A stretch of DNA of 64,000 nucleotides from Catenuloplanes atrovinosus (GTDB lineage Bacteria; Actinomycetota; Actinomycetes; Mycobacteriales; Micromonosporaceae), in assembly GCF_031458235.1 (NCBI RefSeq), contig NZ_JAVDYB010000001.1, positions 186,001 to 250,000 of the forward strand, read 5' to 3'. Within the stretch, counting starts at the first letter, position 1. Each line of letters begins with the position of its first letter. Below are positions 1-64,000 of the stretch, one piece after another. The notes beneath the pieces are model-generated. The model was not told the origin of the DNA. It was given only the letters and a program-made list of their open reading frames with translations, and ran no database searches. A program made the translations under genes and the position numbers.

Positions 1-1
1 G

Positions 2-682
2 CACGAGGCGCGTGCCGAGAAGGGCATCGTCACGATCGACCTGGGCAAGCTGGAGGCGGTGCTCCCGCAGGTGGAGCAGGTCCCCGGCGAGCAGTACGAG
101 CACGGCCAGCGCATCCGCTGCGTGGTGGTGCACGTCGCCAAGGGCTTCCGCGGCCCGCAGATCACGCTGTCCCGCTCCCACCCGAACCTGGTGAAGAAGC
201 TGTTCGCGCTGGAGGTTCCGGAGATCGCGGACGGCACCGTGGAGATCGCGGCGATCGCACGTGAGGCAGGTCACCGGACGAAGATCGCGGTCCGGTCGAC
301 CGCGTCGGGCGTCAACGCGAAGGGTGCCTGCATCGGCCCGATGGGCCAGCGGGTGCGCGCGGTGATGAGCGAGCTGCACGGTGAGAAGATCGACATCATC
401 GACTGGTCGGAGGACCCGGCGCAGTTCGTCGGAAACGCCCTTTCGCCCGCGAAGGCCCTGCGTGTCGAGGTTGTGGACGCCGGAACTCGTACCGCCCGGG
501 TCACCGTGCCCGATTTCCAGCTCTCGCTGGCGATCGGCCGCGAGGGGCAGAACGCGCGGCTGGCGGCGCGGCTGACCGGCTGGCGCATCGACATCCGTCC
601 GGACAACGAGCAGTCCTCCGGGGGCGGCCGGGATCGTGCGGATCAAGCCGCCGAACCAGGCGGCGCCGTTGCGGGCGCTTAG
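2..682 (+). CDS. nusA: Transcription termination/antitermination factor NusA (3' part)
   Basis: This reading frame is open from the window edge, so the true start lies upstream. About 226 residues remain. They cover the end of the S1 domain and the tandem KH RNA-binding modules, seen in [28 protein letters not shown] and [20 protein letters not shown]. NusA binds RNA polymerase and nascent RNA and modulates pausing, termination and antitermination. The C-terminus is a short, Gly- and Asp-rich tail without the acidic repeats of E. coli NusA, which is usual for actinobacteria. It is followed by ylxR and infB, the conserved nusA-ylxR-infB order, and is probably co-transcribed with them. Confidence 0.95.
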
Positions 683-698
683 GAGTAGACTTCTTGCG

Positions 699-1067
699 GT
701 GGGGCGACGAGTGGACGATGTTCCGCTCGGAAAGTCCCCCGTGCGCCTGGCGCCTCCAGTCCGAACCTGTGTCGGCTGCCGGCACCGCGCATCAGCATCT
801 GAAGTCCTGCGATTCGTCAAGGTCGGTTCGGAGCTCCGGCCCGACCCGCGTCGCAGGCTGCCGGGCCGAGGAGCGCACCTGCACCTCGATCCGGCTTGCT
901 TCGCGCTGGCGGAGCGGCGCCGGGCCTTCGGCCGGGCGCTGCGGTTCACCGGTGTCCTGGACACCGCGCCGCTGGCCGAGCACATCCGTGCGGTCACCGC
1001 ACCGCATGGGACTACTGGTGGCGGGGCCTCGCCCCGCCCGGACCAGCAAGGTGGACGACCAACATGA
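699..1067 (+). CDS. ylxR: YlxR family RNA-binding protein (DUF448)
   Basis: This is a small basic protein of about 122 residues with the family signature RTCVGCR near the N-terminus, followed by LRFVKVG and PGRGAHLHLDPACFALA. YlxR proteins bind RNA and have been linked to RNase P and to nucleoid or translation functions. The gene sits between nusA and infB as in most bacteria. I chose the GTG at 699 because an AGGAG lies at 681-685. In-frame GTG codons at 711 and 741 are alternatives, and 741 would place the protein start just before the RTCVGCR motif. A longer in-frame extension overlapping nusA is unlikely. Confidence 0.85.
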   Translation: MGRRVDDVPLGKSPVRLAPPVRTCVGCRHRASASEVLRFVKVGSELRPDPRRRLPGRGAHLHLDPACFALAERRRAFGRALRFTGVLDTAPLAEHIRAVTAPHGTTGGGASPRPDQQGGRPT

Positions 1068-1160
1068 GCACACGATGAAGTCCCTGAAATGACCAGGCTT
1101 CAAGTGCACGAGTGAGGTCGCTGCGGGCCGTGCCCGCACGACCTCGGAGTGAGGAGTGCA

Positions 1161-4295
<3,135 letters not shown>

Positions 4296-4311
4296 GCGCG
4301 TAGCGACGTGA

Positions 4312-4352
4312 CCAGCGCCTTTCCCCGGGCCCAGTTCGGGGAAAGGCGCTGG
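4312..4352 (+). terminator. Terminator hairpin after infB
   Basis: A perfect 15-bp inverted repeat (left arm 4312-4326, right arm 4338-4352) encloses an 11-nt loop, 16 bp after the infB stop. There is no strong T-run after it, as is common in GC-rich actinobacteria. It separates the nusA-infB transcript from the DUF503 gene, which must therefore have its own promoter or depend on readthrough. Confidence 0.8.
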
Positions 4353-4386
4353 CTCCCGTCTCGGTACTGAGGGATACTTCGCGGCG

Positions 4387-4680
4387 ATGTTTACCGGAAC
4401 CATGATTTTCGACATGCTGCTGCCGGGTGACTCGCGCTCGCTGAAGGCGAAGCGCGCGTACGTCCGGCCCATCGTCGCCGCGCTGCGACGGTTCGAGGTC
4501 TCCGCCGCCGAGGTCGGCGCACAGGATCTGCACGGCCGCGCCGAGATCGGCGTGGCCGTCGTCGCGGCCGAGCCCGGCCACGTCGGCGAGGTGCTGGACA
4601 CCTGCGAGCGGCTGGTCGCCGGTCGCCCGGAGGTGGAATTGCTGTCGGTCCGCCGCCGCCTGTACGGCGGCGACGACTGA
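4387..4680 (+). CDS. DUF503 (YlxP-like) protein
   Basis: This 97-residue protein matches the DUF503/YlxP family, with the typical opening MIFDMLLPGDSRSLKAKR and the closing segment LSVRRRLYGGDD. Family members sit between infB and rbfA in many Gram-positive bacteria and are thought to assist ribosome-related functions, but their biochemistry is not established. No clear Shine-Dalgarno sequence precedes ATG 4387. A GATACT hexamer at 4373-4378 lies at the right distance to be a -10 box for a leaderless transcript, which is an inference. The gene begins just after the infB terminator. Confidence 0.85.
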   Translation: MFTGTMIFDMLLPGDSRSLKAKRAYVRPIVAALRRFEVSAAEVGAQDLHGRAEIGVAVVAAEPGHVGEVLDTCERLVAGRPEVELLSVRRRLYGGDD

Positions 4681-4722
4681 CGAGAAGGACGCACGGGTAC
4701 TGTCAGCGTGGAGGTGGACGAG

Positions 4723-5196
4723 ATGACTGATCCGGCCAAGGTGCGCCGGCACGCCGAGCGCGTACGAGAGCTGGTGGCCTCCGCCGTCCGCACGATCAAG
4801 GACCCCCGGCTCGGGATGATCACCATCACCGACGCCCGGATCACCGCGGATCTGCGCGAGGCGACGGTCTTCTACACGGTGCTCGGCGACGCCGAGGCCG
4901 AGGCGTCGACCGCCGCCGCGCTGGAGAGCGCGAAGGGCATGCTGCGCAGTACGGTCGGCAAGGCGCTGGGCCTGCGCCACTCGCCGTCGCTGGCATTCTC
5001 CCTGGACAACGTGCAGGACCAGGCCAAGCACATCGACGACCTGCTGGCCCAGGCGCGCGCGGCGGACGCGGAGACGCAGAAGATCGCGGCCGGCGCGAGG
5101 TACGCGGGAGACGCCCAGCCGTACCGGGTGGACGAGGACGAGGACGACGACGAGTTCGCCGACGAGGACGAGCTCGTCGAGCAGGAGAAGCGGTGA
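4723..5196 (+). CDS. rbfA: 30S ribosome-binding factor RbfA
   Basis: RbfA is a KH-like cold-shock protein that binds immature 30S subunits and helps process the 16S rRNA 5' end. The start at ATG 4723 gives MTDPAKVRRHAERVRELV, the usual N-terminus, behind GAGGTGG; a GTG at 4708 is in frame but less likely. The core motifs IKDPRLGMITITDARIT and SLDNVQDQAKHIDDLLAQ are present. The 157-residue protein ends in an Asp/Glu-rich tail typical of actinobacterial RbfA. Its stop overlaps the GTG of the following DHH gene, suggesting translational coupling. Confidence 0.95.
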   Translation: MTDPAKVRRHAERVRELVASAVRTIKDPRLGMITITDARITADLREATVFYTVLGDAEAEASTAAALESAKGMLRSTVGKALGLRHSPSLAFSLDNVQDQAKHIDDLLAQARAADAETQKIAAGARYAGDAQPYRVDEDEDDDEFADEDELVEQEKR

Positions 5197-6263
5197 CCGC
5201 CGCGCCGGCCCGCGCCGTCGTGCCGCCGCCCAGGACCGCCGCGGAGGGCCCGGTCGGCCCGCCGCGGGAGACGGACTGGGCGGAGGCCGTGGCCGCGGTC
5301 CGGCGCTGGCTGCCGGACGGGCGGATCCTGCTGGTCTGCCACGTCAACCCGGACGGTGACGCGCTCGGCAGCATGCTCGGCTTCGCGCACGGGCTGCGCC
5401 GGCTCGGCGCACGCAACGTCCAGGCGACGTTCCCGGGCCCGCTCGACGTGCCGGAGCCGCTCCGCGAGGTCCCCGGCATCCGGTGGGTGATCCCGGAGGC
5501 CGAGGCGTGGGCGGAGCCGGACCTGCTGGTCACGTTCGACGCGGCCAGCACCGAGCGGCTCGGCGGGCTGGCCGGCCGGCTGAGCACCGCGCGCGACTCC
5601 GTGGTGCTCGACCACCACGCCTCCAACCCGGGCTTCGGCGCGGTGCGGCTGGTGGACCCGGCCGCCGCGGCCACCTCCGTCGTGGTCGAGCAGTTGCTGG
5701 ACCGGCTGGACGTGCCGCTGGACGCGGAGATCGCCGAGTGCCTCTACACGGCGCTGACCACCGACACCGGATCGTTCCGGTTCGCGGCCACCACGCCGGC
5801 CGTGCACCAGATGGCGGCCCGGCTGATCGCGACCGGCATCCGTCCCGGCGAGATCGCCCAGCGGGTGTTCGACACCCGGCCGCTCGGCGCCGTGAAGCTC
5901 TTCGGCGAGGTGCTCGGCCGCTGCGAGCTCGATGCGGAGGCGGCCGGCGGGCTGGGCCTGTGCTGGACCACGGCCACGCGCGCCGACCTGGAGAAGCACG
6001 GACAGCGCCCGCACGTGCTGGAGGCGCTGATCGACTCGGTGCGCTGCGTGGCCGAGGCGGACGTGTGCGTGGTGCTGAAGGAGATCGGCGAGGACGCCTG
6101 GTCGGTGTCGATGCGCAGCAAGGGCGCGGTGGACGTGTCGCGCGTCGCCGGCCTGCTTGGCGGCGGCGGTCACCGGGCCGCGGCCGGCTTCACCGGCGCC
6201 GGAACGCCCGCGGATGTGCTGGCCGCCATCCGCTCCGTCCTGGACGAGTCCGTCATCCGGTAG
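5193..6263 (+). CDS. DHH/DHHA1 phosphoesterase, NrnA-like (oligoribonuclease / pAp phosphatase)
   Basis: This 356-residue protein has the DHH-family metal-binding motifs CHVNPDGDALGS near residue 50, TFDAAS near 112 and LDHHASNPGFG near 140. It also has the C-terminal DHHA1 substrate-binding motif GGGGHRAAAGFTG. NrnA-type enzymes degrade 2-5-nt RNA fragments and dephosphorylate 3'-phosphoadenosine 5'-phosphate, the last steps of RNA turnover and sulfur assimilation. The GTG start overlaps the rbfA stop, and the rbfA-DHH-MATE-truB neighbourhood is common in actinobacteria. Length and motifs are complete. Confidence 0.9.
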   Translation: MTAAPARAVVPPPRTAAEGPVGPPRETDWAEAVAAVRRWLPDGRILLVCHVNPDGDALGSMLGFAHGLRRLGARNVQATFPGPLDVPEPLREVPGIRWVIPEAEAWAEPDLLVTFDAASTERLGGLAGRLSTARDSVVLDHHASNPGFGAVRLVDPAAAATSVVVEQLLDRLDVPLDAEIAECLYTALTTDTGSFRFAATTPAVHQMAARLIATGIRPGEIAQRVFDTRPLGAVKLFGEVLGRCELDAEAAGGLGLCWTTATRADLEKHGQRPHVLEALIDSVRCVAEADVCVVLKEIGEDAWSVSMRSKGAVDVSRVAGLLGGGGHRAAAGFTGAGTPADVLAAIRSVLDESVIR

Positions 6264-6304
6264 GCCCCTTACCCCGCGTGCGCGCCCCGGTGACAATCGA
6301 CGGC

Positions 6305-6712
6305 ATGGACGCTCCCCGGGAAGTCGCGGTCGATGCGCCGAGAGCGTGGGACCGGCCGCTGGTGGTCCTGCCCGTCTTCGCCGTCGTCTCGCTGGTCGGT
6401 GGCCAGCTCCCGTCGTTCTCCACGGCGGCGAACCTCTACTCGCTGAGCGTCGGCGGCACGCTGATGTGGTTCGGCCTGTCGCAGCGCGTGCCGCGGCGGC
6501 CGGTGCCGGGCCGGCCCGGTCGCGGCACCGTGTGGTGGCTGGCGCCCGCGGTGGTGTTCGTGGCGTTCGAGGGCTCGACGTTCCTGACCGGGTCCACGGA
6601 GTCGTACCCGACGCTGTCCCGGCTGGCGGATCCGCTGCTCGCCGACCCGGTCGTGCGCGCCGCCGGGTACTTCGGCTGGCTGTGCGCGTTCTGGGCACTG
6701 GCGCGCCGATGA
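6305..6712 (+). CDS. Small integral membrane protein, unknown function
   Basis: I do not recognise a named function. The 135-residue product has about four hydrophobic segments, near residues 17-36, 42-58, 78-97 and 117-133, and a basic Arg/Pro loop between the second and third. That fits a four-helix inner-membrane protein. ATG 6305 is the chosen start; a GTG at 6290 would add five residues. The gene follows the DHH gene by about 40 bp, and its stop overlaps the ATG of the next small membrane gene (ATGA). The two are probably translated together and may act together. Confidence 0.7.
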   Translation: MDAPREVAVDAPRAWDRPLVVLPVFAVVSLVGGQLPSFSTAANLYSLSVGGTLMWFGLSQRVPRRPVPGRPGRGTVWWLAPAVVFVAFEGSTFLTGSTESYPTLSRLADPLLADPVVRAAGYFGWLCAFWALARR

Positions 6713-6921
6713 CGCGCGCGATCGCGATCGGCGGCTTCGTGCTGGCCGGGCTGCTGGTGGTGGCGCTGGAACTGGCCGCGCGGCGGGACGGCTCGCGCGT
6801 CCCCACGTTCGGTGACCTCTGCGCGTACGTGATGCGGTATCAGGTCGGCCGGGTGCCGGTGGGCCGGATCGGGATCCTCGGGTTCTGGTGGTGGCTGGGG
6901 TGGCATTTCTTCGCCCGGTGA
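6709..6921 (+). CDS. Small membrane protein (DUF6186-like)
   Basis: This 70-residue product starts with one clear transmembrane helix (AIAIGGFVLAGLLVVALELA). An Arg-rich cytoplasmic segment and a short hydrophobic Trp-rich end, ILGFWWWLGWHFFAR, follow. It resembles short Micromonosporaceae membrane proteins annotated as DUF6186, although I cannot confirm the family here. The ATG overlaps the upstream stop in an ATGA arrangement, so translation is probably coupled. Function is unknown; pairing with the preceding four-helix protein suggests a small membrane complex, which is inference only. Confidence 0.65.
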   Translation: MTRAIAIGGFVLAGLLVVALELAARRDGSRVPTFGDLCAYVMRYQVGRVPVGRIGILGFWWWLGWHFFAR

Positions 6922-7221
6922 GGCTTTTGCATCGATGTGTAGGTATCGGTTACCCGTCCGTATCACGGGAAGTGTCGGCTCGACGTCGTCGACTTAACGT
7001 TAATTTGGGTAGCGTGCAGGGTGGTTGCGGGCCACCGACGTCCGTACCGCCGTGTTTGCACTGCTTTTGCATGGTTGCTCCAGGTCCAACCGACTCGGGG
7101 CTCGCGCGCCGCCGCGGCAGCGCTCCGGTGATCCCGGAGGGTCCGCTGGCGTGTCGCAGAGGCACCGCCTGTCGCGGGCGCGCCGTCGCGCGTCCGGGCT
7201 CGACCATGGAGGACCGTCACC
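6922..7221 (+). other. Intergenic leader/promoter region with a palindrome
   Basis: No convincing gene is present in these 300 bp. Base composition is less GC-rich up to about 7075, which suggests a promoter region. A perfect 10-bp palindrome TTAACGTTAA lies at 6994-7003 and could be an operator. The remainder is probably the 5' leader of the small ORF at 7222, whose Shine-Dalgarno GGAGG is at 7208-7212. Confidence 0.4.
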
Positions 7222-7374
7222 ATGACCATCACCGCCACGCGCCCCACGCCGGCCCCGGCCACGACGTCCGCCCCGGCCGTCACCGTCGTCGAACCGACAC
7301 CGGTCCGCGTCGTCGACGACGCCCGTGAGCAGGCCCGCCGCGCACTGCAGGTCTCGCTGGACACGCGTCAGTAG
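7222..7374 (+). CDS. Small hypothetical protein, Thr/Pro/Val-rich, 50 residues
   Basis: ATG 7222 is preceded at nine bases by GGAGG. The encoded 50 residues begin MTITATRPTPAPATTSAP and end with an amphipathic segment, DDAREQARRALQVSLDTRQ. GC-rich third positions and a good ribosome site support translation. I recognise no domain. The gene stands alone between a membrane gene pair and the MATE gene, with a palindrome about 220 bp upstream. Its short Pro/Thr-rich N-terminus and helical C-terminus could belong to a small regulatory or partner protein, but that is open. Confidence 0.5.
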   Translation: MTITATRPTPAPATTSAPAVTVVEPTPVRVVDDAREQARRALQVSLDTRQ

Positions 7375-7441
7375 CCGGGCGTGCGTGTAAGCGCCGCCTC
7401 CGCTTGAACTCCTTACGTCGGGTGTGTCACCATGCCCGGCG

Positions 7442-8764
7442 ATGAGCAACGACACCGCCGCCGCCGATCGGGTCCCGCTGCGCCGGATCGCCTCGCTCGC
7501 GCTGCCCGCCCTGGTGGTGCTGGCCGCCGAGCCGATCTACGTGCTGGTCGACACCGCCGTGGTGGGACACCTCGGCCGGGTGCCGCTGGCCGCGCTCGGC
7601 ATCGGCGGCACCGTCATGTCGTTCGCGGCGTGGCTCGGCACGGTGATGGCGTACGGCACGACCGGCCGCTCCGCCCGCCGCTACGGCGCCGGTGACCGCC
7701 GGGCCGCGGTCGAGGAGGGCGTGCAGGCGTCCTGGCTGGCGCTGCTCGGCGGCCTGGCCATCATCGCCGTGGTGCAGGTGCTGGCCGGCCCGCTGGCCCG
7801 CGCGCTGGCCGGTGGCCCCACGCCGGTCGCCCAGGCCGCGGCGGAGTGGCTGCGCATCGCGGTGCTCGGCGCGCCCGGCCTGATGCTCGTCGCGGCCGGC
7901 AACGGCTGGATGCGGGGCGTCCAGGAGACCCGCCGGCCGCTCGCCATCGTGGTGGTGGCCAACCTGGTCTCCGCCGTGCTCTGCCCGCTGCTGGTCTATC
8001 CCGCCGGCCTCGGCCTGCACGGCTCCGCGATCGCGAACGTGATCGCCCAGCTCGGCTCCGGCGCGCTCTTCACGGCCGCGCTGCTGCGCGAGCGGGTGTC
8101 GCTCCGGCCGCGCGCCGGCGACATCCTCGCGCAGCTCGTGGTCGGGCGCGACCTGCTGATCCGCGGCGCGGCGTTCCAGGCGTGCTGGCTGTCGGCCACC
8201 TCGGTCGCGGCCCGCTACGGCGACGCGGCGCTGGCCGCCCACCAGATCGCCATCCAGCTGTGGTTCTTCGCCGCGCTGGTGCTGGACGCGGTGGCGATCG
8301 CGGCGCAGTCGCTGGTCGGCGCCGCGCTCGGGGCCGGGGACGAGCCGCAGGCGCGGCGGCTGGGGCGGCAGATCGGGCTGATCGGGCTCGCGTCCGGCGT
8401 GGCCTTCGCGGTGGTGTTCGGCGCGGGGGCGCGGGTGATCCCGGCGCTGTTCACCCGGGACGGGGCGGTGCACGACCAGGCGCTGGTGGTGTGGCCGTGG
8501 TTCATCGCGCTGCTGCCGCTGGTGGGGGTGGTGTACGCGCTGGACGGGGTCATGATCGGCGCGGGGGATGTGGCGTTCATGCGCAACATGACGATCGTGG
8601 CGGCGCTGGGCGGGTTCCTGCCGGGGATCTGGGTGACGTACGCGCTGGATCTGGGGTTGGGCGGGGTGTGGTCCGGGCTGGCGCTGTTCACCATGATCCG
8701 GCTGGTGGCGCTGCTGGCGCGATTGCGGACGTCCGCGTGGTCGGTGGTCGGCGCAACGCGGTGA
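7442..8764 (+). CDS. MATE family efflux transporter (DinF-like)
   Basis: This protein of about 440 residues has twelve hydrophobic segments and the MATE/DinF N-terminal pattern IASLALPALVVLAAEPIYVLVDTAVVGHLG. MATE proteins export cationic or xenobiotic compounds using Na+ or H+ gradients. ATG 7442 (MSNDTAAADRV) is favoured over an in-frame GTG at 7424. Placement between the NrnA-like gene and truB is typical of actinobacterial chromosomes, so this is probably a core gene rather than an acquired resistance gene. The substrate is unknown. Confidence 0.9.
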   Translation: MSNDTAAADRVPLRRIASLALPALVVLAAEPIYVLVDTAVVGHLGRVPLAALGIGGTVMSFAAWLGTVMAYGTTGRSARRYGAGDRRAAVEEGVQASWLALLGGLAIIAVVQVLAGPLARALAGGPTPVAQAAAEWLRIAVLGAPGLMLVAAGNGWMRGVQETRRPLAIVVVANLVSAVLCPLLVYPAGLGLHGSAIANVIAQLGSGALFTAALLRERVSLRPRAGDILAQLVVGRDLLIRGAAFQACWLSATSVAARYGDAALAAHQIAIQLWFFAALVLDAVAIAAQSLVGAALGAGDEPQARRLGRQIGLIGLASGVAFAVVFGAGARVIPALFTRDGAVHDQALVVWPWFIALLPLVGVVYALDGVMIGAGDVAFMRNMTIVAALGGFLPGIWVTYALDLGLGGVWSGLALFTMIRLVALLARLRTSAWSVVGATR

Positions 8765-8940
8765 TCCGTTCGCCTGACCACCTGTGCATGTCCGATCCTC
8801 GCTGGTCGGGCGGGCGTGATGACCTTCGACGCCGGCTGAGTGAGAACGGTCCCGCTCGCCGCTCGGAAGGGGAGTCGCGGGGCCGTCACCGCGGGCCGGG
8901 ATAATCGCCGGGTCGGTCCGCGGTGAGGATGAGGTGGCGC

Positions 8941-9816
8941 GTGGAGGGTCTGGTCGTGGTGGACAAGCCGGGTGGCATGACGTCGCACGACGTCGTGGCG
9001 CGGATGCGGCGCCTGGCGAAGACCCGCAGGGTCGGGCACGGCGGGACGCTGGACCCGATGGCCACCGGCGTGCTGGTGATCGGCGTGGGGCGCGGCACGA
9101 AGCTGCTGACCTACGTGACCGGCGCGACCAAGAGCTACGACGGCACGATCCGGTTGGGGCAGACCACGGTCACCGACGACGCGGAGGGCGACGTGACCGC
9201 GAGCGCACCGGCCGGTCACCTGGGCGACGACGAGATCCGCGCGGCGCTGGCGACGTTCGTGGGCGAGATCGACCAGGTGCCGAGCTCGGTGAGCGCGATC
9301 AAGGTGAACGGCGAGCGCGCCTACAAGAAGGTCCGCGACGGCGAGGAGGTCACGCTCGCGGCGCGCCGGATCACCATCTCCCGGCTCGACGTGCACGAGA
9401 TCCGCCGCACCGGCGACCTGATCGACGTGGAGGTGAGCGTGAGCTGCTCGTCCGGCACGTACATCCGGGCCATCGCGCGTGACCTGGGCGCACGGCTGGG
9501 GGTCGGCGGCCACCTGACCGCGCTGCGCCGCACCGAGGTCGGCGGCTTCCCGCTCTCCGAGGCGCTGACGCTGGAGCAGCTGGAGGAGCGCTCGCCCGAC
9601 GTGGTCACGCTGCCCCTGCCCGACGCGGCCCGCCGCTGCTTCCCGATCCGCGAGGCCACCCCGGAGGAGGCCCGCACCCTCTCGCACGGCGGCCCGCTGA
9701 CCCCGGCCGGCATCGACGGCCCCTACGCCGTGTTCGGCACCGACGGCACCCTCCTCGCCATCGTCACCGAACGCGACGGCAAGGCCCGCCCCGACATCGT
9801 CCTCGCCCCCGCCTGA
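8941..9816 (+). CDS. truB: tRNA pseudouridine-55 synthase TruB
   Basis: TruB converts U55 to pseudouridine in the T-loop of tRNAs. The catalytic motif HGGTLDPMATGVLVIG places the nucleophile at Asp38. The N-terminal EGLVVVDKPGGMTSHDVV and the motif SCSSGTYIRAIARDLG are typical. GTG 8941 is preceded by GAGG at 8931-8934 and gives the usual N-terminus; GTG 8923 and ATG 8929 are in-frame alternatives. The product has about 291 residues, including the C-terminal extension found in actinobacteria. Transcription converges with the response-regulator gene beyond a repeat-bearing gap. Confidence 0.95.
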   Translation: MEGLVVVDKPGGMTSHDVVARMRRLAKTRRVGHGGTLDPMATGVLVIGVGRGTKLLTYVTGATKSYDGTIRLGQTTVTDDAEGDVTASAPAGHLGDDEIRAALATFVGEIDQVPSSVSAIKVNGERAYKKVRDGEEVTLAARRITISRLDVHEIRRTGDLIDVEVSVSCSSGTYIRAIARDLGARLGVGGHLTALRRTEVGGFPLSEALTLEQLEERSPDVVTLPLPDAARRCFPIREATPEEARTLSHGGPLTPAGIDGPYAVFGTDGTLLAIVTERDGKARPDIVLAPA

Positions 9817-10091
9817 CGCGCTGCCGCCGGTTCCGCGCCGTCATCGGTTCCGGGCCGCCGGTCTTTCGTGGTCAGTCACGCGCCGCGCTGCTGAGTCGCG
9901 TCGCGGTGTTCGCGCCCGCCGCCGAGGGCGCCGTGGGTGCTGGGCCACTGGGCGGGCGGGCGTTGACGTGATCGCAACACACGCAACGCCCAGTGATCGC
10001 CGCGGCGGAGTGCCGTGGGGCGGCGGGATCGTGGCGCGGTGGGCGGGTGAGGAAGGCGGGAATCGCGGGGTCGGGGTGACCACAGGCGGGA

Positions 10092-10188
10092 CCGGCTCCG
10101 ATGCGGGGGCGGAGCGGCGGCGGCGCCGCCGCGAGGTTGGCCCGCGGGAGCATGCGGAGCGCCACCACGCCGGGAGCGGGAAGAAAAG
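10092..10188 (+). repeat. Dispersed structured repeat, copy A
   Basis: This copy lies in the gene-free 465-bp gap between convergent truB and the receiver gene. It begins CCGGCTCCGA, has a GC-rich middle, then GGTTGGCCCGCGGGAGCATG, and closes with CCACGCCGGGAGCGGGAA. The same order of blocks occurs at 57914-58019 in the same orientation and at 20230-20336 inverted. The rest of the gap, 9817-10091 and 10189-10281, shows no gene; apparent ORFs there are frames through repeat and GC-rich DNA. Confidence 0.75.
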
Positions 10189-10281
10189 GTGCGGAAGCCG
10201 GCCACGCCGAGGAGGGGACCGGACCGCGGCGCCCGGGCAGCGACCGGCGACCGCAGCCGGAGACGGGTGCGGGGACGACGG

Positions 10282-10665
10282 CTAGTGGGGCAGGTGGGTG
10301 GCGATGACGGTGACCAGGTCGGCGGCGGCGTAGGGCTTGTCGAGGAAGCCGTCGCAGCCGGCTTCCAGGGCGGCGGCGCGGTCGCTCGGCAGAACGCTGG
10401 CGGTGAGCGCGATGACCTTGGGTTTCTCCTGGGCGGTGGCGAGTTCGGTGGCGAGGTCGAGGCCGCTGCCGTCGGGCAGGTTCATGTCGAGCAGGACCAC
10501 GTCGACCTGGTCGGGGTGGCGCAGGACGTCGCGGGCGGCGGCGAGACTGCCGGCCTCGACCAGGCGGGCGTCGCGCACCTGGGGGTCTTCGGCGCGGGCC
10601 AGCACGGCCCGCACCAGCACGCGGTTGAGTTCCTCGTCCTCCACCAGCAGGATGCGTGCGGTCAT
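10282..10665 (-). CDS. Stand-alone response regulator receiver protein
   Basis: This 127-residue protein is a single CheY-like receiver domain. Visible motifs are the acidic pocket VEDEELN, the phosphorylation site in VVLLDMNLPDGSGL, the switch residue in IALTAS and the Lys in DKPY. There is no output domain, so it probably passes phosphate on or acts by protein contact. Its ATG overlaps the stop of the upstream hybrid kinase gene (ATGA), so the two are co-translated and very probably form one phosphorelay. Confidence 0.93.
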   Translation of the reverse strand: MTARILLVEDEELNRVLVRAVLARAEDPQVRDARLVEAGSLAAARDVLRHPDQVDVVLLDMNLPDGSGLDLATELATAQEKPKVIALTASVLPSDRAAALEAGCDGFLDKPYAAADLVTVIATHLPH

Positions 10666-13421
10666 CGGTCACCTCGTTCCGCAGTGTCGATCTCGAGTCG
10701 GCGCCGGGCGGCGGTGCCGCTGGCCAGCGCGACCAGGTTGTCCCACTCCTCGGCGCCGTGGATGGCGCGGGCCAGGAGCTTGCCGGTGACCTCCGCGTGC
10801 CCGGCCGTGACGGTGGCGGTCGAGGCGAGCGCGACCACCGGCACGTCCGCGTTCGCGGGGTCCTCGTTGAACGCGGCCAGCAGGGAGAACCCGTCCAGGT
10901 CGGGCATGCGCAGGTCGCAGACGATCAGGTCGAAGTGGTGGTTGCGGCTGATCTCTAGGCCCTCGCGGCCGTCCGCGCAGGAGATCACCTCGGCGCCGGC
11001 GGTACGCAGGCTCTCCTCCACCGAGTGGCGGCTCTCCTCGTCGTCGTCGACCACCAGGACCGTGGGCTGCTCGGCCGGGCCGGTGTAGATGTGCCGGGCC
11101 AGCGAGCCGACCAGTTGGTGGTCGTCGACCGGCTTGACCAGGAAGTCGGCGGCGCCCATGGCGATGCCGGCGTGCCGCTCGTCGACGACGGAGATGAACA
11201 GCACCGGGATCGTGGCGAGCAGGCCGTCGTTCTTCAGCTCGCGGATCACGGACCAGCCGTCGATGCCGGGCAGCACCACGTCGAGCAGGATCGCGTCCGG
11301 CGGGTTGAGGCGCGCGGCGTTCAGGCCGGACTCGCCGGACGTGGCCATCTCCACCCGGTAGCCGGCCTTCACCAGGTACGTGCGGATCAGCTCGGCGGAC
11401 CGCACGTCGTCCTCGATCAGCAGGATCCGGCCGCGTTCCGGCAGTTGCGGCAGGACGACCACGGTGTCCGCGGCGACCGCGGGCTCGGTCGCGTCCGGCA
11501 GCGTGATGGTGAAGCGGCTGCCCGCGCCGAGCTCGGAGGTGACCGTGATGTCGCCGCCGTGCGCCTGCACCAGGCGGCGGGCCAGCGCCAGCCCGAGCCC
11601 GGTGCCGGCCTGGTGGTGCGCGCGGTCGCCGACCTGCTGGAACTCCTCGAACACGCGGGTCAGGTCCTCGTCGGCGATGCCGATGCCGGTGTCCGCGACG
11701 GTGATCGCCACCATCGGCCGGCCGTCGTCCGCGGTGAACGCGTGCGCCTCCAGCGTGATCGTGCCGCCGTCCGGCGTGAACTTGATGGCGTTGGAGAGCA
11801 GGTTCTCCAGGATCTGCCGGAACCGCAGCGCGTCGGCGCGCACGGTCAGCTCCGGCAGGTCGCAGACGATCCGCTGGGACTTCTTCTCGGTGAGCGGGCG
11901 CAGGCCGGTGAGCAGTTCCCGGGCCGCGTCGTCCACGCGCAGCGGCGCCGGGTGCAGGTCGATCCGGCCGGCCTCGACCTTGGCCAGGTCCAGGATGTCG
12001 TTGATCAGGCCGAGCAGGTGGCGGCCGCTGTTGTGGATGTGGTCGACCCAGTCCGCGGGCACGCTGCGCCGGTCCTCGACCGGCTGCTCGCCCCGCATCA
12101 GGTCGCTGAACCCGATGATCGCGTTCAACGGGGTACGCAGTTCGTGGCTCATGTTGGCCAGGAAGTCGCTCTTCGCCTGGCTGGCCTGGGTCAGCTTCTC
12201 CACGGACGCGGCCAGTTCGGCGGAGAGCCGGCGCTGCTCGTCCACCAGCCGCCGCTGCTCGGCCAGGACGCCGCCGCGTTCGGCCAGCACGCCGGCGTGC
12301 CCGCCGAAGTCGGCCAGCAGCCGCAGATCGTCCTCGTTGAACAGGCCCCGGTAGCGGTGGAAGATCAGGACCGCGCCGGTCTCGTGCGGTGGGATGCGCA
12401 TGCGCAGCGTGGTCAGGTACCCGCGTTCGCCCTGGACGGCGTAGTGGCTGGCGAGCGTGGGCGGCGCGGCGCGGCGGCGGAACCGGGACACCGCGGCGAG
12501 CGGCACCGGCTGCGGCGCGTCCATCAACTCGTCCAGGTCGGCGGCGTCGAACCCGGTCAGCGACGCCTCGACCTCGCCCGCGTAGGCGGTCTGCTCGAGG
12601 TGCCCGCCGGCCTTGCGGACCAGCACCGCGACCGCGTCCGCCGCGGACTGGTCGCGCATCATCTCCGCGTACCGCTGCCAGATCTGCTGCCCGGTCTCGG
12701 TGGCCGGGGCGTCCAGCAGCCGGCCGGTGACGCCCTGCAGTGTCGTCGCGGACCACATCCGGCGCAGCCACGACGGCGGCAGGAACGCGGCGGCGTATCC
12801 GATGCCGCAGAGCACGGCCAGCACGCGCGCGGCCACGCTGAACGGCGACGGCCCGGGCCGGACCGGGAACAGCGCGCCGAACCCCATCAGCACCACCACG
12901 CCGGCGAACGCGATGGTGGCGCCGGCCGCGATCCACAGCCTGATCCCGGACGCGCCGGTCCGCCGGCGCGCCTCGGTGACCAGGTGCAGGCCGGGGATGG
13001 TCTCCGCGATCGCGAAGAACGCCATGGCGGCGATCAACGCGGCCGGGCGCAGCGGCCGCCCGGTCGGGATGAGCAGCAGCGTGGCGCCGAGCAGCAGACC
13101 GCCGGTGAGCGCCGCCAGGGTGAGCTGCCGCCGGACCGGGCGCAGCAGCGAGACCAGGCGCATCGTGAGGTACGGATGGAGCAGCAGCACCGGCAGGAAC
13201 AGCGCGGTGACCGGCCGCTCGCCGCCGATCTCCGGGAGCCCGCCGGTCGTCCGGTTCAGCGCGTCGAGGGCGAAGATCGCGGTCGGCGCCGCGAAGACCA
13301 GCGCGACCTCGCGCTGCAGCGGGTCCGGGCGCCGGATGAGGTGGTAGAGCACGCGCAGGAAGAGCGCGATGAAGAGCACCTCCGCCGCGAGCACCACCAG
13401 CTGATTGCCGTCCAGTCTCAT
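10662..13421 (-). CDS. Hybrid sensor histidine kinase with two receiver domains
   Basis: The product of about 919 residues has seven or eight N-terminal hydrophobic segments up to about residue 220, then a GAF-like region and a coiled-coil linker. The dimerisation/phosphoacceptor domain (SHELRTPLNAIIGF, His near 426) is followed by the ATPase domain with N box (LLSNAIKF), DTGIGI and GTGLGLAL. Two C-terminal receivers follow, with acceptor Asp residues near 714 and 836. The first keeps the Lys-Pro pair (LVKPVDD); the second has no clear equivalent. ATG 13421 was chosen over a GTG at 13433. The 3' end overlaps the receiver gene, and the divergent small gene at 13545 may be functionally linked. 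Confidence 0.92.
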   Translation of the reverse strand: MRLDGNQLVVLAAEVLFIALFLRVLYHLIRRPDPLQREVALVFAAPTAIFALDALNRTTGGLPEIGGERPVTALFLPVLLLHPYLTMRLVSLLRPVRRQLTLAALTGGLLLGATLLLIPTGRPLRPAALIAAMAFFAIAETIPGLHLVTEARRRTGASGIRLWIAAGATIAFAGVVVLMGFGALFPVRPGPSPFSVAARVLAVLCGIGYAAAFLPPSWLRRMWSATTLQGVTGRLLDAPATETGQQIWQRYAEMMRDQSAADAVAVLVRKAGGHLEQTAYAGEVEASLTGFDAADLDELMDAPQPVPLAAVSRFRRRAAPPTLASHYAVQGERGYLTTLRMRIPPHETGAVLIFHRYRGLFNEDDLRLLADFGGHAGVLAERGGVLAEQRRLVDEQRRLSAELAASVEKLTQASQAKSDFLANMSHELRTPLNAIIGFSDLMRGEQPVEDRRSVPADWVDHIHNSGRHLLGLINDILDLAKVEAGRIDLHPAPLRVDDAARELLTGLRPLTEKKSQRIVCDLPELTVRADALRFRQILENLLSNAIKFTPDGGTITLEAHAFTADDGRPMVAITVADTGIGIADEDLTRVFEEFQQVGDRAHHQAGTGLGLALARRLVQAHGGDITVTSELGAGSRFTITLPDATEPAVAADTVVVLPQLPERGRILLIEDDVRSAELIRTYLVKAGYRVEMATSGESGLNAARLNPPDAILLDVVLPGIDGWSVIRELKNDGLLATIPVLFISVVDERHAGIAMGAADFLVKPVDDHQLVGSLARHIYTGPAEQPTVLVVDDDEESRHSVEESLRTAGAEVISCADGREGLEISRNHHFDLIVCDLRMPDLDGFSLLAAFNEDPANADVPVVALASTATVTAGHAEVTGKLLARAIHGAEEWDNLVALASGTAARRRLEIDTAERGDR

Positions 13422-13544
13422 AGCAATACGCACTGTAGTTGTGCCTGGTGGCGCCGTCGGGTGTTTGCGTTAGAGATCGGCTATCCGGCGCGCGCGCCGT
13501 ACCCGTGCGGTCGTTTTTCGGGGTTTTCATGGTGGAATATCGGA

Positions 13545-13760
13545 ATGGCAGAGCTAGCGGAGCAGGTCCGGCAGGGCACCCACGACCTGGCCAACCTGCT
13601 CGGCATCGCCGCCAACTACCTGCAGTTCCTGGAGGAGGACCTGGACGGCGTGGCGGACGCCGGCGAGGCCCGCGCGCACGTCGAGCGGATCACCGCCGCG
13701 GTGGACCGGGCCGCCGAGGTCACCCGGAGACTGGCCGCCGCCGCGATCACCCCCTCCTGA
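13545..13760 (+). CDS. 71-residue orphan histidine phosphoacceptor-like (DHp-like) protein
   Basis: ATG 13545 opens a 71-residue, mostly helical product. It contains THDLANLLGIAANYLQFLEE, followed by a second helix, ARAHVERITAAVDRAAEVTR. This resembles the H-box helix and second helix of histidine-kinase DHp domains of the HDFNNLLG class, without an ATPase domain. It could be a phosphotransfer partner, a decoy or a remnant of a kinase. It is divergent from the hybrid kinase gene across a 123-bp gap and precedes ribF by 31 bp. No strong Shine-Dalgarno is visible. The coding call is reasonable; the functional reading is inference. Confidence 0.65.
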   Translation: MAELAEQVRQGTHDLANLLGIAANYLQFLEEDLDGVADAGEARAHVERITAAVDRAAEVTRRLAAAAITPS

Positions 13761-13791
13761 CCGCGTCGCCGCGCTTGCATAGGCTTGCGGC

Positions 13792-14724
13792 ATGCAGCGG
13801 TGGCGGGGATACGACGCGGTTCCGGGCGGCTGGGGCCGATCGGTCGTGACGATCGGGGTCTTCGACGGGGTGCACCGCGGGCATCAGGCCACCATCGGCG
13901 ACGCCGTGAAACGCGCCCGCGACCTGGGCATCCGCTCGGTGGTCGTGACGTTCGACCCGCACCCGTCCGAGGTGGTCCGGCCCGGCTCGCACCCGGCCGT
14001 GCTGACCGAGGCCGGCCGCAAGGCGGACCTGATCGAGGCGCTCGGCGTGGACGCGCTCTGCGTGGTGCCGTTCACCCAGGACTTCTCCCGCCGCGGCCCG
14101 GAGGAGTTCGTGCACGAGGTGCTGGTCGAGCACCTGCACGCGGCGCAGGTCGTGGTCGGGGACAACTTCCGGTTCGGGCACCGGGCGGCCGGCGACATCG
14201 CGCTGCTGCGGCGGCTCGGTCGCACGTTCGGCTTCGCCGTGGAGGACGCGCCGCTGATCACCGCGGAGGAGGGCACGGTCTTCTCCTCCACCTACATCCG
14301 GGCCTGCGTGGACGCGGGCGACGTGTCGGCCGCGACCCGCGCGCTGGGCCGCCCGCATCGGCTGGAGGGCGTCGTCGTCCGCGGCGACCAGCGCGGCCGT
14401 GAGCTCGGCTTCCCCACGGCGAACCTGCTCTCCGGGAGGTACGCCGCGATCCCGGCCGACGGCGTCTACGCGGGCTGGCTGGTGCGCCGCGACGAGCGGT
14501 TGATGGCCGCGGTGTCGATCGGCACCAACCCCACGTTCTCCGGCACCGAGCGCCGGGTCGAGGCGTACGCGCTGGACTTCGCGGGCGACCTCTACGGCGA
14601 GCGGCTGGCGCTGGACTTCGTGGTGCGGCTGCGCGAGACGCGTGCGTACGAGGGCATCGAGCCGCTGGTGGCGCAGATCACCGAGGACGTCGCCCAGGCC
14701 AGGGAGCTTCTCAGCGCTGGGTGA
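13792..14724 (+). CDS. ribF: Bifunctional riboflavin kinase / FAD synthetase
   Basis: RibF phosphorylates riboflavin to FMN and adenylates FMN to FAD. The N-terminal nucleotidyltransferase domain shows TIGVFDGVHRGHQ, VVTFDPHPSEV and the GDNFRFGHRAAGD motif. The C-terminal flavokinase domain shows GELGFPTANL-type sequence (RELGFPTANL), ADGVYAGW and SIGTNPTF. The product has 310 residues, normal for the family. ribF followed by rpsO and pnp is a conserved actinobacterial order, and truB normally lies nearby, as here. Confidence 0.96.
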   Translation: MQRWRGYDAVPGGWGRSVVTIGVFDGVHRGHQATIGDAVKRARDLGIRSVVVTFDPHPSEVVRPGSHPAVLTEAGRKADLIEALGVDALCVVPFTQDFSRRGPEEFVHEVLVEHLHAAQVVVGDNFRFGHRAAGDIALLRRLGRTFGFAVEDAPLITAEEGTVFSSTYIRACVDAGDVSAATRALGRPHRLEGVVVRGDQRGRELGFPTANLLSGRYAAIPADGVYAGWLVRRDERLMAAVSIGTNPTFSGTERRVEAYALDFAGDLYGERLALDFVVRLRETRAYEGIEPLVAQITEDVAQARELLSAG

Positions 14725-14774
14725 GCGGACCGGTTGCGGGCGGTGTTCGGATGAGTTGCTGTAGTGTGGTTGAG

Positions 14775-14792
14775 ACGCCGGGTGTCCGGCGT
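14775..14792 (+). promoter_or_regulatory. Hairpin in rpsO 5' leader
   Basis: A perfect 7-bp stem (14775-14781 with 14786-14792) encloses the loop GTGT about 75 bp upstream of rpsO. Many S15 genes are autoregulated by S15 binding a leader structure, but I cannot match this hairpin to a known S15 site. It could also be a weak terminator for ribF. Confidence 0.35.
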
Positions 14793-14865
14793 TTCGCTCC
14801 GCCTGCCTGCTCGACGCCGCGGGCCGCGGATCAGCGACAGGTTGCAACCGACAGGATTTGATGGA

Positions 14866-15135
14866 ATGGCGCTCGACCAAGAGCAGAAGAGCAAGATCCG
14901 CGCGGACTTCGCGACCGCCGAGGGTGACACCGGTTCCCCCGAGGTTCAGGTGGCCGTGCTGACCAAGCGGATCGCGGACCTGACCGAGCACCTCAAGGTG
15001 CACAAGCACGACCACCACAGCCGTCGTGGTCTGCTGCTGCTGGTCGGCCGCCGCCGCCGGCTGCTCAACTACGTCCAGAAGAAGGACATCGCCCGCTACC
15101 GGACGCTCATCGAGCGCCTCGGCCTGCGCCGATAG
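14866..15135 (+). CDS. rpsO: 30S ribosomal protein S15
   Basis: This 89-residue protein is a full-length S15, with the family pattern [20 protein letters not shown], the RNA-binding segment [20 protein letters not shown] and [14 protein letters not shown]15 binds the central domain of 16S rRNA early in 30S assembly and makes an intersubunit bridge. ATG 14866 gives the expected N-terminus MALDQEQK. It lies between ribF and pnp and is followed by a strong hairpin. Confidence 0.98.
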
Positions 15136-15142
15136 CCTCTTC

Positions 15143-15168
15143 GACGGGCGGCGGAAACGCCGCCCGTC
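15143..15168 (+). terminator. Terminator / processing hairpin after rpsO
   Basis: An 11-bp perfect stem (15143-15153 with 15158-15168) carries a GAAA tetraloop and begins 8 bp after the rpsO stop. There is no T-run. It may end or protect the rpsO message, or attenuate readthrough into pnp. Confidence 0.75.
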
Positions 15169-15379
15169 TCCGCAACACACCACAAACGCACAGCTGGGCC
15201 GCACTGACCACCGCCGGTCAGCGCACCGGTCCTCGGTAGTGGCCTCCGGGCCGGCGGATCACCGCCGCCCCGGGCGCTTCGATCGAAGACCGGCCGACTG
15301 AGCAGTTGCCCCGACGCGGGCAACAGCGCCCCGGCAGAGGTGGTCGTGGCCCACGACCGATTGGAGTGCAACACCGCTT
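15169..15379 (+). promoter_or_regulatory. Structured 5' leader of pnp
   Basis: This 211-bp gene-free stretch between the rpsO hairpin and pnp contains short inverted repeats. One is a 7-bp stem at 15305-15311/15318-15324. In E. coli the pnp leader hairpin is cut by RNase III and used by PNPase for autoregulation. A similar role here is inferred from position only. Confidence 0.35.
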
Positions 15380-17784
15380 ATGACCGAGCAGAACAACGCT
15401 CTCGGCACCCAGCACAGCACCGCAGTGATCGACAACGGCGCCTTCGGCACCCGTGAGATCACCTTCTCCACCGGCCGGCTCGCCAAGCAGGCCGCCGGCT
15501 CCGTCATCGCCCAGCTCGGCGAGACGGTCGTCCTCTCCGCGACCACGGCCAGCAAGACGCCGAAGGAGCACTTCGACTTCTTCCCGCTGACCGTCGACGT
15601 CGAGGAGCGGATGTACGCCGCGGGCCGCATCCCCGGCTCGTTCTTCCGCCGCGAGGGCCGGCCCAGCGAGGACGCGATCCTCACCTGCCGCCTGATCGAC
15701 CGGCCGCTGCGCCCGTCGTTCACCAAGGGCCTGCGCAACGAGGTCCAGGTCGTCGAGACCGTGCTGGCGCTCGACCCGGCCCACCCGTACGACGTGGTCG
15801 CCATGAACGCGGCCTCGATGTCCACCAAGCTCTCCGGCCTGCCGTTCTCCGGCCCGATCGGCGCGACCCGGGTCGCGCACATCGACGGCCAGTGGGTGGC
15901 GTTCCCGACGCTGGAGGAGCTGGAGCGCGCCACGTTCGACATGGTCGTGGCCGGCCGGGTGCTCCCGGACGGCGACGTCGCGATCATGATGGTCGAGGCC
16001 GAGGCCACGCCGAACACGATCAAGCTGGTCTCCGCCGGTGCCCCGGCGCCGACCGAGGAGGTCGTGGCCAGCGGTCTGGAGGCCTCGAAGCCGGCGATCC
16101 GCGAGCTGTGCCGGGCGCAGAGCGCGCTGGCCGACGTCGCCGCCAAGCCGGTGCAGGAGTTCCCGGTCTTCCTGGACTACCAGGACGACGTGTACGAGGC
16201 CGTCTCCGCCGCCGCGCGCGGCGAGGTCGCCGAGGCGCTGAAGATCGCCGGCAAGGCCGAGCGCGAGGAGTCGCTCGACCTGGTCAAGGCGAAGGTCGCG
16301 GAGCAGCTCGCGGGCCAGTTCGAGGGCCGCGAGAAGGAGCTCTCCGCCGCGTTCCGGTCCGTCACCAAGTCCGAGGTCCGCGCGCGCGTGCTGCGCGAGG
16401 AGGTCCGGATCGACGGCCGCGGGCCGCGCGACATCCGGCCGCTGACCGCCGAGGTCGGCGTGCTGCCGCGGGTGCACGGCTCCGCGCTGTTCGAGCGGGG
16501 CGAGACCCAGATCATGGGCGTCACCACGCTGAACATGCTGCGCATGGAGCAGGCGCTGGACACGCTGGCGCCGGAGAAGTCCAAGCGCTACATGCACAAC
16601 TACAACTTCCCGCCGTACTCGACCGGTGAGACCGGCCGGGTCGGCTCGCCGAAGCGCCGCGAGATCGGCCACGGCGCGCTCGCCGAGCGGGCGCTCGTGC
16701 CGGTGCTGCCGACGCGCGAGGAGTTCCCGTACGCGATCCGCCAGGTCTCCGAGGCGCTGGGCTCCAACGGCTCCACCTCGATGGGCTCGGTCTGCGCGTC
16801 CACGCTGGCGCTGCTCTCCGCGGGTGTCCCGCTGAAGGCGCCGGTCGCCGGCATCGCGATGGGCCTCATCTCCGACGAGGTCGACGGCAAGACGCAGTAC
16901 GTCACGCTGACCGACATCCTCGGCGCCGAGGACGCGTACGGCGACATGGACTTCAAGGTCGCCGGCACCAGCGAGTTCGTCACCGCGCTCCAGCTCGACA
17001 CCAAGCTGGACGGCATCCCGTCCGACGTGCTGGCCGCCGCGCTCCAGCAGGCGCACGACGCCCGGCACACCATCCTCGGCGTGATGCAGGCCGCGATCGA
17101 GGGCCCGGGCGAGATGTCCGACCACGCGCCGCGCGTCACCACGGTGAAGATCCCGGTCGACAAGATCGGCATGGTCATCGGCCCGAAGGGCCAGACGATC
17201 AACGCGATCCAGGACGAGACCGGCGCCGAGATCTCCATCGAGGACGACGGCACGATCTACGTCGGCGCCACCAACGGCCCCTCGGCCCAGGCGGCGGTCG
17301 ACCGGATCAACGGCATCGCGAACCCGACGCTGCCGAAGGTCGGCGAGAAGTTCCTCGGCACGGTCGTCAAGACGGCCGCGTTCGGCGCGTTCATCTCGCT
17401 GCTGCCGGGCCGCGACGGCCTGCTGCACATCTCCAAGGTGGGCAACGGCAAGCGCGTCGACAAGGTCGAGGACTTCCTCAACGTCGGCGACAAGATCGAG
17501 GTCCAGATCGCGGACATCGACCAGCGCGGCAAGATCTACCTCGACAAGGTCCGGGCCGAGGGCGAGGAGGCCCCCGCTCCGGCGGAGGCCGGCGCCGGCT
17601 CGGGCGACCGCCCGCCCCGTGGCGACCGCGGTGACCGCGGCCCGCGCGGCGACCGTGGGGACCGGGGCGGGGACCGTGGCGACCGCGGTGGCGACCGCGG
17701 TGACCGCGCTCCGCGCGAGCGTGACGGCGAGGGTGGTGGCGAGGGCGGCGACGGCCCGCGTCGTCGCCGGACCCGCCGCGACTG

Positions 17785-17785
<1 letters not shown>
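15380..17785 (+). CDS. pnp: Polyribonucleotide nucleotidyltransferase (PNPase)
   Basis: PNPase is the phosphorolytic 3'-5' exoribonuclease and RNA polymerase of the degradosome; in actinobacteria it is also called GpsI. The 801 residues contain two RNase PH domains, a KH domain ([16 protein letters not shown]) and an S1 domain ([20 protein letters not shown]). The C-terminus is a low-complexity tail rich in Gly-Asp-Arg repeats ending RRRRTRRD. The stop overlaps the ATG of the M16 protease gene (TGATG), so translation is probably coupled. The upstream leader may carry its autoregulation. Confidence 0.97.
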
Positions 17786-19843
<2,058 letters not shown>

Positions 19844-19863
19844 CCGGCCGTCCCTCGCGTCTC

Positions 19864-19899
19864 GAAGCGGGAAGACCACGCTCTCGGTCTTCCCGCTTC
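19864..19899 (+). terminator. Terminator hairpin after dapB, merged with repeat array
   Basis: A perfect 14-bp stem (19864-19877 with 19886-19899) has an 8-nt loop. Its right arm, ending TTCCCGCTTC, is also the start of the first repeat core, so the terminator and the repeat share sequence. Confidence 0.8.
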
Positions 19900-20229
19900 C
19901 GGCGTGGCCGGGACGGGCATGCTCCCGTGGCGCTGTGCGGGCTCCGGGGGTGACCGCTTCCGGCGTGGTCCGGTCGCGCATGCTCCAGCTTCCCGCTTTC
20001 GGCGTGGTCGGGCCGCGCATCCTCCCGTGGCGCTGTGCGGGCTCCGGGGGTGACCGCCTTTGGGCGTGGTCCGGTCGCGCATGCTCCAGCTTCCCGCTTT
20101 CGGCGTGGTCGGGCCGCGCATCCTCCCGTGGCGCTGTGCGGGCTCCGGGGATGACCGCTTCCGGCGTGGTCCGGTCGCGCATGTTTCCCGGCGGGGCCGT
20201 GCCGCCTCCGAGGATGACCTCGAACCAAG
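19888..20229. repeat. Tandem array of about 100-bp units
   Basis: The block CTCCCGTGGCGCTGTGCGGG starts at 19922, 20022 and 20123, giving periods of 100 and 101 bp. Each unit holds two diverged copies of a shorter core resembling CGCTTCCGGCGTGGTC followed by CGCGCATGCTCC. Cores begin near 19894, 19954, 19994, 20057, 20095 and 20156. The third unit decays after 20185. No gene is supported here; ORFs on either strand are repeat frames. The array lies between dapB and the convergent GNAT gene. Confidence 0.85.
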
Positions 20230-20336
20230 ATTTTCCCACTCCCAGCGTGGTCCAGCCGCGCATGCTCCCGCGGGCAAACCTTGCCGCGAGCTCCGACTCC
20301 GCTGGCGCTCCGCTCCGCTCGCGGCGTCGGAGCCGG
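20230..20336 (-). repeat. Dispersed structured repeat, copy B (inverted)
   Basis: Read on the minus strand this copy starts CCGGCTCCGAC, continues through GCGGAGCGGAGCGCCAGCGG and GTCGGAGC, then TTTGCCCGCGGGAGCATGCG, and ends in ACGCTGGGAGTGGGAAAA. It matches copy C at 57914-58019 closely and copy A at 10092-10188 more loosely. The 8-bp arms GCTCCGAC and GTCGGAGC are inverted and could form a stem. The following 300 bp, to 20637, are GC-rich with no supported gene. Confidence 0.8.
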
Positions 20337-20637
20337 TTGGGTGGGCGGCTGGGGAGAACCGCGGTGGTCGTGGCCGGTCTGGCCGCACGGCGCGCGTCTG
20401 GTCCCGGCCGGGAAAGGCGTGCGGCCAGATCCGCGGTCGGCCCGACGTCGCTGCTGGCCGGCTTTCGCGGCTGGCAGCCTCCGGCTGCCGGGCACCCTCT
20501 CGCTGTTGGCCTTTTCGCTGCTTCCGCCGACAACGGGTCGCGTCGGCCGGGAGCGTCGGCCGCGAGGGGCGGCCGCGAGGGGCGGTCCCGGCTCACGGGA
20601 GCCGCGCGGGTTTCAAGCCGGCCGGCCGCGGGACCGG

Positions 20638-20711
20638 CAGGGAGGAGCGCCAGCGACGACCGGTGCCCGCGGGAGCATGCGGATCGTCGCCACGCCGGAA
20701 GCGGGCAAAGC
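20638..20711 (+). repeat. Partial copy of the dispersed repeat, copy D
   Basis: The right half of the element is present: GGAGCGCCAGCG, then TGCCCGCGGGAGCATGCGGA and CCACGCCGGAAGCGGGCAAA. It is opposite in orientation to copy B, so the 19.9-20.7 kb island is flanked by inverted repeat ends. The convergent GNAT gene ends 44 bp further on. Confidence 0.7.
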
Positions 20712-20754
20712 GGTTCTGTGATCTTTTAGAATGTCGAAAATCCGACAAAGCACT

Positions 20755-21327
20755 CTAGAGCGGGGCGTCCGCCAGGGAGACGTGCAGGCGGAGCTGGGGG
20801 ATGAGCAGGTCGTCGACGTCGAGGGCGCGGGAGGCGCCGTCCGGTTCCCAGCCGGCGGAGCCGAGGAATTTGCGGGTCGCGGCGTCCGCGTCGTATGCCC
20901 AGGCGATGGCGGTGCCGAAGAGGTCCTCGCGCCACAGGTCGACGGCGGCGGACAGCAGCCGGCTGCCGTGGCCGCGCCGGCCCCAGCGCGGCTCGACCAG
21001 CAGATCGGTGACGGCCGCCACGTCCGGGCCGAGCGCGCCGGGGTCCTCGCCGGGCGCGAGTGCCTGCTCGTCGGCCGGACCCGCTGCCGCGAAGCCCACC
21101 AGATACGATTGTTCGGCCTGCTCAATGGCGACCAGCACCCGGTGCCGGGGGGTCGGCGGGGCTTCGATCGAGTCCCGCCAGCGCTCCGTCAGCCAGGTGA
21201 CGTCGAGCGTGTCGAGCACCTGCCTGGGCAGCAACCGGCGATACGCGACCCGCCAGGTCGTGAGCTGGATTCGCGCGATGTCACCGGCGTCCTGCGGGCC
21301 GGCCGGGCGAACGTACCCGAGTGCCAT
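20755..21327 (-). CDS. GNAT family N-acetyltransferase
   Basis: This 190-residue GNAT-fold protein carries the acetyl-CoA-binding region VTDLLVEPRWGRRGHGSRLL (motif A, Arg/Gly-x-x-Gly-x-Gly type). A later segment, AIAWAYDADAATRKFLGSAG, resembles motif B. The opening VRPAGPQDAGDIARIQLTTW is typical of stand-alone acetyltransferases. ATG 21327 was chosen because upstream in-frame codons lack a good start. The substrate is unknown. It is divergent from the GT87 gene, so the two share a promoter region of about 50-80 bp. Confidence 0.88.
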   Translation of the reverse strand: MALGYVRPAGPQDAGDIARIQLTTWRVAYRRLLPRQVLDTLDVTWLTERWRDSIEAPPTPRHRVLVAIEQAEQSYLVGFAAAGPADEQALAPGEDPGALGPDVAAVTDLLVEPRWGRRGHGSRLLSAAVDLWREDLFGTAIAWAYDADAATRKFLGSAGWEPDGASRALDVDDLLIPQLRLHVSLADAPL

Positions 21328-21375
21328 GGTTGGCAAGCGTACGTGTACACACTCGATCTCTGGGGGACTCTTCCG

Positions 21376-22584
21376 ATGCGGACGCTCTGGCGGGTCGCCG
21401 GCGTGGTGCTGTTCGCCGTCGTCGTCGCCGTCTTCGACCTGGTCACCTCCGCGCGGCACGGCTTCTTCGACCTGAAGGTCTACTGGGGAGCGCTGAACTA
21501 CTGGGCCAACGACGGCGGGATGCTCTACGACTACCTGAACCCGAACACGCTGTACGGGTTCACGTACCCGCCGTTCGCCGCGTTCGTGATGCTGCCGATG
21601 GCGTGGGTGTCGTGGCCGGCCGCGATCACGATCAGCGTGGTCGCGACCGTGGTGGTCTCCGCGCTGCTGGTGTGGTGGCTGATCCGGCCGATCGCGCAGC
21701 GCCAGGGCTGGACGCCGTGGCTGGCGTTCGCGATCGCGGCGTGCCTGGTCGCGGCGTACGAGCCGATGCGCGAGACGGTGAACTTCGGGCAGGTCAACAT
21801 GCTGCTGCTGTTCCTGGTCGCGGTGGACGTGCTGTTCCTGGTCGGCCGGGGGAGCCCGCTCGGCGGCGTGGGCATCGGCCTGGCCACCGCGATCAAGCTG
21901 ACGCCCGGCGTGTTCATCATCTATCTGCTGGTCACCGGCCGCTGGCGGGCCGCGATCACCGCGTCCGGCACGGCCGCGTTCGTGACGCTGGTCGCCGCCG
22001 TGATCGCGCCGGACGCGTCCCGCGAGTTCTGGACGTCCGCGCTGTGGAACACCGATCGCGTCGGCGACCTCGGCTTCATCTCCAACCAGTCGTTCCAGGG
22101 CGTGATCGCGCGGCTGTTCGGTGACGACGTGAAGCCGCTCTGGGCGCTGCTGGTGGTGGCCACGCTGATCTTCTGGGGCTGGCGCTGCCGGGCCGCGGTG
22201 CGGGCCGGTGACGAGCGGGCCGGGCTGGCGCTGACCGCGGTGCTGGGCTGCCTGATCAGCCCGGTGACCTGGGTGCACCACCTGGTCTGGCTGCTGCCCG
22301 CGCTGTTCCTGATCGCCGGCGGCGGCTTCCGGGCGACCGGGCGGCGCCGGCGGGTGATGCTGGCGATCGCGTTCCTGAGCTGGGCGGTGCTGTGCAGCCG
22401 GCTGGTCTGGCTGTGGACGTACAACACCGGCGGGCTGGTCGGGCTGCTCGGCGGCAGCGCCTACGTCTGGATCAGCATCCTGCTGCTGGTGGCGATCCCG
22501 ATCGAGCCGGCGCCCGCGGCGGCCGCGGAGGATCAGGACCTGGCCGAGGGCACGGAGGAGGCGCGGCCGTCCCTGGTCGCCTGA
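21376..22584 (+). CDS. GT87 (DUF2029) polyprenyl-phosphate-mannose-type glycosyltransferase
   Basis: This integral membrane protein of about 402 residues has roughly ten hydrophobic segments and GT87 hallmarks: an early acidic motif (HGFFDLKVYWGA), NTLYGFTYPPFAAFVMLP, ETVNFGQVNMLLLFLVAVD and SPVTWVHHLVWLLP. GT-C enzymes of this family add mannose or arabinose from polyprenyl-phosphate donors to cell-envelope lipoglycans in actinobacteria. ATG 21376 is favoured; a GTG at 21343 would add 11 residues. The C-terminus is acidic and cytoplasmic. The acceptor is unknown. Confidence 0.87.
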   Translation: MRTLWRVAGVVLFAVVVAVFDLVTSARHGFFDLKVYWGALNYWANDGGMLYDYLNPNTLYGFTYPPFAAFVMLPMAWVSWPAAITISVVATVVVSALLVWWLIRPIAQRQGWTPWLAFAIAACLVAAYEPMRETVNFGQVNMLLLFLVAVDVLFLVGRGSPLGGVGIGLATAIKLTPGVFIIYLLVTGRWRAAITASGTAAFVTLVAAVIAPDASREFWTSALWNTDRVGDLGFISNQSFQGVIARLFGDDVKPLWALLVVATLIFWGWRCRAAVRAGDERAGLALTAVLGCLISPVTWVHHLVWLLPALFLIAGGGFRATGRRRRVMLAIAFLSWAVLCSRLVWLWTYNTGGLVGLLGGSAYVWISILLLVAIPIEPAPAAAAEDQDLAEGTEEARPSLVA

Positions 22585-22617
22585 GAATTGTCGGCGGGTG
22601 CCGGTAGCGTGCGCTCG

Positions 22618-23904
22618 ATGGCCATCTCCGACGATCTCTCGCTCGCCCAGGCGCGGCGCGTCACGCTCGCCGCGCAGGGCTTCACCGACCCCGCGCCGGG
22701 CGGGGCGGTCACCATGCGGCACCTGCGGCGCGTGCTGGGCCGGGTCGGCCTGCTGCAGATCGACTCGGTCAACGTGCTCCAGCGCGCGCACTACCTGCCG
22801 ATGTACAGCCGGCTCGGGCCGTACCCGACGGACCTGCTGGACCGCGCGTCCACCCGCCGGCCGCGCACGCTGTTCGAGTACTGGGGGCACGAGGCCTCGC
22901 TGATCCCGGTCGAGCTGCAGCCGGCGCTGCGCTGGCGGATGGCGGAGGCGCACACGTCCGCCTGGGGCGGCATGCGGCGCATCGCGCAGGAGCAGCCCGG
23001 GCTGGTCTCCTGGGTGCTCGACGAGGTGCGCACGCGCGGCCCGCTGACCGCCGCCGAGATCGAGCACGACGCGCCGCGCGAGACCGGCAACTGGGGGTGG
23101 AACTGGTCGGTCGTCAAGCGCGCCCTGGAGTGGCTGTTCTGGTCCGGGGAGGTCACCTCGGCCGGCCGCAACTCCGCGTTCGCCCGGCTCTACGACGTGC
23201 CCGAGCGGGTGCTGCCGGCGTCCGTGGTCGGCGCGCCGACGCCGCCGGTCGAGGACGCGCACCGGCGGTTGGTGGAGATCTCCGCCCGCGCGCTCGGCGT
23301 GGCCGCGGAGCCGGAGTTGCGCGACTACTTCCGGCTGCCGGTGGCCGGCGCCCGCCGCGCGATCGCGGAGCTGGCCGAGCAGGGCACGCTCCGGCCGGTC
23401 AGCGTCGAGGGCTGGAGCAAGCCCGCCTACCTGCACGCGGACGCCCGGCTGCCGCGCCGGGTGCGGGCCAGCACGCTGGTCAGCCCGTTCGACCCGGTGG
23501 TCTGGGAGCGGGCGCGGGCCGAGCGGCTGTTCGGCTTCACGTACCGGATCGAGATCTACGTGCCCGCGCCGCAGCGGCTCTACGGCTACTACGTGCTGCC
23601 GTTCCTGCACGGCGAGCGTTTCGCCGCGCGCGTCGACCTGAAGGCGGACCGCAAGGCCGGCGTGCTGCGCGTGCCCGCGGCCTGGCGTGAGCCGCACGCG
23701 GACGAGGCGGAGACCGCGTCGGCGCTCGCGGCCGAGCTGCGCCGCCTGGCGGGCTGGCTCGGCCTGGCCGAGGTGGCCGCGCCGGACCGGGGTGATCTGA
23801 TGCCCGCGCTGTCCGCCGCGCTCGCCGCCGATCCGGGCGCGGACCCGGTCCCGGCCGTGGCGACGGGCGCGGCGGCGGACGGCCGAGCCCCGACCGGCGG
23901 ATGA
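22618..23904 (+). CDS. YcaQ/AlkX-like DNA glycosylase (HTH_42 family)
   Basis: The 428-residue protein matches the winged-helix HTH_42/YcaQ family throughout. It has the N-terminal ARRVTLAAQGF, the motif GLLQIDSVNVLQRAHYLP, RPRTLFEYWGHEASLIP and VSPFDPVVWERARAERLFGF-type sequence. The LQID element corresponds to the Gln-x-Asp catalytic motif of E. coli YcaQ, which unhooks interstrand crosslinks and removes N7-alkylguanine; the AlkZ branch has Gln-x-Gln. ATG 22618 was chosen over GTG 22588. It follows the GT87 gene by 33 bp, though a functional link is not evident. Confidence 0.88.
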   Translation: MAISDDLSLAQARRVTLAAQGFTDPAPGGAVTMRHLRRVLGRVGLLQIDSVNVLQRAHYLPMYSRLGPYPTDLLDRASTRRPRTLFEYWGHEASLIPVELQPALRWRMAEAHTSAWGGMRRIAQEQPGLVSWVLDEVRTRGPLTAAEIEHDAPRETGNWGWNWSVVKRALEWLFWSGEVTSAGRNSAFARLYDVPERVLPASVVGAPTPPVEDAHRRLVEISARALGVAAEPELRDYFRLPVAGARRAIAELAEQGTLRPVSVEGWSKPAYLHADARLPRRVRASTLVSPFDPVVWERARAERLFGFTYRIEIYVPAPQRLYGYYVLPFLHGERFAARVDLKADRKAGVLRVPAAWREPHADEAETASALAAELRRLAGWLGLAEVAAPDRGDLMPALSAALAADPGADPVPAVATGAAADGRAPTGG

Positions 23905-23973
23905 GCGTGCGGGCGGCGCCGTTGTAGGTTGGAGTCATCCGGTGCGGGTGCCGGGTGAGTCTGGGGAGTCGGC

Positions 23974-24534
23974 ATGACCGGTGAGCCGTCGCAGGCGGGC
24001 ACGGCGTCCGTGGACGCGACCCCACCGCCGCCGCCCGAGGGGATGTACCCGCCCTATCCGCCCTATCCGGGTTATCCGCCGCACCGGCCGGACCGGCTGA
24101 CTCGGATCGTCACGCGGATCCACGCGCGCACGCCGCGCTGGCTGGCGCCGCTCGCCGTGTTCGGGTGCGTCTCCGCCGCCGCGGGTTACGTGCTCTGGGC
24201 CGACCCGGCCGCGGCCGACGCGAACGCGCAGCCCACCTGCATCGTCAAGTACCTGACCGGCTTCGACTGCCCGGGCTGCGGCGGCACCCGCGCGGTCTGG
24301 TACATGATGCACGGCGACATCCCGGCGGCCGCCCGCCACCACGCGGTGCTGCTGTTCGCGGTCCCGTTCGTGGCCTACCTCTACGTGGCCTGGGCCGGTC
24401 GGGCGATGTTCGGCTGGCAGCTGCCGCGATGGGAGCCCTCGTCGAGGGCGTTGATCTGGTTCCTCGCCGCCTGGGGCGTCTTCTCCGTGGCGCGCAACCT
24501 GCCGTGGGAGCCGTTCACCTGGTTCTTCGTCTGA
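23974..24534 (+). CDS. DUF2752 membrane protein
   Basis: This 186-residue protein has a Pro/Tyr-rich N-terminal tail (PPPPPEGMYPPYPPYPGYPP) of about 40 residues, followed by three or four transmembrane segments. The DUF2752 signature TGFDCPGCGGTRAVWYMMHG contains the conserved Cys-Pro-x-Cys-Gly motif. Function is unknown for the family. The cytoplasmic Pro/Tyr tail could bind partner proteins, as in many actinobacterial membrane proteins. The gene is separated from thyX by 43 bp and may share its transcript. Confidence 0.85.
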   Translation: MTGEPSQAGTASVDATPPPPPEGMYPPYPPYPGYPPHRPDRLTRIVTRIHARTPRWLAPLAVFGCVSAAAGYVLWADPAAADANAQPTCIVKYLTGFDCPGCGGTRAVWYMMHGDIPAAARHHAVLLFAVPFVAYLYVAWAGRAMFGWQLPRWEPSSRALIWFLAAWGVFSVARNLPWEPFTWFFV

Positions 24535-24577
24535 GCGGTAGTCTGTGCGGGTTTGCGCAAGACCGAGGGGGTCCGAG

Positions 24578-25330
24578 ATGGCGGAGATCGTGCCGCAGCA
24601 GGTGCAGCTGATCGCGTGGACGCAGTTCCAGGCGCCCGAGGGCGTGGAGTGGTCGACGGACGCCGAGGGGGGCCAGGCGCTCGCCGAGTTCGCCGGGCGC
24701 GCCTGCTACCAGTCGTGGAAGAAGCCGAACCCGAAGACCGCCACCAACGCGGGCTATCTGGAGCACATCCTGGAGACCGGGCACTTCTCCGTGCTGGAGC
24801 ACGGCTCGGTCAGCTTCTACTTCAGCGGCATCTCCCGCTCGCTCACGCACGAGCTGATCCGGCACCGCCACTTCTCCTACTCGCAGCTCTCCCAGCGGTA
24901 CGTTCCGGAGCGCGACGCCGCGTTCGTCGAGCCGGACGTGATCGCGAGCGACCCGGAGCTGCACAAGAAGTTCGAGGACGCCGCGGACGCCAGCCTCCGG
25001 GCGTACACGGAGCTGCTGGAGGGCCTGGAGGCGAAGTTCGCCGACGTGGAGAGCCCGACCCTGCGCCGCAAGCAGGCCCGGCAGGCCGCGCGCGCGATCC
25101 TGCCGAACGCGGTCGAGACCCGGATCGTGGTGACCGGCAACTACCGGGCGTGGCGGCACTTCATCGCGCTGCGTGCCACCGAGGCGGCCGACGTCGAGAT
25201 CCGTGAGCTGGCCGTCGAGTGCCTGCGGCAGCTCCAGCGCGTCGCGCCGAACGTGTTCGGCGACTTCACCCTCACCACGCTGGCGGACGGCACCGAGATC
25301 GCGCACAGCCCGCACGCGGAGCGGTCCTGA
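24578..25330 (+). CDS. thyX: Flavin-dependent thymidylate synthase
   Basis: ThyX makes dTMP from dUMP using methylene-tetrahydrofolate and FAD-mediated hydride transfer. The family motif [14 protein letters not shown] (RHRxxSxxxxSxR) is present, with the earlier segment [20 protein letters not shown] and the C-terminal [12 protein letters not shown]. The 250-residue length is normal. ATG 24578 has GAGGGGG upstream. In many actinobacteria thyX stands beside dapA and rnj, as here, following an old conserved order. Confidence 0.97.
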
Positions 25331-25518
25331 GATAAATCTTCCGGCACCGTCCGGCCCGCCGGCGGCGCAGGCTTTGTCCCGTGCCCGCCGGGTGGGCGGA
25401 AGAAGGCGTCGACCGTACCCGCGTGGGTGGAAAAAACGACGGCGGACCGGCGGCGGGCCGTGGACCGGAGACGACGAGGCCTTAAGGCCGCTCGGCGGCC
25501 GTCCGCTAGGTTGTGTGC

Positions 25519-26445
25519 ATGACGCACGACCACCGCGCCGCACGCGGGTCCGACGCCCGGCGGCCATTCGGACGAGTTATCACGGCCATGGTGACGCCGT
25601 TCCGCCCGGACGGCTCGCTGGACGCCGACGGCGCGCAGAAGCTCGCGGCGCACCTGGTCGACGTGCAGCGCAACGACGCGCTGGTGCTCAGCGGCACCGG
25701 CGGTGAGTCGCCGACCACCTCGGAGGCGGAGAAGGAGACGCTGATCCGCGTCGTCCGCGAGGCGATCGGCGACCGCGCCCGCATCATCGCGGGCGTCGGC
25801 ACCAACGACACCGCGCACACCGTGGAGCTGGCCCGCGCCGCCGAGAAGGCGGGGGCGGACGGTCTGCTGGTCGTCACGCCGTACTACAACAAGCCGCCGC
25901 AGGCCGGCCTGGTCCGCCACTTCACCACCGTGGCCGGCGAGACCGGGCTGCCGGTGATGCTCTACGACATCCCGCACCGCTCCGGCATACCGATCGCGAC
26001 CGAGACGCTGATCCGCGTCGCCGAGCACCCCAACATCGTGGCGGTGAAGGACGCGAAGAGCGACCTGATCGCCAGCTCCACCGTGCTGGCCAGCACGGAT
26101 CTGGCGTTCTACTCCGGCGAGGACGCGGGCACGCTGCCCTGGCTGTCGATCGGCGCGGTCGGCGTGGTCGGCACGTCCACCCACTTCGTGGGCGCGCGGA
26201 CCCAGGAGCTGATCGCGGCGTTCGAGCGCGGCGACGTCGCCGAGGCGCTCCGCCTGCACCGGCAGCTCCTGCCGATCTATACGGGCATCTTCCGCACCGC
26301 GGGCACCATCCTGGTCAAGGCCGGGCTCAACGCCATGGGCCTGCCGGCCGGGCCGGTGCGATCGCCGCTGGTGGATGCCACCGAGGACGAGACGGCGCAG
26401 CTGCGCGCCGATTGCCTGGCCGCCGGCGTGACGTTGGCGGCATGA
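25519..26445 (+). CDS. dapA: 4-hydroxy-tetrahydrodipicolinate synthase
   Basis: DapA condenses pyruvate with aspartate semialdehyde at the start of the diaminopimelate/lysine branch. The 308-residue TIM-barrel protein has the Schiff-base Lys at about 177 (NIVAVKDAK), the proton-relay Tyr at about 149 (VMLYDIPHRSG), and the substrate motifs GTGGESPT and PYYNKPPQ. ATG 25519 is preferred to the in-frame GTG 25513. The 188-bp gap after thyX holds no gene. rnj follows, preceded by a short leader ORF. Confidence 0.97.
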   Translation: MTHDHRAARGSDARRPFGRVITAMVTPFRPDGSLDADGAQKLAAHLVDVQRNDALVLSGTGGESPTTSEAEKETLIRVVREAIGDRARIIAGVGTNDTAHTVELARAAEKAGADGLLVVTPYYNKPPQAGLVRHFTTVAGETGLPVMLYDIPHRSGIPIATETLIRVAEHPNIVAVKDAKSDLIASSTVLASTDLAFYSGEDAGTLPWLSIGAVGVVGTSTHFVGARTQELIAAFERGDVAEALRLHRQLLPIYTGIFRTAGTILVKAGLNAMGLPAGPVRSPLVDATEDETAQLRADCLAAGVTLAA

Positions 26446-26466
26446 TTAACGCACCGAGGTGATTGC

Positions 26467-26520
26467 ATGACGCGACGTACAACCCTGTCCGGCGTTCGGC
26501 ATCGGGTGGTGGGGGTGTGA
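26467..26520 (+). CDS. 17-residue leader ORF overlapping the rnj start
   Basis: ATG 26467 has a well-placed GAGG at 26456-26459 and encodes MTRRTTLSGVRHRVVGV. Its TGA (26518-26520) overlaps the GTG start of rnj at 26517. Such an arrangement usually couples translation of the downstream gene. The peptide is basic and short; a regulatory role is inferred from position. Confidence 0.45.
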   Translation: MTRRTTLSGVRHRVVGV

Positions 26521-28202
26521 CCACGGATCAGACCGCCGTGCACGTGCCGCCGCTGCCCAAGGGGGCCCTCCGGGTGCTCCCGCTGGGCGGGCTGGGCGCG
26601 ATCGGCCGCAACATGACCGTCTTCGAGTACGACGGCAAACTGCTCATAGTCGACTGCGGGGTGCTCTTCCCCGACGTGGACCAGCCCGGCGTGGACCTGA
26701 TCCTGCCGGACTTCACCCCGATCCTGGACCGGCTCGCCGACGTGCAGGCGATCGTGCTCACCCACGGGCACGAGGACCACATCGGCGCGGTGCCGTACCT
26801 GCTGGCCCACAAGAAGGACATTCCGCTCGTCGGGTCGCAGTTCACGCTGGCGCTGGTCGAGGCCAAGCTGGCCGAGCGGCGGATCGACCCGTACACGCTG
26901 ACCGTCAAGGAGGGCCGGAGCGAGAAGCTCGGGCCGTTCGAGTGCGAGTTCTTCGCGGTCAACCACTCGATCCCGGACGCGCTCGCGGTCGCGATCAAGA
27001 CGCCGGCCGGCACCGCGCTGCACACCGGCGACTTCAAGATGGACCAGCTGCCGCTGGACGGCCGGATCACCGACCTGGCCGGGTTCGCGCGGCTCGGCAG
27101 CGAGGGCGTCGACCTGCTGCTCTCCGACTCGACGAACGCGGAGATCCCCGGCTTCGTCTCCCCGGAGCGGGAGATCGGCCCGGTCATCGACTCGATCTTC
27201 GCCAAGGCGACCGGCCGCATCATCGTGGCCAGCTTCGCCTCGCACGTGCACCGCGTCCAGCAGGTGCTCGACTCCGCGCACGAGCACGGCCGCAAGGTCG
27301 CGTTCATCGGGCGGTCCATGGTGCGGAACATGGGCATCGCGCGCGACCTCGGGCTGCTGCACATCCCGGACCGGCTGGTCGTCGGCATGGACGAGGCGAT
27401 GAACCTGCCGCCGGACCAGATCGTGCTGATGTCCACCGGCTCCCAGGGTGAGCCGATGAGCGCGCTCGGCCGGATGGCCACCGGCGACCACCGGCACGTC
27501 ACGATCGCGCCCGGCGACACGGTGGTGCTGGCCAGTTCGCTGGTGCCGGGCAACGAGACCTCGGTCTACCGGGTGATCAACCGGCTCTCCCGGGCCGGCG
27601 CGACAGTGATCCACAAGGAGGTCGCGAAGGTCCACGTCTCCGGCCACTCGCCCGCCGGTGAGCTGCTCTACCTGCTCAACGTGGTCAAGCCGCGCAACCT
27701 GATGCCGGTGCACGGCGAGTGGCGGCACCTGCGCGCCCACGCCCGGCTGGGCATCGAGTCCGGGCTCAGGCCCGAGCACGTGGTGCTGGCCGAGGACGGC
27801 GACATCGTGGACCTGGTCGACGGCCGCGCCCGCGTGGTCGGCCACGCCGGCAACCGGTACATCTACGTCGACGGCCTCGCGGTCGGCGACGTCGGCGAGT
27901 CGCTGCTCACCGAACGCAAGATCCTCGGCGACGGCGGCTTCATCGCCGCGACCGTGGTGGTCGACTCCGTCACCGGCAAGGTGGTCGGCGGCCCGGCGAT
28001 CTCCGCCAAGGGCTTCTCCGAGGACCCGGAGGCGTTCAACCCGGTGCTGCCGCTGATCACGGACGGGCTCAACCGGGCCGCCGGGGACGGCATCACCGAC
28101 CCGCACCAGCTCCAGCAGATCGTGCGGCGGATCGTGGGCCGGTGGGTGAACGAGGCGTACCGGCGCCGTCCCATGATCGTCCCTAACGTGGTCGAGGTCT
28201 GA
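26517..28202 (+). CDS. rnj: Ribonuclease J
   Basis: RNase J is a metallo-beta-lactamase/beta-CASP endo- and 5'-3' exoribonuclease for mRNA decay and rRNA maturation. The zinc-site motif LTHGHEDHIGAVPYLL and the beta-CASP motifs (LLSDSTNAE, VASFASHVHRVQQ, VHVSGHSPAGEL) are intact. GTG 26517 gives 561 residues beginning TTDQTAVHVPPLPKGALR, matching actinobacterial RNase J. An upstream TTG at 26463 would add 18 poorly conserved residues. The start overlaps the stop of a 17-residue leader ORF that carries the better ribosome site. It follows dapA by 71 bp, the usual pairing. Confidence 0.96.
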   Translation: MTTDQTAVHVPPLPKGALRVLPLGGLGAIGRNMTVFEYDGKLLIVDCGVLFPDVDQPGVDLILPDFTPILDRLADVQAIVLTHGHEDHIGAVPYLLAHKKDIPLVGSQFTLALVEAKLAERRIDPYTLTVKEGRSEKLGPFECEFFAVNHSIPDALAVAIKTPAGTALHTGDFKMDQLPLDGRITDLAGFARLGSEGVDLLLSDSTNAEIPGFVSPEREIGPVIDSIFAKATGRIIVASFASHVHRVQQVLDSAHEHGRKVAFIGRSMVRNMGIARDLGLLHIPDRLVVGMDEAMNLPPDQIVLMSTGSQGEPMSALGRMATGDHRHVTIAPGDTVVLASSLVPGNETSVYRVINRLSRAGATVIHKEVAKVHVSGHSPAGELLYLLNVVKPRNLMPVHGEWRHLRAHARLGIESGLRPEHVVLAEDGDIVDLVDGRARVVGHAGNRYIYVDGLAVGDVGESLLTERKILGDGGFIAATVVVDSVTGKVVGGPAISAKGFSEDPEAFNPVLPLITDGLNRAAGDGITDPHQLQQIVRRIVGRWVNEAYRRRPMIVPNVVEV

Positions 28203-28204
28203 TC

Positions 28205-28244
28205 CGGCCGGTGTCGGTCCCTTCGCGGAGATCGACACCGGCCG
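28205..28244 (+). terminator. Terminator after rnj
   Basis: A perfect 12-bp stem (28205-28216 with 28233-28244) surrounds a 16-nt loop and is followed by TTTGCTTT, directly after the rnj stop. Confidence 0.85.
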
Positions 28245-28346
28245 TTTGCTTTCCGCTATTTGCCATACTGCAGATTGCCTTGTAGCGATCACGGGCGGTA
28301 ACTGCTTCACTCGACGGCAGCGGGGGGAACCACACTGGGGGGAACG

Positions 28347-28381
28347 ATCGGCACCCGGCTCTCACCCGGCCGGGTGCCGAT
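28347..28381 (+). promoter_or_regulatory. 12-bp inverted repeat upstream of the XRE cassette
   Basis: Perfect arms of 12 bp (28347-28358 and 28370-28381) flank an 11-nt loop, immediately before the ribosome site of the small ORF at 28399. Two direct copies of GGGGGGAAC lie just upstream, at about 28322 and 28338. This could be an operator for the nearby XRE regulator, an mRNA control hairpin or an attenuator. Confidence 0.5.
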
Positions 28382-28398
28382 TGGGGGGAGCTGATGCC

Positions 28399-28605
28399 AT
28401 GCACCTTCTGATGCACCTCACGACCGGCGCATCCACGGCCGTGGCCGTCGGTGCCGTCTCCGCCGCCGTTCTCGGCGGCGCCTGCCTGCGCGTTCGCCCC
28501 CGGCCCTGGCTGCCGCGGGCGACCGGCCACATCGTTGCGGCATTCACCGGCGAGTCCGCGGACCGGTGCAGGCCGGCCGGGGCGCGGCCGATCGGGCAGG
28601 GCTGA
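28399..28605 (+). CDS. Small hypothetical protein, 68 residues
   Basis: ATG 28399 follows a G-rich ribosome site (GGGGGGAG) by eight bases. The product begins MHLLMHLTTGASTAVAVGAV, has one possible membrane-spanning segment over residues 9-30, and a basic Pro-rich remainder. I recognise no family. The gene lies between the 12-bp inverted repeat and the XRE regulator gene and is likely in the same transcript. It could be a small membrane partner of the cassette; that is inference. Confidence 0.5.
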   Translation: MHLLMHLTTGASTAVAVGAVSAAVLGGACLRVRPRPWLPRATGHIVAAFTGESADRCRPAGARPIGQG

Positions 28606-28689
28606 GCCGGTGCAGACTGCGGTGTCCCTACCGGCCATACGGCAGACACCTCCGGTGTCGGCCGGCGGGGGCACCGCCAGGCGGCCACG

Positions 28690-29586
28690 ATGACCTCCCA
28701 GGACCCTCCGGCCGTCGCCCGCCGCCGCGTCCGCCTGGCCCTGCGCAACGCACGCCAGCGCAAGAAGCTCACCCAACAGCAGGTGGCGGATGCGCTGGAG
28801 TGGTCGCTGAGCAAGGTTCAGCGCATCGAGAAGGGCGATGTCAGCATCTCCACCACGGACCTGCGCGCCGTGCTCGCCCTGCTCGGCGTCGTGGACCCCC
28901 GGCGCATCTCCCAGCTCATCGAGGACGCGAAGGCCTCCCGCCGGCAACGCTGGTGGACCACGGCGGAGTACCGGGACCATCTGAGCCCGGCGATGTTGCA
29001 GCTGTTGCAGTTCGAGTCGGAGGCGACCGCGATCCGGGTGTTCCAGGCGACGCTCATTCCCGGCGTCCTGCAGACGCGCGCCTATGCGGATGCGATCCAG
29101 CATTTCTGGTCCGCCGACGTTCCGGATGCGGATATGAAGGTGCGCGTCGACCTTCGGAGGCGCCGCGGCGAGAGCCTGTTCGGTGTGCCGGATCCGCCGA
29201 AGTACCTGCTCATTCTGGACGAGTCGGTGCTGCACCGGGAGATCGGCGGCCCCGAGGTCTTCGCGGAGCAGCTCGAATCCCTGCTGGAGAAGATCAGGGA
29301 GCGCCTCATCACGGTACGGTTCGTGCCGTTCTCCGACGGGGCCAAGCTGGTGATGCGCGGTTCCTTCACCATCCTCGAGCTGCCGGACGAGGAGGACGTC
29401 TTCCTGTATCAGGAGGAGGGCTGGAGCGACTCCATGCAGCACTCCATGCCGTGGATCCAGCGCTATCGGGAGAGCTTCGAGCAGGCCTGGGAGGTCAGCT
29501 TTCCCCCGGACGTGTCAGCACGTCTCATCGAAAGTCGTGTCCTGAGGCTTCGGACCCTGCTAGACAGGCAGCGGCACTCTGCCTAG
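28690..29586 (+). CDS. XRE family transcriptional regulator with DUF5753 domain
   Basis: The 298-residue protein has an N-terminal Cro/C1-type helix-turn-helix (residues 14-70: KKLTQQQVADALEWSLSKVQ). The C-terminal DUF5753 ligand or partner-binding domain contains LIPGVLQTRAYADAI and VLHREIGGPEVFAEQLE. This WhiJ/AbaA-like class is expanded in Streptomyces and Micromonosporaceae and is usually paired with DUF397 genes. Two DUF397 genes follow directly. The pairs are linked to development and antibiotic control in Streptomyces; the target here is unknown. It starts 84 bp after the small ORF. Confidence 0.92.
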   Translation: MTSQDPPAVARRRVRLALRNARQRKKLTQQQVADALEWSLSKVQRIEKGDVSISTTDLRAVLALLGVVDPRRISQLIEDAKASRRQRWWTTAEYRDHLSPAMLQLLQFESEATAIRVFQATLIPGVLQTRAYADAIQHFWSADVPDADMKVRVDLRRRRGESLFGVPDPPKYLLILDESVLHREIGGPEVFAEQLESLLEKIRERLITVRFVPFSDGAKLVMRGSFTILELPDEEDVFLYQEEGWSDSMQHSMPWIQRYRESFEQAWEVSFPPDVSARLIESRVLRLRTLLDRQRHSA

Positions 29587-29638
29587 CGGCTGGTTTGGAA
29601 CTTCCACCGGCCGCGATAACGCGAATGGAGGGGTCCAC

Positions 29639-29827
29639 ATGAAATCTGCTGCACAATGGCGCAAAAGCACCTATTGTGACACCGCATCGTGTGTCGAGGT
29701 CGCTGATCTATCTCATGGTGTTGTCGGCCTGCGCGATGGAAAGAATCCGTCCGGGCCGGTCCTGCGTTTCTCCGCTCCCGATTGGCATGCGTTTCTCGAC
29801 ATGCTCAAGTTGAAGGATATGGGCTGA
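29639..29827 (+). CDS. DUF397 protein, Cys-containing variant (first copy)
   Basis: This 62-residue DUF397 protein contains WRKSTYCDTASCVEVADLSH and, near the C-terminus, VLRFSAPDWHAFL. DUF397 proteins act as small partners of XRE/DUF5753 regulators. GGAGG lies eight bases before ATG 29639. Compared with the common form (Ser-x-x-Gly-x-Asn-Cys-Val-Glu-Val), the loop is shortened and has an extra Cys. The coding region is noticeably less GC-rich than its surroundings. A strong terminator follows. Confidence 0.9.
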   Translation: MKSAAQWRKSTYCDTASCVEVADLSHGVVGLRDGKNPSGPVLRFSAPDWHAFLDMLKLKDMG

Positions 29828-29841
29828 CAGGGAATCCCGGC

Positions 29842-29876
29842 AAAGGGCGTGACCGCGGCATGCGGTCACGCCCTTT
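29842..29876 (+). terminator. Terminator after first DUF397 gene
   Basis: A perfect 15-bp stem (29842-29856 with 29862-29876) has a 5-nt loop and is followed by a T-containing stretch. It separates the XRE-DUF397 unit from the second DUF397 gene. Confidence 0.9.
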
Positions 29877-29929
29877 CGCTTTGCGTAAGTGAGTAATTAC
29901 ATTGAGTGGCGACATTGAAGGAGGTCGAC

Positions 29930-30112
29930 ATGGCGAGTGCCGATCAAGCCCGAAAGACCTGGCGGCGCAGTACCCGATGTGACACCAGTGCATGCGTGGA
30001 GGTGGCGACCGCGCATTCCGGAACGTCGGTCAGGAACAGCACCGACGCGGCCGGGCCAATGCTGATCTTCTCTGCGGAAGCGTGGCGGGCATTCCTCGGA
30101 AAGATCAAGTGA
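29930..30112 (+). CDS. DUF397 protein, Cys-containing variant (second copy)
   Basis: ATG 29930 has a strong AAGGAGG upstream; an in-frame GTG at 29906 is less likely. The 60 residues include WRRSTRCDTSACVEVATAHS and MLIFSAEAWRAFLGKIK. They share with the first copy the unusual Cys-Asp-Thr-x-x-Cys-Val-Glu-Val-Ala loop, which indicates tandem duplication. It is cut off from the first copy by a terminator and so probably has its own promoter near 29890. Like its neighbour it is relatively AT-rich. Confidence 0.85.
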   Translation: MASADQARKTWRRSTRCDTSACVEVATAHSGTSVRNSTDAAGPMLIFSAEAWRAFLGKIK

Positions 30113-30298
30113 TCTCCGCCGGAGGATGCTGAGCGCGATCAAGTCAGCGGGTTACGCGCTCCGGACCATCGAGGTTCACCGAAAGGAGGGTGACTTTCCC
30201 CACGATCGATCCCCTAATCCATTCCTGGCCCCCGCGCCGTACCCCCACCCGACGTCGCCGCGGCGTCCCGGCGGGGGAGTCAGGTAAGGAGATGACGG

Positions 30299-31873
30299 AT
30301 GGATCGTAGACGCGCACTCACCACGGCGGTGGTCATCGCCACGGCAGGTGCCGCCGTCGCGCTGACGTTCCCCGCGTTCGCCGGGACCGGTGAGCGGGAG
30401 CGGCCCAGCGGTGACGTGACCGCCGACCGTGCGCTCGCCGCGCCCGAGGTGCTGGCCGCGCTCTCCCGCGACTTCGGCCTGACCACCGAGCAGGCGACCG
30501 ACCGGCTGGCGGCGGAGCGGGAGGCGGCGGAGGCGGTCCGTACCGTCAAGGCCGCGGCCGGCGCCGCGTGGGCCGGTGCGTGGCTCGCCGAGAACGCAGA
30601 GACACTGACCATCGCGGTGACGGACCAGGCGCTGGCCGACGAGGTTCGGGCGGCCGGCGCCGAGCCGAAGATCGTGGCGCACAGCTCGGCCGTGCTGGAC
30701 CAGGTCAAGTCCGCGCTCGACACGAACGCGGACGAGGCCGCCGAGTCGATCCCCGGCTGGTACGTCGACCCGTCGAGCAACACCGTGGTCGTGCTGGCCC
30801 GCGCGGACGTCGCGGACGCGGAGGCGACCGCGAAGGAGTTCGCCGAGGCCAGCGGCGTGGACGCGGCGGCGGTGCGGGTCGAGACCAGCGAGGAGGCGCC
30901 GAAGCCGCTGTTCGACGTGGTCGGCGGCGACGCGTACTCGGTCGGCAACGCGGGCTGCTCGATCGGCTTCTCGGTGGTCGGCGGCTTCGTCACGGCCGGC
31001 CACTGCGGCCGGGCCGGCGCGGACACCCGCGGCGTGAACGGCGTGGCGCAGGGCGAGATCACCGCCTCCTCGTTCCCCGGCGACGACTTCGCGGTGGTTC
31101 GGACGAACGCGGACTGGACGCCGACCGCCTCGGTCAACAACTACAACGGCGGCGTGCTGCCGGTCGCCGGTTCCGAGGTCGCACCGGTCGGCGCGTCCAT
31201 CTGCCGCTCCGGAGCCACCACCGGCCTGCACTGCGGCGAGGTGCGGGCGCTGAACGCCACGGTCAACTACGCCGAGGGTACGGTCACCGGCCTCACCCGG
31301 ACCAGCGTCTGCGCCGAGCCGGGCGACTCCGGCGGCGCGTTCATCGCCGGCGACCAGGCCCAGGGCGTCACGTCCGGCGGCTCCGGCGACTGCACCCGCG
31401 GCGGCGTCACGTTCTTCCAGCCGGTCAACGAGATCCTGGAGCGGAACAACCTGACGCTGATCACCACCGGCGACGGCGGCACCCCGCCCGCCACCACGCC
31501 GCCCGCGACGCCGCCGGCCACCACGCCGCCGGCCGAGCCGAGCGAGCCGCCGGCCGACGGCGGGGACTGCGCGGCCGAGGGCAGCGTGGCGCGCGACGGC
31601 ACGATCACCCGGCCCGGCCAGCGCCGCGACGTGGTCCGCTTCCGGGCGCCGGCCGGCACGCACGCGGCCTGCCTGACCGCGCCCGAGGGCGCCGACTTCG
31701 ACCTCTACCTCCAGCAGCAGGTGAACGGCGGCCGCTGGGTCACCGTCGCCCGCGCCGCCACGGACGCGGGGTCGGAGACGCTGACCTTCGAGGGCGGGGC
31801 CGGCAATTACCGCTACCGTGTCGCCTCGGCCTCCGGGACCGGCGAGTTCGAGCTGCGCTTCGCGGTGAACTAG
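30299..31873 (+). CDS. Secreted S1 family serine protease (streptogrisin-like) with C-terminal PPC-type domain
   Basis: The 524-residue preproprotein has a signal peptide (residues 1-29, twin Arg near the start, hydrophobic core VVIATAGAAVALTFPAFA). A propeptide extends to about residue 203. The chymotrypsin-fold domain has catalytic His235 (TAGHC), Asp263 (GDDFAVV) and Ser344 (EPGDSGGAF). A Pro/Thr linker, near 393-425, leads to a C-terminal beta domain (about 427-524) like the bacterial pre-peptidase C-terminal domain. Cys pairs typical of streptogrisins are present. ATG 30299 has AAGGAG upstream. It is probably an extracellular protease. The 186 bp upstream contain no other supported gene. 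Confidence 0.93.
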   Translation: MDRRRALTTAVVIATAGAAVALTFPAFAGTGERERPSGDVTADRALAAPEVLAALSRDFGLTTEQATDRLAAEREAAEAVRTVKAAAGAAWAGAWLAENAETLTIAVTDQALADEVRAAGAEPKIVAHSSAVLDQVKSALDTNADEAAESIPGWYVDPSSNTVVVLARADVADAEATAKEFAEASGVDAAAVRVETSEEAPKPLFDVVGGDAYSVGNAGCSIGFSVVGGFVTAGHCGRAGADTRGVNGVAQGEITASSFPGDDFAVVRTNADWTPTASVNNYNGGVLPVAGSEVAPVGASICRSGATTGLHCGEVRALNATVNYAEGTVTGLTRTSVCAEPGDSGGAFIAGDQAQGVTSGGSGDCTRGGVTFFQPVNEILERNNLTLITTGDGGTPPATTPPATPPATTPPAEPSEPPADGGDCAAEGSVARDGTITRPGQRRDVVRFRAPAGTHAACLTAPEGADFDLYLQQQVNGGRWVTVARAATDAGSETLTFEGGAGNYRYRVASASGTGEFELRFAVN

Positions 31874-31891
31874 CGGTCACCGGAAAGACGT

Positions 31892-31929
31892 CGGTGCGAG
31901 GCGGTCAACGGGTCAGCCGCCTCGCACCG
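31892..31929 (+). terminator. Terminator-like hairpin after the S1 protease gene
   Basis: A perfect 13-bp stem (31892-31904 with 31917-31929) encloses a 12-nt loop 18 bp after the stop codon. There is no T-run. Confidence 0.75.
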
Positions 31930-31955
31930 ATCTCCCGTTCTCAGGGCCACGATCT

Positions 31956-31998
31956 CCCCGCTTCCGGCGTGGTCGCGGGCCGCTTGCTCCCGCGGGCA
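31956..31998 (-). repeat. Partial copy of the dispersed repeat, copy E
   Basis: The plus strand reads CCCGCTTCCGGCGTGGTC, then CTTGCTCCCGCGGGCA, the conserved end block of the element in the copy-B orientation. It sits between the S1 protease terminator and the DUF2784 gene. Confidence 0.65.
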
Positions 31999-32090
31999 CC
32001 GGTCGGCCGCATGAGCACAGGGGTGGGTGGCCGGGGGCCGGGCTCCCTGCGATCCGTGGGTGGGCGCTTCACAAGAGCTACCGTGGCGGC

Positions 32091-32492
32091 GTGGACTATC
32101 AGGCGCTGGTCGTGGTCGCGCTGGTGCTGCACGCCGGCTTCCTGGCGTACCTGGCGGTCGGCGGCCTGGTCGCGTGGTGGTGGCCGCGGACGATCTGGGC
32201 GCACCTGCTCGCCGCGGTCTGGGGCGTGCTGGTGGTGGCCGCGTCGCTGCCCTGCCCGCTGACCACCCTGGAGCACTGGGCGCGCCGCCACGCCGGACAG
32301 TCCGTCCCGGACGCCGGGTTCATCGACCGTTACCTGACCGGCGTGATCTACCCCGAGGACCAGGTGTGGACGGCCCGGATCGTGCTGGCGCTGGTGGTGG
32401 TCGCCTCTTGGGTGGGGTTCGCGCTGCGGTGGCGCCGTCGCCGCGCGCAGGATCGCGCCCGCATTTCAGGTCAAGCCGCGACATATCGGTGA
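32091..32492 (+). CDS. DUF2784 membrane protein
   Basis: This 133-residue protein has three or four transmembrane segments and the DUF2784 pattern: an early HAGFLAYLAVGG, then CPLTTLEHWARRHAGQ, then GFIDRYLTGVIYPED. The family has no established function. GTG 32091 is the start (VDYQALVVVALVLH read as Met). The gene is separate from the S1 protease by a terminator and a repeat fragment, and precedes ftsK by 74 bp. Confidence 0.87.
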   Translation: MDYQALVVVALVLHAGFLAYLAVGGLVAWWWPRTIWAHLLAAVWGVLVVAASLPCPLTTLEHWARRHAGQSVPDAGFIDRYLTGVIYPEDQVWTARIVLALVVVASWVGFALRWRRRRAQDRARISGQAATYR

Positions 32493-32566
32493 GAGTGAGA
32501 TCTCGTTGCGAGTGACACGCGGCGAATAGACCGGCCTTACCGGCGTGCCGCCGTTACCGTGGCATC

Positions 32567-35131
32567 ATGGCAGGTCGTACCTCTCCGGCGAAGCGGCGGA
32601 CCACGCCGGCGGCGCGGACGGGCACATCCTCCTCGCGCACCCCGGCGTCGTCCCGCGCCCGCGCGTCCGCGCCCCGGAAGTCCACGGCCCGGCGGCCCGC
32701 GCCGCGCGCCCGGGCCCGGCGCGGCAGCGTCAACCCGCTGGTGCTCGCGGCCGGCGGCCTCGGCGCACTGTGGATGTTCGTGGCCAACGGCGTCGGCTGG
32801 AGTGTGCGGCAGGTCGGGCGCGGCGCGGCCACCGCGCGGGAGCTGGACCCGGCGCACCGCCGCGACGGCACCGGGCTGCTCATGCTCGGCCTGGCCATCC
32901 TGATCGCGGTCGCGGTCTGGTTCGAGTCGGCCGGGCCGGTCGGCGCCTGGCTGGCGGACACGATCCGGCTGTTCTTCGGCGCCATCTCGATAGCGATTCC
33001 GCTGCTGCTGCTCTACGGCGCGGTCCGGCTGATGCGCGAGCCGGCCGATCCCGCGCACCGGGGCAGCGGCCTGGTCGGCTGGACCGCGCTGATCGTGGCC
33101 GGCGACGCGCTGCTGCACGTGGCGCAGCGCCCGGTCAGCGATCAGCAACTGGACTACGCGGGCGGCCTCATCGGCTACGGCGTCGGCCATGTGCTGGTGC
33201 TCGCCGTGACGCCGTGGGTGGCCGTACCGCTGCTGGTGTTGCTCATGCTCTTCGGCGTGCTGGTGGTCACCGCCACGCCGATCAACAAGATCCCGGAGCG
33301 GCTCGGCGACCTGTTCGAGGCGTTCGCCGGCCGGCCGGTCGCGGACCGTTCCCGCCACGACCTCGACGACGACGAGGACCTCGACGACGAGGACGAGGAG
33401 GAGGAGCCGCCGCGGCCCGCGCGCCGCCGCGCCGCCCGCCGCAAGGCCGCCGGGCACGCGGACACGCCGCCCGACGAGCCGCCGGCCGAGTTCCCGCCGC
33501 CACCGGTGGACGACGACGGCTTCGACGAGCTGCTCGACGACATGCACGACACGGTGGCGCTGCCGAAGATCACCAAGACGAAGAAGGCGTCCGGCCGCCG
33601 GGTCGCGCCGGAGCACTCGCCCGCGCCGCCGACCCGCGCGGAGCAGCTCGCGATCACCGCGATCGAGGGCGACTACAAGCTGCCGCCGCCGGACCTGCTC
33701 AAGGCCGGCGCGGCGGCGAAGAAGGCCAGCAAGGCCAACGAGGAGATCACCGCCGCGCTGGAGGGCGTGTTCGACCAGTTCGGGGTGGACGCGCAGGTCA
33801 CCGGCTTCACCCGGGGCCCGACCGTGACGCGGTACGCGGTGGAGCTGGGCCGCGGCGTGAAGGTCGAGCGGATCACCCAGCTCTCCCGGAACATCGCCTA
33901 CGCCGTGAAGTCCGCGGACGTGCGCATCCTCAGCCCGATCCCGGGCAAGTCCGCGGTCGGCGTGGAGATCCCGAACACCGATCCGGAGAACGTCGCGCTC
34001 GGCGACGTGCTGCGCTCCTACAACGCCACGTCGAACGACCACCCGATGCTGGCCGCGCTCGGCAAGGACATCGAGGGCGGGTTCGTGGTGGCGAACCTGG
34101 CGAAGATGCCGCACATCCTGATCGCGGGCGCGACCGGCGCGGGCAAGTCGTCCTGCCTGAACTCGCTGCTCGTGTCGATCCTCACCCGGGCCACGCCGGA
34201 CGAGGTGCGGCTGCTGCTGATCGACCCGAAGCGGGTGGAGATGACCTCCTACGAGGGCATCCCGCACCTGGTCACGCCGATCGTCACGGACCCGAAGAAG
34301 GCGGCCACCGCGCTCGAGTGGGTCGTGGGCGAGATGGACATGCGCTACGACGACCTCGCGGCGAACGGCGTGCGCCACATCGACGACTTCAACCGCAAGG
34401 TGCGCAACGGGGAGATCACGGCGCCGCCCGGCGTGGAGCGGGAGCTGAAGCCGTACCCGTATCTGCTGGTGATCGTGGACGAGCTGGCCGACCTGATGAT
34501 GGTGGCGCCGCGCGACGTCGAGGACTCGATCGTGCGGATCACGCAGCTGGCCCGCGCGGCCGGCATCCACCTGGTGCTGGCCACCCAGCGGCCGTCCGTG
34601 GACGTGGTCACCGGCCTGATCAAGGCGAACGTGCCGTCCCGGCTGGCGTTCGCCACGTCGTCGCTGGCGGACTCGCGGGTCATCCTGGACCAGCCGGGCG
34701 CGGAGAAGCTGCTCGGCCGCGGCGACGGCCTGTTCCTGCCGATGGGCGCGTCCAAGCCGACCCGCATCCAGGGCGCGTGGATCACCGAGGCGGAGATCGC
34801 CGCGGTGGTCAAGTTCTGCAAGGACCAGCGGGAGCCGGAGTTCAAGGAGAACGTCACCGAGGCGGTCCCGGACCCGAAGAAGCAGATCGACGAGGAGGTC
34901 GGCGACGACCTCGACCTGCTGCTCCAGGCGATCGAGCTGGTGGTCACCAGCCAGTTCGGCTCCACCTCGATGCTGCAGCGCAAGCTGCGCGTGGGCTTCG
35001 CCAAGGCGGGCCGGCTGATGGACCTGATGGAGTCGCGCGGGATCGTCGGCCCGTCCGAGGGCTCCAAGGCCCGGGACGTGCTGATCAAGCCGGACGAGCT
35101 GGAAGAGGCGCTGGCGGCGCTGCGTCCGTAG
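32567..35131 (+). CDS. ftsK: DNA translocase FtsK/SpoIIIE
   Basis: FtsK pumps chromosomal DNA through the division septum. The 854-residue protein has a basic N-terminus, four transmembrane segments (about residues 55-235), an acidic and Pro-rich linker (about 260-340), and an ATPase motor. The motor has Walker A GATGAGKS near residue 521, Walker B LLVIVDELADLMM, and LATQRPSVDVVTGLIKANVP. A C-terminal gamma winged helix (TSMLQRKLRVGFAKAGRLMD) recognises KOPS. All modules are present. Its last 47 bp overlap the end of the convergent DUF3291 gene. In mycobacteria ftsK also lies near pgsA, clgR and recA. Confidence 0.97.
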   Translation: MAGRTSPAKRRTTPAARTGTSSSRTPASSRARASAPRKSTARRPAPRARARRGSVNPLVLAAGGLGALWMFVANGVGWSVRQVGRGAATARELDPAHRRDGTGLLMLGLAILIAVAVWFESAGPVGAWLADTIRLFFGAISIAIPLLLLYGAVRLMREPADPAHRGSGLVGWTALIVAGDALLHVAQRPVSDQQLDYAGGLIGYGVGHVLVLAVTPWVAVPLLVLLMLFGVLVVTATPINKIPERLGDLFEAFAGRPVADRSRHDLDDDEDLDDEDEEEEPPRPARRRAARRKAAGHADTPPDEPPAEFPPPPVDDDGFDELLDDMHDTVALPKITKTKKASGRRVAPEHSPAPPTRAEQLAITAIEGDYKLPPPDLLKAGAAAKKASKANEEITAALEGVFDQFGVDAQVTGFTRGPTVTRYAVELGRGVKVERITQLSRNIAYAVKSADVRILSPIPGKSAVGVEIPNTDPENVALGDVLRSYNATSNDHPMLAALGKDIEGGFVVANLAKMPHILIAGATGAGKSSCLNSLLVSILTRATPDEVRLLLIDPKRVEMTSYEGIPHLVTPIVTDPKKAATALEWVVGEMDMRYDDLAANGVRHIDDFNRKVRNGEITAPPGVERELKPYPYLLVIVDELADLMMVAPRDVEDSIVRITQLARAAGIHLVLATQRPSVDVVTGLIKANVPSRLAFATSSLADSRVILDQPGAEKLLGRGDGLFLPMGASKPTRIQGAWITEAEIAAVVKFCKDQREPEFKENVTEAVPDPKKQIDEEVGDDLDLLLQAIELVVTSQFGSTSMLQRKLRVGFAKAGRLMDLMESRGIVGPSEGSKARDVLIKPDELEEALAALRP

Positions 35132-35582
35132 TGGCGGGCGCCGGGAACGGCGCGCGGAACGTGAACGCGTCCGGCGTCGGCCCGTTCGCGCCGAGCGCGC
35201 GCAGCCGCGCCACCCCCTCCTCCGGCGTGGGCAGCGTGCCGGCCGGGATCCACCACAGCACCAGCGACGCCCGGTAACCGAGCGGCACGAACCACTCGCG
35301 CCGCCGCCGCAGGTAGTCGAGGTGCTCACTCTGATAGGTGAACGCGCGCAACGCCTCCACCGACTCCCAGACCGACAGCGTGACGATCACGTCCGGCTCG
35401 GTCGGCCGCACCGTGGTGGCGTCGCCGGCCGGCCCCTCGGCCAGCCGCCAGACGAAGCCGGGGGAGCGGTCGGCCAGCGCGTTCATCAGGTCGAGGCCGG
35501 CGACGAATCCGGCGGTGGCCGGGTCGTCCAGCGGTGCGCGGAGGCGGGCGGCGTTGAACTGGGCGAGGTGATAGCCGGTCAT
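35085..35582 (-). CDS. DUF3291 domain protein
   Basis: This 165-residue protein matches DUF3291, an alpha/beta barrel related to antibiotic-biosynthesis monooxygenases. It opens YHLAQFNAARLRAPLDDP and contains LSVWESVEALRAFTYQSEHL and WWIPAGTLPTPEEG. Function is unknown. ATG 35582 is the start; the longer TTG start is less plausible. It lies 32 bp downstream of the SufR-like regulator on the same strand and is probably co-transcribed. The last 47 bp overlap ftsK in antisense. Confidence 0.88.
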   Translation of the reverse strand: MTGYHLAQFNAARLRAPLDDPATAGFVAGLDLMNALADRSPGFVWRLAEGPAGDATTVRPTEPDVIVTLSVWESVEALRAFTYQSEHLDYLRRRREWFVPLGYRASLVLWWIPAGTLPTPEEGVARLRALGANGPTPDAFTFRAPFPAPATTDAAPPAPLPARPA

Positions 35583-35614
35583 GCCGGTAGTCTCGCCACT
35601 CGCCCGCTCTAATG

Positions 35615-36268
35615 TCAATCAGATTTGTTTTTAGAGTCGGCCAGCGTGACGCAGCACCGGCCCGGCGCCGCGTCCATCCGCGCCTCCCAGGACCGGTCCA
35701 GCCCCGATCCCTCCAGCAGCCCGCGCACCATGGCCAGGTTCATGCCGCAGATCAGCGGCGGGAACTGCTCGGCCAGCCGGTGGAACGGGCAGTTGCGCAG
35801 CTCGATCCGGCCCTCCCCGGCCGGGGACGGCAGGTAGCCGTGCGCGGCCAGCAGCGCGCCGACGTCGTTCCCGGCGCCCTCGGCGGTGCCGTGGGCGCGG
35901 GCCGCGTCGAACAGCGCGGTGTCCGCGCCGGCCCGCTCCACCGCCTCGGCCAGCAGTTCCGCCGCGGTCCGGTAGGCGCGCGGCGGCACGCTCACCTCGT
36001 GCTCGGCCGCGGTCGCGCGGTAAAGCTTCGCGGGCCGGCCGGCGCCCGGGCCGGAGCGGCCGGTACGGCGCGCGTAGGTGACCTCCAGCAGGCCCGCGTC
36101 CACCAGCTTGTCCAGGTGATGGGCGGCGAGCGTGCGGCCGACGCCGAGCGCCTCCGCCACCTCGTCGCGCCCGACCGGCGCGCCACCGGCCGCGATCACC
36201 TCGCGGTAGGCGGCGCGCCGCACGCCGTCGGTGAGTGCGGAGACGGCGGTCAGCCCGGAATCGTCCAT
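35615..36268 (-). CDS. Winged-helix regulator of the SufR-like COG2345 family
   Basis: The 217-residue protein has an N-terminal winged helix with VGRDEVAEALGVGRTLAAHH and DKLVDAGLLEVTYARRTGRS. Its C-terminal sensor region carries Cys residues in NCPFHRLAEQFPP, LICGMNLAMV and GRCCVTL, the spacing that binds an Fe-S cluster in SufR-type proteins. This suggests redox or iron sensing, but the regulon is unknown. A 7-bp inverted repeat lies 15 bp upstream of the ATG, a likely autoregulatory operator. DUF3291 follows, and a guanidinium exporter precedes it on the same strand. Confidence 0.87.
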   Translation of the reverse strand: MDDSGLTAVSALTDGVRRAAYREVIAAGGAPVGRDEVAEALGVGRTLAAHHLDKLVDAGLLEVTYARRTGRSGPGAGRPAKLYRATAAEHEVSVPPRAYRTAAELLAEAVERAGADTALFDAARAHGTAEGAGNDVGALLAAHGYLPSPAGEGRIELRNCPFHRLAEQFPPLICGMNLAMVRGLLEGSGLDRSWEARMDAAPGRCCVTLADSKNKSD

Positions 36269-36282
36269 CGCGCCATCGTAGA

Positions 36283-36298
36283 ACCAACGCCCGTTGGT
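36283..36298 (-). promoter_or_regulatory. Palindromic operator candidate for the SufR-like regulator
   Basis: ACCAACG (36283-36289) and CGTTGGT (36292-36298) form a perfect inverted repeat with a 2-bp centre, directly upstream of the regulator ATG at 36268. The inner CAAC and GTTG arms resemble half-sites reported for SufR-type regulators. Confidence 0.55.
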
Positions 36299-36312
36299 CT
36301 TAGACGTCGGTG

Positions 36313-36627
36313 TCAGTGGAAGACCTTGAGCCCGACCACGCCCGCCACCACGAGCAGCAGGCTGAGAATGCGCGGCAGCGAGGCCGACTCGCCCAGCATC
36401 GTCATGCCGACGATCGCGGTGCCGGCCGCGCCGATGCCGACCCAGACCGCGTAGCCGGTGCCGACCGGGATGGTGCGCAGCGCGTAGCCGAGGCCGGCCA
36501 TGCTCAGCACCAGCGCGACGCCGAAGATCGAGCTCGGCAGCCAGCGGGAGAAACCGTCGCTCTTCTCCAGCGCGATCGCCCAGACGGTCTCCAGGACGCC
36601 GGAGAGGACCAGAACCAGCCATGCCAT
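36313..36627 (-). CDS. SMR family guanidinium exporter (Gdx/SugE type)
   Basis: This 104-residue, four-helix small multidrug resistance protein has the membrane Glu in GVLETVWAIALEKSDGF and the Gdx-class segment IPVGTGYAVWVGIGAAGTA. Gdx proteins export guanidinium in exchange for protons. The guanidine-III riboswitch upstream supports guanidinium, rather than quaternary amines, as substrate. ATG 36627 has GGGGTGG upstream, close to the 3' strand of the riboswitch. The SufR-like regulator follows 44 bp downstream with its own operator. Confidence 0.93.
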   Translation of the reverse strand: MAWLVLVLSGVLETVWAIALEKSDGFSRWLPSSIFGVALVLSMAGLGYALRTIPVGTGYAVWVGIGAAGTAIVGMTMLGESASLPRILSLLLVVAGVVGLKVFH

Positions 36628-36641
36628 GACGAGTCACCACC

Positions 36642-36685
36642 CCGCGGCCGTCTTCGCAGAACCGGGTACGACCGCACTCGTCCGG
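36642..36685 (-). ncRNA. Guanidine-III (ykkC-III) riboswitch
   Basis: On the minus strand the 44-nt sequence begins CCGGACGAGTGCGGTCGTAC, continues CCGGTTCTGCG, and ends AAGACGGCCGCGG. This matches the guanidine-III class pattern: CCGG, ACGAG, GUACCCGG, then AAGACGG. P1 pairs CCGG with CCGG. The pseudoknot stem P2 pairs GCGGTCGT with ACGGCCGC, eight pairs including one G-U. The 3' strand lies next to the ribosome site of the SMR gene, so control of translation is likely. Assignment is by recognition; no covariance search was run. Confidence 0.9.
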
Positions 36686-36805
36686 GACGACCGCGAGCCG
36701 CGGGCGTCACGTCACCGACGGTAGCACCGGCGCCGTCACCTCCGCCGTGGCTCAGCTCACCGGGCGACGTCGAGGTATCGGCCGCGGTGCCGGTACCCTC
36801 GGGTG

Positions 36806-38266
36806 GTGTCTGTAACACCTTCTTCCCCCAGTCGGCGCGTCGCCATGCTGACCCTCGGCTGCGCCCGTAACGAGGTCGACTCCGAGGAGCTGGCCGCCCG
36901 TCTCGACGCCGAGGGCTGGCAGGTCGGCACGGACGCGGAGAACGCGGACGTCGTGCTGGTCAACACCTGCGGCTTCGTGGAGAAGGCGAAACAGGACTCG
37001 ATCGACACGCTGCTCGCCGCGCACGAGACCGGCGCCAAGGTGGTCGCGGCCGGCTGCATGTCCGAGCGGTACGGCCGGGAGCTGGCCGAGAGCCTGCCCG
37101 AGGCCAGCGCCGTGCTCGGCTTCGACGACTACCCCGACATCTCCGCCCGGCTGAACGCGGTGCTCAACGGCGAGACGCTGGAAGCGCACACGCCGCGCGA
37201 CCGCCGCCAGCTGCTGCCGATCACGCCGGTGGCCCGCCGCGACACCACCGTGGTCGTGCCCGGCCACTCCGTCGTCGACGCGGCCACGCCCGCGCACCTG
37301 CGCCCGGTGCTGCGCCGCCGGCTGGAGAGCGGCCCGGTCGCCTCGCTGAAGCTGGCCAGCGGCTGCGACCGCAAGTGCGCGTTCTGCGCGATCCCGGCGT
37401 TCCGCGGCGCGTTCGTCTCTCGCAAGCCGGACGAGCTGCTCGCCGAGGCCGAGTGGCTGGCCGGCACCGGCGTCCGCGAGCTGGTCCTGGTCAGTGAGAA
37501 CTCGACGTCGTACGGCAAGGACCTGGGCGACCCGCGCCTGCTGGAGAAGCTGCTGCCGCAACTGGCCGCGGTCACCGGCATCGTCCGCGTGCGGGTCAGC
37601 TACCTCCAGCCGGCCGAGACCCGGCCCGGGCTGGTCGAGGCGATCGCCACCACGCCCGGCGTCGCGCCCTACTTCGACCTGTCGTTCCAGCACTCCAGCG
37701 AGCCGCTGCTGCGCCGGATGCGCCGGTTCGGCTCCACCGACCGGTTCCTGGAGCTGCTGGCGTCCGCGCGGACGCTGTCGCCGGAGGCGGGCGCGCGCAG
37801 CAACTTCATCGTCGGCTTCCCGGGCGAGACGCGCGCGGACGTGGACGAGCTGATCCGCTTCCTGACCGAGGCCCGGCTCGACGCGGTCGGCGTGTTCGAC
37901 TACAGCGACGAGGACGGCACCGAGGCCGCCGGCCTGCCCGGCAAGGTCCGGAAGAGCACGATCAAGAAGCGGTACGACGAGGTGGTCGCGCTCGTCGACG
38001 AGCTGGTCAACCAGCGCGCCGAGGAGCGGGTCGGCACCACGGTCGAGGTGCTGGTCGACACGGTCGACGGCGACGAGATCGAGGGCCGCGCCCACCACCA
38101 GGCCCCGGAGGTGGACGGCTCCACCACGCTGGTGGCCGGCGACACGGGCGTGGACGTGGGGGCGCTGCGGCCCGGCGACCTGGTGCGCGCGACCGTGACC
38201 GGCACCGAGGGCGTGGACCTGGTGGCCGTACCCACCGAGATGATCTCAGCGGCGGCCGCCCGGTGA
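36806..38266 (+). CDS. rimO: Ribosomal protein S12 methylthiotransferase RimO
   Basis: RimO is a radical SAM enzyme that methylthiolates an Asp in S12. The protein of about 486 residues has the N-terminal UPF0004 domain with its Cys residues ([33 protein letters not shown]). The radical SAM motif [16 protein letters not shown] has cluster Cys at about 187, 191 and 194, and a C-terminal TRAM-like domain follows. GTG 36806 is taken as the start; GTG 36803 is adjacent. The stop overlaps the GTG of pgsA. The rimO-pgsA-cinA order is common in actinobacteria. Confidence 0.95.
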
Positions 38267-38907
38267 CCCCGTCGGGTGATCCGACGACCCCCACGGCCGA
38301 CCCGCCCGAGGCGCCGATCCACAACCCGGCCAACATCCTGACGCTGCTGCGCCTGGTGCTGGTGCCGGTCTTCGTGGTGCTGGTCTGGTGGTCCGGGTTC
38401 GACGAGTCGCTGCTGCAGGTGCTCGCCTGCGCGGTGTTCCTGGTCGCGTCCGTCACCGACTTCGTGGACGGCTGGGTGGCGCGGCGGTTCGGCTTCGTCA
38501 CCCGGCTGGGCAAGGTCGCCGACCCGATCGCGGACAAGGCGCTGACCGGCGCCGCGCTGGTGCTGCTCTCGCTCTACGGGCTGCTGACGTGGTGGATCAC
38601 CGTGGTGATACTGGTCCGCGAGTGGGGCATCACGCTGCTGCGGCTCTGGGTCATCCGGTACGGCGTGATCGCGGCCAGCCGCGGCGGCAAGCTCAAGACC
38701 GCGCTCCAGACGCTGGCGATCGTGCTGTATCTCAGCCCGCTGCCGTCCTGGCTGGATACGATCGCGCAGTGGGTCATGTGGGCCGCGGTCGCGGTCACCG
38801 TGCTCACCGGAGCCGACTACGTGCGCCAGGCGATCCGGTTGCGCCTCGCCGCCCGCGCGCCCGCCGGGCCGCGCGGGATCGTCCGGGAGGGGGACCTGGG
38901 TGTCTGA
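38263..38907 (+). CDS. pgsA: CDP-diacylglycerol-glycerol-3-phosphate 3-phosphatidyltransferase
   Basis: PgsA makes phosphatidylglycerophosphate, the first committed step to phosphatidylglycerol and cardiolipin. The 214-residue membrane protein has the CDP-alcohol phosphotransferase motif D-x2-D-G-x2-A-R-x8-G-x3-D-x3-D in [14 protein letters not shown] and [13 protein letters not shown], within about five transmembrane helices. GTG 38263 overlaps the rimO stop, and the 3' end overlaps the start of cinA, so the three genes are very likely translated as a coupled set. Confidence 0.94.
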
Positions 38908-39403
38908 GGGTGCGTCCGTCGCCGCCACCGTGGTCGCGGCGCTGGCCAAGGCCGGCCAGACCGTCGCGGCGGCCGAGTCGCTCACCGGCGGGCTGGTCTC
39001 GTCCACGCTGGTGGACGTGCCGGGCGCGAGCGCCGCGTTCCGGGGCGGCGTGGTGGTCTACGCGACCGAGCTGAAGGCGACGCTGGCCGGCGTGTCCGCG
39101 CCGCTGCTGGCCGAGCGCGGGCCGGTCGACCCGGATGTGGCGGCCGCGCTGGCCGAGGGCGTGCGGGCGCGGTGCGACGCGGACTGGGGGCTGGCCACCA
39201 CGGGCGTGGCCGGGCCGGAGCCGCAGGACGGCAAGCCGGTCGGGCTGGTCTACGTGGCCGTGTCCGGGCCGGGCGGCACCGAGGTGCGGCGGCTCGATCT
39301 CGGCGGCGACCGGGTGCTGATCCGGGTGAGCACCGTCACGGAGGTGCTGCGGCTGCTGGCGGACCGGCTGCGGGTAAGCGTGCTGCCGGGCGCCACCGCA
39401 TAG
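38900..39403 (+). CDS. CinA C-terminal domain protein (nicotinamide-nucleotide amidase)
   Basis: This 167-residue stand-alone CinA C-terminal domain carries AAAESLTGGLVSSTLVDVPG, GGVVVYATELKATLAGVS and ATTGVAGPEPQDGKPVGLVY. The domain deamidates NMN to nicotinic acid mononucleotide in NAD salvage. The GTG start overlaps pgsA. It precedes clgR by 400 bp, a typical actinobacterial arrangement. The N-terminal COG1058 domain of full-length CinA is absent, which is normal for this single-domain form. Confidence 0.93.
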   Translation: MSEGASVAATVVAALAKAGQTVAAAESLTGGLVSSTLVDVPGASAAFRGGVVVYATELKATLAGVSAPLLAERGPVDPDVAAALAEGVRARCDADWGLATTGVAGPEPQDGKPVGLVYVAVSGPGGTEVRRLDLGGDRVLIRVSTVTEVLRLLADRLRVSVLPGATA

Positions 39404-39433
39404 CCTCGGCCCGCCGTCAAGGGTGGCGACGCG

Positions 39434-39451
39434 ATCACGCTTGTAGCGAAC
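39434..39451 (+). promoter_or_regulatory. Candidate ClgR box in the cinA-clgR gap
   Basis: ATCACGCTTGTAGCGAAC matches the reported ClgR consensus WNNWCGCYNANRGCGWWS at all but one fixed position. It is 353 bp upstream of clgR. The rest of the 400-bp gap (39404-39803) holds no supported gene; it is probably a long promoter and leader region. Confidence 0.4.
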
Positions 39452-39803
39452 GCGGCGCACGCCCGGTGACCGGGCATGCGCCGGCGCGGCGGGGTGCGCG
39501 GGTGGCCGGACCAGGGTGGTGGTGGCGGACGGTGCGGGGCGGGTGCCTCGATACGCAGGCACCGCACGCTGCTCGTACCCGGGAATGATCTTTGGTTGTC
39601 CGGGGTTCGGGTTTTTCACGGGCGGTTGTCCGGCGGGCCGGAAAGGCCTGGCGGCGCTCCGTAGACTGGGGTCTCCACCGTGCACCCTCCGGGGTGGCTC
39701 CGTCGCTTGAGCGGCGGGGTGAGATGTCAGTAGCGACGACCAACGGGTACGGTTGCGGGAAGCCTCCGGCGCATGCCGGCGGCCCCTCGCAGGAGGAGGT
39801 GCG

Positions 39804-40232
39804 ATGGTCCTGCTACGCCGGGTGATCGGTGATGCACTTCGTGCACGCCGGCAGGGGCAGCACCGGACCCTGCGCGAGGTGTCGACGGCGGCCAACATGA
39901 GCCTCGGCTACCTCTCCGAGATCGAGCGCGGGCAGAAGGAGGCGTCCAGCGAGCTGCTGGCCGCGATCTGTGACGCACTCGGCGCCCAGCTCTCCGAGGT
40001 CCTGCGCGAGGTCGCCGACACGATGGCGCTGGCCGAGCAGATGCAGGGCGTGCTGGTGCCGGTGCAGGACGACACGAAGGCCCCGGCCGAGGAGCACGCG
40101 ATCCGCCAGGTCCACGCGGAGGGCGACGTCTCCGTCTCGGTCCGGCAGGACACGCCGCTCAAGGCGACGCTGCGCGCGACCCGCAAGCCCCGTCCGGGCG
40201 ACCGCGGCCGCGACGTGATCTACGCGGCCTGA
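39804..40232 (+). CDS. clgR: ClgR-type XRE transcriptional activator
   Basis: This 142-residue regulator has the Cro/C1 helix-turn-helix [30 protein letters not shown]-type segment at about residues 22-50, identical in layout to ClgR. ClgR activates clp protease genes and the psp envelope-stress system and is itself degraded by Clp proteases. ATG 39804 has AGGAGGAGG upstream. The order clgR, pspA, pspM matches mycobacteria (Rv2745c, Rv2744c, Rv2743c), which supports the assignment. A terminator separates it from pspA. Confidence 0.9.
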
Positions 40233-40249
40233 CCTCGCTCCACGACTCC

Positions 40250-40281
40250 TACGCCTGGTCTCCCTCCGGAGACCAGGCGTA
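40250..40281 (+). terminator. Terminator between clgR and pspA
   Basis: A perfect 14-bp stem (40250-40263 with 40268-40281) carries a 4-nt loop and lies 17 bp after the clgR stop. It would limit readthrough into pspA, so pspA either has its own promoter or is controlled by attenuation. Confidence 0.8.
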
Positions 40282-40452
40282 ATCTCGTGGGATCGGGGGC
40301 ACCCTGATATCCCCCCGAGGTCGCATGACGGGCTGGTTTTCACCTGCCACGATGGAGACCATGCCGCGCTGCGCGGCAGCCGTCGTGACGGTCCGGGAGA
40401 ACCACCCGGCCCGTGCGGGCGAGACGTGAAGACACCGAGGGGATAGCGCGAT

Positions 40453-41319
40453 ATGGCGAACCCGTTCGTCAAGGGCTGGCGATACTTCCTGGCGCTGTTC
40501 GGCGCCAAGATCGATGAATATGCCGATCCCAAGGTGCAGATTCAGCAGGCGATCGAGGAGGCTCAGCGCCAGCACCAGCGGCTGGTCCAGCAGGCCGCCG
40601 CGGTGATCGGCAACCAGCGCCAGCTGGAGATGAAGCTCTCCCGGCAGATGTCCGAGGTCGAGCGCCTCCAGGGCATGGCGCGGCAGGCGCTCGTGCTGGC
40701 CGACCGCAAGCGCGCCGAGGGCGACGAGGCGGAGGCGCAGAAGTACGAGCAGACCGCGCAGACGCTCGCCACCGAGCTGGTCTCCGCGGAGCAGACGATG
40801 GAGAGCACGAAGACGCTCCACGACCAGTCGCTCGCCGCGGCCGGCCAGGCCCGCCAGGCCGTGGAGAACAACGCGATGATCCTCCGGCAGAAGCTGGCCG
40901 AGCAGACCAAGCTGCTCAGCCAGCTCGAGCAGGCCAAGATGCAGGAGTCGGTGGCCAAGTCGCTGGAGTCCATGTCGTCGCTGCAGGCGCCGGGCAACAC
41001 GCCCTCGCTGGACGAGGTCCGCGAGAAGATCGAGAAGCGGTACGCGACCGCGATGGGCCGGGCCGAGCTCGCGTCCAACTCGGTCGAGGGCCGCATGCTC
41101 GAGGTGCAGAAGTCGACGCTGGACCTGGCCGGCGAGTCGCGGCTCGACCAGATCCGCGCCAGCATGGCCGGCAACCAGCTCGGCGGCGGCCCCGGCCAGC
41201 AGACGCCGGCCGCGGAGGCCAAGCCGGCCGCCGACTCCAGCCACGTGGCGCGGCTGGACGAGATCCGCGCGAGCATGGCGCGGGAGAAGAAGACCGGCGA
41301 CGCGAGCGCCGCGGGCTGA
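40453..41319 (+). CDS. pspA: PspA/IM30 family phage shock protein
   Basis: This 288-residue PspA family protein opens [20 protein letters not shown] and has a long helical coiled coil through about residue 200. A Pro/Ala/Gly-rich C-terminus contains two copies of a short helix, [12 protein letters not shown] and [12 protein letters not shown]. PspA-type proteins form membrane-bound oligomers that stabilise the damaged inner membrane, related to ESCRT-III. The Shine-Dalgarno GAGGGGA precedes ATG 40453. The neighbours ClgR and PspM form the mycobacterial-type Psp system. Confidence 0.95.
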
Positions 41320-41324
41320 TCACG

Positions 41325-42107
41325 ATGGCGGCGGATGAGCGGTCTCGGTACCTGCGGCAGTCACGCCGGCTGCGCGACTCCGCGCGCCGGTGGAGCGTGC
41401 TCGGCGGCGCGCTCGCCGGTGCGGCGGCGATTCTCACGCCGTACCAGGGGCTCGGCCTCCCGGACGCGGCCTGGGCCGCGGCCGCCGGCGGTTCGGTCGT
41501 GCTCGCCGCGTGGCGGTGGGCCGACCTGCGCCGGCACCATGCCGAGCCGCTCCCGCCCGCGCCCGACCCGGCCGCGATCGCCGCGGCCCGGCAGGCCCGG
41601 CTCACCGCGATGATCGAGCAGTTCCCGGCCGGCCGCACCGCGCTGCAGGAGTTCCGCCGCCAGCGGGCCCGCGCGGAGCTGAAGGGCTCGGCCGCGGTCG
41701 ACCCGTGGCTGCGCCTGGACCGCGCCTCCGGCACGCTCACCGGCCTGGCCCCGCGGCTGACCGGCCACGGCGCCGAGGTGCTGCCCGAGGCGGCCGACGC
41801 CGAGCGCTCGCTGCGGGACGTGGCCCACCGGGTGGCCGGCGTGGAGCGCGCGCTGCGCTTCGCGCCGCCGGACGGCCGGGCCGGCCTGGAGCAGGCCCAC
41901 CGCACGCTGCTCGGACAGCTCTCCGACGGCGTCACCGCCTTCGAGGCGCTGGTCGCGGCCGCGGCCGGCTACGTCGCGGAGGACGCCCGCGCCGGCGCCC
42001 ACCTCGGCGACACCGGCACGGCCGACCGGCTCACCCAGGCCGCCGACCGGCTGAGCGGCATCACGGACGCGCTGACGGAGTTGCGGCCGGCCCATCCCGG
42101 CAGCTGA
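41325..42107 (+). CDS. pspM: PspM-like envelope stress membrane protein
   Basis: The 260-residue protein has two transmembrane segments near residues 23-40 and 50-66, then a long, mostly helical cytoplasmic part (PAGRTALQEFRRQRARAELK onward). The position right after pspA and this two-helix layout match mycobacterial PspM (Rv2743c), which anchors PspA at the membrane. The name relies mainly on synteny and topology, since the sequence is poorly conserved. It starts 5 bp after pspA and is surely in the same transcript. Confidence 0.75.
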   Translation: MAADERSRYLRQSRRLRDSARRWSVLGGALAGAAAILTPYQGLGLPDAAWAAAAGGSVVLAAWRWADLRRHHAEPLPPAPDPAAIAAARQARLTAMIEQFPAGRTALQEFRRQRARAELKGSAAVDPWLRLDRASGTLTGLAPRLTGHGAEVLPEAADAERSLRDVAHRVAGVERALRFAPPDGRAGLEQAHRTLLGQLSDGVTAFEALVAAAAGYVAEDARAGAHLGDTGTADRLTQAADRLSGITDALTELRPAHPGS

Positions 42108-42200
42108 CCGAGGGCCGGTCGGCCATTCGCATTGTTACGCAGCATGCATCGTCCGGCTACGATGAGCCAGCCATGTCGAGGGCTCTCGTAATGTGACGAG

Positions 42201-42371
42201 GTGACGCGGGTGTCATTGCGGCTGGACGAGGTGTACGCGGGCGGCGAGACGTTCGCGGAACGGTGCCGCCGCCGGTGGCACGACGACGGCCGCGACCCGG
42301 GCCGGTACGTGGCTAGGTACCGGATCCCGCCGGGCCCGGTCCCGGCTGGCAGCGGGGGCACCAGTAGGTGA
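42201..42371 (+). CDS. Small hypothetical ORF, 56 residues
   Basis: GTG 42201 or GTG 42210 opens a short frame with VSLRLDEVYAGGETFAERCR, followed by RRRWHDDGRDPGRYVARYR and a Pro/Gly tail. The sequence looks protein-like, with acidic and basic patches, but no family is recognised. The last 59 bp overlap the convergent nei2 gene. The 90 bp between pspM and this frame show a relatively AT-rich promoter-like stretch. Confidence 0.3.
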   Translation: MTRVSLRLDEVYAGGETFAERCRRRWHDDGRDPGRYVARYRIPPGPVPAGSGGTSR

Positions 42372-43140
42372 TGCGTTCGGCGGCCGTCTCGCCGTCGGGG
42401 GCGTGTTTGGCGATCGGGGTGCCGCAGCGGCGGCAGGGCTGGGCGCGGCGGCCGTAGACGTAGTTGGCCTCGGTCTTGCGGAGGGAGCCGGTGGTGGTCT
42501 GCAGCCATCGGCCCCGGTTCGACGCGAGCAGGCGGTGTGCGAGGTCGGCCATGCCGGGCAGGTCGGGTACGTCGCGGACCGGCGTCCACGGGTCGACGCC
42601 GCGCAGGAACAGCAGCTCGCACTTGTAGAGGTTGCCGATGCCGGCCAGGTTGCGCTGGTCGAGCAGGGCCTCGCCGATCTCCCGGTCCGGCGCGGCCTCG
42701 ATCCGGCGGACCGCCTCGGCCGGGTCCCAGTCGGGGCCGAGCAGATCGGGGCCGAGGTGGCCGACCAGGTCGTCCTCCCGCTCGGTGGGGATCAGCACCA
42801 GCTCGTGCAGGTGGTACCCGACCGCGACGTTCTCCGCGGTGCGCAGCACGACGCGGATCAGGTGGGCGGGGCGGCCGGCCCAGCGCTCGCCGGTCGCGTA
42901 GACCCGCCAGGCGCCGTCCATCCGCAGGTGGGAGTGGAGGGTGAGCGCGCGGCCGTCCTGGGTCTCGCGGGTGCGCAGCAGCAGGTGCTTGCCGCGGGCG
43001 GCCGACTCCGTCACGGTCCAGCCGGCCAGCGACTCGGTGGCCAGGCTCGGGACACGGAAGTCCGAGGCGGTCAGCCGGCGGCCGGCGAGGGCGCGGTTCA
43101 GCACGCGGGCGGTGTTCCAGACGGTGTCGCCTTCGGGCAT
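42313..43140 (-). CDS. nei2: Endonuclease VIII-like DNA glycosylase (Fpg/Nei family)
   Basis: The N-terminus MPEGDTVWNTARVLNRAL carries the catalytic Pro2 and Glu3 of the Fpg/Nei family, with the Nei-type PEGDT. HHH-like H2TH sequence (LLDQRNLAGIGNLYKCELL) and a C-terminal zinc finger (CRRCGTPIAKH and WCPRCQ) are present. These enzymes remove oxidised pyrimidines and cut the abasic site. ATG 43140 is clear. The 275-residue length is normal. In mycobacteria nei2 neighbours lhr; here lhr lies about 5 kb away. Confidence 0.92.
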   Translation of the reverse strand: MPEGDTVWNTARVLNRALAGRRLTASDFRVPSLATESLAGWTVTESAARGKHLLLRTRETQDGRALTLHSHLRMDGAWRVYATGERWAGRPAHLIRVVLRTAENVAVGYHLHELVLIPTEREDDLVGHLGPDLLGPDWDPAEAVRRIEAAPDREIGEALLDQRNLAGIGNLYKCELLFLRGVDPWTPVRDVPDLPGMADLAHRLLASNRGRWLQTTTGSLRKTEANYVYGRRAQPCRRCGTPIAKHAPDGETAAERITYWCPRCQPGPGPAGSGT

Positions 43141-43176
43141 TGCCCAATCTTCCCGCACGCGCCCGTACCCGGTGGA

Positions 43177-43953
43177 TCAGACTCGGGCGACCCTCAGGAG
43201 ATCACCGGGTACGACCGAGAGCACGACCGCGGCCCGGCCGCCGTTGACCGCGACCGCGACCCGGCCGGCCGAGTCCACGTAGACCACCAGGCCGCCGCGC
43301 GGCGCGTCGGAGATGGTGATGCCGCGGACCGCGTGCACGCCGCCGACGATCAGCCGGCCCTCCAGCGTGCCGATCGCGGAGGCGGGCGCGGCCAACTGCA
43401 CGTTGCCGAACCGGTCGATCGTGGTCACCTCCGCCTCCAGCCAGCCGTCGCCGGTCGCCACCACCGGGTCGGGCAGCCGCGCCACGTCGGCGAGCGGGAT
43501 CTCCGGCCCGGCGTCGGTGAGCGCGGCGCCGGCCGCGATCCGGGCCGCGACCGGGGAGTACACGTCGCGGCCGGGCAGCGTGCCGGAGACCGAGGGCAGG
43601 AACCAGTCCACCTCGGCCAGCGTCACCGCGGTCTCCACGCCGCCGAGCGCCTCCGCGGCCCAGGGCAGCACGCCGTTGTCCGGGCCGATCAGCACGCCAC
43701 CGGGGGTGCGCAGCCCGATCGGGCGCAGCGTGCCCGGCCCGGCCACCGCCACGTGCACGGCCGGCGGCAGGTGCGGGGCGGTCTGGGCCAGCACGGACGC
43801 GGCGCGCGGGACGTCGCCGGGCGCGACCGCGTGTGTGATGTCGATGACCCGGACCGCGGGAGCGATGCGGGCGATCACGCCGTGACAGGAGGCGGCGAAC
43901 CCGTCCGACAGCCCGTAGTCGGTGGTGAGGCTGATCCATGCATAGCCGGCCAT
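43177..43953 (-). CDS. SAM hydrolase / SAM hydroxide adenosyltransferase (DUF62)
   Basis: This 258-residue protein of the fluorinase/chlorinase fold opens YAWISLTTDYGLSDGFAASC. It also contains VIDITHAVAPGDVPRAA, GVLIGPDNGVLPWAAEALGG and TTIDRFGNVQLA. Most members hydrolyse S-adenosylmethionine to adenosine and methionine. Halogenase activity would need a different active-site loop, and I see no reason to propose it. ATG 43953 was chosen over an upstream GTG. It lies on the same strand upstream of nei2, 36 bp apart. Confidence 0.9.
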   Translation of the reverse strand: MAGYAWISLTTDYGLSDGFAASCHGVIARIAPAVRVIDITHAVAPGDVPRAASVLAQTAPHLPPAVHVAVAGPGTLRPIGLRTPGGVLIGPDNGVLPWAAEALGGVETAVTLAEVDWFLPSVSGTLPGRDVYSPVAARIAAGAALTDAGPEIPLADVARLPDPVVATGDGWLEAEVTTIDRFGNVQLAAPASAIGTLEGRLIVGGVHAVRGITISDAPRGGLVVYVDSAGRVAVAVNGGRAAVVLSVVPGDLLRVARV

Positions 43954-44054
43954 GTATGGCACCGTATCCCGGCCGGGGTCGTCGTCCAATGCACCGATCG
44001 TCGGGTGTCAGGACCATACGCTTACAGGAACGTCCGGGTGGCAGAGTAAGGGGC

Positions 44055-44978
44055 ATGAGGCTCTGTATCTTCACCGAACCCCAGCAGGGCGCGTCGTACG
44101 CGGACCAGTTGCGGGTCGCCCAGCGCACCGAGGAGAACGGCTTCGACGCGTTCTTCCGCTCCGACCACTACCTCTCGATGGGCGGCACCGGCCTGCCCGG
44201 CCCGACCGACTCGTGGGTGACGCTGGCGGGCCTCGCGTTGCAGACGTCCCGGATCCGGCTGGGCACGCTGGTCACCTCCGCGACGTTCCGGCTGCCCGCC
44301 CCGCTGGCGATCAGCGTGGCGCAGGTGGACGAGATGAGCGGCGGGCGGATCGAGTTCGGCCTGGGCAGCGGCTGGTTCGAGCCGGAGCACACCGCGTACG
44401 GCATCCCGTTCCCGCCGGTCGGCGAGCGCTTCGACCGGTACGAGGAGCAGTTGGAGATCATCACCGGGCTGTGGGGGACGCCGGCCGGCCAGACGTACTC
44501 CTTCTCCGGCAAGCACTACCAGCTCACCGACTCGCCCGCGCTGCCGAAGCCGGTGCAGTCGCCGGTGCCGATCATCATCGGCGGGACCGGCCGGAAGCGG
44601 ACGCCGGCGCTGGCCGCCCGCTACGCGGCCGAGTACAACGTGGCGTTCGTCAAGCTGCCGGAGGCGGGCCGGGCCTTCGACCGGGTACGCGCCGCGTGCG
44701 CCGAGGCCGGCCGCACCGAGCTGCCCACGTTCTCCGCCGCCGTGGTGCTCTGCGTCGGCCGCAACGACGCGGAGGTGCGCCGCCGGGCCGACGCGATCGG
44801 CCGCGACGTCGACGAGATGCGCGGCAACGGTGGCGCGGCCGGCACACCGGACCAGGTCATCGAGCGACTCCGGGAGTACAGGGCGCTCGGCGCGAGCCGG
44901 ATGTTCCTGCAGGTGCTGGACCTGTCCGACCTGGACCACCTGGACCTGGTGGCGTCAGAGATCGCTCCGCACCTCTGA
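44055..44978 (+). CDS. LLM class F420-dependent oxidoreductase
   Basis: This 307-residue luciferase-like monooxygenase-fold protein opens MRLCIFTEPQQGASYADQLR and has SDHYLSMGGTGLPGPTDSWV, TSRIRLGTLVTSATFRLPA and GLGSGWFEPEHTAYGIPFPP. The family in actinobacteria usually uses cofactor F420 to reduce or oxidise organic substrates; the substrate is not predictable. It is divergent from the SAM hydrolase gene. Its last 24 bp overlap the convergent membrane-protein gene. Confidence 0.9.
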   Translation: MRLCIFTEPQQGASYADQLRVAQRTEENGFDAFFRSDHYLSMGGTGLPGPTDSWVTLAGLALQTSRIRLGTLVTSATFRLPAPLAISVAQVDEMSGGRIEFGLGSGWFEPEHTAYGIPFPPVGERFDRYEEQLEIITGLWGTPAGQTYSFSGKHYQLTDSPALPKPVQSPVPIIIGGTGRKRTPALAARYAAEYNVAFVKLPEAGRAFDRVRAACAEAGRTELPTFSAAVVLCVGRNDAEVRRRADAIGRDVDEMRGNGGAAGTPDQVIERLREYRALGASRMFLQVLDLSDLDHLDLVASEIAPHL

Positions 44979-46439
44979 GTCGTGCCGCCCGGGGTCCGGC
45001 GCCGGCCGCACGGCCTCGTCCGCGGCCGGCCTCGGACCCGGGGCCGGCCGGGTGGCGGGCCGGGGCGCCGCGTCCGGCTCTGCCGCCGCTTCCGAGCCCG
45101 GCCCGGTCGCCGGGTCCGGCTTCGCCGCCGCTTCCGGGCCCGGCTTCGCCTCCGCCTCCGGAGCGGGCCGGGTGGCCGGTTCCGGCGCCGCCGGTGGGAC
45201 CTTGCCGGCCGGGCCGCCCCGCTGGCCGGGCAGGACGATGTCGCGGACCGCGAGATAGACCGCGCGGACCGCGAGCGTGCGCTCCACCTCGTCCAGGATC
45301 GGCGCGAAGAACTGGCGGCGGTGCTCGGTGTCGCTCATCGAGGTGACCGCGAAGTACATGCTGCCGAACCCGGCCAGCAGCAGCGCGTTGCGCAGCAGCG
45401 CCAGCGGCACGCCGAACGTCGCGGCGGACGTGCGCGGCGGCGCGCCGATCCACTGCTCCGCGGTCTCCGGCAGCACCACCAGCAGGCCGAGCGTCAGGAA
45501 GAACGTGAACAGGCCGACGCCCACCACGGTCGCCTGGATCAGCTGCCGGGTGGCCAGCATGAGCAGCAGGTTGCCGATCTGCCGGCCGGTCAGCGGCGGC
45601 GGCCGCAGCGAGCCCTCCGGCGCGATCTCCTCCATCGGCAGCTCGGCCAGCGGCGTGCGGCGGCACTCCTTGCTCAGCCGCTCCGGGTGCAGCTCCTGCT
45701 CCACCCGGCCGATCTCGTCCCGCAGCCGCGCGGCCGTGGCCAGCACGGTCACGGCCGCGAACAGCAGCACCACGGTCCAGACCCGGACCCAGGACAGCCG
45801 GTCCATCGCCTGCCACAGCTCGCCGGTGAAGAAGAAGAACAACGTCACGAACAGCAGCGTGGGCAGCGCCCGGCCCTGGATGCGCACGCTGTTGCGCATG
45901 TCGTGCACCGCGTGCCGCAGCCCGCGGCGGATGAGCGGCACCACGCCGTACGACGTGGCGAGCCAGGAGGCCGCGAACAGCACCGTGAAGATGCTGAGGA
46001 ACGCCAGCACCGCCTCCGGGAAGGTGGCGCTGTGCGCGCCGATCCGCTCGCCCACGCCGACCTCGGGCGACCAGTTCTGCCGGGAGACCAGGAACTCCAG
46101 CGACGGTACGACCAGCGGCATCGCGGCGTAGCAGACCACCACCGCGCCGGCCGCGCGACGGGAGAACCGGGGCAGCCGCCGGCCGAACGCGGTCAGCCCG
46201 GTCCACACCGCCGCGCCGGCCGCGAGCGTGCCGGCCAGCACCCACCACCAGTAGTCCTGGTCCGCCCAGCGCCGCACCAGCCAGAGCAGGCTGGTGACCG
46301 AGACGAACGCCAGGAACGGCAGCATGCGGGGGAGCACATGCCGCCGGAAGTCGTAGTCCTCGATCATGAACGGGACGCCCCGGCGCACGAACCAGCGCTC
46401 GGTCTGCCGGACCAGTGCCCGCGATGCCGTCAGTGCCAC
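44955..46439 (-). CDS. Large integral membrane protein with Pro/Ala/Glu-rich tail
   Basis: I do not recognise a named family. The product of about 494 residues has some eight hydrophobic segments, including FLAFVSVTSLLWLV, TLLFVTLFFFFTGELW and VVGVGLFTFFLTLGLLVVLP. A cytoplasmic loop (EQELHPERLSKECRRTPLAE) separates two membrane halves. The last 90 residues are low-complexity Pro/Ala/Glu/Gly repeats. GTG 46439 has GGGAGG upstream. The 3' end overlaps the LLM gene. The DUF397 and XRE genes upstream on the same strand may be transcribed with it. Confidence 0.75.
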   Translation of the reverse strand: MALTASRALVRQTERWFVRRGVPFMIEDYDFRRHVLPRMLPFLAFVSVTSLLWLVRRWADQDYWWWVLAGTLAAGAAVWTGLTAFGRRLPRFSRRAAGAVVVCYAAMPLVVPSLEFLVSRQNWSPEVGVGERIGAHSATFPEAVLAFLSIFTVLFAASWLATSYGVVPLIRRGLRHAVHDMRNSVRIQGRALPTLLFVTLFFFFTGELWQAMDRLSWVRVWTVVLLFAAVTVLATAARLRDEIGRVEQELHPERLSKECRRTPLAELPMEEIAPEGSLRPPPLTGRQIGNLLLMLATRQLIQATVVGVGLFTFFLTLGLLVVLPETAEQWIGAPPRTSAATFGVPLALLRNALLLAGFGSMYFAVTSMSDTEHRRQFFAPILDEVERTLAVRAVYLAVRDIVLPGQRGGPAGKVPPAAPEPATRPAPEAEAKPGPEAAAKPDPATGPGSEAAAEPDAAPRPATRPAPGPRPAADEAVRPAPDPGRHDSEVRSDL

Positions 46440-46476
46440 GCCGCGAATCCTCCCAGACCACGCGGCGTGCGGGCGC

Positions 46477-46677
46477 TCAGCCGAACGTGTCCCCGCGCAC
46501 GCCCGCGACGAACGCCCGCCACCCGGCCGGGGAGCAGAGCAGCACCGCCCCGGCCGGCCGGCGACTGTGCCGGATCGCGGCCCGGCCGTCCGCCGCCCGG
46601 CCCACCTCGACGCAGTTGCCACCCGAGCCCTGGCTCCGGCTGCTGGTGTGCCATCCGGTGATCTCGATCCCAGGCAT
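46477..46677 (-). CDS. DUF397 protein
   Basis: This 66-residue protein is a canonical DUF397 member: WHTSSRSQGSGGNCVEVGRA and VLLCSPAGWRAFVAGVRGD. It lies 35 bp downstream of an XRE/DUF5753 regulator on the same strand, the standard pairing. Unlike the two copies near 29.7-30.1 kb, it keeps the Gly-rich loop before the conserved Asn-Cys-Val-Glu-Val. Confidence 0.92.
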   Translation of the reverse strand: MPGIEITGWHTSSRSQGSGGNCVEVGRAADGRAAIRHSRRPAGAVLLCSPAGWRAFVAGVRGDTFG

Positions 46678-46712
46678 GTCGCGCGCGCCTTTCGTACCGT
46701 CGTGGTGGTGTG

Positions 46713-47588
46713 TCAGCTCTTGAACTCGTCCGCTATGTCCGCGATGAGCCGGCTGGAGTCCGCCGGATCCAGCGCCGACTCGCGCAGCGCGCGGTAGGTG
46801 GCCGCGAAGCGGTCCGTGCGGGACCCCTCCAGGAACGTGCGGCCCGCGATCGTCTCCGTGTACGCCACGTCCGGGAACGGGTCCGGCATCTCGAACAGCT
46901 GGAACGAGCCGTCCAGGCCCGGGTGGGCGCCCGCCCCCGCCGGCAGCACGCTGATCTCGATGTGCCGGCGCCGGGCCAGCCGGCCCAGGTGGGTCAGCTG
47001 TTCACGCACGACCTCCGGCCCGCCGACCGGGTTGCGCAGCACGGACTCCGCCACGATCGACGCGACCTTGGTGGGCTTGGTGCCCTCGATCGCGCGCTGC
47101 CGGCGCAGGCGGAGCTGCACGAAGCGGGCTATCCGGTCGTCGTCCGCGTCCGGCCCCTCCACCGTGCGGATCATGGCCTCCGCGTACGCCGGGGTCTGGA
47201 GCAGGCCGAGCACGTACAGCGCGTCGTAGCTGGCGACGCGCTTCGCCCGCTGCTCCAGCCAGACCAGATCGCAGAATGTTGGGTCGTAAATCACATCGGA
47301 GAATTCGTCGATCCAGTCGTCCCGGCGCCACACCTCCTCGCTCAGCCGGGTCAGCCGGGTTCGTTCCCGCCGCTCCGAGACGCCGTACAGATCGAGCAGC
47401 ATCTGCACGTCGTGTCGCGGAATCGGCCATTCCGCGTTCTCGAACCTGCTCAGTGCGGAGAAGTTGCGTTTCAGGTGCTCGGCGACCTGACGAAGCGTCA
47501 GGCTGCGCCGTTCGCGCAGGTCGCGCAGCTCCCGGCCGAGCCATTGCGCGCGTAATGTGGGCACTTTACGGCCCTTCGAGTCGAGCAT
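46713..47588 (-). CDS. XRE family transcriptional regulator with DUF5753 domain
   Basis: The 291-residue protein has an N-terminal helix-turn-helix (residues about 16-70: RSLTLRQVAEHLKRNFSALS). The C-terminal DUF5753 domain includes LGLLQTPAYAEAMI, VGGPEVVREQLTHL and SFQLFEMPDPFPDVAYTE. It forms the usual cassette with the following DUF397 gene. This is the second such cassette in the window. The 255-bp gap upstream (47589-47843) holds no supported gene and is relatively AT-rich, consistent with a promoter. Confidence 0.92.
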   Translation of the reverse strand: MLDSKGRKVPTLRAQWLGRELRDLRERRSLTLRQVAEHLKRNFSALSRFENAEWPIPRHDVQMLLDLYGVSERRERTRLTRLSEEVWRRDDWIDEFSDVIYDPTFCDLVWLEQRAKRVASYDALYVLGLLQTPAYAEAMIRTVEGPDADDDRIARFVQLRLRRQRAIEGTKPTKVASIVAESVLRNPVGGPEVVREQLTHLGRLARRRHIEISVLPAGAGAHPGLDGSFQLFEMPDPFPDVAYTETIAGRTFLEGSRTDRFAATYRALRESALDPADSSRLIADIADEFKS

Positions 47589-47843
47589 CGCCCCCCCAGG
47601 TCGGACGAAAAGTGTGATGCGTCTTCATTCCCTACCATCGATCGGTGGGAGAAGTCGGCCGTGACGTGAACAAAACATCACGGACCACTGCATCGATCGG
47701 CGCCAACGCGACACCGTACCGGATGATCGGTAAGCGATCCAGCACGCATTGCCACGAAACCCTTGTCAGGCAGGCATGACGGCACGTGTCAGTCTGGTGT
47801 GGATGGTGCCGGTTTCGCGCTTTAGTGACTGATTTAACGCGCG

Positions 47844-48209
47844 TTAGAAAACGGCGCTCTGCGCCGGTCCACTGTGCTGCGTCGGCGGGTCCGCGGTGAC
47901 GATCAGATCCGCGCGGCCGAGGTGCTGCGCGGTCTCGTTGATCACCCGCTGATCGGCCGCGAGCGAGCGGACCGGCAGGCGGTCGTGCCGGGCGTCGCGG
48001 CGCAGCACGAAGTAGTGCACGGCCGCGCGGACCCGGGCGCGGTCGGCCGCGCACGCGTGCGTGGTGAAGCGCAGCAGGTGGCGGAGGCTGGCCGCGAGCC
48101 GCTCGGCGAGCGCGAGGTCGTGCCGCCCGCGCGCGGTGCGCAGCGTGGCGAGGTGGCCGTCCACCTGGCGGATCAGGACGTCCGTGTCATGTTCCAGCCC
48201 CCGGTGCAC
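47844..48209 (-). CDS. Hypothetical protein, 121 residues
   Basis: GTG 48209 has GGAGG upstream. The product is largely helical: DVLIRQVDGHLATLRTARGR, LAERLAASLRHLLRFTTHAC, AADRARVRAAVHYFVLRRDA and LAADQRVINETAQHLGRADL. It is soluble with no signal peptide. I do not recognise a named domain, although the segment VRAAVHYFVLRRD looks conserved. It is divergent from lhr, sharing a 120-bp promoter region. Function is unknown. Confidence 0.65.
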   Translation of the reverse strand: MHRGLEHDTDVLIRQVDGHLATLRTARGRHDLALAERLAASLRHLLRFTTHACAADRARVRAAVHYFVLRRDARHDRLPVRSLAADQRVINETAQHLGRADLIVTADPPTQHSGPAQSAVF

Positions 48210-48329
48210 CGCGCACTCCCTCCCGTATGTCCGGAAAAATCGTGGCCTTTCTGGGTACGGTGGGCGCGCCTGCCGGGTTTCCGGGCCCGCCGCCGGGAAA
48301 TGTCGTACCCGGCGGGCAGGATGGTGGGC

Positions 48330-53327
<4,998 letters not shown>

Positions 53328-53544
53328 GGCGCGGTCCGGCGGCGGTCGTGCGGTGGCTTCGTGATGTCGTGCGCGTGAACGGTGGCCGGGCCGGTGCTCG
53401 CTCTGGGTGCGCGGTACCGCGCCGGTGCGCCGGGTGTTTCCACTGTTCAAGGGTGACGTCGCGGGTTCATTCCACACCGGCGGAGTCTGTGATCTTGAAT
53501 TTCCGTCACAGCCAATGCCCAGCATGTGTTGGTAAAGTGCGCGC

Positions 53545-53649
53545 ATGATCGACCCCAGCCCAGAGGGCTGTAGTCCCCAGCCGGGTGAGCCCCGGCCTTC
53601 TCGTCAAAGCCCAGACGTCACGCGCACCGAGGGTGACTCGTCGTGCTGA
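53545..53649 (+). CDS. 34-residue acidic, proline-rich leader ORF before the CNNM gene
   Basis: ATG 53545 opens MIDPSPEGCSPQPGEPRPSR, with seven Pro in the first 23 residues, and ends at TGA 53647-53649, overlapping the GTG start of the CNNM gene at 53643. A TAAAGT hexamer at 53533-53538 is seven bases upstream, so the message may be leaderless. Asp/Glu-Pro leader peptides such as MgtL (MEPDPTPLP) sense low Mg2+ through ribosome destabilisation. The comparison is inference. Confidence 0.5.
   Translation: MIDPSPEGCSPQPGEPRPSRQSPDVTRTEGDSSC
53556..53642 (+). promoter_or_regulatory. Three leader hairpins, the last enclosing the ribosome site
   Basis: Hairpin 1 pairs 53556-53561 with 53565-53570. 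Hairpin 2 pairs 53580-53585 with 53591-53596. Hairpin 3 pairs GACGTCAC (53614-53621) with 53633-53642, with a 2-nt bulge. Its loop and base contain the GAGGG ribosome site, and it ends directly before GTG 53643. Opening of hairpin 3 by ribosomes on the leader ORF could control CNNM translation. Confidence 0.5.
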
Positions 53650-54962
53650 TCGTGGTCGGGCTGTTGCTGATTCTCGTGGTGACCGCCGCTACCGGGTACT
53701 TCGTGGCCCAGGAGTTCGGATACGTCGCCGTCGACCGTGGCAAATTGCGCCAGGAGGCGGAGGCGGGCGACGCCGCCGCCGCGCGGGCACTGAAGGTCAC
53801 GGAGCGACTCTCCTTCATGCTCTCCGGCGCGCAGCTCGGCATCACCGTGACCGCGCTGCTGGTCGGCTACGTCGCGGAGCCGTTCCTGGGCGGCGGCCTG
53901 GCCGCACTGTTCGGCGTGGCCGGCGTGCCGGCGGGCGTCAGCTACCCGATCTCGATGGGGCTGGCGCTGGCGTTCGCGACCGTGGTCCAGATGGTCTTCG
54001 GTGAGCTGGCCCCCAAGAACCTGGCGATCGCCCGGCCGGAGTCGCTGGCCAAGGCGCTGAGCCGGTCCACGCTGATCTACCTCACCGTATTCGGGCCGGT
54101 GATCAAACTGTTCGACCTGGCGGCCAGCCGGCTGCTGCGCCGCATCGGCATCGAACCGGTCGAGGAACTGCCCGAGGGCGCCACGCCGGAGGACCTGACG
54201 CAGATCATCGCGGAGGCGCAGAAGGAGGGTCACCTCGACGCCGACACCTCCGCGCTGCTCGACCGCGGCCTCGACTTCCGCCGGCTGACCGCCGGCGAGG
54301 TGATGGTGCCGCGGGTGGACGTGTCGACCGTGCGCGCGGACGACCCGGTCAGCCGGGTGGTCGAGCAGATGGCGTCCGGCCACTCCCGCTTCCCGGTGCA
54401 CGGCGCCGAGGGCGTCGACGACGTGGTCGGCGTGGTCGGCATCAACGACGTCCTGGCGATCCCGCCGGACCGCCGGTCCGAGGTACCGGTCCGCGAGATC
54501 ACCTCGCCGCCGCTGATGGTGCCGGAGTCGCTGCCGGTCCCGGCCGTGCTCGACCGGCTGCGCGCCGGTCACCGGCAGCTCGCGATCGTGGTCGACGAGT
54601 ACGGCGGCTTCGCCGGCGTGATCACGCTGGAGGACATCGCGGAGGAGCTGGTCGGCCCGATCCGCGACGAGGTGGACCTGCCCGAGGCCTCCCCGGTCCG
54701 GCAGGACGACGGCTCCTGGCTGGTCCCGGCGCGCTGGCGGATCGACGAGATCGCGGACGCGACCGGCATCGCGCTGCCCGAGGCGGACGAGTACGACACG
54801 GTCTCCGGCCTGATCATGCGCCGGCTCGGCCGCATCCCGGAGGTCGGCGACGCGCTGGAGCTCACGCTCCCCGGCATCGAGTCGGAGGAGCGCGCGCTGG
54901 TGAGCGTGCTCTCCGTGGACCGGCACGTGCCCGGAACGGTACGGGTGGAGGTGCGGGCATGA
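53643..54962 (+). CDS. CNNM/CorC (HlyC) family transporter, full length
   Basis: The 439-residue protein has an N-terminal DUF21 membrane domain (three to four helices, including MLSGAQLGITVTALLVGYVA and MVFGELAPKNLAIARPES). A tandem CBS pair follows (about residues 215-340, with GVVGINDVLAIP and AIVVDEYGGFAGVITLEDI), then the C-terminal CorC_HlyC domain. CNNM proteins transport or sense Mg2+ with ATP-Mg bound at the CBS pair. GTG 53643 overlaps the stop of a Pro-rich leader ORF. The stop overlaps the ATG of a tandem-repeat ORF that leads to a second CNNM gene. Confidence 0.93.
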   Translation: MLIVVGLLLILVVTAATGYFVAQEFGYVAVDRGKLRQEAEAGDAAAARALKVTERLSFMLSGAQLGITVTALLVGYVAEPFLGGGLAALFGVAGVPAGVSYPISMGLALAFATVVQMVFGELAPKNLAIARPESLAKALSRSTLIYLTVFGPVIKLFDLAASRLLRRIGIEPVEELPEGATPEDLTQIIAEAQKEGHLDADTSALLDRGLDFRRLTAGEVMVPRVDVSTVRADDPVSRVVEQMASGHSRFPVHGAEGVDDVVGVVGINDVLAIPPDRRSEVPVREITSPPLMVPESLPVPAVLDRLRAGHRQLAIVVDEYGGFAGVITLEDIAEELVGPIRDEVDLPEASPVRQDDGSWLVPARWRIDEIADATGIALPEADEYDTVSGLIMRRLGRIPEVGDALELTLPGIESEERALVSVLSVDRHVPGTVRVEVRA

Positions 54963-55261
54963 GCGAGCTTGCGAGCGAATCATTAGCTCAGCGCCGACCA
55001 CACGCGAACCTGCGGCGTGCCGGTGTGCCCGGCCCAGGTGAGCTTGCGAGCGAATCATTAGTTCAGCGCCGGCCACACGGAAGCCTGCGGCGTGCCGGTG
55101 TGCCCGGCTTAGGTGAGCTTGCGAGCGAATCATTAGCTCAGCGCCGACCACACGTAAACCTGCGGCGTGCCGGTGTGCCCGGCCCAGGCGAGCGTGCGAG
55201 CGAATCGTCGGCTCGGCACCGCGTTCCGCGAATCCGCGGCGTTGAGGGGAGTCCGGCATGA
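54959..55261 (+). CDS. 100-residue repeat ORF bridging the two CNNM genes
   Basis: ATG 54959 overlaps the upstream stop (ATGA) and TGA 55259-55261 overlaps the next ATG (ATGA). The product consists of three 25-residue repeats beginning ELASESLAQRRPH and ending LRRAGVPG, plus a decayed fourth. It is basic and low in complexity. No domain is recognised. Translation is possible because both junctions are coupled, but the repeat may be selected as RNA or DNA rather than as protein. Confidence 0.35.
   Translation: MSELASESLAQRRPHANLRRAGVPGPGELASESLVQRRPHGSLRRAGVPGLGELASESLAQRRPHVNLRRAGVPGPGERASESSARHRVPRIRGVEGSPA
54965..55250 (+). repeat. 75-bp tandem repeat, 3.8 copies
   Basis: Units start at 54965, 55040, 55115 and 55190, each 75 bp, beginning GAGCTTGCGAGCGAATCATT and including CCTGCGGCGTGCCGGTGTGC. 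The first three are nearly identical; the fourth decays after about 20 bp. The unit length is a multiple of three, so the frame stays open through all copies. Confidence 0.92.
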
Positions 55262-56319
55262 GTACCGGCTGGGCGGTGACGCTGTCGCTGTTGTTGCTGG
55301 CCGGGAATGCGTTCTTCGTGGCGGCGGAGTTCGCGTTGATCGCCAGCAAGCGGTACCGGCTGGAGCAGGCGGCGGCCGGTGGCGGCGCCGCGGACCGGGC
55401 CGCGCTGGCCGGCAGCCGCGAGCTGACCGTGATGCTGGCCGGTGCGCAGCTCGGCATCACGCTGTGCTCGCTCGGGCTGGGCGCGCTCGCCGAGCCGGCG
55501 ATCGAGCACCTGGTCAGCCCGCTGCTGCACCAGGTCGGGCTGCCGGACGCGCCGAGCCACGTGATCGCGTTCCTGTTCGCGCTGACGCTGGTGACGTTCC
55601 TGCACCTGGTGCTCGGCGAGATGATGCCGAAGTCGTGGGCGATCAGCCACCCGGAGAACTCGGCGCGTCTGCTGGCGCTGCCGTTCCGCGGCTTCACCCG
55701 CGTCGTACGCCCGATTCTGACCGGTTTGAACAGCGCCGCGAACGCGGTGCTGCGCCTGTTCAGGATCGAGCCGCAGAACGAGCTCGCGCAGGTGCATGAT
55801 CCTGAGGAGCTGCGCATGCTGCTGGAGCAGTCGCGCGAGCACGGCACCCTGCCGGTGGACCAGCATGCGCTGCTGACCAGCATGCTCGCGCTGCAGCGGA
55901 CCACGGTGGCGGAGATCGCCACGCCGGCCGCGCGGATGGTGAGTGTGGCTCCGGGCGACACGGCGTACCGGATCGAGCAGGTTTCGCACGCCACCGGCCG
56001 GTCCCGCCTGGCGGTGATCGACCCGGACGCGCCGGGCGTGCTCGGCATGGTGCACGTGCGCGACGCGGTGCGCGTCACCGCCGGCGAGGAGGAGGCTGTG
56101 ACCGCGGCCGAGCTGATGTCGCCGCCGTTCACACTGCGCGCGGACGAGACGCTGATGCAGGCGGTGGGACTGATGCGGGCGGAGCGCGCGCAACTGGCGC
56201 TGGTGTCGGACGCGGGGGCGACGGTCGGCTTCGTCGCGCTGGAGGATCTCCTGGAGGAGGTCATCGGCGAGTTCGACGACGAGACCGACGAGGTGCCGCG
56301 CGGCCGTCGCCTGCGCTGA
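55258..56319 (+). CDS. CNNM family protein lacking the CorC_HlyC domain
   Basis: The 353-residue protein has a DUF21 membrane domain (LLLLAGNAFFVAAEFALIAS, MLAGAQLGITLCSLGLGALA, LVLGEMMPKSWAISHPE) and a CBS pair (VIDPDAPGVLGMVHVRDAV and LVSDAGATVGFVALEDLLEE). It stops after the CBS region, about 85 residues shorter than its neighbour and without the C-terminal CorC_HlyC domain. Paired CNNM genes of unequal length are common in actinobacteria and may form heterodimers. ATG 55258 overlaps the stop of the repeat ORF. Confidence 0.92.
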   Translation: MSTGWAVTLSLLLLAGNAFFVAAEFALIASKRYRLEQAAAGGGAADRAALAGSRELTVMLAGAQLGITLCSLGLGALAEPAIEHLVSPLLHQVGLPDAPSHVIAFLFALTLVTFLHLVLGEMMPKSWAISHPENSARLLALPFRGFTRVVRPILTGLNSAANAVLRLFRIEPQNELAQVHDPEELRMLLEQSREHGTLPVDQHALLTSMLALQRTTVAEIATPAARMVSVAPGDTAYRIEQVSHATGRSRLAVIDPDAPGVLGMVHVRDAVRVTAGEEEAVTAAELMSPPFTLRADETLMQAVGLMRAERAQLALVSDAGATVGFVALEDLLEEVIGEFDDETDEVPRGRRLR

Positions 56320-56390
56320 GTCGCCACACAGGGAACGCCCAGTTTCGTACGGATATAACGGACTTTTCGGATAGAGAGAGGACGAGGCTC

Positions 56391-57419
56391 ATGGTCTTCA
56401 AGAAGATGCTCAGCGCCCTCGGCGTCGGCGGGCCCTCCGTCGACACCGTGCTGGCGAACCCGAACACCCGTCCCGGACTCACGCTCGACGGCCAGGTCAA
56501 CATCGTCGGCGGCACCACGGCGGTCGACATCGAGCACGTCGCGCTCGGCCTGGTCACCCGCGTCGAGGTCGAGGGCCACGACACCGAGTGGGACTCGGTC
56601 ATGGAGTTCCACCGCGTGGTCGTCGCCGGCGCGTTCCGGCTGGACGCGGGCGAGCAGCGGCAGCTGCCGGTCCGCTTCCCGATCCCGTGGGAGACGCCCG
56701 TCACCGACGTGTACGGCCAGCGGCTGCGCGGCATGACCATGGGCCTGCGCACCGAGCTGTCCGTCGCCCGGGCCGTCGACAAGGGCGACCTGGACCCGAT
56801 CTACGTGCACCCGCTGCCGATCCAGGAGCGAATCCTGGACGCGTTCATGCGGCTCGGCTTCCACTTCAAGAGCGCGGACCTGGAGCGCGGCCGGATCAGC
56901 GGCGTCAACCAGCAGCTGCCGTTCTACCAGGAGATCGAGTTCTACCCGCCGGCGCAGTACCAGGGCACGATCAACGAGGTCGAGCTGACCTTCGTGACCA
57001 ACCCGCAGGGCATGGACGTGATCCTGGAGTTCGACAAGCGCGGCGGGTTCCTGACGCAGGGCCGTGACACGTTCGGCCGCTACCAGGTCTCGCACGCGCA
57101 GGCCGACAACACCGACTGGACCCAGGTCGTGGACGGCTGGATGCGGCAGGCGGCCGGCAGCTACCAGTCGATGCGCTCGTCCTACGGCGCGCCCGGCGGC
57201 TACCCGCCGCCCGGCTACCCGGGCGGCGGGCACGGGGGTCCGGGTTATGGCGCTCCCGGATACGGCCACGGCGGTCACGGCGGCTACCACGGTCACTACC
57301 GCCACGGCGGCGGCATGGGCGGCGTCGTGGCCGGCGCCGCCGGGGGTCTCCTCGGCGGCATGATCCTCGGCGAGGCCATGGAGGACATGTTCGAGGGCGA
57401 CGAAGGCGACGAGGGCTGA
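56391..57419 (+). CDS. Spo0M (SpoOM) family protein
   Basis: This 342-residue arrestin-like protein opens MVFKKMLSALGVGGPSVDTV and has the Spo0M core LDGQVNIVGGTTAVDIEHVA and LPVRFPIPWETPVTDVYGQR. The C-terminus is Gly/Tyr/His-rich, a low-complexity tail with SYGAPGGYPPPGYPGGG-type repeats, then a Gly/Met patch and an acidic end. Spo0M affects sporulation and envelope traits in Bacillus; its action in actinobacteria is unclear. Shine-Dalgarno GAGAGGACG precedes ATG 56391. A strong terminator follows. Confidence 0.92.
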   Translation: MVFKKMLSALGVGGPSVDTVLANPNTRPGLTLDGQVNIVGGTTAVDIEHVALGLVTRVEVEGHDTEWDSVMEFHRVVVAGAFRLDAGEQRQLPVRFPIPWETPVTDVYGQRLRGMTMGLRTELSVARAVDKGDLDPIYVHPLPIQERILDAFMRLGFHFKSADLERGRISGVNQQLPFYQEIEFYPPAQYQGTINEVELTFVTNPQGMDVILEFDKRGGFLTQGRDTFGRYQVSHAQADNTDWTQVVDGWMRQAAGSYQSMRSSYGAPGGYPPPGYPGGGHGGPGYGAPGYGHGGHGGYHGHYRHGGGMGGVVAGAAGGLLGGMILGEAMEDMFEGDEGDEG

Positions 57420-57430
57420 TTTCGTCCGCA

Positions 57431-57473
57431 AGCTGTCCGGAACGTGGAACTTTCACGTTTCGGACAGCTTTTT
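57431..57473 (+). terminator. Rho-independent terminator after spo0M
   Basis: A 16-bp stem with one G-T pair (57431-57446 with 57454-57469) has a 7-nt loop and ends in a run of five T. It starts 11 bp after the stop codon. Confidence 0.92.
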
Positions 57474-57913
57474 GTGTGATCGTGCCGTGTGAGTTCGAGC
57501 GGTGCGGGGATCTCCACGACAGAAAGACCGCGATCCTGGTCGTGGCCGGGGCTCACATACTCCCGTAGCGCTTGGCGGATTCGTCCTGCCGCGGCCTCTT
57601 GCGTGCGGCAGCCGGTGCCGTTCGGACGACCGGCTCTGGCGCGGCGGGTGGAGCGGAGCGCGACCGGCGGGTGGTAGCCGAGGCCATTCGCGCCCGAGGC
57701 CGGCCGACGGCCGCACCCCGGGAGCGTGGCCGAACGGGTGATCCCGGTTGAGCCAACGCCGGAACCGGCCTCGACGGCGTGGGCGAGGGAGAGCACCAGC
57801 GGGCACGCGATGCCATTCGAGACGAGATCTCGTACCACGGTTCGCCGGAGGCCGCTCCTCGGCCACGCCGGAAGCGCGGCCGAGGGATGGTGGTGAATGA
57901 GCCGACGACGGAG

Positions 57914-58019
57914 CCGGCTCCGACGCGGTGGGCGGAGCGGAGCGCTAGCGGAGTCGGAGCACGCCGCGGGTTTGCCCGCGGGAGCACGCCCAACGGGACC
58001 ACGCCGGAAGCGGGAAAAT
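57914..58019 (+). repeat. Dispersed structured repeat, copy C
   Basis: This is the clearest copy. CCGGCTCCGACGC is followed by GCGGAGCGGAGCGCTAGCGG, GTCGGAGC, TTTGCCCGCGGGAGCACG and CCACGCCGGAAGCGGGAAAA. The 8-bp arms GCTCCGAC and GTCGGAGC are conserved as an inverted pair. It lies in the convergent gap between spo0M and the LysE gene. The preceding 440 bp (57474-57913) contain decayed fragments of the same kind, for example near 57710-57770 and 57840-57890, and no supported gene. Confidence 0.85.
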
Positions 58020-58035
58020 GGTGTGAACGGGGGGG

Positions 58036-58683
58036 TTAGAGCGACGCCGTCGCGAGCTTGGCCCCGAAGGCGACGAAGAGCGCGCCGACCGCGGTGGTGC
58101 CGGCGCGGGCCAGGAGACGGCGGCGGCGGAACTGGGTGGCCAGGTGGCTGCCGGAAAAGATCAGGACGGTCAGGTAGACGGTGCTGCAGATCTGCACGAT
58201 CGCGCCGAGCAGCAGGAACGACAGCTCGGGGTGGGCGTAGCCGGGGTCGACGAACTGGATGAAGAACGAGACGAAGAACAGGATGGCCTTCGGGTTCATC
58301 AAACTGATCAACAGTGCCTTGCGGAACGGCTGCGAGGCGGCCGGCGGCGGGGCGGCCGCCTCCGGGGCGGACGAGACGCGGCGGCGCCAGGCGGCGCGGA
58401 GCATGGAGAGCCCGACCCAGCACAGGTAGGCGGCGCCGGCGTACTTGATGACCAGGAACACCGGCGGGTACGCCCGGAGCAGTGAGGCGACGCCGGCGGC
58501 GGAGAGCAGCATGAGGATGGCGTCGCCGAGGAAGACTCCGGCGGCGGCGCGGTAGCCGGTGGCTATGCCGCGGCGGGCGGCCACGGAGAGCACGAAGAGC
58601 GAGTTCGGGCCCGGCAGCAGGACGATCGCCATCGTGCCGAGCACGTAGGTCCAGAGGTCGGTCACTCCCAGCACGCCGTGCAT
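58036..58683 (-). CDS. LysE/RhtB family amino-acid exporter
   Basis: This 215-residue protein has six transmembrane segments. LysE-family hallmarks are an early LLPGPNSLFVLSVAARRG, GYRAAAGVFLGDAILMLLSA and SLMNPKAILFFVSFFIQFVD. The family exports amino acids such as leucine, threonine, homoserine or lysine. ATG 58683 has GAAGGAG just upstream and its start overlaps the stop of the PNPOx-GNAT fusion gene (TGATG), so the two are co-translated. Another ATG lies at 58686. Confidence 0.92.
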   Translation of the reverse strand: MHGVLGVTDLWTYVLGTMAIVLLPGPNSLFVLSVAARRGIATGYRAAAGVFLGDAILMLLSAAGVASLLRAYPPVFLVIKYAGAAYLCWVGLSMLRAAWRRRVSSAPEAAAPPPAASQPFRKALLISLMNPKAILFFVSFFIQFVDPGYAHPELSFLLLGAIVQICSTVYLTVLIFSGSHLATQFRRRRLLARAGTTAVGALFVAFGAKLATASL

Positions 58684-59927
58684 CATGCTCCTTCGGTGGC
58701 GTGGGCGCGAAGGCGATTCCGCAGGCTGGACCGTGCGGCCGGCCACTCATCGGCGGTCATCGAGTAGAGCACGGTGTCGCGCCAGGAGCCGTCGGCGCGC
58801 CGCTTGTGCCGGCGCAGCACGCCCTCGCGGGTGGCGCCGAGGCGTTCGATGGCGCGCTGGGACCGCACGTTGCGGTTGTCCGTCTCCCACGCCACCCGGA
58901 CCGCGCCCAGCTCGTCGAACGCGCGGGTGAGCAGCAGCAGCTTGGACTCGGTGTTCGCGCCGGTGCGCCAGTGGCTCTTGGCGAAGTACGTGTGGCCGAT
59001 CATCAGCGTGCGGTGCGTCTCCTCGATGTCGTAGTACGACGTGGTGCCGATGACCGCGCCGGTGCGCGCGTCGCGTTGCAGCCACGGCACGGTCGGCGTC
59101 GCGGCGAGCCGGCGGGTCAGGTAGGCGCGCATCTCGGCGAGCGTGCGTGGCGCGGCGATCGGCAGATGCTCCCAGATCTCCGGGTCGCCGCAGCTCTCCA
59201 GCAGGTCGGCGGCGTGCACCAGGTCGAGCGGCTCCAGGATCACGTGCTCGCCGCGCAGGATCGCCGGCGTCTCCCAGGCGCTTCGCGCGGGGCGCAGATA
59301 ATCCGGCACGGGTACGGTCACCGCCTCGTCCGGCTCGGGCAGGCCGCGGACCCGGTGCAGCGGCAGCAGGCCGGCCCAGTGGGGGAGTGCCTCGTCGCCC
59401 GGCTCCTCGCCGACGCCATGCGCGCGGATCTTCGTGGAGACCTCGGTCAGCGGCAGTGCCAGCACGGTGGTCTGGCTGAGCTCCTTGCGCGTGGGCGGGC
59501 GGCTGTCCGCGGCGCGGCCCACGGCGATCTTGTCGACCAGCGCGGTGAGCACGCGCTCCTTCTCCACCGGGTCGGTGACCGGCACGGCCGTACCGTGCGC
59601 GATGACGGACCGGTAATTGGCGCTGTGGTCGAACTGGGAACGCGCCAGCACCAGCGCGTCCAGGATGGTGGCCTCGACGCAGACGCGCAGGCCCTCCTCG
59701 CGCGCGGCCAGCATCGGGCGGCTGCCGGTGGAGCCGTGCAGGTACAGCGTGTCGCCGACGCGGGCGATCAGCGTGGGCAGCACGCGCGGCTCGCCGTCGA
59801 CCACGAACGCCAGGTGACCCTCGAACGACTCGTCCAGAATCTCGTAGGCCGGCGCCCTGTCGTAGCGAATCCGCCCCCGGTCGCGCAGCGCCGTGGTGCG
59901 ATTGGTCGGTAGGAAGTCGTCTCCCAT
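58683..59927 (-). CDS. Fusion of a PNPOx-like (NimA-type) flavin domain and a GNAT acetyltransferase
   Basis: The first half of this 414-residue protein is a pyridoxamine-phosphate-oxidase-like split barrel (RIRYDRAPAYEILDESFEGH, LYLHGSTGSRPMLAAREEGL). It probably binds FMN or PLP-like cofactors. The second half, from about residue 225, is a RimJ-like GNAT (AILRGEHVILEPLDLVHAAD, GHTYFAKSHWRTGANTESKL, RNVRSQRAIERLGATREGVL). Such fusions are known in actinobacteria; their substrate is not. The gene is translationally coupled to a LysE exporter and divergent from a MocR regulator, suggesting an amine or amino-acid modification and export unit. Confidence 0.9.
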   Translation of the reverse strand: MGDDFLPTNRTTALRDRGRIRYDRAPAYEILDESFEGHLAFVVDGEPRVLPTLIARVGDTLYLHGSTGSRPMLAAREEGLRVCVEATILDALVLARSQFDHSANYRSVIAHGTAVPVTDPVEKERVLTALVDKIAVGRAADSRPPTRKELSQTTVLALPLTEVSTKIRAHGVGEEPGDEALPHWAGLLPLHRVRGLPEPDEAVTVPVPDYLRPARSAWETPAILRGEHVILEPLDLVHAADLLESCGDPEIWEHLPIAAPRTLAEMRAYLTRRLAATPTVPWLQRDARTGAVIGTTSYYDIEETHRTLMIGHTYFAKSHWRTGANTESKLLLLTRAFDELGAVRVAWETDNRNVRSQRAIERLGATREGVLRRHKRRADGSWRDTVLYSMTADEWPAARSSLRNRLRAHATEGA

Positions 59928-59945
59928 GAGTAGCCCTCCAGACTT

Positions 59946-59957
59946 TGTGCTAGTACA
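59946..59957. promoter_or_regulatory. Candidate MocR/GntR operator in divergent promoter
   Basis: TGTGCTAGTACA is a near-palindrome with TGT and ACA ends, in the 41-bp gap between the divergent PNPOx-GNAT and mocR genes. GntR-family sites often have GT/AC half-sites. A second small inverted pair, CAGT and ACTG, lies at 59956-59969. Confidence 0.4.
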
Positions 59958-59968
59958 GTAGGGAAACT

Positions 59969-61333
59969 GTGGCAGAACATTATCAGATCACCGGGTCCAC
60001 GGCCGCCGAGATCTCGGAGAGCGTGGAGGCCGGCGTGCGCGCCGGGGACCTGCGGCCGGGCGCGGCGCTGCCGCCGGTGCGGGCGCTGGCCAAGACGCTG
60101 CGGTGCAGCCCGGCAACGGTGGCGAAGGCGTACCAGGCGCTTCGCCAGCGCGGGCTGATCGAGACCGCGGGGCGCAACGGCACGCGGGTCCGCGAGCGGC
60201 CGCCGATCGCCACCGCGGGCCGGTCCGCGCTGCGGCTGCCGCCGCCGCCCGGCGCGATCGACCTCTCCACCGGCGAGCCCGACCTCGCGCTGCTGCCCGC
60301 GCTCGGCCCCCGGCTGGCCCGGCTCGCCGCCGCCGAGTTCACGCCGACCAACTACACGGACGCCGGCGCGCTCCCCGAACTGGTGGATCTCGCGCGGGTA
60401 CGGTTCGCCGGCGACGGCATCCCGGTCGAGGACGCCGGGATCACCGTCACCAGCGGCGCGCTGGACGCGATGGAGCGGCTGCTCTCCGCGCACCTGCGGC
60501 CCGGCGACAAGGTCGCCGTGGAGGACCCGGGCTGGTCCAACGCGTTCGACCTGGTCGCCGCGCTCGGCCTGACCGCGGTGCCGATGCCGGTCGACGACGA
60601 GGGGCCGACGCCGGACGGCATGCGCGCCGCGCTCGGCGCCGGGGCCGGCGCGGTCATCGTCACCGCCCGCGCGCAGAACCCGACCGGCGCCGCGGTCAGC
60701 TCCTACCGCGCGGCCGAGCTGCGGTCGGTGCTGGCCGAGTTCGCGTCCGTGCTGCTGATCGAGGACGACCACGCGGCCGAGCTGGCGCCGGTCACGCTGC
60801 ACTCGCTGGCCGGCGTGACCGGGTCGTGGGCGTTCGTGCGGTCGGTCTCCAAGCCGTACGGGCCGGACCTGCGCCTCGCCGTGGTGGCCGGCGACGAGGC
60901 GACGATCGCGCGGGTGGCCGGCCGCATGCGGGTCGGCGCGGGCTGGGTGTCCACGCTGCTCCAGCGCGTGGTGCTCTACCTGTGGCGGGACGACGAGGTG
61001 ATCAACGGGGTGATCCGCGCGCGGGACAGCTACGTCACCCGGCGGCTCGCGCTGCGCGCCGCGCTGGCCGCGCACGGGCTGGACGCGCGCGGGCGCACCG
61101 GGCTGAACGTCTGGGTCAGCGTGCCGGACGAGACGCGCGCGGTCGCGGCGCTGCGTGACGCCGGATACGTGGTGGCGCCCGGCTCGCTGTTCCGGCTCGC
61201 GTCGCCGCCCGCCATCCGGATCACGGTCAGCCCGCTGGCGGAGGAGGACATCCCGGCCCTGGCCGACGCGGTGGCCGCCGCGGCGGCGCTCGATCCGGTC
61301 CCGGCCCGGTCCTCGATGGCGTTGACGGCCTGA
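59969..61333 (+). CDS. MocR family (GntR winged helix plus aminotransferase-like) regulator
   Basis: The 454-residue protein has an N-terminal GntR winged helix (residues about 8-72: GDLRPGAALPPVRALAKTLR and SPATVAKAYQALRQRGLIE). A fold-type I aminotransferase domain follows, with the PLP-binding Lys at about 295 (VRSVSKPYGPDLRLAVV). Further motifs are VEDPGWSNAFDLVAALG and NPTGAAVSS. MocR proteins such as PdxR and GabR sense PLP or PLP-amino-acid adducts. The divergent PNPOx-like fusion and LysE exporter are the likely targets. GTG 59969 has AGGGA upstream. Confidence 0.92.
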   Translation: MAEHYQITGSTAAEISESVEAGVRAGDLRPGAALPPVRALAKTLRCSPATVAKAYQALRQRGLIETAGRNGTRVRERPPIATAGRSALRLPPPPGAIDLSTGEPDLALLPALGPRLARLAAAEFTPTNYTDAGALPELVDLARVRFAGDGIPVEDAGITVTSGALDAMERLLSAHLRPGDKVAVEDPGWSNAFDLVAALGLTAVPMPVDDEGPTPDGMRAALGAGAGAVIVTARAQNPTGAAVSSYRAAELRSVLAEFASVLLIEDDHAAELAPVTLHSLAGVTGSWAFVRSVSKPYGPDLRLAVVAGDEATIARVAGRMRVGAGWVSTLLQRVVLYLWRDDEVINGVIRARDSYVTRRLALRAALAAHGLDARGRTGLNVWVSVPDETRAVAALRDAGYVVAPGSLFRLASPPAIRITVSPLAEEDIPALADAVAAAAALDPVPARSSMALTA

Positions 61334-61370
61334 CCGTTTCTGTCGTACGAATCCGGTAAAACACTGCGTC

Positions 61371-62018
61371 ATGCAGACCGCTGCCCCTTTCGTACCGTCA
61401 GACGCGTCCACCATCGCCGAACTGCGCGATGCCGCCCCGGCCTGCCGCGGGTGCAAGCTGTGGGAACCGGCGACCCAGGTGGTCTTCGGCCGCGGCGACG
61501 AGCATGCCCGGGTGATCTTCGTGGGCGAGCAGCCCGGCGACGTGGAGGACAAACAGGGCCTGCCGTTCGTCGGCCCGGCCGGGCACCTGCTCCGGCGCGC
61601 GGTCGACGACGCGGGCCTGCCGGTCACCCAGCTCTACATCACGAACTCGGTGAAGCACTTCCGGTTCGAGCGGCGCGGCGCGCGGCGCATCCACAAGACG
61701 CCGGACCAGCAGCACATCACGGCCTGCCACCCGTGGCTGACCAGTGAGTTCGCGCTGCTGCGGCCGGAGCTGGTGGTGCTGCTCGGCGCGACCGCGGCCA
61801 AGGCGGTGCTCGGCCCGTCGTTCCGCGTCACCAAGTCGCGCGGCGTGCTGATGCCGTGGCCCGCGTCGGCGCAGCGGCCGGAGGACTTCCCGAGCGACCA
61901 CGAGGCCAGGGCGCTCGCCACCATCCACCCGTCCGCGGTGCTGCGGGCGGACGACCGGGACGCGGCGTACGACGGCCTGGTCGCGGACCTGCGCGTGGCG
62001 GCCACCGCATTGACGTGA
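61371..62018 (+). CDS. udgX: UdgX family uracil-DNA binding glycosylase
   Basis: This 215-residue family 4-like uracil-DNA glycosylase has an N-terminal Cys pair (ACRGCKLWEPATQVVFG), the motif VGEQPGDVEDKQGLPFVGPA and the characteristic insertion RRIHKTPDQQHITACHPW. In UdgX the His of this loop (about residue 108 here) forms a covalent bond with the abasic site after uracil is removed. The HPSAVLRA motif is present. Other Cys ligands for the Fe-S cluster are visible further on. It sits between mocR and an MFS gene, about 1.7 kb from recA. Confidence 0.93.
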   Translation: MQTAAPFVPSDASTIAELRDAAPACRGCKLWEPATQVVFGRGDEHARVIFVGEQPGDVEDKQGLPFVGPAGHLLRRAVDDAGLPVTQLYITNSVKHFRFERRGARRIHKTPDQQHITACHPWLTSEFALLRPELVVLLGATAAKAVLGPSFRVTKSRGVLMPWPASAQRPEDFPSDHEARALATIHPSAVLRADDRDAAYDGLVADLRVAATALT

Positions 62019-62067
62019 TCCATTCCCCGGCTACCGTGAATGTCTCTCACCGTGGTCGGGGGTTCTC

Positions 62068-63327
62068 ATGGGCGGGTCGGTGCGGCGGGTGCAGCGGCGC
62101 ACGCTCACGTTGCTGGTCATCACGCAGATCATCGGCGGCATCGGCGTGGCGATCGGCATCACGGTCGGCGCGCTGCTCTCCGCGCGGATGGCCGGCGTGG
62201 GGATGTCCGGCCTGCCCGGCAGCGGCGCGGTGATCGGCGGCGCGCTGCTCGCGGTCCCGGTCACCCGCCTCGTGCAGGCACGCGGGCGCCGGCCGGGCAT
62301 GGCGCTGGCGTACCTGGTGGGCGCGCTCGGCGCGGTGCTGGTGGTGCTCGCGGCCGTCCTCGGCTCCGTACCACTGCTGTTCCTGGGCATGTTCCTGTTC
62401 GGCGGCGGCACGGCGGCGAACCTTCAGGCACGGTACGTCGCGGTGGACCTCGCCGCGCCCGAGCGCCGGGGGCGGGACCTGTCGCTGGTGGTCTGGTCGG
62501 CCACGATCGGGTCGGTGGCCGCGCCGAACCTGGCCGACCTCGCGGACCGCGCGGTGGCCGGGCTGCACCTGCCGGTCCTGAGCGGCGCGTTCGTGGTCAG
62601 CGGCGTGGCGTTCGCGCTGTCCGCGGCCGCCATCGCGGTGTCGATGCGGCCGGACCCGCTGCTTCTCGCCCGTACCGTCGACGGGTCCTCCACCCCCGCT
62701 CCGCACCGGCCGTCCGGGGTGCGGGCCGGCGCGCGCGTGGTGGCCGGGCTGCCCGACGCGCGCCTCGCGATCGCGGCCGTCGCCACCGGGCACCTGGTGA
62801 TGGTGGCCGTGATGTCGATGACCCCGGTCCACCTCGGCGAGGGGCATGCGGACGCGGACCTGCTGCGCATCGTCGGAATCGTGCTGAGCGTGCACATCGC
62901 CGGCATGTACGGGCTGTCGCCGGTGACCGGGTGGCTCGCCGACCGGTACGGGCGCCGCCCGGTGATCGTCGGCGGGCTCACGCTGCTGATCACCGCGTGC
63001 GCGGTCGCGGGTACGGCCGGGCACGACACCCCGATGCTGACGCTCGGCCTGGCGCTGCTCGGGCTCGGCTGGTCGGGCACGATGGTGGGCGGCTCGACGC
63101 TGCTGTCCGAGTCCGTCCCGCAGGACGGCCGGCCCGCGGTGCAGGGCCTGTCCGACCTGGTCATGGGGGTTGCCGGCGCGGGTGCCGGCGCGCTCAGCGG
63201 CGCGGTCGTGGCGTTCGGGGGATATGGCACGCTGACGGTGCTGGCCGCGATGGCCGCGCTCCCGGTGCTGGCGCTAGCGTTGCGGTCCAGGGGTGTCTCC
63301 ACTCCTGGTTCTGTCGAGGAGATGTGA
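62068..63327 (+). CDS. MFS transporter
   Basis: This 419-residue protein has twelve predicted transmembrane segments. The MFS signature between helices 2 and 3 is weak, but WLADRYGRRPVIVGGLTLLI in the second half is a clear cytoplasmic-loop motif. The substrate is unknown. ATG 62068 is preceded by a weak ribosome site (GGGGGTTCTC). The stop is one base before the TTG of the DUF3046 gene, so the two genes are tightly linked, although DUF3046 normally associates with recA rather than with a transporter. Confidence 0.88.
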   Translation: MGGSVRRVQRRTLTLLVITQIIGGIGVAIGITVGALLSARMAGVGMSGLPGSGAVIGGALLAVPVTRLVQARGRRPGMALAYLVGALGAVLVVLAAVLGSVPLLFLGMFLFGGGTAANLQARYVAVDLAAPERRGRDLSLVVWSATIGSVAAPNLADLADRAVAGLHLPVLSGAFVVSGVAFALSAAAIAVSMRPDPLLLARTVDGSSTPAPHRPSGVRAGARVVAGLPDARLAIAAVATGHLVMVAVMSMTPVHLGEGHADADLLRIVGIVLSVHIAGMYGLSPVTGWLADRYGRRPVIVGGLTLLITACAVAGTAGHDTPMLTLGLALLGLGWSGTMVGGSTLLSESVPQDGRPAVQGLSDLVMGVAGAGAGALSGAVVAFGGYGTLTVLAAMAALPVLALALRSRGVSTPGSVEEM

Positions 63328-63328
63328 G

Positions 63329-63529
63329 TTGCGGCTGACGGATTTCTGGCAGCGGATGGACGAGGTGTTCGGGGCCGGATACGCGCCGAGCATCGCGAGC
63401 GATCAGGTGCTGACCACGCTGGGTGGCCGGACCGTGCGGGAGGCGCTCGACGCCGGAGTGGCGACCGTCGTGGTCTGGCGGGCCGTTTGCGCTGCTTATC
63501 CGGACCGGGTGCCGTCGAAGCTGCGGTGA
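63329..63529 (+). CDS. DUF3046 protein
   Basis: This 66-residue protein is a clear DUF3046 member: RLTDFWQRMDEVFGAGYAPS, then LGGRTVREALDAGVATVVVW and a short basic end. DUF3046 genes lie upstream of recA in most actinobacteria (Rv2738c in M. tuberculosis), but their function is unknown. TTG 63329 is the start, behind GAGGAG at 63316-63321; an upstream ATG in frame at 63293 overlaps the MFS gene and is less likely. A LexA box begins two bases after the stop. Confidence 0.9.
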   Translation: MRLTDFWQRMDEVFGAGYAPSIASDQVLTTLGGRTVREALDAGVATVVVWRAVCAAYPDRVPSKLR

Positions 63530-63530
63530 A

Positions 63531-63546
63531 TAGAACACCCGTTCGG
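63531..63546 (+). promoter_or_regulatory. LexA (SOS) box upstream of recA
   Basis: The sequence TAGAACACCCGTTCGG contains GAAC-N4-GTTC at 63533-63544, matching the actinobacterial SOS box TCGAAC-N4-GTTCGA in its core. It lies about 175 bp before recA. Further downstream, near 63568-63592, a GTACAGGTGTTCGGCTAT stretch is a possible second, LexA-independent promoter. Confidence 0.85.
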
Positions 63547-63719
63547 GCGTGTCGTGTGGATCTCGTACAGGTGTTCGGCTATCGTGCGTTCCCGGGTAAG
63601 GGTTCGGCATCGGCGGCCCCCGGAGGCTGTTTTTGTCATACCCAGCGCCTAGCGTGTTGCGCGTGACGAAAGGTTCTTCAAAGACGCCCGCGAAGTCGGC
63701 GAATGTAGGGGTGGGGTCA

Positions 63720-64000
63720 ATGGCGGCAGGTCCTGACCGCGAGAAGGCGCTAGAGCTGGCTCTGGCGCAGATCGACAAGCAGTTCGGCAAGGGTTCCGTG
63801 ATGCGGCTGGGCGAGCGCCCGGTCGCCCAGATGGCGGTCATCCCGACCGGGTCCATCGCGCTCGACGTGGCGCTCGGCGTCGGCGGTCTTCCCCGTGGCC
63901 GGGTCGTCGAGGTCTACGGTCCGGAGTCCTCCGGTAAGACCACGGTGGCGCTGCACGCGGTCGCGAACGTGCAGAAGGCCGGCGGCATCGCCGCCTTCAT
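63720..64000 (+). CDS. recA: Recombinase RecA (5' part)
   Basis: The frame is cut by the window end. Ninety-three residues are visible, beginning [20 protein letters not shown] and including the motifs [14 protein letters not shown] and Walker A GPESSGKT. RecA forms nucleoprotein filaments for recombination and triggers LexA cleavage. ATG 63720 gives the standard N-terminus; a GTG at 63663 is in frame and would add 19 basic residues. A G-rich ribosome site (GGGGTGGGG) precedes the ATG. The LexA box upstream shows SOS control. Confidence 0.97.

Follow-up and report, generated by a model that had tools for sequence, protein, structure and literature searches.

To our knowledge, few REP-like elements have been described for actinobacteria, and the way in which transcripts end between convergent genes in high-GC actinobacteria is poorly known. 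Two further systems bear on the comparison, namely the MIRU of mycobacteria, an intergenic repeat found between tandem genes in operons, and integron attC sites, which carry GTTRRRY/RYYYAAC boxes. The available portions of the REP literature describe high-copy, extragenic, imperfect palindromes that lie between convergent or unidirectional genes, form mosaic modules and arrays, and are known near stop codons (PMC3733652, PMC2817692, PMC12306157), with a bias towards convergent gaps and 3' ends also described (PMC3733652); in the part available, one REP survey tabulates three Actinomycetota species. For Streptomyces clavuligerus, the accessible text of one study reports U-less, highly structured 3' ends and Rho-dependent ends, with A-tracts ahead of the stem (PMC8269248).

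Here we describe a real, genome-wide, polar repeat family of Catenuloplanes and a diverged sister family in other genera of the Micromonosporaceae. The starting point was a window, by which we mean the whole 64,000-nucleotide stretch analysed (positions 186001-250000 of its own genome, G000, of 8,906,892 bases in one contig), for which a sequence-only reading had proposed a structured repeat at convergent gene ends and knew of no description of it. Among the open-licence PMC papers in the matches listed, a collection outside which most subscription papers fall, none appears to describe the family either.

The repeat in the window and across the genome

Throughout, the strand reading CCACGCC is taken as plus, and the end of the element at GCGGGAA is termed the R end. 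A window-wide scan with a core profile recovers five good copies and one weak remnant, together with an array made up of six truncated cores (Table 1). The three long copies recognised in the sequence-only reading are all present with small shifts of boundary, the motif CCCGCGGG and its flank are conserved over the sampled copies, the end block lies where it had been placed, and Pfam agrees with the three flanking gene pairs. The inverted arms attributed to the long copies are seen in copies 2 and 3 but not in copy 1, in which the arm has diverged, and the two supposed fragments (20638-20711 and 31956-31998) are instead high-scoring copies of a second subtype, with arm B or a variant of it; the array was absent from the earlier description. 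The copy with core 31951-32002 lies in a tandem gap, and whereas three of four long convergent gaps had been counted as occupied, our gene calls give three of five (gaps of at least 205 bp: 9817-10281, 19844-20754, 35132-35614, 42108-42312 and 57420-58035). The earlier observation of the repeat is partly confirmed.

Table 1 Copies of the repeat in the window, with cores and scores from the core profile scan, and genes flanking the occupied convergent gaps (positions in the window)
Feature	Position	Strand	Core and score	Remarks
truB, left gene of convergent gap 1	8941-9816	+		gene call and Pfam TruB
Arm-A copy 1	10092-10185	+	10135-10184, 46.4 bits	R end 97 bp from the stop it faces, that of the minus-strand response-regulator gene
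Response-regulator receiver gene, right gene of gap 1	10282-10665	-		gene call and Pfam
dapB, left gene of convergent gap 2	19103-19843	+		gene call and Pfam DapB
Direct-repeat array of six truncated cores	19888-20188	-	19888-19930, 19951-19988, 19987-20030, 20060-20090, 20088-20131, 20151-20188	behind the dapB stop
Arm-A copy 2	20229-20337	-	20229-20280, 45.6 bits	arms GCTCCGAC/GTCGGAGC
Arm-B copy	20629-20711	+	20660-20710, 48.2 bits	44-45 bp from the stop it faces, that of the GNAT gene
GNAT acetyltransferase gene, right gene of gap 2	20755-21327	-		gene call and Pfam
Arm-B-type copy, variant arm	31951-32055 (arm end approximate)	-	31951-32002, 43.5 bits	tandem gap, 77 bp past the stop of a trypsin-like protease gene (30299-31873)
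spo0M family gene, left gene of convergent gap 3	56391-57419	+		gene call and Pfam Spo0M
Possible decayed right-block remnant	57858-57876	+	9.8 bits, E 0.063	
Arm-A copy 3	57914-58019	+	57970-58019, 45.3 bits	R end 16 bp from the stop of the LysE-family gene
LysE-type translocator gene, right gene of gap 3	58036-58683	-		gene call and Pfam LysE

With up to three mismatches allowed, the window contains 24 matches to the block CCACGCCGGAAGCGGG, where 5.5 would be expected, and none of 100 shuffles attains 24. The sequence GCCCGCGGGAGCATGCG shows no excess in the window at the same tolerance (5 matches against 3.0 expected), and its weight rests on whole-genome matches. Rfam covariance models give no match at the window copies at gathering scores. 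Elsewhere in the window they identify a Guanidine-III riboswitch (36642-36708, minus strand) and an Actino-pnp RNA (15225-15294, plus strand). The window also contains a separate direct repeat with a 75-bp period (54956-55221; three overlapping copies of 116 nt, 88-89% identical), situated mostly within the gap between the called genes 53643-54962 and 55258-56319.

The census was taken from 80 evenly spaced 20-kb stretches together with the window, which amount to 1.664 Mb or about a fifth of the 8.9-Mb genome, and in which a home-made hexamer caller placed 1458 genes (84.6% coding); with this caller starts may be misplaced and genes missed, stop codons being more reliable than starts. A 53-column core profile found 80 matches in a first pass and 82 in a second, with none in reversed sequence on either occasion, and the merging of overlapping matches left 79 copies, bearing out the suspicion of a dispersed family; proportional extrapolation suggests some 420 copies in the genome. 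Pattern counts over the whole genome give 382 matches to CCACGCCGGAAGCGGG at up to two mismatches against 59 for the reversed pattern, and 75 for the stricter pattern GAGCATGCGN8CCACGCCGG against none for its reversed control. By place, 45 of the 79 copies are in convergent gaps, 28 in tandem gaps, 2 in divergent gaps and 4 at the edge of a stretch, the last being excluded from gap counts, and no copy has its midpoint inside a called gene. When only gaps of 110 bp or more are counted, a copy is present in 31 of 85 between convergent genes, 18 of 266 between tandem genes and 2 of 179 between divergent genes (Fisher 2.5e-10 and 0.004), in line with the preference for convergent gaps proposed earlier. 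Between 3.96 and 5.09 Mb, a range chosen after the counts were seen, 11 sampled 20-kb stretches contain no copies, whereas the remaining 67 contain 68; this range is likewise poor in convergent gaps, of which 0 of 8 are occupied against 28 of 71 elsewhere (p=0.045). Triplets of cores with an 86-bp period occur at L090:6554-6776 and at G000 988525-988722, the former with an additional piece bearing a CCGGGGCTCGGCCCCGG hairpin.

The core consists of two conserved 18-bp blocks around a free spacer of 6-7 nt, GCCCGCGGGAGCATGCGG-N6/7-CCACGCCGGAAGCGGGAA(nAT). From 241 aligned matches in the own genome and four genus mates, we kept 179 distinct cores with no more than 6 gaps, in which 28 of the 36 block columns are at least 90% conserved and the lowest is 77% conserved, with variable sequence in the 6-7 nt between. 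On the left of the core lies an exchangeable arm, either A (CCGGCTCCGAC...GTCGGAG...GAGGTTT) or B (ACCGGCAGGGAGG...GACGACCGGT); enough flank for placement was available for 199 of 256 matches (79 arm A, 104 arm B, 16 neither). The unit thus described measures about 88 bp with arm B and 111-130 bp with arm A. Information content fades some 42 bp (B) or 65-80 bp (A) to the left of the core and, on the right, a few bases beyond GCGGGAAnAT, where about 20 AT-enriched nucleotides follow. Comparison of 96 own copies yields 23 pairs with 10 or fewer differences over the stretch that begins 62 bp to the left of the core and ends 5 bp to its right. These pairs were chosen for likeness within those limits; beyond them identity drops to 0.3-0.4, with a left shoulder of about 0.65 over some 12 bp, a drop which indicates that the unit has defined ends. 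Near-identical copies are found at unlinked places with unrelated flanks. The conserved ends are GCGGGAAnAT and ACCGG, GGGAG being inside block 1 and not terminal. The family, far from being confined to the window or scattered at random, is genome-wide, non-randomly placed and conserved in its boundaries.

The 179 Catenuloplanes cores show no covariation, and changes in the inner stem break pairing without compensation. An RNA structure supported by covariation was accordingly rejected for this core, the top mutual-information pairs being haplotypes of neighbouring bases.

Polarity, relatives and the sister family

The element is polar, with the R end of the core next to the stop codon that it faces and the arm directed outward. 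Where a convergent gap holds just one copy (25 gaps), the end lying closer to its own stop is the R end in 19 cases and the arm end in 5, with one tie (sign test 0.015, Wilcoxon 3e-4); moreover, the R end lies within 30 nt of the stop in 17 of the 25, against 9.4 expected and a maximum of 16 in 20,000 random placements within the same gaps. All seven gaps with copies in both orientations (5 convergent, 2 tandem) have them in the order -,+, with R ends outward. Polarity in tandem gaps is not significant (13 stop-facing, 8 start-facing, p=0.38), and 8 of the 13 stop-facing copies are within 22 nt of the stop. Integron attC sites were considered as a source of stop polarity and rejected, the ends of the element being without attC boxes.

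The family is present in all five genus genomes, across which we compared synteny in three blocks (190, 40 and 40 kb in the own genome). In a scan of named genomes, which may omit records of the window's own genome, all 41 stretches recovered are from contigs of Catenuloplanes japonicus NRRL B-16061. The RAYT domain Y1_Tnp (PF01797) was found in none of the five genus genomes, while as a control it was found in 5 of 14 known genomes including that of E. coli, and a RAYT-driven REP was rejected on account of this absence.

Occupied and empty sites, which the sequence-only reading had proposed to compare, do occur in relatives. The dapB/GNAT gap spans 911 bp with 8 cores in the own genome and 642 bp with 2 cores in G002, and is without a copy in the other three relatives (2 bp in G001, 43 bp in G003, 64 bp in G004); the truB gap bears arm A in the own genome, arm B in G001 and G004, and no copy in G002 (5 bp) or G003 (195 bp). 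Of the own gene ends with a following gap, 21 of 226 have a facing copy. The orthologous end bears a copy in 35 of 76 comparisons if the own end does and in 13 of 647 if it does not, counts in which four relatives contribute up to four comparisons per end that are not independent. At some shared ends the distance from stop to copy is alike (own genome first: 77, 92, 79 and 91 nt; 55, 83, 57 and 56 nt; 832 and 836 nt), and each of these three ends lacks a copy in one or two relatives.

For the divergence of shared ends we used 68 orthologous pairs in 20 groups, with copies more than 250 nt from the stop excluded. Relative to shuffled sites, identity is 0.493 against 0.468 in the spacer (p=0.13; saturated) and 0.887 against 0.882 in the blocks (p=0.21), and arm types agree at 0.62 against 0.39 (p=0.0005). 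Gene conversion should homogenise the spacer along with the blocks, and so does not easily explain the contrast between them; selection acting on the host or on the mobile element itself would explain conserved blocks beside a saturated spacer. The agreement in arm type, together with some equal stop distances, favours the view that old copies have probably been kept in place. However, since the blocks of copies at shared ends are no more alike than those of unrelated copies, recurrent insertion at the same ends may also have contributed.

No target duplication is visible at the occupied and empty sites read, at which the relatives are strongly diverged. The same is true of an expanded gap at 8.634 Mb, which measures 1108 bp in the own genome and where the genes overlap in four relatives. 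In this gap a different, MITE-like unit with terminal inverted repeats GGCGTGTCTGGTAGATC / GATCCACCAGACACGC adjoins a family copy (L106:9805-9973, G000 ~8,634,805-8,634,973), and a 115-bp part of it is found at many places in G003 and others among the matches listed. The C. japonicus contig L124, 3.7 kb long and carrying copies close to its two ends, was considered as a transposon bounded by the repeat and rejected, no transposase being recognised in its ORFs by inspection; its structure is taken as an assembly break.

Outside Catenuloplanes, none of 245 further genomes of the family contains the strict pattern. A 20-base block pattern, with one mismatch allowed, matches only 2 genomes, both of this genus, among 298 genomes of the order, a draw that contained none of g31, g29, g18 or the other sister-family genera. 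By comparison, a sequence-only model built from 40 cores has matches at E 1e-3 in 17 genomes out of 150 of the family, 5 of them from this genus. The matches outside it comprise five g31 genomes (8 to 36 each), two g29 genomes (10 and 3), as well as one match apiece in two g18 genomes and in g24, g26 and g42; G078, also of g31, is not among the 17 and possibly lay outside the 150-genome draw. We read 52 loci from g31, g29 and g18, picked by likeness to the model and leaving aside one g18 match and those of g24, g26 and g42. In their plan an arm is followed by CGGT-GCCCGCGGGAGCATGCG, or a sequence close to it, and this in turn by a right half able to pair, in its commoner forms GTCCGC-loop-GCGGAC-GCGGGC; the left block is thus kept and the right half differs from that of Catenuloplanes. 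These loci make up a diverged sister family in other Micromonosporaceae genera.

Support for a putative core hairpin in the sister family is modest. Drawn on 51 distinct cores, it has 85.5% paired cells against 84.0 when shuffled. Changes on both sides are found in 7 cells, against 1.9 in shuffles, of which 0 of 500 attain 7; yet these double changes are confined to 2 of the 12 pairs, a number that 163 of 500 shuffles attain, and sliding the structure by -2 columns yields 8 cells spread over 3 pairs. An automatic consensus fold of 48 of the 51 cores with their arms shows kept double changes in 5 of its 15 pairs, of which 4 belong to the arm. It retains three outer pairs and the arm stem, with an inner core helix different from the drawn one. 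A test of which strand is folded gives 24 wobbles against 16 and favours neither clearly. For 32 sister loci 3 kb of sequence was available; the setting is convergent in 12, tandem in 14 and divergent in 2, with 4 at an edge, and 21 face a stop, 10 a start and one is not scorable. At six sister-family pieces, only a neighbouring tRNA reached the Rfam gathering score. One sister copy in G111 (L249:204-250) lies near a tRNA gene cut by the end of the piece.

Transcript ends and competing explanations

The conserved sequence has no U-tract on either side, and by a rule of hairpin plus U-tract none of 35 element ends carries a canonical terminator, against 18 of 425 other ends. In convergent gaps the strongest 40-nt hairpin is not stronger at element ends (-18.3 against -21.4 kcal/mol at others), while at 9 tandem element ends it is slightly stronger than at other ends. 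After the stop, the sense strand shows a skew of C over G (0.150, n=30, against 0.027, n=348; p 4e-6) and an excess of YC (0.251 against 0.184; p 4e-10). In convergent gaps the first 20 nt past the stop have an AT content of 0.39 at element ends against 0.25, an AT-rich stretch that is absent from tandem gaps (0.285 against 0.292). The resemblance of this C-rich, G-poor, YC-rich downstream sequence to Rho-loading sequence is suggestive only, and the skew towards C may be only a by-product of the repeat sequence; a role for the element at gene ends is plausible but unproven.

We give about even chances to the explanation that the family is a REP-like miniature element moved in trans, some copies of which have been kept as polar gene-end signals. 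Copies would be spread by a putative enzyme acting in trans on the folded or bipartite core, and landing or survival would be restricted to gene ends in one polarity. A part of the copies would then be kept by selection, aiding the end or the protection of the preceding gene's transcript, and this is the weakest step. On the sense strand such a copy would present an AT-rich stretch followed by a GC-rich, C-over-G, YC-rich one, as a U-less or Rho-assisted 3' end might, and could limit read-through into the convergent neighbour. We prefer this explanation because of the copy number, boundaries, location, polarity, turnover, shared ends, block constraint, skew and a sister family of like layout with some compensatory pairs, taken together; it is weakened by the absence of Y1_Tnp, of a clean insertion with target duplication and of core covariation, by hairpins that are not stronger, and by tandem gaps without an AT stretch or significant polarity. 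An extended form is tentative and, in our judgement, clearly less probable: a portable polar gene-end device with at least two divergent, genus-specific forms across Micromonosporaceae, a putative non-RAYT mobiliser, and domestication as a strand-specific transcript-end or read-through barrier between convergent genes, the two blocks being under selection around a free spacer.

The closest rival, to which we assign a lesser but still appreciable probability, dispenses with any benefit to the host: purely selfish REP-like DNA, in which the moving enzyme would recognise the two blocks, insertions would settle at the least harmful places and no copy would be retained for the host. A defined unit, hundreds of copies (by extrapolation), arrays and presence or absence between species would all be expected of it, as would the convergent and 3'-end bias reported for REPs in the text available (PMC3733652), whereas blocks that are conserved at shared ends beside a saturated spacer, and the excess of copies at ends shared with relatives, speak against it, and polarity demands an additional insertion rule. 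Polarity speaks for a third reading, a site for a dimeric DNA-binding protein at the ends of transcription units, serving as a polar roadblock or nucleoid organiser; the partly inverted sequence CCCGC..GYGG-N6/7-CCRC..GCGGG, with two blocks, a free spacer of near-fixed length, and conservation of primary sequence without covariation, fits such a site. Nevertheless, the half-sites are only partly symmetric, a putative protein would leave the arms unexplained, and the sister family keeps the left block with a different right half, so that we consider this reading rather unlikely. Two further possibilities, both raised by the sequence-only reading, are improbable. A classical MITE of an insertion sequence in the genome would be short, dispersed and found in all five genus genomes, as the family is, but the strict sense of the term is not supported, since terminal inverted repeats are missing and no target duplication is visible at the diverged sites read, and the MITE-like unit that does possess such repeats, in one of the same gaps, is a different sequence. 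Slightly less probable still is a family of canonical bidirectional intrinsic terminators, for although GC-rich stem-loops between convergent genes are what it predicts, the U-tract is missing on both sides, no element end qualifies, and hairpins are no stronger in convergent gaps, if slightly so at the tandem ends. The earlier interpretation is partly supported, in that the dispersed family, the convergent preference, the REP-like character and the presence or absence between species are borne out; polarity formed no part of it.

A polar family that occupies some gene ends and is missing from the same ends in sister species offers a natural experiment on transcript ends, and it points to a putative mobilising enzyme.

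Relation to described systems

The element resembles MITEs in being short and dispersed, with no autonomous coding capacity seen, and differs from them in its two conserved ends, which are unrelated by inspection. With the U-less 3' ends of S. clavuligerus it shares a GC-rich stem without a U-tract and, in convergent gaps, an AT-rich stretch before the element; those ends are not one sequence family, whereas the present element is a dispersed repeat with constrained sequence blocks. Set against the general description of MIRU given at the outset, it is likewise an actinobacterial intergenic repeat oriented to the adjoining gene, but one found mostly between convergent rather than tandem genes.

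The family is best classed as a REP-like kind that differs from described REPs in its ends, its unit and the lack of a RAYT domain in five genus genomes. As in REP, BIME and REPIN sequences, copies are numerous and extragenic, occupy convergent or tandem gaps, avoid divergent ones and form mosaic modules and arrays. Unlike REPs, it has a GTAG (GTGG/GGAG) or CGTC tag at neither consensus end, and in place of a palindromic unit of 20-40 bp it has one of 88-130 bp, composed of an arm and a two-block core, the core being only partly palindromic. It further departs from REPs in being polar relative to the stop codon.
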